DNA from: a virus
Strand: one strand, 5' to 3'
Virus record (IMG/VR): IMGVR_UViG_3300032304_000327
Coordinates: 1 to 23,884 of that record
DNA length: 23,884 nt
Shown: piece by piece, positions 1 to 23,884 of the stretch
Position numbering within the stretch: the stretch's first letter is position 1
How the letters are laid out: every line of letters starts with the position of its first letter
The notes under the pieces: model-generated
The model's database searches: none
The model's input: only the letters and a program-made list of their open reading frames with translations
Told to the model about the DNA's origin: nothing
Made by a program: the position numbers and the translations under genes

Positions 1-242
1 TTGGCTTCAATCTGGTCAAACAGTTTGCGGGTGTAGCCTTTGATTGGCGTATCCCCCCACGGCCCTATAATTTCTTTGATTTCATCATCCGTCAGCCCGA
101 CCCACCGCTGTGAGTGCTTGATTGCTCCTTGAATGATTTCAATTTCTTCTTTAATGGTGTCAGCAAGGTAAATAGGTTTTAATTTTCCGTCTAAGTCTTT
201 ATGTCTACCCAAAGACATAAGAAACTGTTCAATATCAATCAC
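1..242 (-). CDS. Phage protein of unknown function, cut by the window edge (mirror)
   Basis: Exact mirror of 23643-23884: GTG start at 242, reading leftward off the window with no stop. It carries the LTDDEIKEIIG motif. Both copies are truncated at the same base. Confidence 0.7.
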   Translation of the reverse strand, partial: MIDIEQFLMSLGRHKDLDGKLKPIYLADTIKEEIEIIQGAIKHSQRWVGLTDDEIKEIIGPWGDTPIKGYTRKLFDQIEA

Positions 243-484
243 GTGTTCTTTCCCTTAAGTTTGGCCTCTCCCCTTTGTCGGAAGGCTTCAAGCACATCAT
301 CGGTACAGCAAATCCCTTCGGAATCGCTGTTGTCTAGCACTATCAAGCGACACGCCTCCCGTTCCCGCTCCGCAGCTTGCCAATCTATTTCTGTCAGCAG
401 GTCTTCAATGGTGTCGCCATGCCCCGTGGCGTACCCGCGTTCGACCATCCACTTAGCCACCTTTTCCCGTGTTTCCGGCTTCAT
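239..484 (-). CDS. Small helical protein of unknown function (mirror)
   Basis: Identical to the 81-residue protein at 23401-23646; same GGAGG-led ATG, and same four-base overlaps with both neighbours. Confidence 0.7.
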   Translation of the reverse strand: MKPETREKVAKWMVERGYATGHGDTIEDLLTEIDWQAAEREREACRLIVLDNSDSEGICCTDDVLEAFRQRGEAKLKGKNT

Positions 485-741
485 TTCCAACTTCCTCCAC
501 GTGCGGTCATCTGACCCGCCAGAAACGCGGCTTTGTATGCGCCATCGTTTGTGTTAGCGCGCATCAGTTGTTCTTTAAGGTGGATAATCTCAGCTTGAGA
601 TTGTTTGTCTGCCGCATCCCACGCTGCAACCCATGCCTCGTACATATGCGCCTCTGTAGGGTTGTAACTACCCGCCGGGGAGTTTTTGCCGTGAGTAATT
701 GACCACCACTCACGCCAAGCTTCAGACATTTTGTTCTTCAT
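481..741 (-). CDS. Small Trp-rich protein (mirror)
   Basis: Identical to the 86-residue protein at 23144-23404, with the strong AAGGAG before its ATG at 741. Confidence 0.75.
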   Translation of the reverse strand: MKNKMSEAWREWWSITHGKNSPAGSYNPTEAHMYEAWVAAWDAADKQSQAEIIHLKEQLMRANTNDGAYKAAFLAGQMTARGGSWK

Positions 742-750
742 ACATACTCC

Positions 751-1416
751 TTAGTGTTTAGGGTTGAACTCGCACGACTTAACCGCGCACCAACCGCAGA
801 GCGGAGTGCGCGTTGGATTCCAAACATCATTGGCAAATGACGCCTCAAGCTTGGCGACGCGCAGCCTGTACTCCCACCACTCTGGCTCGATGTCGTCCCG
901 GCGCATGACTAAAGTCTTCATGTCGTTCTTGACAACAAACAACAGAGCCGAGTTGACCTTGCGTATGTGTGGGAAGTGCGCGAACACAAGCAACGACATC
1001 AGCTTTAGCTGATCTAAGTCAGGGTACTTGTTGTTACCTGTCTTGTAGTCAACAACCCACGCCGTCAAGTTGTCATCGTCAATGATTAGCAGGTCAGCAA
1101 TGCCACGCACCCACATGTTGTCAGCAGACCAGCGGCACGGGTTTAACTCAACAGTCAGCGCCATCTCATACTCGGGCAGCTTGCGTCCAGTCTTGGTCAG
1201 CAGTGCGTCGAGTGTTGGTTGAACAAAGTTGAACTGGGGAGGTAGTTCCGTTCCCTTGGATACGTATAGCTCAGCAGCCTTGTGCAACTCGGTGCCGTAC
1301 CGTGTAGCTTCTGTCTCTTGGAACGGGTAGTTCTTGAGCACCTTGATTTCGTGATACCGGCGAGCACAACCCTCGTAGTCCTTGAGACTTGAGTGGCTCC
1401 ACGTTACCGGCTTCAT
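751..1416 (-). CDS. Cas4/RecB-like PD-(D/E)XK nuclease (mirror)
   Basis: Identical to the nuclease at 22469-23134: His45, Asp108, Asp123, Lys125, Gln136 and the four cysteines Cys17, Cys207, Cys210, Cys215 of a likely Fe-S site. Confidence 0.92.
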   Translation of the reverse strand: MKPVTWSHSSLKDYEGCARRYHEIKVLKNYPFQETEATRYGTELHKAAELYVSKGTELPPQFNFVQPTLDALLTKTGRKLPEYEMALTVELNPCRWSADNMWVRGIADLLIIDDDNLTAWVVDYKTGNNKYPDLDQLKLMSLLVFAHFPHIRKVNSALLFVVKNDMKTLVMRRDDIEPEWWEYRLRVAKLEASFANDVWNPTRTPLCGWCAVKSCEFNPKH

Positions 1417-1709
1417 CTCTCACCCCGCAACCAGCGCTGGATCTGCGCCAGACGTAAGCCGAAGGCATCAACGAACTTCTCGTTGCTCTCTAGTTTGTGG
1501 TGCATATCTTTGAGTATCCCGTGGGTTACCTCATGCCAGAACGCATGCTCTAGTTCTTTGGGACTTACTTCTGTGTTGTCAAACCTGTAGCGTGACACCT
1601 CGATTGTTTGTTTGTCATAGTCGATATACCCAAGGTGATCATGCTTTAGATGGTCGAGCACGTGCACTGTGTACAGTTTGTTTCCTATCAGGACGTTTGG
1701 CGGTATCAC
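1413..1709 (-). CDS. Small HExxH zincin-like protein (mirror)
   Basis: Identical to the protein at 22176-22472, with HEVTH at residues 59-63 and a GTG start overlapping the polymerase stop. Confidence 0.85.
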   Translation of the reverse strand: MIPPNVLIGNKLYTVHVLDHLKHDHLGYIDYDKQTIEVSRYRFDNTEVSPKELEHAFWHEVTHGILKDMHHKLESNEKFVDAFGLRLAQIQRWLRGER

Positions 1710-3661
1710 TTCTTTGCATCCCCATATCGACGGTGCGCGCCAACGTCAGCGGCCAGAGGTATCCCCGGCATATAGCTCGGCTCTATAGTCATCTGTTCCA
1801 AGACCCACGCCTTGGCTTCATCAACCTCAGAGTCAGGCACCACGCAGATCAACTCATCGTGCACGGTGCCGACAACTGGGTAGCGTTTAGCTACGCGCAG
1901 CATGCCGTCAGTCATCACGATGCGAGCCAATGCTTGCGTGACGTTGTTCGTAATCTTCCCTGCGTAGAGCTTGGTCTCGTCCGGGCCATAGACCCATTGC
2001 AAGCGACCTTCCTCATCATCCGCTACTTGTTTGAAGTCATTGTAGCGTATATACATCCGGTTGGGAAGTAAGATTGCTTCCTTCTCAAACGTCAGACACT
2101 TGTGTGTGTACGGCGAACCGCCGTACAACGAATCCCCCAGTAGTTCTGTACACATATCCCAGAACGCTTTGACCGGCCATGCAGTGGAGCGGTAAGTGTC
2201 GATGATCATCTTGCTTGCTACGGCATGCGTTAGTATCTCGTCGTCGCTACAGATTCGTGGGATCTTGGCTAGCTTCTCTGTGTTGTCTCTCCATAGCAGG
2301 AACCTATGAATGTACGTAGCGTCCACACCCAAGGACTTGGCAAACTTCTTGTCGTACCGTACAGGCGGCGCGCCGAGGAACCCAACCATTAGCTGAGAAG
2401 CAAACGACTGCCAGCCTAGCCCGTACCCACACCCCAGTAGCGCAGACTTGGCAGACTGGCGCAGGTCAGGGTGCGACTCCTTGGTCATGCCCGGGATACG
2501 AAACATCTTTGATCCGAACTGTGCGTATGGATCAGCGCCAGAGCGGAAGATGTCCAGCATATCTTGGTAGTCAGCCAGCCACGCCAACACACGCGGCTCG
2601 ATCTGAGATAGGTCACCGACTACTAACTGATACCCCTCCGGTGCCATGATTGCACGGCGCAGGAACGACCCGCGCTTGAGGTTCTGCATGTTGATAGCGG
2701 ACCCCTTGCTTGCAGTCCACCGTCCCGTTGCCGCACCGTAATAGCTGAGCGGCACAGGCAGAGCGCCACGTCTACTGATGTCCGAGAACCGTTGCGCTCG
2801 GGTGCGTTCGCTCGTTGACTTTACTTTAAGACGAGCCTCACAGAGTAGAGCAGCCGGTTCATTCTCTCCGTTAAGTATTGATTGAAAGATGGCGTCCGTC
2901 TTAGCGAGCGCAAGCGTCTGCTTGCCAGTTGTCTTACTAAGCTTGTAGGGAGGATCGACCCCGACACTCTCAAGTAAACTCGCAAACTTCTGGTTCGACG
3001 CGAGGTCTTCCTCTTTAACATTGAGTCTCTCCAATAGTTCAGTCCGATAGCTGGACTCTTGACTGATTGCGTTGATCAACATGCCGCCATCAAGCAACAA
3101 CATGGGGCGGGTGTACATGCGCAGAGTCATGTCGATCAGACGCAACTCTTTAGCAGGGTAGTTAACTGACAGGCGTTCAAAGATAGCTTCGCACAACTCC
3201 ACATCGTGCGCGCAGTACGCCGCTAGCTCGGCCTCGATCTCAGGCGTGATCTCTTGCAGTCCGTTCGTGTCGTGCACCGCCCTGCCCTTGGGGGGCAGAC
3301 GGAAGTCAGCCGCTAGCTTTGCGAGTGAGTTACCTTGCTCGACTCCACGTAAGGCTCTTGCCATGCTGAGCGTGTCAAGGATAAAAGCTGGGTGACAGTT
3401 GTATTTCCACCCAAGGATGGCGACATCGAACTGCGCGTTGTGCGCAAGGATGGCTGTCTTGGTCCAGTCGTACTGCGCAAGGGCTTCACGCAAGTCGTCG
3501 CCGTTGTACCAACGAACGGGTTCATCTGATCCATACTCATGTAGGCAAGCGCCGAACACCTTGAAACGGGGGTCCCTAATATACTCTTCTGTCGTGAGTT
3601 TGGATAGTGTGTACTCTTTGCTGTCCCATCTCGTCTCAAAGTCTATTGTTACTATGTTCAA
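1706..3661 (-). CDS. Family A DNA polymerase with 3'-5' exonuclease (mirror)
   Basis: Identical to the 651-residue polymerase at 20224-22179: exonuclease IDFET at the N-terminus, motif A DLSQIEPR, motif B with Lys405/Tyr413, motif C HDE. TTG start at 3661. Confidence 0.97.
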   Translation of the reverse strand: MNIVTIDFETRWDSKEYTLSKLTTEEYIRDPRFKVFGACLHEYGSDEPVRWYNGDDLREALAQYDWTKTAILAHNAQFDVAILGWKYNCHPAFILDTLSMARALRGVEQGNSLAKLAADFRLPPKGRAVHDTNGLQEITPEIEAELAAYCAHDVELCEAIFERLSVNYPAKELRLIDMTLRMYTRPMLLLDGGMLINAISQESSYRTELLERLNVKEEDLASNQKFASLLESVGVDPPYKLSKTTGKQTLALAKTDAIFQSILNGENEPAALLCEARLKVKSTSERTRAQRFSDISRRGALPVPLSYYGAATGRWTASKGSAINMQNLKRGSFLRRAIMAPEGYQLVVGDLSQIEPRVLAWLADYQDMLDIFRSGADPYAQFGSKMFRIPGMTKESHPDLRQSAKSALLGCGYGLGWQSFASQLMVGFLGAPPVRYDKKFAKSLGVDATYIHRFLLWRDNTEKLAKIPRICSDDEILTHAVASKMIIDTYRSTAWPVKAFWDMCTELLGDSLYGGSPYTHKCLTFEKEAILLPNRMYIRYNDFKQVADDEEGRLQWVYGPDETKLYAGKITNNVTQALARIVMTDGMLRVAKRYPVVGTVHDELICVVPDSEVDEAKAWVLEQMTIEPSYMPGIPLAADVGAHRRYGDAKK

Positions 3662-3900
3662 TTGAACATCTCCCTTGGTGGCATGTCTGCACGGATTGAC
3701 TTATCTACAATGTGTGCCGTATGTGCAGCCATGTTGAATACATCTACTGGACCTGCGTTAAACGTGAGGATGGCTAGCTGCCCGTCCTTGTTATAAAGAA
3801 ACACCCCCTTCGCATTCTCTTCGGGAGTAATGCAACTCTTAACAAGCGCTGCCAAGTGTGTGGCGTTACGTACTGCTGACGTTACAGTTTCATCGTCCAT
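3658..3900 (-). CDS. Small protein of unknown function (mirror)
   Basis: Identical to the 80-residue protein at 19985-20227, overlapping the VRR-NUC gene on one side and the polymerase start on the other. Confidence 0.75.
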   Translation of the reverse strand: MDDETVTSAVRNATHLAALVKSCITPEENAKGVFLYNKDGQLAILTFNAGPVDVFNMAAHTAHIVDKSIRADMPPREMFN

Positions 3901-4178
3901 TTAATTAGCTCCTGAAGATCGGGTATGGTGTGTTCGTTAATGACCAGCGCAATACCACCTGCGTCAAATATTTTTTGGATATTCTTCTCTTGTAATGCAG
4001 TTGCCTTGTTTGTTCCTGACTTGGCTTCAATGCCAATGAACCTTCCGTTGCAACACACAAGGAAGTCAGGCACTCCTGCGTTTCCGTAGCCGCTACCTAT
4101 GGGCATGGCGTAGTACGCGCCAGCCGCATCAAGTATTGCGCGTATGTTCTTCTTAACCTTGGCTTCAGGCGTTGTCAT
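3882..4178 (-). CDS. VRR-NUC domain nuclease (mirror)
   Basis: Identical to the nuclease at 19707-20003, with GVPD (Asp38) and EAK (Glu51, Lys53). An ATG three bases earlier (4181) is possible but too near the GGAG. Confidence 0.92.
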   Translation of the reverse strand: MTTPEAKVKKNIRAILDAAGAYYAMPIGSGYGNAGVPDFLVCCNGRFIGIEAKSGTNKATALQEKNIQKIFDAGGIALVINEHTIPDLQELIKWTMKL

Positions 4179-4263
4179 CATTGCTCCAATTAGTGAGGGG
4201 GGAATGTATATTCCGCGCCCCCTCGGTTCGCGGTGAGGGAGTGAGGGCAGGGTCCAATCTTCC

Positions 4264-4345
4264 TAGCCGACAACCCCGCCCCCTGACGGGACACACAAGA
4301 TATACAAGCCGCGTGTGAGCACCGCCCGAGACACAGCGTCGGCTA
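4264..4345 (-). ncRNA. Structured 82-nt intergenic element (left arm)
   Basis: Mirror of 19540-19621: eight-bp closing helix starting on the DUF3310 stop codon, and two internal helices. Confidence 0.4.
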
Positions 4346-4615
4346 TGTTTTGGATTTCTTGGAAAGTTCTTCGCGTCGATCTATCTCGCGCTCAAGATAG
4401 AACCGCGCCTTGCGTAGATCCTCCAGCGGTTTGCCTTTGTGATCGGCTCGGGCAATATACTTGCCCACTTGCCACAGCAATGGGTTCTGGGGGAACCAAT
4501 CCTGCAACACATCAATCACTTCAAAGTAACCAAACGTGTAGTGCTTGGGCTTTGTCACTGGGTCGTCGCCCATAATAGCTGTCTTGAGGCTCTCACCTGT
4601 GTGTGCATAAATCAT
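4343..4615 (-). CDS. DUF3310 (SaV-like) protein (mirror)
   Basis: Identical to the 90-residue protein at 19270-19542, with the KPKHYTFGYFEVIDV signature. Confidence 0.9.
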   Translation of the reverse strand: MIYAHTGESLKTAIMGDDPVTKPKHYTFGYFEVIDVLQDWFPQNPLLWQVGKYIARADHKGKPLEDLRKARFYLEREIDRREELSKKSKT

Positions 4616-4887
4616 TTGGTGTTCCTATGATATGGGCGGCGACCAGTTATTTTGTGGATAGCTTCTGCGCTACGTATACCCACATTGTTTATGAACAACG
4701 TACTTGGGAACCCGCACCGATTTTGCGTGATCATCTTTGTCTGATACTCAGTCGTGCAGTCTTCACAGTAGCTATGTCCCGGGGTGGGAGGACTATGCCG
4801 CGCCATCTGTAACCAGCGCCCGTACTCGGCACCGGAAGCAAAGCACGCAGGATAGTCACGTATTACTGGCACATGTTCTTCAAGCAT
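4612..4887 (-). CDS. Small cysteine-containing protein (mirror)
   Basis: Identical to the 91-residue protein at 18998-19273, with the CEDC pair plus Cys15 and Cys58. Confidence 0.75.
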   Translation of the reverse strand: MLEEHVPVIRDYPACFASGAEYGRWLQMARHSPPTPGHSYCEDCTTEYQTKMITQNRCGFPSTLFINNVGIRSAEAIHKITGRRPYHRNTK

Positions 4888-4890
4888 ATG

Positions 4891-5421
4891 TCACCTGTCA
4901 AAGATGTCGGTAAGATTCTCAAGTAGCAGCCGCGCTGTGCGGATGTTCAGCGTGGACAGGATGTTCTCCACCTCTTGCTGTGCTGTGCCACGTGTTGCTG
5001 GCACGGGAGCGGGCGTTGCCACAGGCTTGGGTGCTGGCTTCGCCTTGCGCTGGGTGGGCGGCTTCGCCTTCTTGGGCAGTTGCTTTACTGTCTTGTATTC
5101 CTTGTGCTTTGTGTGCAGCTTCTTGTCTGCATCAGCGTAGAGCAAGTTGTAGCTGATCATCTGGTAGATATAAGAACTGACAGACCCACGGATCAGTCCC
5201 TTCTCGGACAGCTTGTCCGTGTACTGCGCAGCCGTCATGCCCGGGTTGTCCCGAACATAATTAAAGATGGTGTGCGCTATGGGTTGCTTTGCCGTGGGTA
5301 CTGCGCCGCTCAACTGAACATGCTGTACAACGGTTTCTTTTTCTATCCTTGGTGGGTTGATCTCTTTAACGATCTCCCACTGGTTGATTGCGGTCTTCAG
5401 TGCAGTTGCTATATCTTGCAT
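4891..5421 (-). CDS. Winged-helix-like protein with Lys/Pro/Ala linker (mirror)
   Basis: Identical to the 176-residue protein at 18464-18994; ATG at 5421 preceded by AAGGAG. Confidence 0.8.
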   Translation of the reverse strand: MQDIATALKTAINQWEIVKEINPPRIEKETVVQHVQLSGAVPTAKQPIAHTIFNYVRDNPGMTAAQYTDKLSEKGLIRGSVSSYIYQMISYNLLYADADKKLHTKHKEYKTVKQLPKKAKPPTQRKAKPAPKPVATPAPVPATRGTAQQEVENILSTLNIRTARLLLENLTDIFDR

Positions 5422-5433
5422 GGTGAACACTCC

Positions 5434-6330
5434 TTAGAAATTAAACTGTTCCAAGATGGCATCGACTGCCTTCTTGGTGTCTTCACGAACAGCCTCGTTC
5501 TTGCGCAACTCGTCCGGCGTGACCCCAATCAGGGCGCACTCCAGCGAATACCGCGCAGCTTCTAGGCTCGGATCTTGTACTACATTCAAAGCTTTGACAA
5601 CATCGCATAATTCTAACGCGCCGTCAACCACAGAATCGTAGATCCTGCGAGCTTTCGGTTCTCCATCCACGATGTCTGTCGTCAACCTATCTGACATACG
5701 CTTGAGGTGGTCGCCAAGGCGAGCACGAACGTCTGCCATGGCTTTCTCAACCCGCTCCGCTGTGAGTTTCTCTAGCCGTTTCAACCACATATCACGGGCT
5801 TCGTTCATCGCGGAGTTGCCTACGTCAATACGGAAGTCACCCGCCGTGGGTACGGGCAGGCAATTCACAGAGAAGGCAAAGCGTTGCGAGATGTCGGCCT
5901 GTGTTGGGTAGTCTTGCCGCTTGAACATATCACCGAGAGCCATGGCTTGCGCCACGATGAGGGTCGGATACACATCAATGAACGAACGGACCTCGGCCCA
6001 GAACAGATCACCGAACTCGGTCATCTTCTTGTCCACCTCTAAGTACATAGCCTGCGGAAGCATGCGCTGCCCGTTGTCGGACCAAGGCATGGTGTTGTAG
6101 TTGAGATATGTACGCGCTGCACTCACGATCTGCTGGATCTTATCCAGTTCCGTGCGCCCGGCCAGCAGGTTCTTGTTCACACGTGCGGCATCCTTAGCCG
6201 CCGCGTTCTTGTTGGTAACAACCTCCTCAGTCGTAGACTTGTCCAGCTTGCGTGCTGTCCACACACTGGCGTTGAACTCCACCAGTACTGAACAGGTGTC
6301 GAGGTTGTAGCGAGGGATACTCATGTCCAT
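5434..6330 (-). CDS. Helical third member of the AAA+/VWA trio (mirror)
   Basis: Identical to the 298-residue protein at 17555-18451, two bases after the VWA gene. Confidence 0.8.
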   Translation of the reverse strand: MDMSIPRYNLDTCSVLVEFNASVWTARKLDKSTTEEVVTNKNAAAKDAARVNKNLLAGRTELDKIQQIVSAARTYLNYNTMPWSDNGQRMLPQAMYLEVDKKMTEFGDLFWAEVRSFIDVYPTLIVAQAMALGDMFKRQDYPTQADISQRFAFSVNCLPVPTAGDFRIDVGNSAMNEARDMWLKRLEKLTAERVEKAMADVRARLGDHLKRMSDRLTTDIVDGEPKARRIYDSVVDGALELCDVVKALNVVQDPSLEAARYSLECALIGVTPDELRKNEAVREDTKKAVDAILEQFNF

Positions 6331-6332
6331 AA

Positions 6333-7538
6333 TCAAAGCTCCGTTGGGATACGTACTAACTTGCCAAACCGAGGAACGAAGTGATCGTTCCCCACCACAC
6401 CCCACAACGCTGGCACTTCGTTGTGCGGTTCACCACCGATGTAACCGTCTGTGATCCAGATCATCGCCTTGGGCTTGATCTCCTTAGCTTTCATGTAGTC
6501 CACCACGCACTGCGGATCAGTGCCGCCGCCCCCCTTGGGCTTGAGTAGCGTAGCGATACTGCCGTAGTCATCTGGCTTGAACACTTGGTCGTGACACACT
6601 GCTGAGTCCCACCACAGGACACGCACACTACTAGGCTTGGTGTCCTGACAGATCCGCGCCACCTCACCGAAGATCAGCGTGTAGTACGGACCCATAGACC
6701 CGGAGGTATCGCATGCGATAACCAAGTCCCCGACCGTCTCGTCGTAGCGTGATGGGAAGATGTAGCCGCTTGCAAACATGCGCTTGTTGGGCGGTATCAA
6801 CCGACCATTCTCATCCCCGCGAGTCATCTCCTCGATGAACTCCCGCATAGGGTCGATCCAGTTGGTGCTCCGGTCTTGCGCCAGTCCAAAGATGTCCCTG
6901 CCACCCGACCCCTTACCGGCCAGCTTGCGCGCCAAGAACTCGCCCTGACGCAGTGCGCTATCAACCTCCTTCTGGATCTGCTCTTGCTCCTCTGGCGCAA
7001 ACTCTTGGTCGCCGTCGATGTGTTCGTCGAAGTCATGCTCGCCATCCTTGTCTTCTGTTGGGTCGTCGCCGCGTTCCTCTGCCTCTTTGATCAGTATCTT
7101 CATGATGTCTATGAAGGACATCCCGTCGAACCGCTTGTCGATACACAGCCCATCACACGGGCGCTCCACGAACTCAAAGTTGGGGTCCAGTTCCTCGATC
7201 CACCCATTGATCACGTAGTCCTGCGCCTGATTGGTCAGCCTCGGATACTTCTTGGATAGTTGTTTGTACATGGGCAAGACGCAGTGCATCAGCGCCTTGT
7301 GACCGTTCTCATGTAGCGCCAAGTACCGCAGTTGCTTGCGGTCCAGTCCCTTAGAGAACTCCTCACCGTAGTGAACGTCCCTGCCGTTGGTTGCCGCAGT
7401 CTTGATCTGCTTGATCTTGTTCTGACCAAGCATGATCACGCCCGCCATCACCGCGAACTTCGGATGCCTAGCGCAGTCGATGTTGACCGCAGTTATGCGC
7501 ATATCTAGTGGGAGTTTCTCCCATGAATGCAAGCTCAT
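6333..7538 (-). CDS. HExxH metallopeptidase-like protein with VWA domain (mirror)
   Basis: Identical to the protein at 16347-17552: HENGH at 76-80 and MIDAS DTSGS at 277-281, ribosome site AGGGGG. Confidence 0.9.
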   Translation of the reverse strand: MSLHSWEKLPLDMRITAVNIDCARHPKFAVMAGVIMLGQNKIKQIKTAATNGRDVHYGEEFSKGLDRKQLRYLALHENGHKALMHCVLPMYKQLSKKYPRLTNQAQDYVINGWIEELDPNFEFVERPCDGLCIDKRFDGMSFIDIMKILIKEAEERGDDPTEDKDGEHDFDEHIDGDQEFAPEEQEQIQKEVDSALRQGEFLARKLAGKGSGGRDIFGLAQDRSTNWIDPMREFIEEMTRGDENGRLIPPNKRMFASGYIFPSRYDETVGDLVIACDTSGSMGPYYTLIFGEVARICQDTKPSSVRVLWWDSAVCHDQVFKPDDYGSIATLLKPKGGGGTDPQCVVDYMKAKEIKPKAMIWITDGYIGGEPHNEVPALWGVVGNDHFVPRFGKLVRIPTEL

Positions 7539-7578
7539 ATCACACCCCCTTTTTTGCAAGGACAAGCCTTGTCGAACA

Positions 7579-8700
7579 TCAAAGCATCATCTTGGTGTCG
7601 TTCTGCATTTGCAGGTACACAGCCAGCGTCAGGTAGATAGCCTTGCGGTTGCTCCCAGTCACGCCATTGACGAACATGCACTGCACCTCACGCGCCATGC
7701 GGCGCACATACGCACACGCCAACTGCGCATCCGTGCGGTTGTCGATCACGGACAGGAGCTTCATAGCTTGCTGGATCTGCGCCATCTTGTTGTCAGACAC
7801 GGGCGCAGTCAGCGGGTCGTGTAGCACACGGGCAATCGAACAGTTGCTCTCACCCAGCGCACGGAACGCCATGAACTCAGCCGCCACCAACTTACCAACA
7901 GCACCGGCCAGCACCATCTCCAAAGTAAACTCGTCGGTCAGACCCTTGGATTCGTGCGCCGTGAGGATCGTACCCATCCTGCTAATGGAGCGCGGCGTCG
8001 CGTACTTGCCGCCCTTCTTGCGTGGGTTGTAGATCCTGCCATTGGTACGGGACAAGTCCTTGCCGTGATGGATACCCCCCGGCTCGTAGTCCATGAACGA
8101 CTCCATAACCTGTGGGTAGGACGCTACGTAGGCAATCACCATGGGGTGCACACCCGCACCCTGCGCATACTGCACGTACTCCTCGGCAGTAGACTTGCGT
8201 ACGCTGATCGTAATCAGCCTGTCCATGATGTGCTCTTGGATCACATCACCCAAGCCCTCGATGGCTAGATTCGTAGCGCACATGGTCAGGCTACCCTTGG
8301 GAAAGTAGTAGTCGCCGACCCGCCCCTCGTAGACCAATGGCGCTAACACGTTGTGCATATAGCGTGTGGTCTTGCCAATCTCATCGAAGCACAGCATTAC
8401 AGGTCGGGAGTTGGCTACACCATGGCGATTGAGCTTACTGACACCAAGCCGCTCGTTGGGTAGCTCGCGGGATACACCCGCCTCCCGGTCGATGTCGGGC
8501 ATGAACACAGAACCGTCGCTCAACTGAGAGCAATCAATCGGCTCGATAAAGATGTGGTTGGCGTACGCTTGCTTCTTGGCAAGATTACGAAACAGTTGGG
8601 TCTTGCCGATACCATGCTCGCCTTGGATGAGGATGGTCTCCTCCCCGGTAAGCGACTCGATAGCGGCCTCGGCTTGCGCCAGTGATAAGAAGTCCTGCAT
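7579..8700 (-). CDS. MoxR/CobS-like AAA+ ATPase (mirror)
   Basis: Identical to the ATPase at 15185-16306: Walker A GEHGIGKT, Walker B ending in Asp106-Glu107, sensor 1 CATN. Confidence 0.9.
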   Translation of the reverse strand: MQDFLSLAQAEAAIESLTGEETILIQGEHGIGKTQLFRNLAKKQAYANHIFIEPIDCSQLSDGSVFMPDIDREAGVSRELPNERLGVSKLNRHGVANSRPVMLCFDEIGKTTRYMHNVLAPLVYEGRVGDYYFPKGSLTMCATNLAIEGLGDVIQEHIMDRLITISVRKSTAEEYVQYAQGAGVHPMVIAYVASYPQVMESFMDYEPGGIHHGKDLSRTNGRIYNPRKKGGKYATPRSISRMGTILTAHESKGLTDEFTLEMVLAGAVGKLVAAEFMAFRALGESNCSIARVLHDPLTAPVSDNKMAQIQQAMKLLSVIDNRTDAQLACAYVRRMAREVQCMFVNGVTGSNRKAIYLTLAVYLQMQNDTKMML

Positions 8701-8705
8701 TTCAT

Positions 8706-9632
8706 TTAGCTCCGTGGTGTTTTGAATGAGAGTCCGCCACGCGGATAGTCCGCGTCGGACATGAACATGGGCATCTCGTCCCATCTATCCTGATATCTGA
8801 CTGTGCTGTTAATGATGTGTAGTTTCTGGATCATTTCCTCCCGTAGTTTGTTGTCTGGCATTGGTACGTGTTCATAGTTACCAAAATTAGGTATGCGCGG
8901 GTCAAGGTTCTTCACCCACTTACGGTTCCTACGTTCCCACTGTGTTTTGATGTCATACGCCATGCGCATGACCCCGTTGATAACCTCCTCGGTTGGCTCT
9001 TGTCGTAGCCAGTCACCGTCATACGTGTAGCTGAGGCTTACGCACTTGTGCTCTGCATACATATCCAAGTTATCCCGACCTACCAGCGCCATGGTCACGT
9101 ATGGCTCGACCAAGCGCACGGTTTCCTTGCGCTCGTCTTTACGTTCCTTGCTCATTGAGCGCCGACCATGCGGCACGTGCCAAGACTTCTCCCGTATAAG
9201 TAACCCACTCGCCGTGAACACACACTTGGCGGTGAACTCCCCACGCCCACGTCTAGCCAGCGCAAGCGGCACTACTGCCTTGTCGCCGTCCGTTGTCATC
9301 ACGCGAGATTGATACGGCGTTACTCTGTTGTGGAAGTGAGAGTCGGTAACCGAACCAGTGTGCGCGTACCACACCTCATACTCTCCGTTGGGTTGTGGTT
9401 TGAATAAGCGACACAGAGATGTGTCATAGAGTGCGAGGTCGTAGTAGTCTGCGGTAGGTCCGCGTTCCAGCCGATAGTGCGGGAACGCAGATGGTTTGCG
9501 TGGGTGAAGGGACTTCTGAAACTTGGGGTCCATCTTCGCGGATCGACACGGCGGTGCTTTGTGCCACCAGTCGTCGGCCCTGAAGTAAGACCCGATTGCT
9601 CTAAGATCGTTGCATAGCGCGCCAAAGGCCAT
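8706..9632 (-). CDS. 308-residue phage protein of unknown function (mirror)
   Basis: Identical to the protein at 14253-15179, immediately upstream of the AAA+ ATPase. Confidence 0.8.
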   Translation of the reverse strand: MAFGALCNDLRAIGSYFRADDWWHKAPPCRSAKMDPKFQKSLHPRKPSAFPHYRLERGPTADYYDLALYDTSLCRLFKPQPNGEYEVWYAHTGSVTDSHFHNRVTPYQSRVMTTDGDKAVVPLALARRGRGEFTAKCVFTASGLLIREKSWHVPHGRRSMSKERKDERKETVRLVEPYVTMALVGRDNLDMYAEHKCVSLSYTYDGDWLRQEPTEEVINGVMRMAYDIKTQWERRNRKWVKNLDPRIPNFGNYEHVPMPDNKLREEMIQKLHIINSTVRYQDRWDEMPMFMSDADYPRGGLSFKTPRS

Positions 9633-9647
9633 TTCGTTCTCCCAAAG

Positions 9648-9884
9648 TTATTGAATCTGCGCTTCACGCATCTTGGTGATGTCGTTCTGCGCAAGTCTGC
9701 TGGTCAGCGTGACCAGCCCGTCGAGGATGGCGCGTTCCCTTATCCCCCGCGCCATACCACTGTTCTCGTAACGTACCGTGTACCTACGGCGCGGCTCTGC
9801 GGTCACCATCACCGTCGTGCCCTTGACCGCATACCATGCGTTCGCATACGCGGTCGCCAAGAGTGTGCGTTCTTCCTCCATCAT
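9648..9884 (-). CDS. Small basic protein of unknown function (mirror)
   Basis: Identical to the 78-residue protein at 14001-14237. Confidence 0.7.
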   Translation of the reverse strand: MMEEERTLLATAYANAWYAVKGTTVMVTAEPRRRYTVRYENSGMARGIRERAILDGLVTLTSRLAQNDITKMREAQIQ

Positions 9885-10183
9885 TTGTATATCTCCGCAA
9901 TGGTTTCAATCTTGCTGAGCGCGTTGCGCGCGTCCTTCAGTTGCTTAGCTACCCATGCGTAACTCTCGTCCGCGAACCGTTCGTTGCTCTGCATCTGCTC
10001 GATCTCAGCGACGATCATGTTCGCCAGATGATTCCACCCGCGCTCCGCTCTGACGGCAAGCTCGTGCAGTTCTGAGTAGCTTTTGTCTTTCACCTCTAAG
10101 TGGGTGTCAACGCCAAGCACCTGCGCTATCCGCGCTACGGATACCCGTAGCGTGGTCAGTTCCTTGCGTAAATCATTCTCCAT
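9881..10183 (-). CDS. Small helical protein of unknown function (mirror)
   Basis: Identical to the 100-residue protein at 13702-14004; ATG at 10183 six bases after GGAGG. Confidence 0.75.
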   Translation of the reverse strand: MENDLRKELTTLRVSVARIAQVLGVDTHLEVKDKSYSELHELAVRAERGWNHLANMIVAEIEQMQSNERFADESYAWVAKQLKDARNALSKIETIAEIYK

Positions 10184-10367
10184 CTTCATCCTCCTCTTCA
10201 ATCACGGTTATAAACTCGGCGTGCCAGTCTTCGTCGCCCTGCGGCAGATCCTTGCGCCCTTTGATCTCTTCAAGCGCAAGCATCTCGGCTTCGTCCTCTG
10301 ACTCGGCCTCTACCTCTGCGTCGTATTGCACCTCGTAGTGCATCTCAACCAAGTACTTCTGTTTCAT
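10173..10367 (-). CDS. Very acidic 64-residue protein (mirror)
   Basis: Identical to the protein at 13518-13712, ending in IEEEDEDGE. Confidence 0.75.
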   Translation of the reverse strand: MKQKYLVEMHYEVQYDAEVEAESEDEAEMLALEEIKGRKDLPQGDEDWHAEFITVIEEEDEDGE

Positions 10368-10975
10368 TGCTCACTCTCCGGGTTGTGACTCGCGGACAAG
10401 ATGTCCGCCAGTTGGCTGAAAAGCATGGGTCCGCGCGCTTTATCACACGCATGCCATGCGGCTAACACACGCGCCCTCGTTGCCGAGGGTATGTCGTGTA
10501 TCTTTTTAGAGTCCCGCACTTGTTTGGCGTACTCATCAATCACTTGCAGATACGTTTCACAGAAGGCGATGACACGTTCCTTGCCGTTCTCTGTTGCGTA
10601 CCGTAGCTGGTCCTTCACCGCTCTGCGTTCTACTGAGCACAGATCGAGCGCAGGCTTCACACGCGCTAGTCGTTCGCGTTCCCACCGTTTATTCACCGCC
10701 GTGGACATTTTGCGCCTTGCGTTAGTGGCGCGGGTTCGCAGGATGCCATCGGCAAACTCACGGGTGATATCCCGGGATAGCACCAGCGTGTTGAGTTCGC
10801 GCTCCGTCATTGCCGTATAGGGTCGCCGCTTGGGTCTGCATTGTCTACAGATTGACATCTCCATGGTGAGTCGGCGTCCGTCGTATAGTCCGCGCCCCTC
10901 AGACGCCAACTTTGAGAGCCGCACGCGGAACTCACTTGGCTTGTAAAAGGTTTTACATTGTCCACATTGCTTCAT
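10364..10975 (-). CDS. Zinc-ribbon protein, putative DNA-binding (mirror)
   Basis: Identical to the protein at 12910-13521, with CGQC and CRQC pairs. A GTG four codons earlier (10987) is the alternative start. Confidence 0.75.
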   Translation of the reverse strand: MKQCGQCKTFYKPSEFRVRLSKLASEGRGLYDGRRLTMEMSICRQCRPKRRPYTAMTERELNTLVLSRDITREFADGILRTRATNARRKMSTAVNKRWERERLARVKPALDLCSVERRAVKDQLRYATENGKERVIAFCETYLQVIDEYAKQVRDSKKIHDIPSATRARVLAAWHACDKARGPMLFSQLADILSASHNPESEQ

Positions 10976-10976
10976 G

Positions 10977-11277
10977 AGGTGGTCCACCGTTCCGATGTTG
11001 AGTGCGAGAGGCTGGGCCTGTTGAAAGCCGCACGAATACTAGCGTTGGGGGTGTTATCCCCCCGAGTACCTACGTTTTTTAAAGAGTGCCACGGCAAACG
11101 GAAAAGCGCAAGTTGCGCGCGAGCGTGTCCGGCTACACATACATATATATATCTTTTGGAAAAAACTATATATATATACGTAGGTTTCTGGGGGGGTGGA
11201 CGCCTGAAACCCGCATGAATCCACGCCATTCCAGCGTCCTATGCGCTCGCACAGAACGTCGGAATGGTGGACCACCT
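10977..11277 (-). ncRNA. 301-bp highly structured non-coding element (left arm)
   Basis: Mirror of 12608-12908, with the 32-bp imperfect terminal inverted repeat, competing 19-bp hairpin, C-run/G-run helix and alternating TA centre. Confidence 0.55.
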
Positions 11278-11292
11278 GTCTTTTGTTGTTTT

Positions 11293-11382
11293 TCAACAAC
11301 AAGTTCCTGCCAGTAAGTAATGGAGAACTTCCAGAACTGCCGCTCCATACACGGCGCCCCATAACCATTCAGGTACTTGCAT
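11293..11382 (-). CDS. Possible 29-residue membrane peptide (mirror)
   Basis: Identical to the hydrophobic frame at 12503-12592, coupled to the preceding zinc-finger gene by a TGATG overlap. Confidence 0.3.
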   Translation of the reverse strand: MQVPEWLWGAVYGAAVLEVLHYLLAGTCC

Positions 11383-11594
11383 CACGTTCTCTTAGGGTTG
11401 AGTTGGGACAGCAACGCGCGGTCTGTCACCAACATGTAGTTGCTCTTGTTCATGGGCACGACTGTGTGCTTCACGCTACGCGCTTCTCGTTCGCCACACG
11501 CCATGCAAGTCGGGCGCGGCATACGCCGCCGCCCATACTCAACGCGCACCGAGTAGCACGACACACAGATGGGTAGGTGCTCGTCATTCATCAT
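11382..11594 (-). CDS. Small four-cysteine zinc-finger protein (mirror)
   Basis: Identical to the 70-residue protein at 12291-12503, with Cys10/Cys13 and Cys30/Cys33 in DksA/TraR-like spacing. Confidence 0.65.
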   Translation of the reverse strand: MMNDEHLPICVSCYSVRVEYGRRRMPRPTCMACGEREARSVKHTVVPMNKSNYMLVTDRALLSQLNPKRT

Positions 11595-11803
11595 AGGATG
11601 CCCTGCCCGCGTAGCCACGCGCTTGCCGCGTCGATTGCGTCTTCGTCGAACTCAACGATTGTCAGGTTGAACAGTCGGTCGCTCTCCGTTCTGTCGTCGA
11701 ACTCCGCGCTACTGTCGAGATCAAAGTCAGGGTCTACGGTGTTCACCGTGAAGCGACCGTCCCAATGCGCGCGACCCGCGCGCAGTACGTCGTACGTGTC
11801 CAT
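11591..11803 (-). CDS. Small acidic protein of unknown function (mirror)
   Basis: Identical to the 70-residue protein at 12082-12294; first gene of the left-arm operon, ATG at 11803 with GGAG eight bases upstream. Confidence 0.65.
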   Translation of the reverse strand: MDTYDVLRAGRAHWDGRFTVNTVDPDFDLDSSAEFDDRTESDRLFNLTIVEFDEDAIDAASAWLRGQGIL

Positions 11804-11826
11804 TCTACGTTCTCCATTCATCAGTC

Positions 11827-11841
11827 GTCGCGTGACGCGAC
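11827..11841. promoter_or_regulatory. 15-bp perfect dyad, possible operator (left arm)
   Basis: Mirror of the dyad at 12044-12058, with the same position relative to the first gene of the left arm. Confidence 0.35.
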
Positions 11842-11845
11842 AGTT

Positions 11846-11876
11846 AAAAAAACTCCCGGACACAATGTCCGGGAGT
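11846..11876 (-). terminator. Rho-independent terminator facing outward (left arm)
   Basis: Exact mirror of the terminator at 12009-12039: ten-bp stem, three-nt loop and a run of seven T on the - strand. It stops leftward transcription arriving from the central axis. Confidence 0.85.
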
Positions 11877-11889
11877 CGCTCAAACCCTA

Positions 11890-11995
11890 CGGGTTTTCGC
11901 TTGCCCACGAAAACGCAGACAAGCGAAAACCCGCGCGCGGCTAGCCGCGCGCGGGTTTTCGCTTGTCTGCGTTTTCGTGGGCAAGCGAAAACCCG
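11890..11995. repeat. Central dyad with four alternating 14-bp inverted motifs
   Basis: The motif CGGGTTTTCGCTTG occurs at 11890-11903 and 11952-11965, and its reverse complement at 11920-11933 and 11982-11995. Start-to-start spacings are 30, 32 and 30 bp, close to three helical turns. Within each arm the motif pair forms a 14-bp stem with a 16-nt loop (right arm 11966-11981); this pairing is independent of the big palindrome. Across the axis the two inner copies pair through a GC-rich core (CCGCGCGCGG-CTAG-CCGCGCGCGG). A shorter echo, GTTTTCG, lies in the loop at 11971-11977. It could be a telomere-resolution-type protein site or a cluster of terminator hairpins; the sequence does not decide. 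Confidence 0.8.
11926..11959. terminator. Bidirectional terminator-like GC hairpin at the dyad axis
   Basis: AAAA, then a GC-only stem (CCCGCGCGCGG) around a central CTAG, then the complementary stem and TTTT. This is the form of a bidirectional intrinsic terminator, although the T tract is only four long. A real terminator hairpin of this kind could be the point where an assembler or polymerase folded back and copied the arm in reverse. Only half of it is independent information if the window is an artefact. Confidence 0.4.
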
Positions 11996-12008
11996 TAGGG
12001 TTTGAGCG

Positions 12009-12039
12009 ACTCCCGGACATTGTGTCCGGGAGTTTTTTT
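12009..12039 (+). terminator. Rho-independent terminator facing outward (right arm)
   Basis: Stem CTCCCGGACA (12010-12019), loop TTG, stem TGTCCGGGAG (12023-12032), then seven T (12033-12039). The ten-bp GC-rich stem and T run are textbook for an intrinsic terminator. It stops transcription moving rightward, that is, coming from the central axis. It lies upstream of the first gene of the arm, so it either insulates the two arms from each other or ends an operon that is not visible in this window. Confidence 0.85.
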
Positions 12040-12043
12040 AACT

Positions 12044-12058
12044 GTCGCGTCACGCGAC
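12044..12058. promoter_or_regulatory. 15-bp perfect dyad, possible operator (right arm)
   Basis: GTCGCGTCACGCGAC is a 7+1+7 perfect dyad just after the terminator and 23 bp before the start of the first gene. Its place fits an operator or a short 5'-leader hairpin. I see no convincing sigma-70 -35/-10 pair nearby, so the promoter of this operon is unidentified. Similar short dyads lie at 16312-16324 (GACAAG-G-CTTGTC, before the metallopeptidase/VWA gene) and 19671-19684 (GGAAT-ATAC-ATTCC, before the VRR-NUC gene). Confidence 0.35.
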
Positions 12059-12081
12059 GACTGATGAATGGAGAACGTAGA

Positions 12082-12294
12082 ATGGACACGTACGACGTAC
12101 TGCGCGCGGGTCGCGCGCATTGGGACGGTCGCTTCACGGTGAACACCGTAGACCCTGACTTTGATCTCGACAGTAGCGCGGAGTTCGACGACAGAACGGA
12201 GAGCGACCGACTGTTCAACCTGACAATCGTTGAGTTCGACGAAGACGCAATCGACGCGGCAAGCGCGTGGCTACGCGGGCAGGGCATCCTATGA
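12082..12294 (+). CDS. Small acidic protein of unknown function
   Basis: A 70-residue acidic protein beginning MDTYDVLRAG, which I do not recognise. It is rich in Asp/Glu (for example DPDFDLDSSAEFDD), with a hydrophobic strand (LFNLTIVEF) and a helical C-terminus ending SAWLRGQGIL. The ATG at 12082 is chosen because GGAG at 12070-12073 lies eight bases upstream. A longer frame from 11977 would run through the terminator hairpin and is not credible. The gene is first in the outward operon and its stop overlaps the next start (ATGA). Acidic early phage proteins sometimes bind host enzymes or mimic DNA; nothing specific supports that here. Confidence 0.65.
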   Translation: MDTYDVLRAGRAHWDGRFTVNTVDPDFDLDSSAEFDDRTESDRLFNLTIVEFDEDAIDAASAWLRGQGIL

Positions 12295-12503
12295 TGAATG
12301 ACGAGCACCTACCCATCTGTGTGTCGTGCTACTCGGTGCGCGTTGAGTATGGGCGGCGGCGTATGCCGCGCCCGACTTGCATGGCGTGTGGCGAACGAGA
12401 AGCGCGTAGCGTGAAGCACACAGTCGTGCCCATGAACAAGAGCAACTACATGTTGGTGACAGACCGCGCGTTGCTGTCCCAACTCAACCCTAAGAGAACG
12501 TGA
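12291..12503 (+). CDS. Small four-cysteine zinc-finger protein (DksA/TraR-like spacing)
   Basis: A 70-residue basic protein with two CxxC pairs, Cys10/Cys13 and Cys30/Cys33, and a basic stretch GRRRMPRPT just before the second pair. The CxxC, about 16 residues, CxxC layout with arginines before the second pair resembles the C4 zinc finger of the DksA/TraR family, which binds the RNA polymerase secondary channel. The acidic coiled-coil tip of DksA is missing, so this is only a finger-level resemblance. AGGG at 12281-12284 serves ATG 12291 (ATGA overlap with the previous stop) or ATG 12294. A general zinc-ribbon nucleic-acid binder is the alternative. Confidence 0.65.
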   Translation: MMNDEHLPICVSCYSVRVEYGRRRMPRPTCMACGEREARSVKHTVVPMNKSNYMLVTDRALLSQLNPKRT

Positions 12504-12592
12504 TGCAAGTACCTGAATGGTTATGGGGCGCCGTGTATGGAGCGGCAGTTCTGGAAGTTCTCCATTACTTACTGGCAGGAACTTGTTGTTGA
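12503..12592 (+). CDS. Possible 29-residue membrane peptide
   Basis: An ATG at 12503 overlaps the previous stop (TGATG) and opens a 29-codon frame beginning MQVPEWLWGAVYGAAV and ending in LLAGTCC. Nearly all of it is one hydrophobic, Trp-containing segment of single-pass length. The upstream Shine-Dalgarno (AGAGA) is weak. The stop lies in the loop edge of a small A/T-rich hairpin (TTGTTGTT-GAAA-AACAACAA, 12583-12602). It might be a translationally coupled small membrane peptide, or chance. Conservation of the frame in relatives would decide. Confidence 0.3.
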   Translation: MQVPEWLWGAVYGAAVLEVLHYLLAGTCC

Positions 12593-12607
12593 AAAACAAC
12601 AAAAGAC

Positions 12608-12908
12608 AGGTGGTCCACCATTCCGACGTTCTGTGCGAGCGCATAGGACGCTGGAATGGCGTGGATTCATGCGGGTTTCAGGCGTCCACCCCCCCAGAAA
12701 CCTACGTATATATATATAGTTTTTTCCAAAAGATATATATATGTATGTGTAGCCGGACACGCTCGCGCGCAACTTGCGCTTTTCCGTTTGCCGTGGCACT
12801 CTTTAAAAAACGTAGGTACTCGGGGGGATAACACCCCCAACGCTAGTATTCGTGCGGCTTTCAACAGGCCCAGCCTCTCGCACTCAACATCGGAACGGTG
12901 GACCACCT
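12608..12908 (+). ncRNA. 301-bp highly structured non-coding element (right arm)
   Basis: No credible gene lies here. The ends are a 32-bp inverted repeat, 12608-12639 with 12877-12908, matching at 28 of 32 positions. Competing with it, 12618-12636 pairs with 12641-12659 (18 of 19 pairs, three of them G-U, GAGC loop). Deeper inside, a run of seven C (12689-12695) and ACCTACGT (12700-12707) face ACGTAGGT (12810-12817) and six G (12822-12827). The G run could instead pair with CCCCC at 12834-12838. The middle is A/T-rich with alternating TA at about 12706-12718 and 12733-12742. A 16-bp direct repeat (14/16 identical) lies at 12665-12680 and 12848-12863. It could be a structured RNA or 5' leader, a replication origin with an unwinding element, or a MITE-like insertion; I see no target-site duplication. 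Confidence 0.55.
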
Positions 12909-12909
12909 C

Positions 12910-13521
12910 ATGAAGCAATGTGGACAATGTAAAACCTTTTACAAGCCAAGTGAGTTCCGCGTGCGGCTCTCAAAGTTGGCGTCTGAGGGGCGCGGACTAT
13001 ACGACGGACGCCGACTCACCATGGAGATGTCAATCTGTAGACAATGCAGACCCAAGCGGCGACCCTATACGGCAATGACGGAGCGCGAACTCAACACGCT
13101 GGTGCTATCCCGGGATATCACCCGTGAGTTTGCCGATGGCATCCTGCGAACCCGCGCCACTAACGCAAGGCGCAAAATGTCCACGGCGGTGAATAAACGG
13201 TGGGAACGCGAACGACTAGCGCGTGTGAAGCCTGCGCTCGATCTGTGCTCAGTAGAACGCAGAGCGGTGAAGGACCAGCTACGGTACGCAACAGAGAACG
13301 GCAAGGAACGTGTCATCGCCTTCTGTGAAACGTATCTGCAAGTGATTGATGAGTACGCCAAACAAGTGCGGGACTCTAAAAAGATACACGACATACCCTC
13401 GGCAACGAGGGCGCGTGTGTTAGCCGCATGGCATGCGTGTGATAAAGCGCGCGGACCCATGCTTTTCAGCCAACTGGCGGACATCTTGTCCGCGAGTCAC
13501 AACCCGGAGAGTGAGCAATGA
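12910..13521 (+). CDS. Zinc-ribbon protein, putative DNA-binding
   Basis: About 203 residues, with an N-terminal zinc-binding module: Cys4/Cys7 (CGQC) and Cys43/Cys46 (CRQC) around KPSEFRVR. Such CxxC...KPxxEF...CxxC modules head many phage nucleases and HNH/endonuclease VII-type proteins, but no HNH core follows. The rest is basic and largely helical (RARKRW-type stretches, then a Leu-rich C-terminal half), consistent with nucleic-acid binding. The ATG at 12910 is preferred over the in-frame GTG at 12898; both ribosome sites are weak (GGTGG at 12897-12901 lies eight bases before the ATG). That ribosome site lies in the 3' strand of the 32-bp inverted repeat, so folding could hide it. Confidence 0.75.
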   Translation: MKQCGQCKTFYKPSEFRVRLSKLASEGRGLYDGRRLTMEMSICRQCRPKRRPYTAMTERELNTLVLSRDITREFADGILRTRATNARRKMSTAVNKRWERERLARVKPALDLCSVERRAVKDQLRYATENGKERVIAFCETYLQVIDEYAKQVRDSKKIHDIPSATRARVLAAWHACDKARGPMLFSQLADILSASHNPESEQ

Positions 13522-13712
13522 AACAGAAGTACTTGGTTGAGATGCACTACGAGGTGCAATACGACGCAGAGGTAGAGGCCGAGTCAGAGGACGAAGCCGA
13601 GATGCTTGCGCTTGAAGAGATCAAAGGGCGCAAGGATCTGCCGCAGGGCGACGAAGACTGGCACGCCGAGTTTATAACCGTGATTGAAGAGGAGGATGAA
13701 GATGGAGAATGA
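13518..13712 (+). CDS. Very acidic 64-residue protein
   Basis: A 64-residue protein beginning MKQKYLVEMHYEVQYDAEV and ending in IEEEDEDGE. It is extremely Glu/Asp-rich, with a predicted pattern of strand (YLVEMHYEVQYDAEVEA), helix (EDEAEMLALEEIKGR) and C-terminal strand (HAEFITVIEE). This pattern is common in small phage proteins of unknown role. Its ATG overlaps the previous stop (ATGA), with GGAG nearby upstream. The charge would suit a DNA mimic or an inhibitor of a host nucleic-acid enzyme, but that is speculation from composition alone. Confidence 0.75.
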   Translation: MKQKYLVEMHYEVQYDAEVEAESEDEAEMLALEEIKGRKDLPQGDEDWHAEFITVIEEEDEDGE

Positions 13713-14004
13713 TTTACGCAAGGAACTGACCACGCTACGGGTATCCGTAGCGCGGATAGCGCAGGTGCTTGGCGTTGACACCCACTTAGAGGTGAAAGAC
13801 AAAAGCTACTCAGAACTGCACGAGCTTGCCGTCAGAGCGGAGCGCGGGTGGAATCATCTGGCGAACATGATCGTCGCTGAGATCGAGCAGATGCAGAGCA
13901 ACGAACGGTTCGCGGACGAGAGTTACGCATGGGTAGCTAAGCAACTGAAGGACGCGCGCAACGCGCTCAGCAAGATTGAAACCATTGCGGAGATATACAA
14001 ATGA
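13702..14004 (+). CDS. Small helical protein of unknown function
   Basis: A 100-residue protein beginning MENDLRKELTTLRVSVARIAQVLGV. It is almost all helical with heptad-like hydrophobic spacing at the N-terminus (LRKELTTLRVSVARIAQVL) and again in the C-terminal half, suggesting a coiled coil or small helical bundle. I do not recognise a family. ATG 13702 is chosen because GGAGG at 13691-13695 sits six bases upstream; the in-frame ATG at 13696 touches the Shine-Dalgarno and the TTG at 13684 lies before it. It overlaps the acidic gene by 11 bases, so the two are probably translationally coupled. Confidence 0.75.
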   Translation: MENDLRKELTTLRVSVARIAQVLGVDTHLEVKDKSYSELHELAVRAERGWNHLANMIVAEIEQMQSNERFADESYAWVAKQLKDARNALSKIETIAEIYK

Positions 14005-14237
14005 TGGAGGAAGAACGCACACTCTTGGCGACCGCGTATGCGAACGCATGGTATGCGGTCAAGGGCACGACGGTGATGGTGACCGCAGAGCCGCGCCGTA
14101 GGTACACGGTACGTTACGAGAACAGTGGTATGGCGCGGGGGATAAGGGAACGCGCCATCCTCGACGGGCTGGTCACGCTGACCAGCAGACTTGCGCAGAA
14201 CGACATCACCAAGATGCGTGAAGCGCAGATTCAATAA
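14001..14237 (+). CDS. Small basic protein of unknown function
   Basis: A 78-residue protein beginning MMEEERTLLATAYANAW. The N-terminal helix is followed by strands (GTTVMVTAEPRRRYTVRYE) and a helical C-terminus. No family is recognised and there are no cysteines or catalytic motifs. The ATG overlaps the previous stop (ATGA), with GGAG eight bases upstream (the second ATG at 14004 is also possible). It is a typical small early phage gene within the same coupled operon. Confidence 0.7.
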   Translation: MMEEERTLLATAYANAWYAVKGTTVMVTAEPRRRYTVRYENSGMARGIRERAILDGLVTLTSRLAQNDITKMREAQIQ

Positions 14238-14252
14238 CTTTGGGAGAACGAA

Positions 14253-15179
14253 ATGGCCTTTGGCGCGCTATGCAACGATCTTAGAGCAATCGGGTCTTAC
14301 TTCAGGGCCGACGACTGGTGGCACAAAGCACCGCCGTGTCGATCCGCGAAGATGGACCCCAAGTTTCAGAAGTCCCTTCACCCACGCAAACCATCTGCGT
14401 TCCCGCACTATCGGCTGGAACGCGGACCTACCGCAGACTACTACGACCTCGCACTCTATGACACATCTCTGTGTCGCTTATTCAAACCACAACCCAACGG
14501 AGAGTATGAGGTGTGGTACGCGCACACTGGTTCGGTTACCGACTCTCACTTCCACAACAGAGTAACGCCGTATCAATCTCGCGTGATGACAACGGACGGC
14601 GACAAGGCAGTAGTGCCGCTTGCGCTGGCTAGACGTGGGCGTGGGGAGTTCACCGCCAAGTGTGTGTTCACGGCGAGTGGGTTACTTATACGGGAGAAGT
14701 CTTGGCACGTGCCGCATGGTCGGCGCTCAATGAGCAAGGAACGTAAAGACGAGCGCAAGGAAACCGTGCGCTTGGTCGAGCCATACGTGACCATGGCGCT
14801 GGTAGGTCGGGATAACTTGGATATGTATGCAGAGCACAAGTGCGTAAGCCTCAGCTACACGTATGACGGTGACTGGCTACGACAAGAGCCAACCGAGGAG
14901 GTTATCAACGGGGTCATGCGCATGGCGTATGACATCAAAACACAGTGGGAACGTAGGAACCGTAAGTGGGTGAAGAACCTTGACCCGCGCATACCTAATT
15001 TTGGTAACTATGAACACGTACCAATGCCAGACAACAAACTACGGGAGGAAATGATCCAGAAACTACACATCATTAACAGCACAGTCAGATATCAGGATAG
15101 ATGGGACGAGATGCCCATGTTCATGTCCGACGCGGACTATCCGCGTGGCGGACTCTCATTCAAAACACCACGGAGCTAA
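14253..15179 (+). CDS. Conserved-looking phage protein of unknown function, 308 residues
   Basis: A 308-residue protein with clear coding character and GGGAG seven bases before its ATG; I do not recognise the family. The N-terminal third is rich in aromatic and charged residues (DDWWHKAPPCRS, YYDLALYDTSLCRLF), the middle carries strand-like stretches (EYEVWYAHTGSV) and a basic segment (RRSMSKERKDERKETVR), and the C-terminus is helical with TQWERRNRKWVKNL. No Walker, nuclease or zinc motif is obvious. It lies immediately upstream of the AAA+ ATPase (five bases between its stop and the next start), so the two are probably co-translated and may act together as substrate and chaperone. Confidence 0.8.
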   Translation: MAFGALCNDLRAIGSYFRADDWWHKAPPCRSAKMDPKFQKSLHPRKPSAFPHYRLERGPTADYYDLALYDTSLCRLFKPQPNGEYEVWYAHTGSVTDSHFHNRVTPYQSRVMTTDGDKAVVPLALARRGRGEFTAKCVFTASGLLIREKSWHVPHGRRSMSKERKDERKETVRLVEPYVTMALVGRDNLDMYAEHKCVSLSYTYDGDWLRQEPTEEVINGVMRMAYDIKTQWERRNRKWVKNLDPRIPNFGNYEHVPMPDNKLREEMIQKLHIINSTVRYQDRWDEMPMFMSDADYPRGGLSFKTPRS

Positions 15180-15184
15180 ATGAA

Positions 15185-16306
15185 ATGCAGGACTTCTTAT
15201 CACTGGCGCAAGCCGAGGCCGCTATCGAGTCGCTTACCGGGGAGGAGACCATCCTCATCCAAGGCGAGCATGGTATCGGCAAGACCCAACTGTTTCGTAA
15301 TCTTGCCAAGAAGCAAGCGTACGCCAACCACATCTTTATCGAGCCGATTGATTGCTCTCAGTTGAGCGACGGTTCTGTGTTCATGCCCGACATCGACCGG
15401 GAGGCGGGTGTATCCCGCGAGCTACCCAACGAGCGGCTTGGTGTCAGTAAGCTCAATCGCCATGGTGTAGCCAACTCCCGACCTGTAATGCTGTGCTTCG
15501 ATGAGATTGGCAAGACCACACGCTATATGCACAACGTGTTAGCGCCATTGGTCTACGAGGGGCGGGTCGGCGACTACTACTTTCCCAAGGGTAGCCTGAC
15601 CATGTGCGCTACGAATCTAGCCATCGAGGGCTTGGGTGATGTGATCCAAGAGCACATCATGGACAGGCTGATTACGATCAGCGTACGCAAGTCTACTGCC
15701 GAGGAGTACGTGCAGTATGCGCAGGGTGCGGGTGTGCACCCCATGGTGATTGCCTACGTAGCGTCCTACCCACAGGTTATGGAGTCGTTCATGGACTACG
15801 AGCCGGGGGGTATCCATCACGGCAAGGACTTGTCCCGTACCAATGGCAGGATCTACAACCCACGCAAGAAGGGCGGCAAGTACGCGACGCCGCGCTCCAT
15901 TAGCAGGATGGGTACGATCCTCACGGCGCACGAATCCAAGGGTCTGACCGACGAGTTTACTTTGGAGATGGTGCTGGCCGGTGCTGTTGGTAAGTTGGTG
16001 GCGGCTGAGTTCATGGCGTTCCGTGCGCTGGGTGAGAGCAACTGTTCGATTGCCCGTGTGCTACACGACCCGCTGACTGCGCCCGTGTCTGACAACAAGA
16101 TGGCGCAGATCCAGCAAGCTATGAAGCTCCTGTCCGTGATCGACAACCGCACGGATGCGCAGTTGGCGTGTGCGTATGTGCGCCGCATGGCGCGTGAGGT
16201 GCAGTGCATGTTCGTCAATGGCGTGACTGGGAGCAACCGCAAGGCTATCTACCTGACGCTGGCTGTGTACCTGCAAATGCAGAACGACACCAAGATGATG
16301 CTTTGA
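15185..16306 (+). CDS. MoxR/CobS-like AAA+ ATPase
   Basis: A 373-residue AAA+ ATPase. Walker A is GEHGIGKT at residues 27-34, Walker B is VMLCFDE ending at Asp106-Glu107, sensor 1 is CATN at 141-144, and a likely arginine finger is Arg161 in HIMDRLITI. The short N-terminus before Walker A and the layout match the MoxR/CobS group, which remodel partner proteins by ATP hydrolysis and usually act with a VWA-domain partner. That partner is encoded next. ATG 15185 is chosen because GGAG at 15172-15175 lies nine bases upstream and Walker A then falls at the normal distance; the ATG at 15180 is in another frame. A role in nucleotide, protein or virion assembly is not shown by sequence. Confidence 0.9.
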   Translation: MQDFLSLAQAEAAIESLTGEETILIQGEHGIGKTQLFRNLAKKQAYANHIFIEPIDCSQLSDGSVFMPDIDREAGVSRELPNERLGVSKLNRHGVANSRPVMLCFDEIGKTTRYMHNVLAPLVYEGRVGDYYFPKGSLTMCATNLAIEGLGDVIQEHIMDRLITISVRKSTAEEYVQYAQGAGVHPMVIAYVASYPQVMESFMDYEPGGIHHGKDLSRTNGRIYNPRKKGGKYATPRSISRMGTILTAHESKGLTDEFTLEMVLAGAVGKLVAAEFMAFRALGESNCSIARVLHDPLTAPVSDNKMAQIQQAMKLLSVIDNRTDAQLACAYVRRMAREVQCMFVNGVTGSNRKAIYLTLAVYLQMQNDTKMML

Positions 16307-16346
16307 TGTTCGACAAGGCTTGTCCTTGCAAAAAAGGGGGTGTGAT

Positions 16347-17552
16347 ATGAGCTTGCATTCATGGGAGAAACTCCCACTAGATATGCGCATAACTGCGGTC
16401 AACATCGACTGCGCTAGGCATCCGAAGTTCGCGGTGATGGCGGGCGTGATCATGCTTGGTCAGAACAAGATCAAGCAGATCAAGACTGCGGCAACCAACG
16501 GCAGGGACGTTCACTACGGTGAGGAGTTCTCTAAGGGACTGGACCGCAAGCAACTGCGGTACTTGGCGCTACATGAGAACGGTCACAAGGCGCTGATGCA
16601 CTGCGTCTTGCCCATGTACAAACAACTATCCAAGAAGTATCCGAGGCTGACCAATCAGGCGCAGGACTACGTGATCAATGGGTGGATCGAGGAACTGGAC
16701 CCCAACTTTGAGTTCGTGGAGCGCCCGTGTGATGGGCTGTGTATCGACAAGCGGTTCGACGGGATGTCCTTCATAGACATCATGAAGATACTGATCAAAG
16801 AGGCAGAGGAACGCGGCGACGACCCAACAGAAGACAAGGATGGCGAGCATGACTTCGACGAACACATCGACGGCGACCAAGAGTTTGCGCCAGAGGAGCA
16901 AGAGCAGATCCAGAAGGAGGTTGATAGCGCACTGCGTCAGGGCGAGTTCTTGGCGCGCAAGCTGGCCGGTAAGGGGTCGGGTGGCAGGGACATCTTTGGA
17001 CTGGCGCAAGACCGGAGCACCAACTGGATCGACCCTATGCGGGAGTTCATCGAGGAGATGACTCGCGGGGATGAGAATGGTCGGTTGATACCGCCCAACA
17101 AGCGCATGTTTGCAAGCGGCTACATCTTCCCATCACGCTACGACGAGACGGTCGGGGACTTGGTTATCGCATGCGATACCTCCGGGTCTATGGGTCCGTA
17201 CTACACGCTGATCTTCGGTGAGGTGGCGCGGATCTGTCAGGACACCAAGCCTAGTAGTGTGCGTGTCCTGTGGTGGGACTCAGCAGTGTGTCACGACCAA
17301 GTGTTCAAGCCAGATGACTACGGCAGTATCGCTACGCTACTCAAGCCCAAGGGGGGCGGCGGCACTGATCCGCAGTGCGTGGTGGACTACATGAAAGCTA
17401 AGGAGATCAAGCCCAAGGCGATGATCTGGATCACAGACGGTTACATCGGTGGTGAACCGCACAACGAAGTGCCAGCGTTGTGGGGTGTGGTGGGGAACGA
17501 TCACTTCGTTCCTCGGTTTGGCAAGTTAGTACGTATCCCAACGGAGCTTTGA
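16347..17552 (+). CDS. HExxH metallopeptidase-like protein with C-terminal VWA domain
   Basis: A 401-residue, two-domain protein. The N-terminal part has a zincin motif HENGH at residues 76-80 within a helix (RYLALHENGHKALMH) followed by a second helix with WIEEL, as in the putative metallopeptidase domain of the DUF2201 type. An acidic linker (about 157-195) leads to a VWA-like domain with a MIDAS site: DTSGS at 277-281, GGGGTD around 337-341 and TDG at 363-365. Such proteins pair with MoxR/CobS AAA+ ATPases, and the ATPase gene is directly upstream. A good ribosome site (AGGGGG, six bases from ATG 16347) sets the start; a TTG 27 bases earlier is less likely. Proteolysis is inferred, not shown. 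Confidence 0.9.
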   Translation: MSLHSWEKLPLDMRITAVNIDCARHPKFAVMAGVIMLGQNKIKQIKTAATNGRDVHYGEEFSKGLDRKQLRYLALHENGHKALMHCVLPMYKQLSKKYPRLTNQAQDYVINGWIEELDPNFEFVERPCDGLCIDKRFDGMSFIDIMKILIKEAEERGDDPTEDKDGEHDFDEHIDGDQEFAPEEQEQIQKEVDSALRQGEFLARKLAGKGSGGRDIFGLAQDRSTNWIDPMREFIEEMTRGDENGRLIPPNKRMFASGYIFPSRYDETVGDLVIACDTSGSMGPYYTLIFGEVARICQDTKPSSVRVLWWDSAVCHDQVFKPDDYGSIATLLKPKGGGGTDPQCVVDYMKAKEIKPKAMIWITDGYIGGEPHNEVPALWGVVGNDHFVPRFGKLVRIPTEL

Positions 17553-17554
17553 TT

Positions 17555-18451
17555 ATGGACATGAGTATCCCTCGCTACAACCTCGACACCTGTTCAGTAC
17601 TGGTGGAGTTCAACGCCAGTGTGTGGACAGCACGCAAGCTGGACAAGTCTACGACTGAGGAGGTTGTTACCAACAAGAACGCGGCGGCTAAGGATGCCGC
17701 ACGTGTGAACAAGAACCTGCTGGCCGGGCGCACGGAACTGGATAAGATCCAGCAGATCGTGAGTGCAGCGCGTACATATCTCAACTACAACACCATGCCT
17801 TGGTCCGACAACGGGCAGCGCATGCTTCCGCAGGCTATGTACTTAGAGGTGGACAAGAAGATGACCGAGTTCGGTGATCTGTTCTGGGCCGAGGTCCGTT
17901 CGTTCATTGATGTGTATCCGACCCTCATCGTGGCGCAAGCCATGGCTCTCGGTGATATGTTCAAGCGGCAAGACTACCCAACACAGGCCGACATCTCGCA
18001 ACGCTTTGCCTTCTCTGTGAATTGCCTGCCCGTACCCACGGCGGGTGACTTCCGTATTGACGTAGGCAACTCCGCGATGAACGAAGCCCGTGATATGTGG
18101 TTGAAACGGCTAGAGAAACTCACAGCGGAGCGGGTTGAGAAAGCCATGGCAGACGTTCGTGCTCGCCTTGGCGACCACCTCAAGCGTATGTCAGATAGGT
18201 TGACGACAGACATCGTGGATGGAGAACCGAAAGCTCGCAGGATCTACGATTCTGTGGTTGACGGCGCGTTAGAATTATGCGATGTTGTCAAAGCTTTGAA
18301 TGTAGTACAAGATCCGAGCCTAGAAGCTGCGCGGTATTCGCTGGAGTGCGCCCTGATTGGGGTCACGCCGGACGAGTTGCGCAAGAACGAGGCTGTTCGT
18401 GAAGACACCAAGAAGGCAGTCGATGCCATCTTGGAACAGTTTAATTTCTAA
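17555..18451 (+). CDS. Helical third member of the AAA+/VWA trio
   Basis: A 298-residue, mostly helical protein beginning MDMSIPRYNLDTCSVLVEF. An N-terminal strand-rich stretch is followed by long helices (about 30-75 and 175-245) likely to form coiled coils. It follows the metallopeptidase/VWA gene by two bases, with GGAG nine bases before ATG 17555. From memory, phages that carry CobS-like and CobT-like genes often have a third gene of about 300 residues (DUF3150 type); size and place fit, but I cannot confirm the family from sequence alone. It may be a substrate or adaptor of the ATPase complex. A longer frame from 17480 overlaps the VWA gene and lacks a ribosome site. Confidence 0.8.
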   Translation: MDMSIPRYNLDTCSVLVEFNASVWTARKLDKSTTEEVVTNKNAAAKDAARVNKNLLAGRTELDKIQQIVSAARTYLNYNTMPWSDNGQRMLPQAMYLEVDKKMTEFGDLFWAEVRSFIDVYPTLIVAQAMALGDMFKRQDYPTQADISQRFAFSVNCLPVPTAGDFRIDVGNSAMNEARDMWLKRLEKLTAERVEKAMADVRARLGDHLKRMSDRLTTDIVDGEPKARRIYDSVVDGALELCDVVKALNVVQDPSLEAARYSLECALIGVTPDELRKNEAVREDTKKAVDAILEQFNF

Positions 18452-18463
18452 GGAGTGTTCACC

Positions 18464-18994
18464 ATGCAAGATATAGCAACTGCACTGAAGACCGCAATCA
18501 ACCAGTGGGAGATCGTTAAAGAGATCAACCCACCAAGGATAGAAAAAGAAACCGTTGTACAGCATGTTCAGTTGAGCGGCGCAGTACCCACGGCAAAGCA
18601 ACCCATAGCGCACACCATCTTTAATTATGTTCGGGACAACCCGGGCATGACGGCTGCGCAGTACACGGACAAGCTGTCCGAGAAGGGACTGATCCGTGGG
18701 TCTGTCAGTTCTTATATCTACCAGATGATCAGCTACAACTTGCTCTACGCTGATGCAGACAAGAAGCTGCACACAAAGCACAAGGAATACAAGACAGTAA
18801 AGCAACTGCCCAAGAAGGCGAAGCCGCCCACCCAGCGCAAGGCGAAGCCAGCACCCAAGCCTGTGGCAACGCCCGCTCCCGTGCCAGCAACACGTGGCAC
18901 AGCACAGCAAGAGGTGGAGAACATCCTGTCCACGCTGAACATCCGCACAGCGCGGCTGCTACTTGAGAATCTTACCGACATCTTTGACAGGTGA
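18464..18994 (+). CDS. Winged-helix-like protein with Lys/Pro/Ala linker
   Basis: A 176-residue protein. Residues about 47-112 look like a winged helix: IAHTIFNYVRDNPGMTAAQ, then GLIRGSVSSYIYQMIS as a possible recognition helix, then a hydrophobic wing (LLYADADKKLH). A flexible Lys/Pro/Ala-rich linker (113-145) joins a C-terminal amphipathic helix (146-176), a common place for oligomerisation or partner binding. This suggests a DNA-binding regulator or replication accessory factor; no family is recognised. ATG 18464 follows AAGGAG at 18450-18455 by eight bases. The GTG at 18455 overlaps that site and is rejected. Confidence 0.8.
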   Translation: MQDIATALKTAINQWEIVKEINPPRIEKETVVQHVQLSGAVPTAKQPIAHTIFNYVRDNPGMTAAQYTDKLSEKGLIRGSVSSYIYQMISYNLLYADADKKLHTKHKEYKTVKQLPKKAKPPTQRKAKPAPKPVATPAPVPATRGTAQQEVENILSTLNIRTARLLLENLTDIFDR

Positions 18995-18997
18995 CAT

Positions 18998-19273
18998 ATG
19001 CTTGAAGAACATGTGCCAGTAATACGTGACTATCCTGCGTGCTTTGCTTCCGGTGCCGAGTACGGGCGCTGGTTACAGATGGCGCGGCATAGTCCTCCCA
19101 CCCCGGGACATAGCTACTGTGAAGACTGCACGACTGAGTATCAGACAAAGATGATCACGCAAAATCGGTGCGGGTTCCCAAGTACGTTGTTCATAAACAA
19201 TGTGGGTATACGTAGCGCAGAAGCTATCCACAAAATAACTGGTCGCCGCCCATATCATAGGAACACCAAATGA
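18998..19273 (+). CDS. Small cysteine-containing protein, possible zinc binding
   Basis: A 91-residue protein beginning MLEEHVPVIRDYPACF. It has Cys15, a CEDC pair at 41-44 and Cys58, which could make one zinc site, within HSPPTPGHSYCEDC. The C-terminal half is basic and ends in a helix. Start codon ATG 18998 is three bases after the previous stop, with AGG as a modest ribosome site. The function is unknown; it lies between the winged-helix protein and the DUF3310 protein and overlaps the latter by four bases (ATGA). Confidence 0.75.
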   Translation: MLEEHVPVIRDYPACFASGAEYGRWLQMARHSPPTPGHSYCEDCTTEYQTKMITQNRCGFPSTLFINNVGIRSAEAIHKITGRRPYHRNTK

Positions 19274-19542
19274 TTTATGCACACACAGGTGAGAGCCTCA
19301 AGACAGCTATTATGGGCGACGACCCAGTGACAAAGCCCAAGCACTACACGTTTGGTTACTTTGAAGTGATTGATGTGTTGCAGGATTGGTTCCCCCAGAA
19401 CCCATTGCTGTGGCAAGTGGGCAAGTATATTGCCCGAGCCGATCACAAAGGCAAACCGCTGGAGGATCTACGCAAGGCGCGGTTCTATCTTGAGCGCGAG
19501 ATAGATCGACGCGAAGAACTTTCCAAGAAATCCAAAACATAG
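19270..19542 (+). CDS. DUF3310 (SaV-like) protein
   Basis: A 90-residue protein carrying the DUF3310 signature: DPVTKPKHYTFGYFEVIDV near residues 18-36, then a helix with WQVGKYIARADHKG and LRKARFYLEREI. The family is short, widespread in tailed phages, and often found near replication and nucleotide-metabolism genes; its biochemical role is not established. The ATG overlaps the previous stop, with AGGAA upstream. An internal ATG at residue 15 precedes the domain directly and is a possible alternative start. The TAG stop forms the first three bases of a structured element described separately. Confidence 0.9.
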   Translation: MIYAHTGESLKTAIMGDDPVTKPKHYTFGYFEVIDVLQDWFPQNPLLWQVGKYIARADHKGKPLEDLRKARFYLEREIDRREELSKKSKT

Positions 19543-19621
19543 CCGACGCTGTGTCTCGGGCGGTGCTCACACGCGGCTTGTATATCTTGTGTGTCCCGTC
19601 AGGGGGCGGGGTTGTCGGCTA
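19540..19621 (+). ncRNA. Structured 82-nt intergenic element (right arm)
   Basis: TAGCCGAC (19540-19547) pairs perfectly with GTCGGCTA (19614-19621) to close a domain. Inside, CACAC (19568-19572) pairs with GTGTG (19589-19593), and CCCGTC (19595-19600) pairs with GGCGGG (19605-19610) over an AGGG loop. The closing helix starts on the stop codon of the DUF3310 gene. There is no T run after it, so it is not a plain intrinsic terminator. It may be a small phage RNA, a processing site, or a leader for the nuclease-polymerase operon. It does not fold as a tRNA. The rest of the gap (19622-19706) is purine/pyrimidine-biased with a GGAAT/ATTCC dyad and no clear promoter. Confidence 0.4.
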
Positions 19622-19706
19622 GGAAGATTGGACCCTGCCCTCACTCCCTCACCGCGAACCGAGGGGGCGCGGAATATACATTCCCCCCTCACTAATTGGA
19701 GCAATG

Positions 19707-20003
19707 ATGACAACGCCTGAAGCCAAGGTTAAGAAGAACATACGCGCAATACTTGATGCGGCTGGCGCGTACTACGCCATGCCCATAGGTAGCGGCTACG
19801 GAAACGCAGGAGTGCCTGACTTCCTTGTGTGTTGCAACGGAAGGTTCATTGGCATTGAAGCCAAGTCAGGAACAAACAAGGCAACTGCATTACAAGAGAA
19901 GAATATCCAAAAAATATTTGACGCAGGTGGTATTGCGCTGGTCATTAACGAACACACCATACCCGATCTTCAGGAGCTAATTAAATGGACGATGAAACTG
20001 TAA
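19707..20003 (+). CDS. VRR-NUC domain nuclease
   Basis: A 98-residue single-domain protein with the VRR-NUC layout: a helix with PEAKVKKNIRAIL (Glu5), GNAGVPDF giving Asp38 of the G-[IV]-PD motif, and IGIEAKSG giving Glu51 and Lys53 of E-x-K, followed by LQEKN (Gln63). These are the metal-binding PD-(D/E)XK residues, so it is probably active. Stand-alone VRR-NUC proteins are common in phage replication modules and are thought to act as structure-specific nucleases, including on Holliday junctions in some cases. Start 19707 gives five bases from GGAG; ATG 19704 is only two bases from it. It overlaps the next gene. Confidence 0.92.
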   Translation: MTTPEAKVKKNIRAILDAAGAYYAMPIGSGYGNAGVPDFLVCCNGRFIGIEAKSGTNKATALQEKNIQKIFDAGGIALVINEHTIPDLQELIKWTMKL

Positions 20004-20227
20004 CGTCAGCAGTACGTAACGCCACACACTTGGCAGCGCTTGTTAAGAGTTGCATTACTCCCGAAGAGAATGCGAAGGGGGTGTTTCTTTATAACAAGGA
20101 CGGGCAGCTAGCCATCCTCACGTTTAACGCAGGTCCAGTAGATGTATTCAACATGGCTGCACATACGGCACACATTGTAGATAAGTCAATCCGTGCAGAC
20201 ATGCCACCAAGGGAGATGTTCAATTGA
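19985..20227 (+). CDS. Small protein of unknown function
   Basis: An 80-residue protein beginning MDDETVTSAVRNATHLAAL. An N-terminal helix is followed by a strand pair (GVFLYNKDGQLAILTF) and a helix (VFNMAAHTAHIVDKSI). No family is recognised. AGGAG lies about eight bases before ATG 19985. Its first 19 bases overlap the end of the VRR-NUC gene in another frame, and its TGA stop overlaps the TTG start of the DNA polymerase, so it bridges the two in a coupled set. Confidence 0.75.
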   Translation: MDDETVTSAVRNATHLAALVKSCITPEENAKGVFLYNKDGQLAILTFNAGPVDVFNMAAHTAHIVDKSIRADMPPREMFN

Positions 20228-22179
20228 ACATAGTAACAATAGACTTTGAGACGAGATGGGACAGCAAAGAGTACACACTATCCAAACTCACGACAGAAGA
20301 GTATATTAGGGACCCCCGTTTCAAGGTGTTCGGCGCTTGCCTACATGAGTATGGATCAGATGAACCCGTTCGTTGGTACAACGGCGACGACTTGCGTGAA
20401 GCCCTTGCGCAGTACGACTGGACCAAGACAGCCATCCTTGCGCACAACGCGCAGTTCGATGTCGCCATCCTTGGGTGGAAATACAACTGTCACCCAGCTT
20501 TTATCCTTGACACGCTCAGCATGGCAAGAGCCTTACGTGGAGTCGAGCAAGGTAACTCACTCGCAAAGCTAGCGGCTGACTTCCGTCTGCCCCCCAAGGG
20601 CAGGGCGGTGCACGACACGAACGGACTGCAAGAGATCACGCCTGAGATCGAGGCCGAGCTAGCGGCGTACTGCGCGCACGATGTGGAGTTGTGCGAAGCT
20701 ATCTTTGAACGCCTGTCAGTTAACTACCCTGCTAAAGAGTTGCGTCTGATCGACATGACTCTGCGCATGTACACCCGCCCCATGTTGTTGCTTGATGGCG
20801 GCATGTTGATCAACGCAATCAGTCAAGAGTCCAGCTATCGGACTGAACTATTGGAGAGACTCAATGTTAAAGAGGAAGACCTCGCGTCGAACCAGAAGTT
20901 TGCGAGTTTACTTGAGAGTGTCGGGGTCGATCCTCCCTACAAGCTTAGTAAGACAACTGGCAAGCAGACGCTTGCGCTCGCTAAGACGGACGCCATCTTT
21001 CAATCAATACTTAACGGAGAGAATGAACCGGCTGCTCTACTCTGTGAGGCTCGTCTTAAAGTAAAGTCAACGAGCGAACGCACCCGAGCGCAACGGTTCT
21101 CGGACATCAGTAGACGTGGCGCTCTGCCTGTGCCGCTCAGCTATTACGGTGCGGCAACGGGACGGTGGACTGCAAGCAAGGGGTCCGCTATCAACATGCA
21201 GAACCTCAAGCGCGGGTCGTTCCTGCGCCGTGCAATCATGGCACCGGAGGGGTATCAGTTAGTAGTCGGTGACCTATCTCAGATCGAGCCGCGTGTGTTG
21301 GCGTGGCTGGCTGACTACCAAGATATGCTGGACATCTTCCGCTCTGGCGCTGATCCATACGCACAGTTCGGATCAAAGATGTTTCGTATCCCGGGCATGA
21401 CCAAGGAGTCGCACCCTGACCTGCGCCAGTCTGCCAAGTCTGCGCTACTGGGGTGTGGGTACGGGCTAGGCTGGCAGTCGTTTGCTTCTCAGCTAATGGT
21501 TGGGTTCCTCGGCGCGCCGCCTGTACGGTACGACAAGAAGTTTGCCAAGTCCTTGGGTGTGGACGCTACGTACATTCATAGGTTCCTGCTATGGAGAGAC
21601 AACACAGAGAAGCTAGCCAAGATCCCACGAATCTGTAGCGACGACGAGATACTAACGCATGCCGTAGCAAGCAAGATGATCATCGACACTTACCGCTCCA
21701 CTGCATGGCCGGTCAAAGCGTTCTGGGATATGTGTACAGAACTACTGGGGGATTCGTTGTACGGCGGTTCGCCGTACACACACAAGTGTCTGACGTTTGA
21801 GAAGGAAGCAATCTTACTTCCCAACCGGATGTATATACGCTACAATGACTTCAAACAAGTAGCGGATGATGAGGAAGGTCGCTTGCAATGGGTCTATGGC
21901 CCGGACGAGACCAAGCTCTACGCAGGGAAGATTACGAACAACGTCACGCAAGCATTGGCTCGCATCGTGATGACTGACGGCATGCTGCGCGTAGCTAAAC
22001 GCTACCCAGTTGTCGGCACCGTGCACGATGAGTTGATCTGCGTGGTGCCTGACTCTGAGGTTGATGAAGCCAAGGCGTGGGTCTTGGAACAGATGACTAT
22101 AGAGCCGAGCTATATGCCGGGGATACCTCTGGCCGCTGACGTTGGCGCGCACCGTCGATATGGGGATGCAAAGAAGTGA
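20224..22179 (+). CDS. Family A DNA polymerase with 3'-5' exonuclease
   Basis: A 651-residue replicative polymerase of the PolI type. The DEDDy exonuclease shows IDFET (Asp7, Glu9), AHNAQFD (Asp79) and YCAHD (Tyr149, Asp153). The polymerase has TGRW at 312-315, motif A DLSQIEPR from Asp350, motif B RQSAK...GYG (Arg401, Lys405, Tyr413) and motif C HDE at 601-603. All catalytic residues are present. The 5'-3' exonuclease domain of bacterial PolI is absent, as is usual for phage enzymes. The start is TTG 20224: GGGAG at 20211-20215 sits eight bases upstream, the first residues already form exonuclease motif I, and the codon overlaps the previous stop (TTGA). Use of TTG may limit its level. Confidence 0.97.
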   Translation: MNIVTIDFETRWDSKEYTLSKLTTEEYIRDPRFKVFGACLHEYGSDEPVRWYNGDDLREALAQYDWTKTAILAHNAQFDVAILGWKYNCHPAFILDTLSMARALRGVEQGNSLAKLAADFRLPPKGRAVHDTNGLQEITPEIEAELAAYCAHDVELCEAIFERLSVNYPAKELRLIDMTLRMYTRPMLLLDGGMLINAISQESSYRTELLERLNVKEEDLASNQKFASLLESVGVDPPYKLSKTTGKQTLALAKTDAIFQSILNGENEPAALLCEARLKVKSTSERTRAQRFSDISRRGALPVPLSYYGAATGRWTASKGSAINMQNLKRGSFLRRAIMAPEGYQLVVGDLSQIEPRVLAWLADYQDMLDIFRSGADPYAQFGSKMFRIPGMTKESHPDLRQSAKSALLGCGYGLGWQSFASQLMVGFLGAPPVRYDKKFAKSLGVDATYIHRFLLWRDNTEKLAKIPRICSDDEILTHAVASKMIIDTYRSTAWPVKAFWDMCTELLGDSLYGGSPYTHKCLTFEKEAILLPNRMYIRYNDFKQVADDEEGRLQWVYGPDETKLYAGKITNNVTQALARIVMTDGMLRVAKRYPVVGTVHDELICVVPDSEVDEAKAWVLEQMTIEPSYMPGIPLAADVGAHRRYGDAKK

Positions 22180-22472
22180 TACCGCCAAACGTCCTGATAG
22201 GAAACAAACTGTACACAGTGCACGTGCTCGACCATCTAAAGCATGATCACCTTGGGTATATCGACTATGACAAACAAACAATCGAGGTGTCACGCTACAG
22301 GTTTGACAACACAGAAGTAAGTCCCAAAGAACTAGAGCATGCGTTCTGGCATGAGGTAACCCACGGGATACTCAAAGATATGCACCACAAACTAGAGAGC
22401 AACGAGAAGTTCGTTGATGCCTTCGGCTTACGTCTGGCGCAGATCCAGCGCTGGTTGCGGGGTGAGAGATGA
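22176..22472 (+). CDS. Small HExxH zincin-like protein
   Basis: A 98-residue protein with HEVTH at residues 59-63 in AFWHEVTHGILKDM, preceded by strands (KLYTVHVLDH, TIEVSRYRF). This is the minimal zincin-like fold seen in several small phage proteins; the third zinc ligand is not obvious. GTG start at 22176 overlaps the polymerase stop (GTGA), with GGGGA about nine bases upstream. Its neighbours are replication enzymes, so it may process or bind a replication protein, but peptidase activity is only inferred from the motif. Confidence 0.85.
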   Translation: MIPPNVLIGNKLYTVHVLDHLKHDHLGYIDYDKQTIEVSRYRFDNTEVSPKELEHAFWHEVTHGILKDMHHKLESNEKFVDAFGLRLAQIQRWLRGER

Positions 22473-23134
22473 AGCCGGTAACGTGGAGCCACTCAAGTCT
22501 CAAGGACTACGAGGGTTGTGCTCGCCGGTATCACGAAATCAAGGTGCTCAAGAACTACCCGTTCCAAGAGACAGAAGCTACACGGTACGGCACCGAGTTG
22601 CACAAGGCTGCTGAGCTATACGTATCCAAGGGAACGGAACTACCTCCCCAGTTCAACTTTGTTCAACCAACACTCGACGCACTGCTGACCAAGACTGGAC
22701 GCAAGCTGCCCGAGTATGAGATGGCGCTGACTGTTGAGTTAAACCCGTGCCGCTGGTCTGCTGACAACATGTGGGTGCGTGGCATTGCTGACCTGCTAAT
22801 CATTGACGATGACAACTTGACGGCGTGGGTTGTTGACTACAAGACAGGTAACAACAAGTACCCTGACTTAGATCAGCTAAAGCTGATGTCGTTGCTTGTG
22901 TTCGCGCACTTCCCACACATACGCAAGGTCAACTCGGCTCTGTTGTTTGTTGTCAAGAACGACATGAAGACTTTAGTCATGCGCCGGGACGACATCGAGC
23001 CAGAGTGGTGGGAGTACAGGCTGCGCGTCGCCAAGCTTGAGGCGTCATTTGCCAATGATGTTTGGAATCCAACGCGCACTCCGCTCTGCGGTTGGTGCGC
23101 GGTTAAGTCGTGCGAGTTCAACCCTAAACACTAA
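22469..23134 (+). CDS. Cas4/RecB-like PD-(D/E)XK nuclease with four cysteines
   Basis: A 221-residue nuclease of the PDDEXK_1/Cas4 group: SLKDYEGCARRY at the N-terminus, GTELHKA (His45), GIADLL (Asp108), VVDYKTG (Asp123, Lys125) and QLKLM (Gln136). Cys17 near the N-terminus and Cys207, Cys210, Cys215 at the C-terminus repeat the one-plus-three cysteine plan that holds a 4Fe-4S cluster in Cas4 and AddB-type nucleases. The fold would give single-stranded DNA exonuclease or end-processing activity in phage recombination or replication. No cas genes or arrays are near. The ATG overlaps the previous stop (ATGA), with GGGGTGAG just upstream. Confidence 0.92.
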   Translation: MKPVTWSHSSLKDYEGCARRYHEIKVLKNYPFQETEATRYGTELHKAAELYVSKGTELPPQFNFVQPTLDALLTKTGRKLPEYEMALTVELNPCRWSADNMWVRGIADLLIIDDDNLTAWVVDYKTGNNKYPDLDQLKLMSLLVFAHFPHIRKVNSALLFVVKNDMKTLVMRRDDIEPEWWEYRLRVAKLEASFANDVWNPTRTPLCGWCAVKSCEFNPKH

Positions 23135-23143
23135 GGAGTATGT

Positions 23144-23404
23144 ATGAAGAACAAAATGTCTGAAGCTTGGCGTGAGTGGTGGTCAATTACTCACGGCAAA
23201 AACTCCCCGGCGGGTAGTTACAACCCTACAGAGGCGCATATGTACGAGGCATGGGTTGCAGCGTGGGATGCGGCAGACAAACAATCTCAAGCTGAGATTA
23301 TCCACCTTAAAGAACAACTGATGCGCGCTAACACAAACGATGGCGCATACAAAGCCGCGTTTCTGGCGGGTCAGATGACCGCACGTGGAGGAAGTTGGAA
23401 ATGA
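23144..23404 (+). CDS. Small Trp-rich protein of unknown function
   Basis: An 86-residue protein beginning MKNKMSEAWREWWSIT. The tryptophan-rich N-terminal part contains PTEAHMYEAWVAAWDAAD, a pattern often seen in small phage proteins; the C-terminal part is a helix (EIIHLKEQLMRAN) and a short GQMTARGGSW tail. No enzymatic motif is seen. A strong AAGGAG lies about six bases before ATG 23144, the best ribosome site in this stretch. Confidence 0.75.
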   Translation: MKNKMSEAWREWWSITHGKNSPAGSYNPTEAHMYEAWVAAWDAADKQSQAEIIHLKEQLMRANTNDGAYKAAFLAGQMTARGGSWK

Positions 23405-23646
23405 AGCCGGAAACACGGGAAAAGGTGGCTAAGTGGATGGTCGAACGCGGGTACGCCACGGGGCATGGCGACACCATTGAAGACCTGCTGACAGAAATAG
23501 ATTGGCAAGCTGCGGAGCGGGAACGGGAGGCGTGTCGCTTGATAGTGCTAGACAACAGCGATTCCGAAGGGATTTGCTGTACCGATGATGTGCTTGAAGC
23601 CTTCCGACAAAGGGGAGAGGCCAAACTTAAGGGAAAGAACACGTGA
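23401..23646 (+). CDS. Small protein of unknown function
   Basis: An 81-residue protein beginning MKPETREKVAKWMVERGYATG. It is charged and helical, with GDTIEDLLTEIDWQAAEREREA in the middle and a Lys-rich end. No family is recognised. ATG 23401 has GGAGG nine bases upstream (23387-23391) and overlaps the previous stop (ATGA); a TTG six bases earlier is too close to the ribosome site. It is coupled to the partial gene that follows (GTGA). Confidence 0.7.
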   Translation: MKPETREKVAKWMVERGYATGHGDTIEDLLTEIDWQAAEREREACRLIVLDNSDSEGICCTDDVLEAFRQRGEAKLKGKNT

Positions 23647-23884
23647 TTGATATTGAACAGTTTCTTATGTCTTTGGGTAGACATAAAGACTTAGACGGAA
23701 AATTAAAACCTATTTACCTTGCTGACACCATTAAAGAAGAAATTGAAATCATTCAAGGAGCAATCAAGCACTCACAGCGGTGGGTCGGGCTGACGGATGA
23801 TGAAATCAAAGAAATTATAGGGCCGTGGGGGGATACGCCAATCAAAGGCTACACCCGCAAACTGTTTGACCAGATTGAAGCCAA
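23643..23884 (+). CDS. Phage protein of unknown function, cut by the window edge
   Basis: An open frame of 80 full codons from GTG 23643 to the last base with no stop. It begins MIDIEQFLMSLGRHKDLDGK and contains SQRWVGLTDDEIKEIIG, a short acidic motif that I associate with small hypothetical proteins of many tailed phages, then GYTRKLFDQIEA. The start overlaps the previous stop (GTGA), with GGGA about eight bases upstream. The true C-terminus lies outside the window. The first codons are poorer in G+C than the rest of the arm. Confidence 0.7.
   Translation, partial: MIDIEQFLMSLGRHKDLDGKLKPIYLADTIKEEIEIIQGAIKHSQRWVGLTDDEIKEIIGPWGDTPIKGYTRKLFDQIEA

Follow-up and report, generated by a model that had tools for sequence, protein, structure and literature searches.

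A mirror-symmetric phage contig, very probably folded back at a natural terminator palindrome

Two kinds of described systems place a DNA sequence next to its own reverse complement. The first comprises artefacts: palindromic reads made by hairpins are documented for library preparation (PMC3946424), inverted chimeras for MDA (PMC1855051, PMC13265396), and contigs with repeated genomes for IMG/VR (PMC8116208). The second comprises the telomere phages N15, phiKO2 and PY54, which carry the TelN protelomerase and its telRL site, and in which the protelomerase gene lies beside the telomere site (PMC10612081). The N15 record shows this arrangement, its site being a 56-bp palindrome (record positions 24775-24830) located inside a continuous virion genome. 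The contig described below resembles the first kind in that a sequence runs into its own reverse complement, turning where it is self-complementary, and differs in that the entire 23.9-kb contig is palindromic and that the turn falls on a natural perfect palindrome. It resembles the second kind in that a palindrome is embedded in a phage genome which relatives carry without a break, and differs in the lack of a protelomerase and of a conserved target, in its terminator anatomy and in its gene order.

The stretch analysed here (the window, 23,884 nucleotides) is a complete IMG/VR virus record (G000:C1:1-23884). It is identical to its own reverse complement, with 0 mismatches over 23,884 positions and with neither a spacer nor an N. 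The axis of symmetry is 11942/11943, where two arms of 11,942 bp abut, the first ending in CGCGCGGCT and the second starting with AGCCGCGCG. The spacer-less palindrome with identical arms reported in the preliminary description is thus exact, as is its statement that one arm carries all the information: arm 2 (11943-23884) adds no unique sequence to arm 1 (1-11942). The longest spacer-less palindrome within one arm measures 16 bp; in 50 shuffles of the arm this length averaged 13 bp and peaked at 22 bp, which excludes a chance origin of the mirror. Both arms break off at one and the same arbitrary position within a gene, truncated in arm 1 as an open ORF (3-242, minus strand). Two related contigs, L007 and L011, match the arm to its final base and then extend further; the outer ends are arbitrary cuts and not natural termini.

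Arm 1 is a real phage genome fragment, for which IMG/VR relatives display 83-96% DNA identity across most of its length. Arm 2 is almost certainly artefactual, as relatives carry other unique DNA past the axis. The axis sequence AACCCGCGCGCGGCTAGCCGCGCGCGGGTT (11928-11957), with its centre at the window axis, is found exactly in two independent contigs, L087 and L088, which are 83-86% identical to the arm. There it forms a natural perfect palindrome of 30 bp that stands isolated, the DNA on its far side being unique in both contigs instead of a mirror arm. In L090, 93% identical to the arm across the first 2 kb, the palindrome has one mismatch, while L007, L091 (the same contig as L009) and L012 possess different hairpins at the axis position and all run on. 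In six relatives (L007, L087, L088, L090, L091/L009 and L012), the sequence thus continues past the axis, the DNA upstream of it differs from the mirror arm, and the phage genome neither ends nor turns there. This continuation is seen at 74-93% identity and not in the same strain, a search for a same-strain contig crossing the axis having returned none from a collection in which such records may be missing. The 1.5 kb upstream of the axis are 87-91% identical among L007, L087, L088 and L090, and the window arm matches just 27-37 bases there. Three readings had been offered in the preliminary description, namely a hairpin telomere, a head-to-head intermediate and an artefact. The continuation past the axis and the natural palindrome located there strengthen the last, and the same relatives weaken the first. 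A hairpin telomere had been held incompatible with sequence running from the axis into unrelated, unique DNA instead of a mirror arm; this is what is observed as far as the relatives show, the comparison covering them and not the sample itself. A concrete cause had been missed: a natural 30-bp perfect palindrome, a terminator, lies precisely at the axis.

Several pieces of evidence point to this terminator function. Read in the sense of the upstream gene, the GC-rich stem lies just past the stop codon and is followed by the T-rich GGTTTTCG; the ORF on that strand stops ~20-45 bp short of the hairpin stem. Substitutions in this ORF cluster at codon position 3 (22/10/74 at the three positions, L092 versus L087), which marks it as a real gene and places the hairpin where its terminator belongs. 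A minus-strand ORF (L092 8543-9133) was considered as the upstream gene and dropped, the substitution pattern favouring the plus-strand ORF ending at 9462. The axis hairpin is detected by a terminator scan, and its RNA fold amounts to -28.6 and -30.3 kcal/mol in L087 and L088, respectively (z about -5). Among five distinct versions of the hairpin, 98% of the cells pair and 6 of the 12 pairs are changed on both sides; shuffles yielded 3.1 such pairs and slid registers 0, the latter control being biased in favour of the structure as this was derived from the same five sequences. The T-rich tail is present on one side of the palindrome only, the side matching the direction of the upstream gene. 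Judged from these sequence features, the axis palindrome is the stem of an intrinsic terminator of the upstream gene; turnover of its sequence with kept pairing is expected of a terminator, but not of a telomere site that must be recognised by its sequence. The palindrome of the window strain may exceed 30 bp, since everything beside the axis is mirrored and the window thus cannot reveal its own palindrome length.

The axis hairpin belongs to a set of three tandem hairpins between two transcription units (window 11851-11957, mirrored at 11928-12034). The middle hairpin, CGGGTTTTCGCTTG...CAAGCGAAAACCCG (11890-11933, minus strand), flanks the axis core and is strongly conserved in sequence in the six relatives. 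Its TTTTCGYTTGYCYGCGTTTTCGTGGRCAARCGAAAA is almost invariant in all six, and the outer two hairpins are terminator-like and variable in sequence. This near-invariance suggests a role for the middle hairpin beyond termination. The third, terminator-like hairpin, GACTCCCGGACATTGTGTCCGGGAGTT with a T run (11851-11877, minus strand), precedes the first gene of the arm. A short copy of it is found ~0.65 kb upstream in L088 (L088:1967-1993), and in L091 ~0.28 kb of extra DNA lies between the hairpin block and the remainder of the arm (L091:2541-2960). The terminator block thus seems to have been duplicated or rearranged in relatives.

A perfect palindrome at the axis is also what an N15-type linear plasmid-prophage would exhibit: the palindrome would be a telRL-like site cut and closed by a protelomerase, and the contig would read round the closed end. 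As the N15 site lies inside a continuous genome, continuity in the relatives alone does not exclude such a telomere. The candidate was rejected on other evidence. The protelomerase family PF16684 (ResT-TelK) has 0 matches in the window, where the preliminary description had likewise seen no such gene, and 0 in 16 related records (five of ~62-66 kb, many of them fragments), while the N15 control was detected at 1.9e-26. The axis is flanked by a conserved ORF without a family match and by small early genes, not by a protelomerase gene. A protelomerase requires a specific, sequence-conserved target site. The sequence of the palindrome turns over between relatives with compensated pairs; in L090 a mismatch breaks it, and in L012 the loop is not palindromic. 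The T-rich tail is one-sided, following the direction in which the upstream gene is read. The probability of a telomere of this type is close to negligible.

The axis could alternatively be the physical end of a linear virion DNA, of which end repair or snap-back produced the mirror. In L092, genes for the terminase large subunit and the portal protein are located further upstream on the other strand, and the proximity of the divergent terminase gene, within ~2 kb, would suit a virion end. Conversely, six relatives are continuous across the axis, an observation that is weaker against this reading as continuity could also stem from concatemers, and the axis is a terminator hairpin beside a stop codon. 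A virion end is the least probable of the explanations considered here and, if true, would still make the contig the same type of artefact. A related candidate, the genome end of an N4-like phage, was dropped: the polymerase is nearest to those of phage KPP25 and of Rhizobium phages, and related contigs span the point.

The best explanation of the contig is a fold-back artefact that started from the terminator palindrome, and we are highly confident that its symmetry is not real biology. An 11.9-kb phage fragment would have been written twice, once forward and once reverse-complemented, turning at the natural spacer-less perfect palindrome of ~30 bp that serves as terminator of the upstream gene; for this sample, the path would run from the arm through the palindrome into the reverse complement of the arm. 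Two routes may lead there. In the first, the assembler would fold back, the true branch being lost or weak. When the natural locus of L088 is represented as a de Bruijn graph, k values of 21-29 give a fork exactly where the palindrome ends, with the real continuation on one side and a return along the reverse complement of the traversed path on the other; from k=31 upward there is no fork. Given a weak true branch, an assembler could then output the arm followed by its reverse complement. If the palindrome of the window strain is just 30 bp long, assemblers with a smallest k of at least 31 would need physical snap-back reads and not graph structure. In the second route, strands of the library or amplification with a 3' end in the palindrome would snap back and copy themselves, giving real chimeric reads. 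Against snap-back stands the first MDA study, by Lasken and Stockwell, which ruled out a major contribution of hairpin self-priming in MDA (PMC1855051). A literature search on assembler-specific hairpin folding found no directly matching paper. Both routes lead to identical arms, to an axis on the sole long natural palindrome and to outer ends at the same arbitrary base in a gene. The arms are indeed identical, the turn lies at a natural self-complementary sequence and the genome of the relatives continues past it; as the arm holds no other spacer-less palindrome longer than 16 bp, the axis is at the one expected fold-back site.

The same GC-rich perfect palindrome would be a plausible fold-back site in vivo. 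A genuine head-to-head inverted dimer of the phage DNA could arise in the cell, for instance if replication folded back where the palindrome was nicked or broken, and would presumably show two identical arms as well. No relative displays such a dimer, the fetched loci containing 0 spacer-less palindromes of at least 40 bp, and a minority dimer is not expected to displace the normal junction in an assembly. This reading is very unlikely, and it is extremely unlikely that the phage truly forms head-to-head inverted dimers or closed ends at the terminator palindrome without a recognisable protelomerase.

The fold-back reading calls for caution, as a perfect terminator palindrome can mirror a metagenome contig and mimic a 12-kb inverted terminal repeat or a hairpin telomere. 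In CheckV, inverted repeats of at least 20 bp at the ends of a contig count towards completeness (PMC8116208), so that mirror contigs could pass as closed genomes with doubled gene counts. Screening for whole-contig self-complementarity would remove them.

The family-matched genes of arm 1 are all on the minus strand and point outward from the axis. They encode an AAA ATPase (7579-8784; phrog_1297, 4.9e-37, Pfam AAA matches being weak with 0 above the cut-off), a VWA-like/DUF2201 protein (6333-7565; PF09967, 5.9e-12), a DUF3310 protein, a small nuclease (3882-4181; phrog_93 “endonuclease”, 4.8e-15), a family A DNA polymerase (1706-3661; PF00476, 1.2e-24, and phrog_17, 1.2e-75) and a PD-(D/E)XK exonuclease (751-1416; PF12705, 4e-15, and phrog_69, 8.3e-20). 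The VWA/DUF2201 gene adjoins the AAA ATPase gene (window 6333-8784), a pairing that resembles MoxR-VWA systems. The PHROGs name of the VWA/DUF2201 family is “HNH endonuclease”, a label to which the Pfam match gives no support. The DNA polymerase served as the anchor for finding relatives, and its search of viral contigs returned 322 of them, with top identities of 93-97%. The closest annotated phages by this protein are the Rhizobium phages RHph_TM3_14A/TM27A and the Pseudomonas phage KPP25 (Kochitakasuvirus), at ~31-33% identity and with genomes of 61-64 kb; KPP25 also has a RecB-type exonuclease close to its polymerase, as in the arm. Megablast of the arm against phage records gave 0 DNA-level matches, the window representing an uncultivated relative seen in metagenome contigs. 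The source of the arm is an ordinary uncultivated tailed phage, and the fragment is its replication module. A 54-nt inverted repeat, 74% complementary, is also present in the arm (window 10977-11030 and 11224-11277) and contains AGGTGGTCCACC / GGTGGACCACCT. TATATA-rich hairpins lie between its two arms, and a matching inverted segment is found in L007, L087, L088 and L009.
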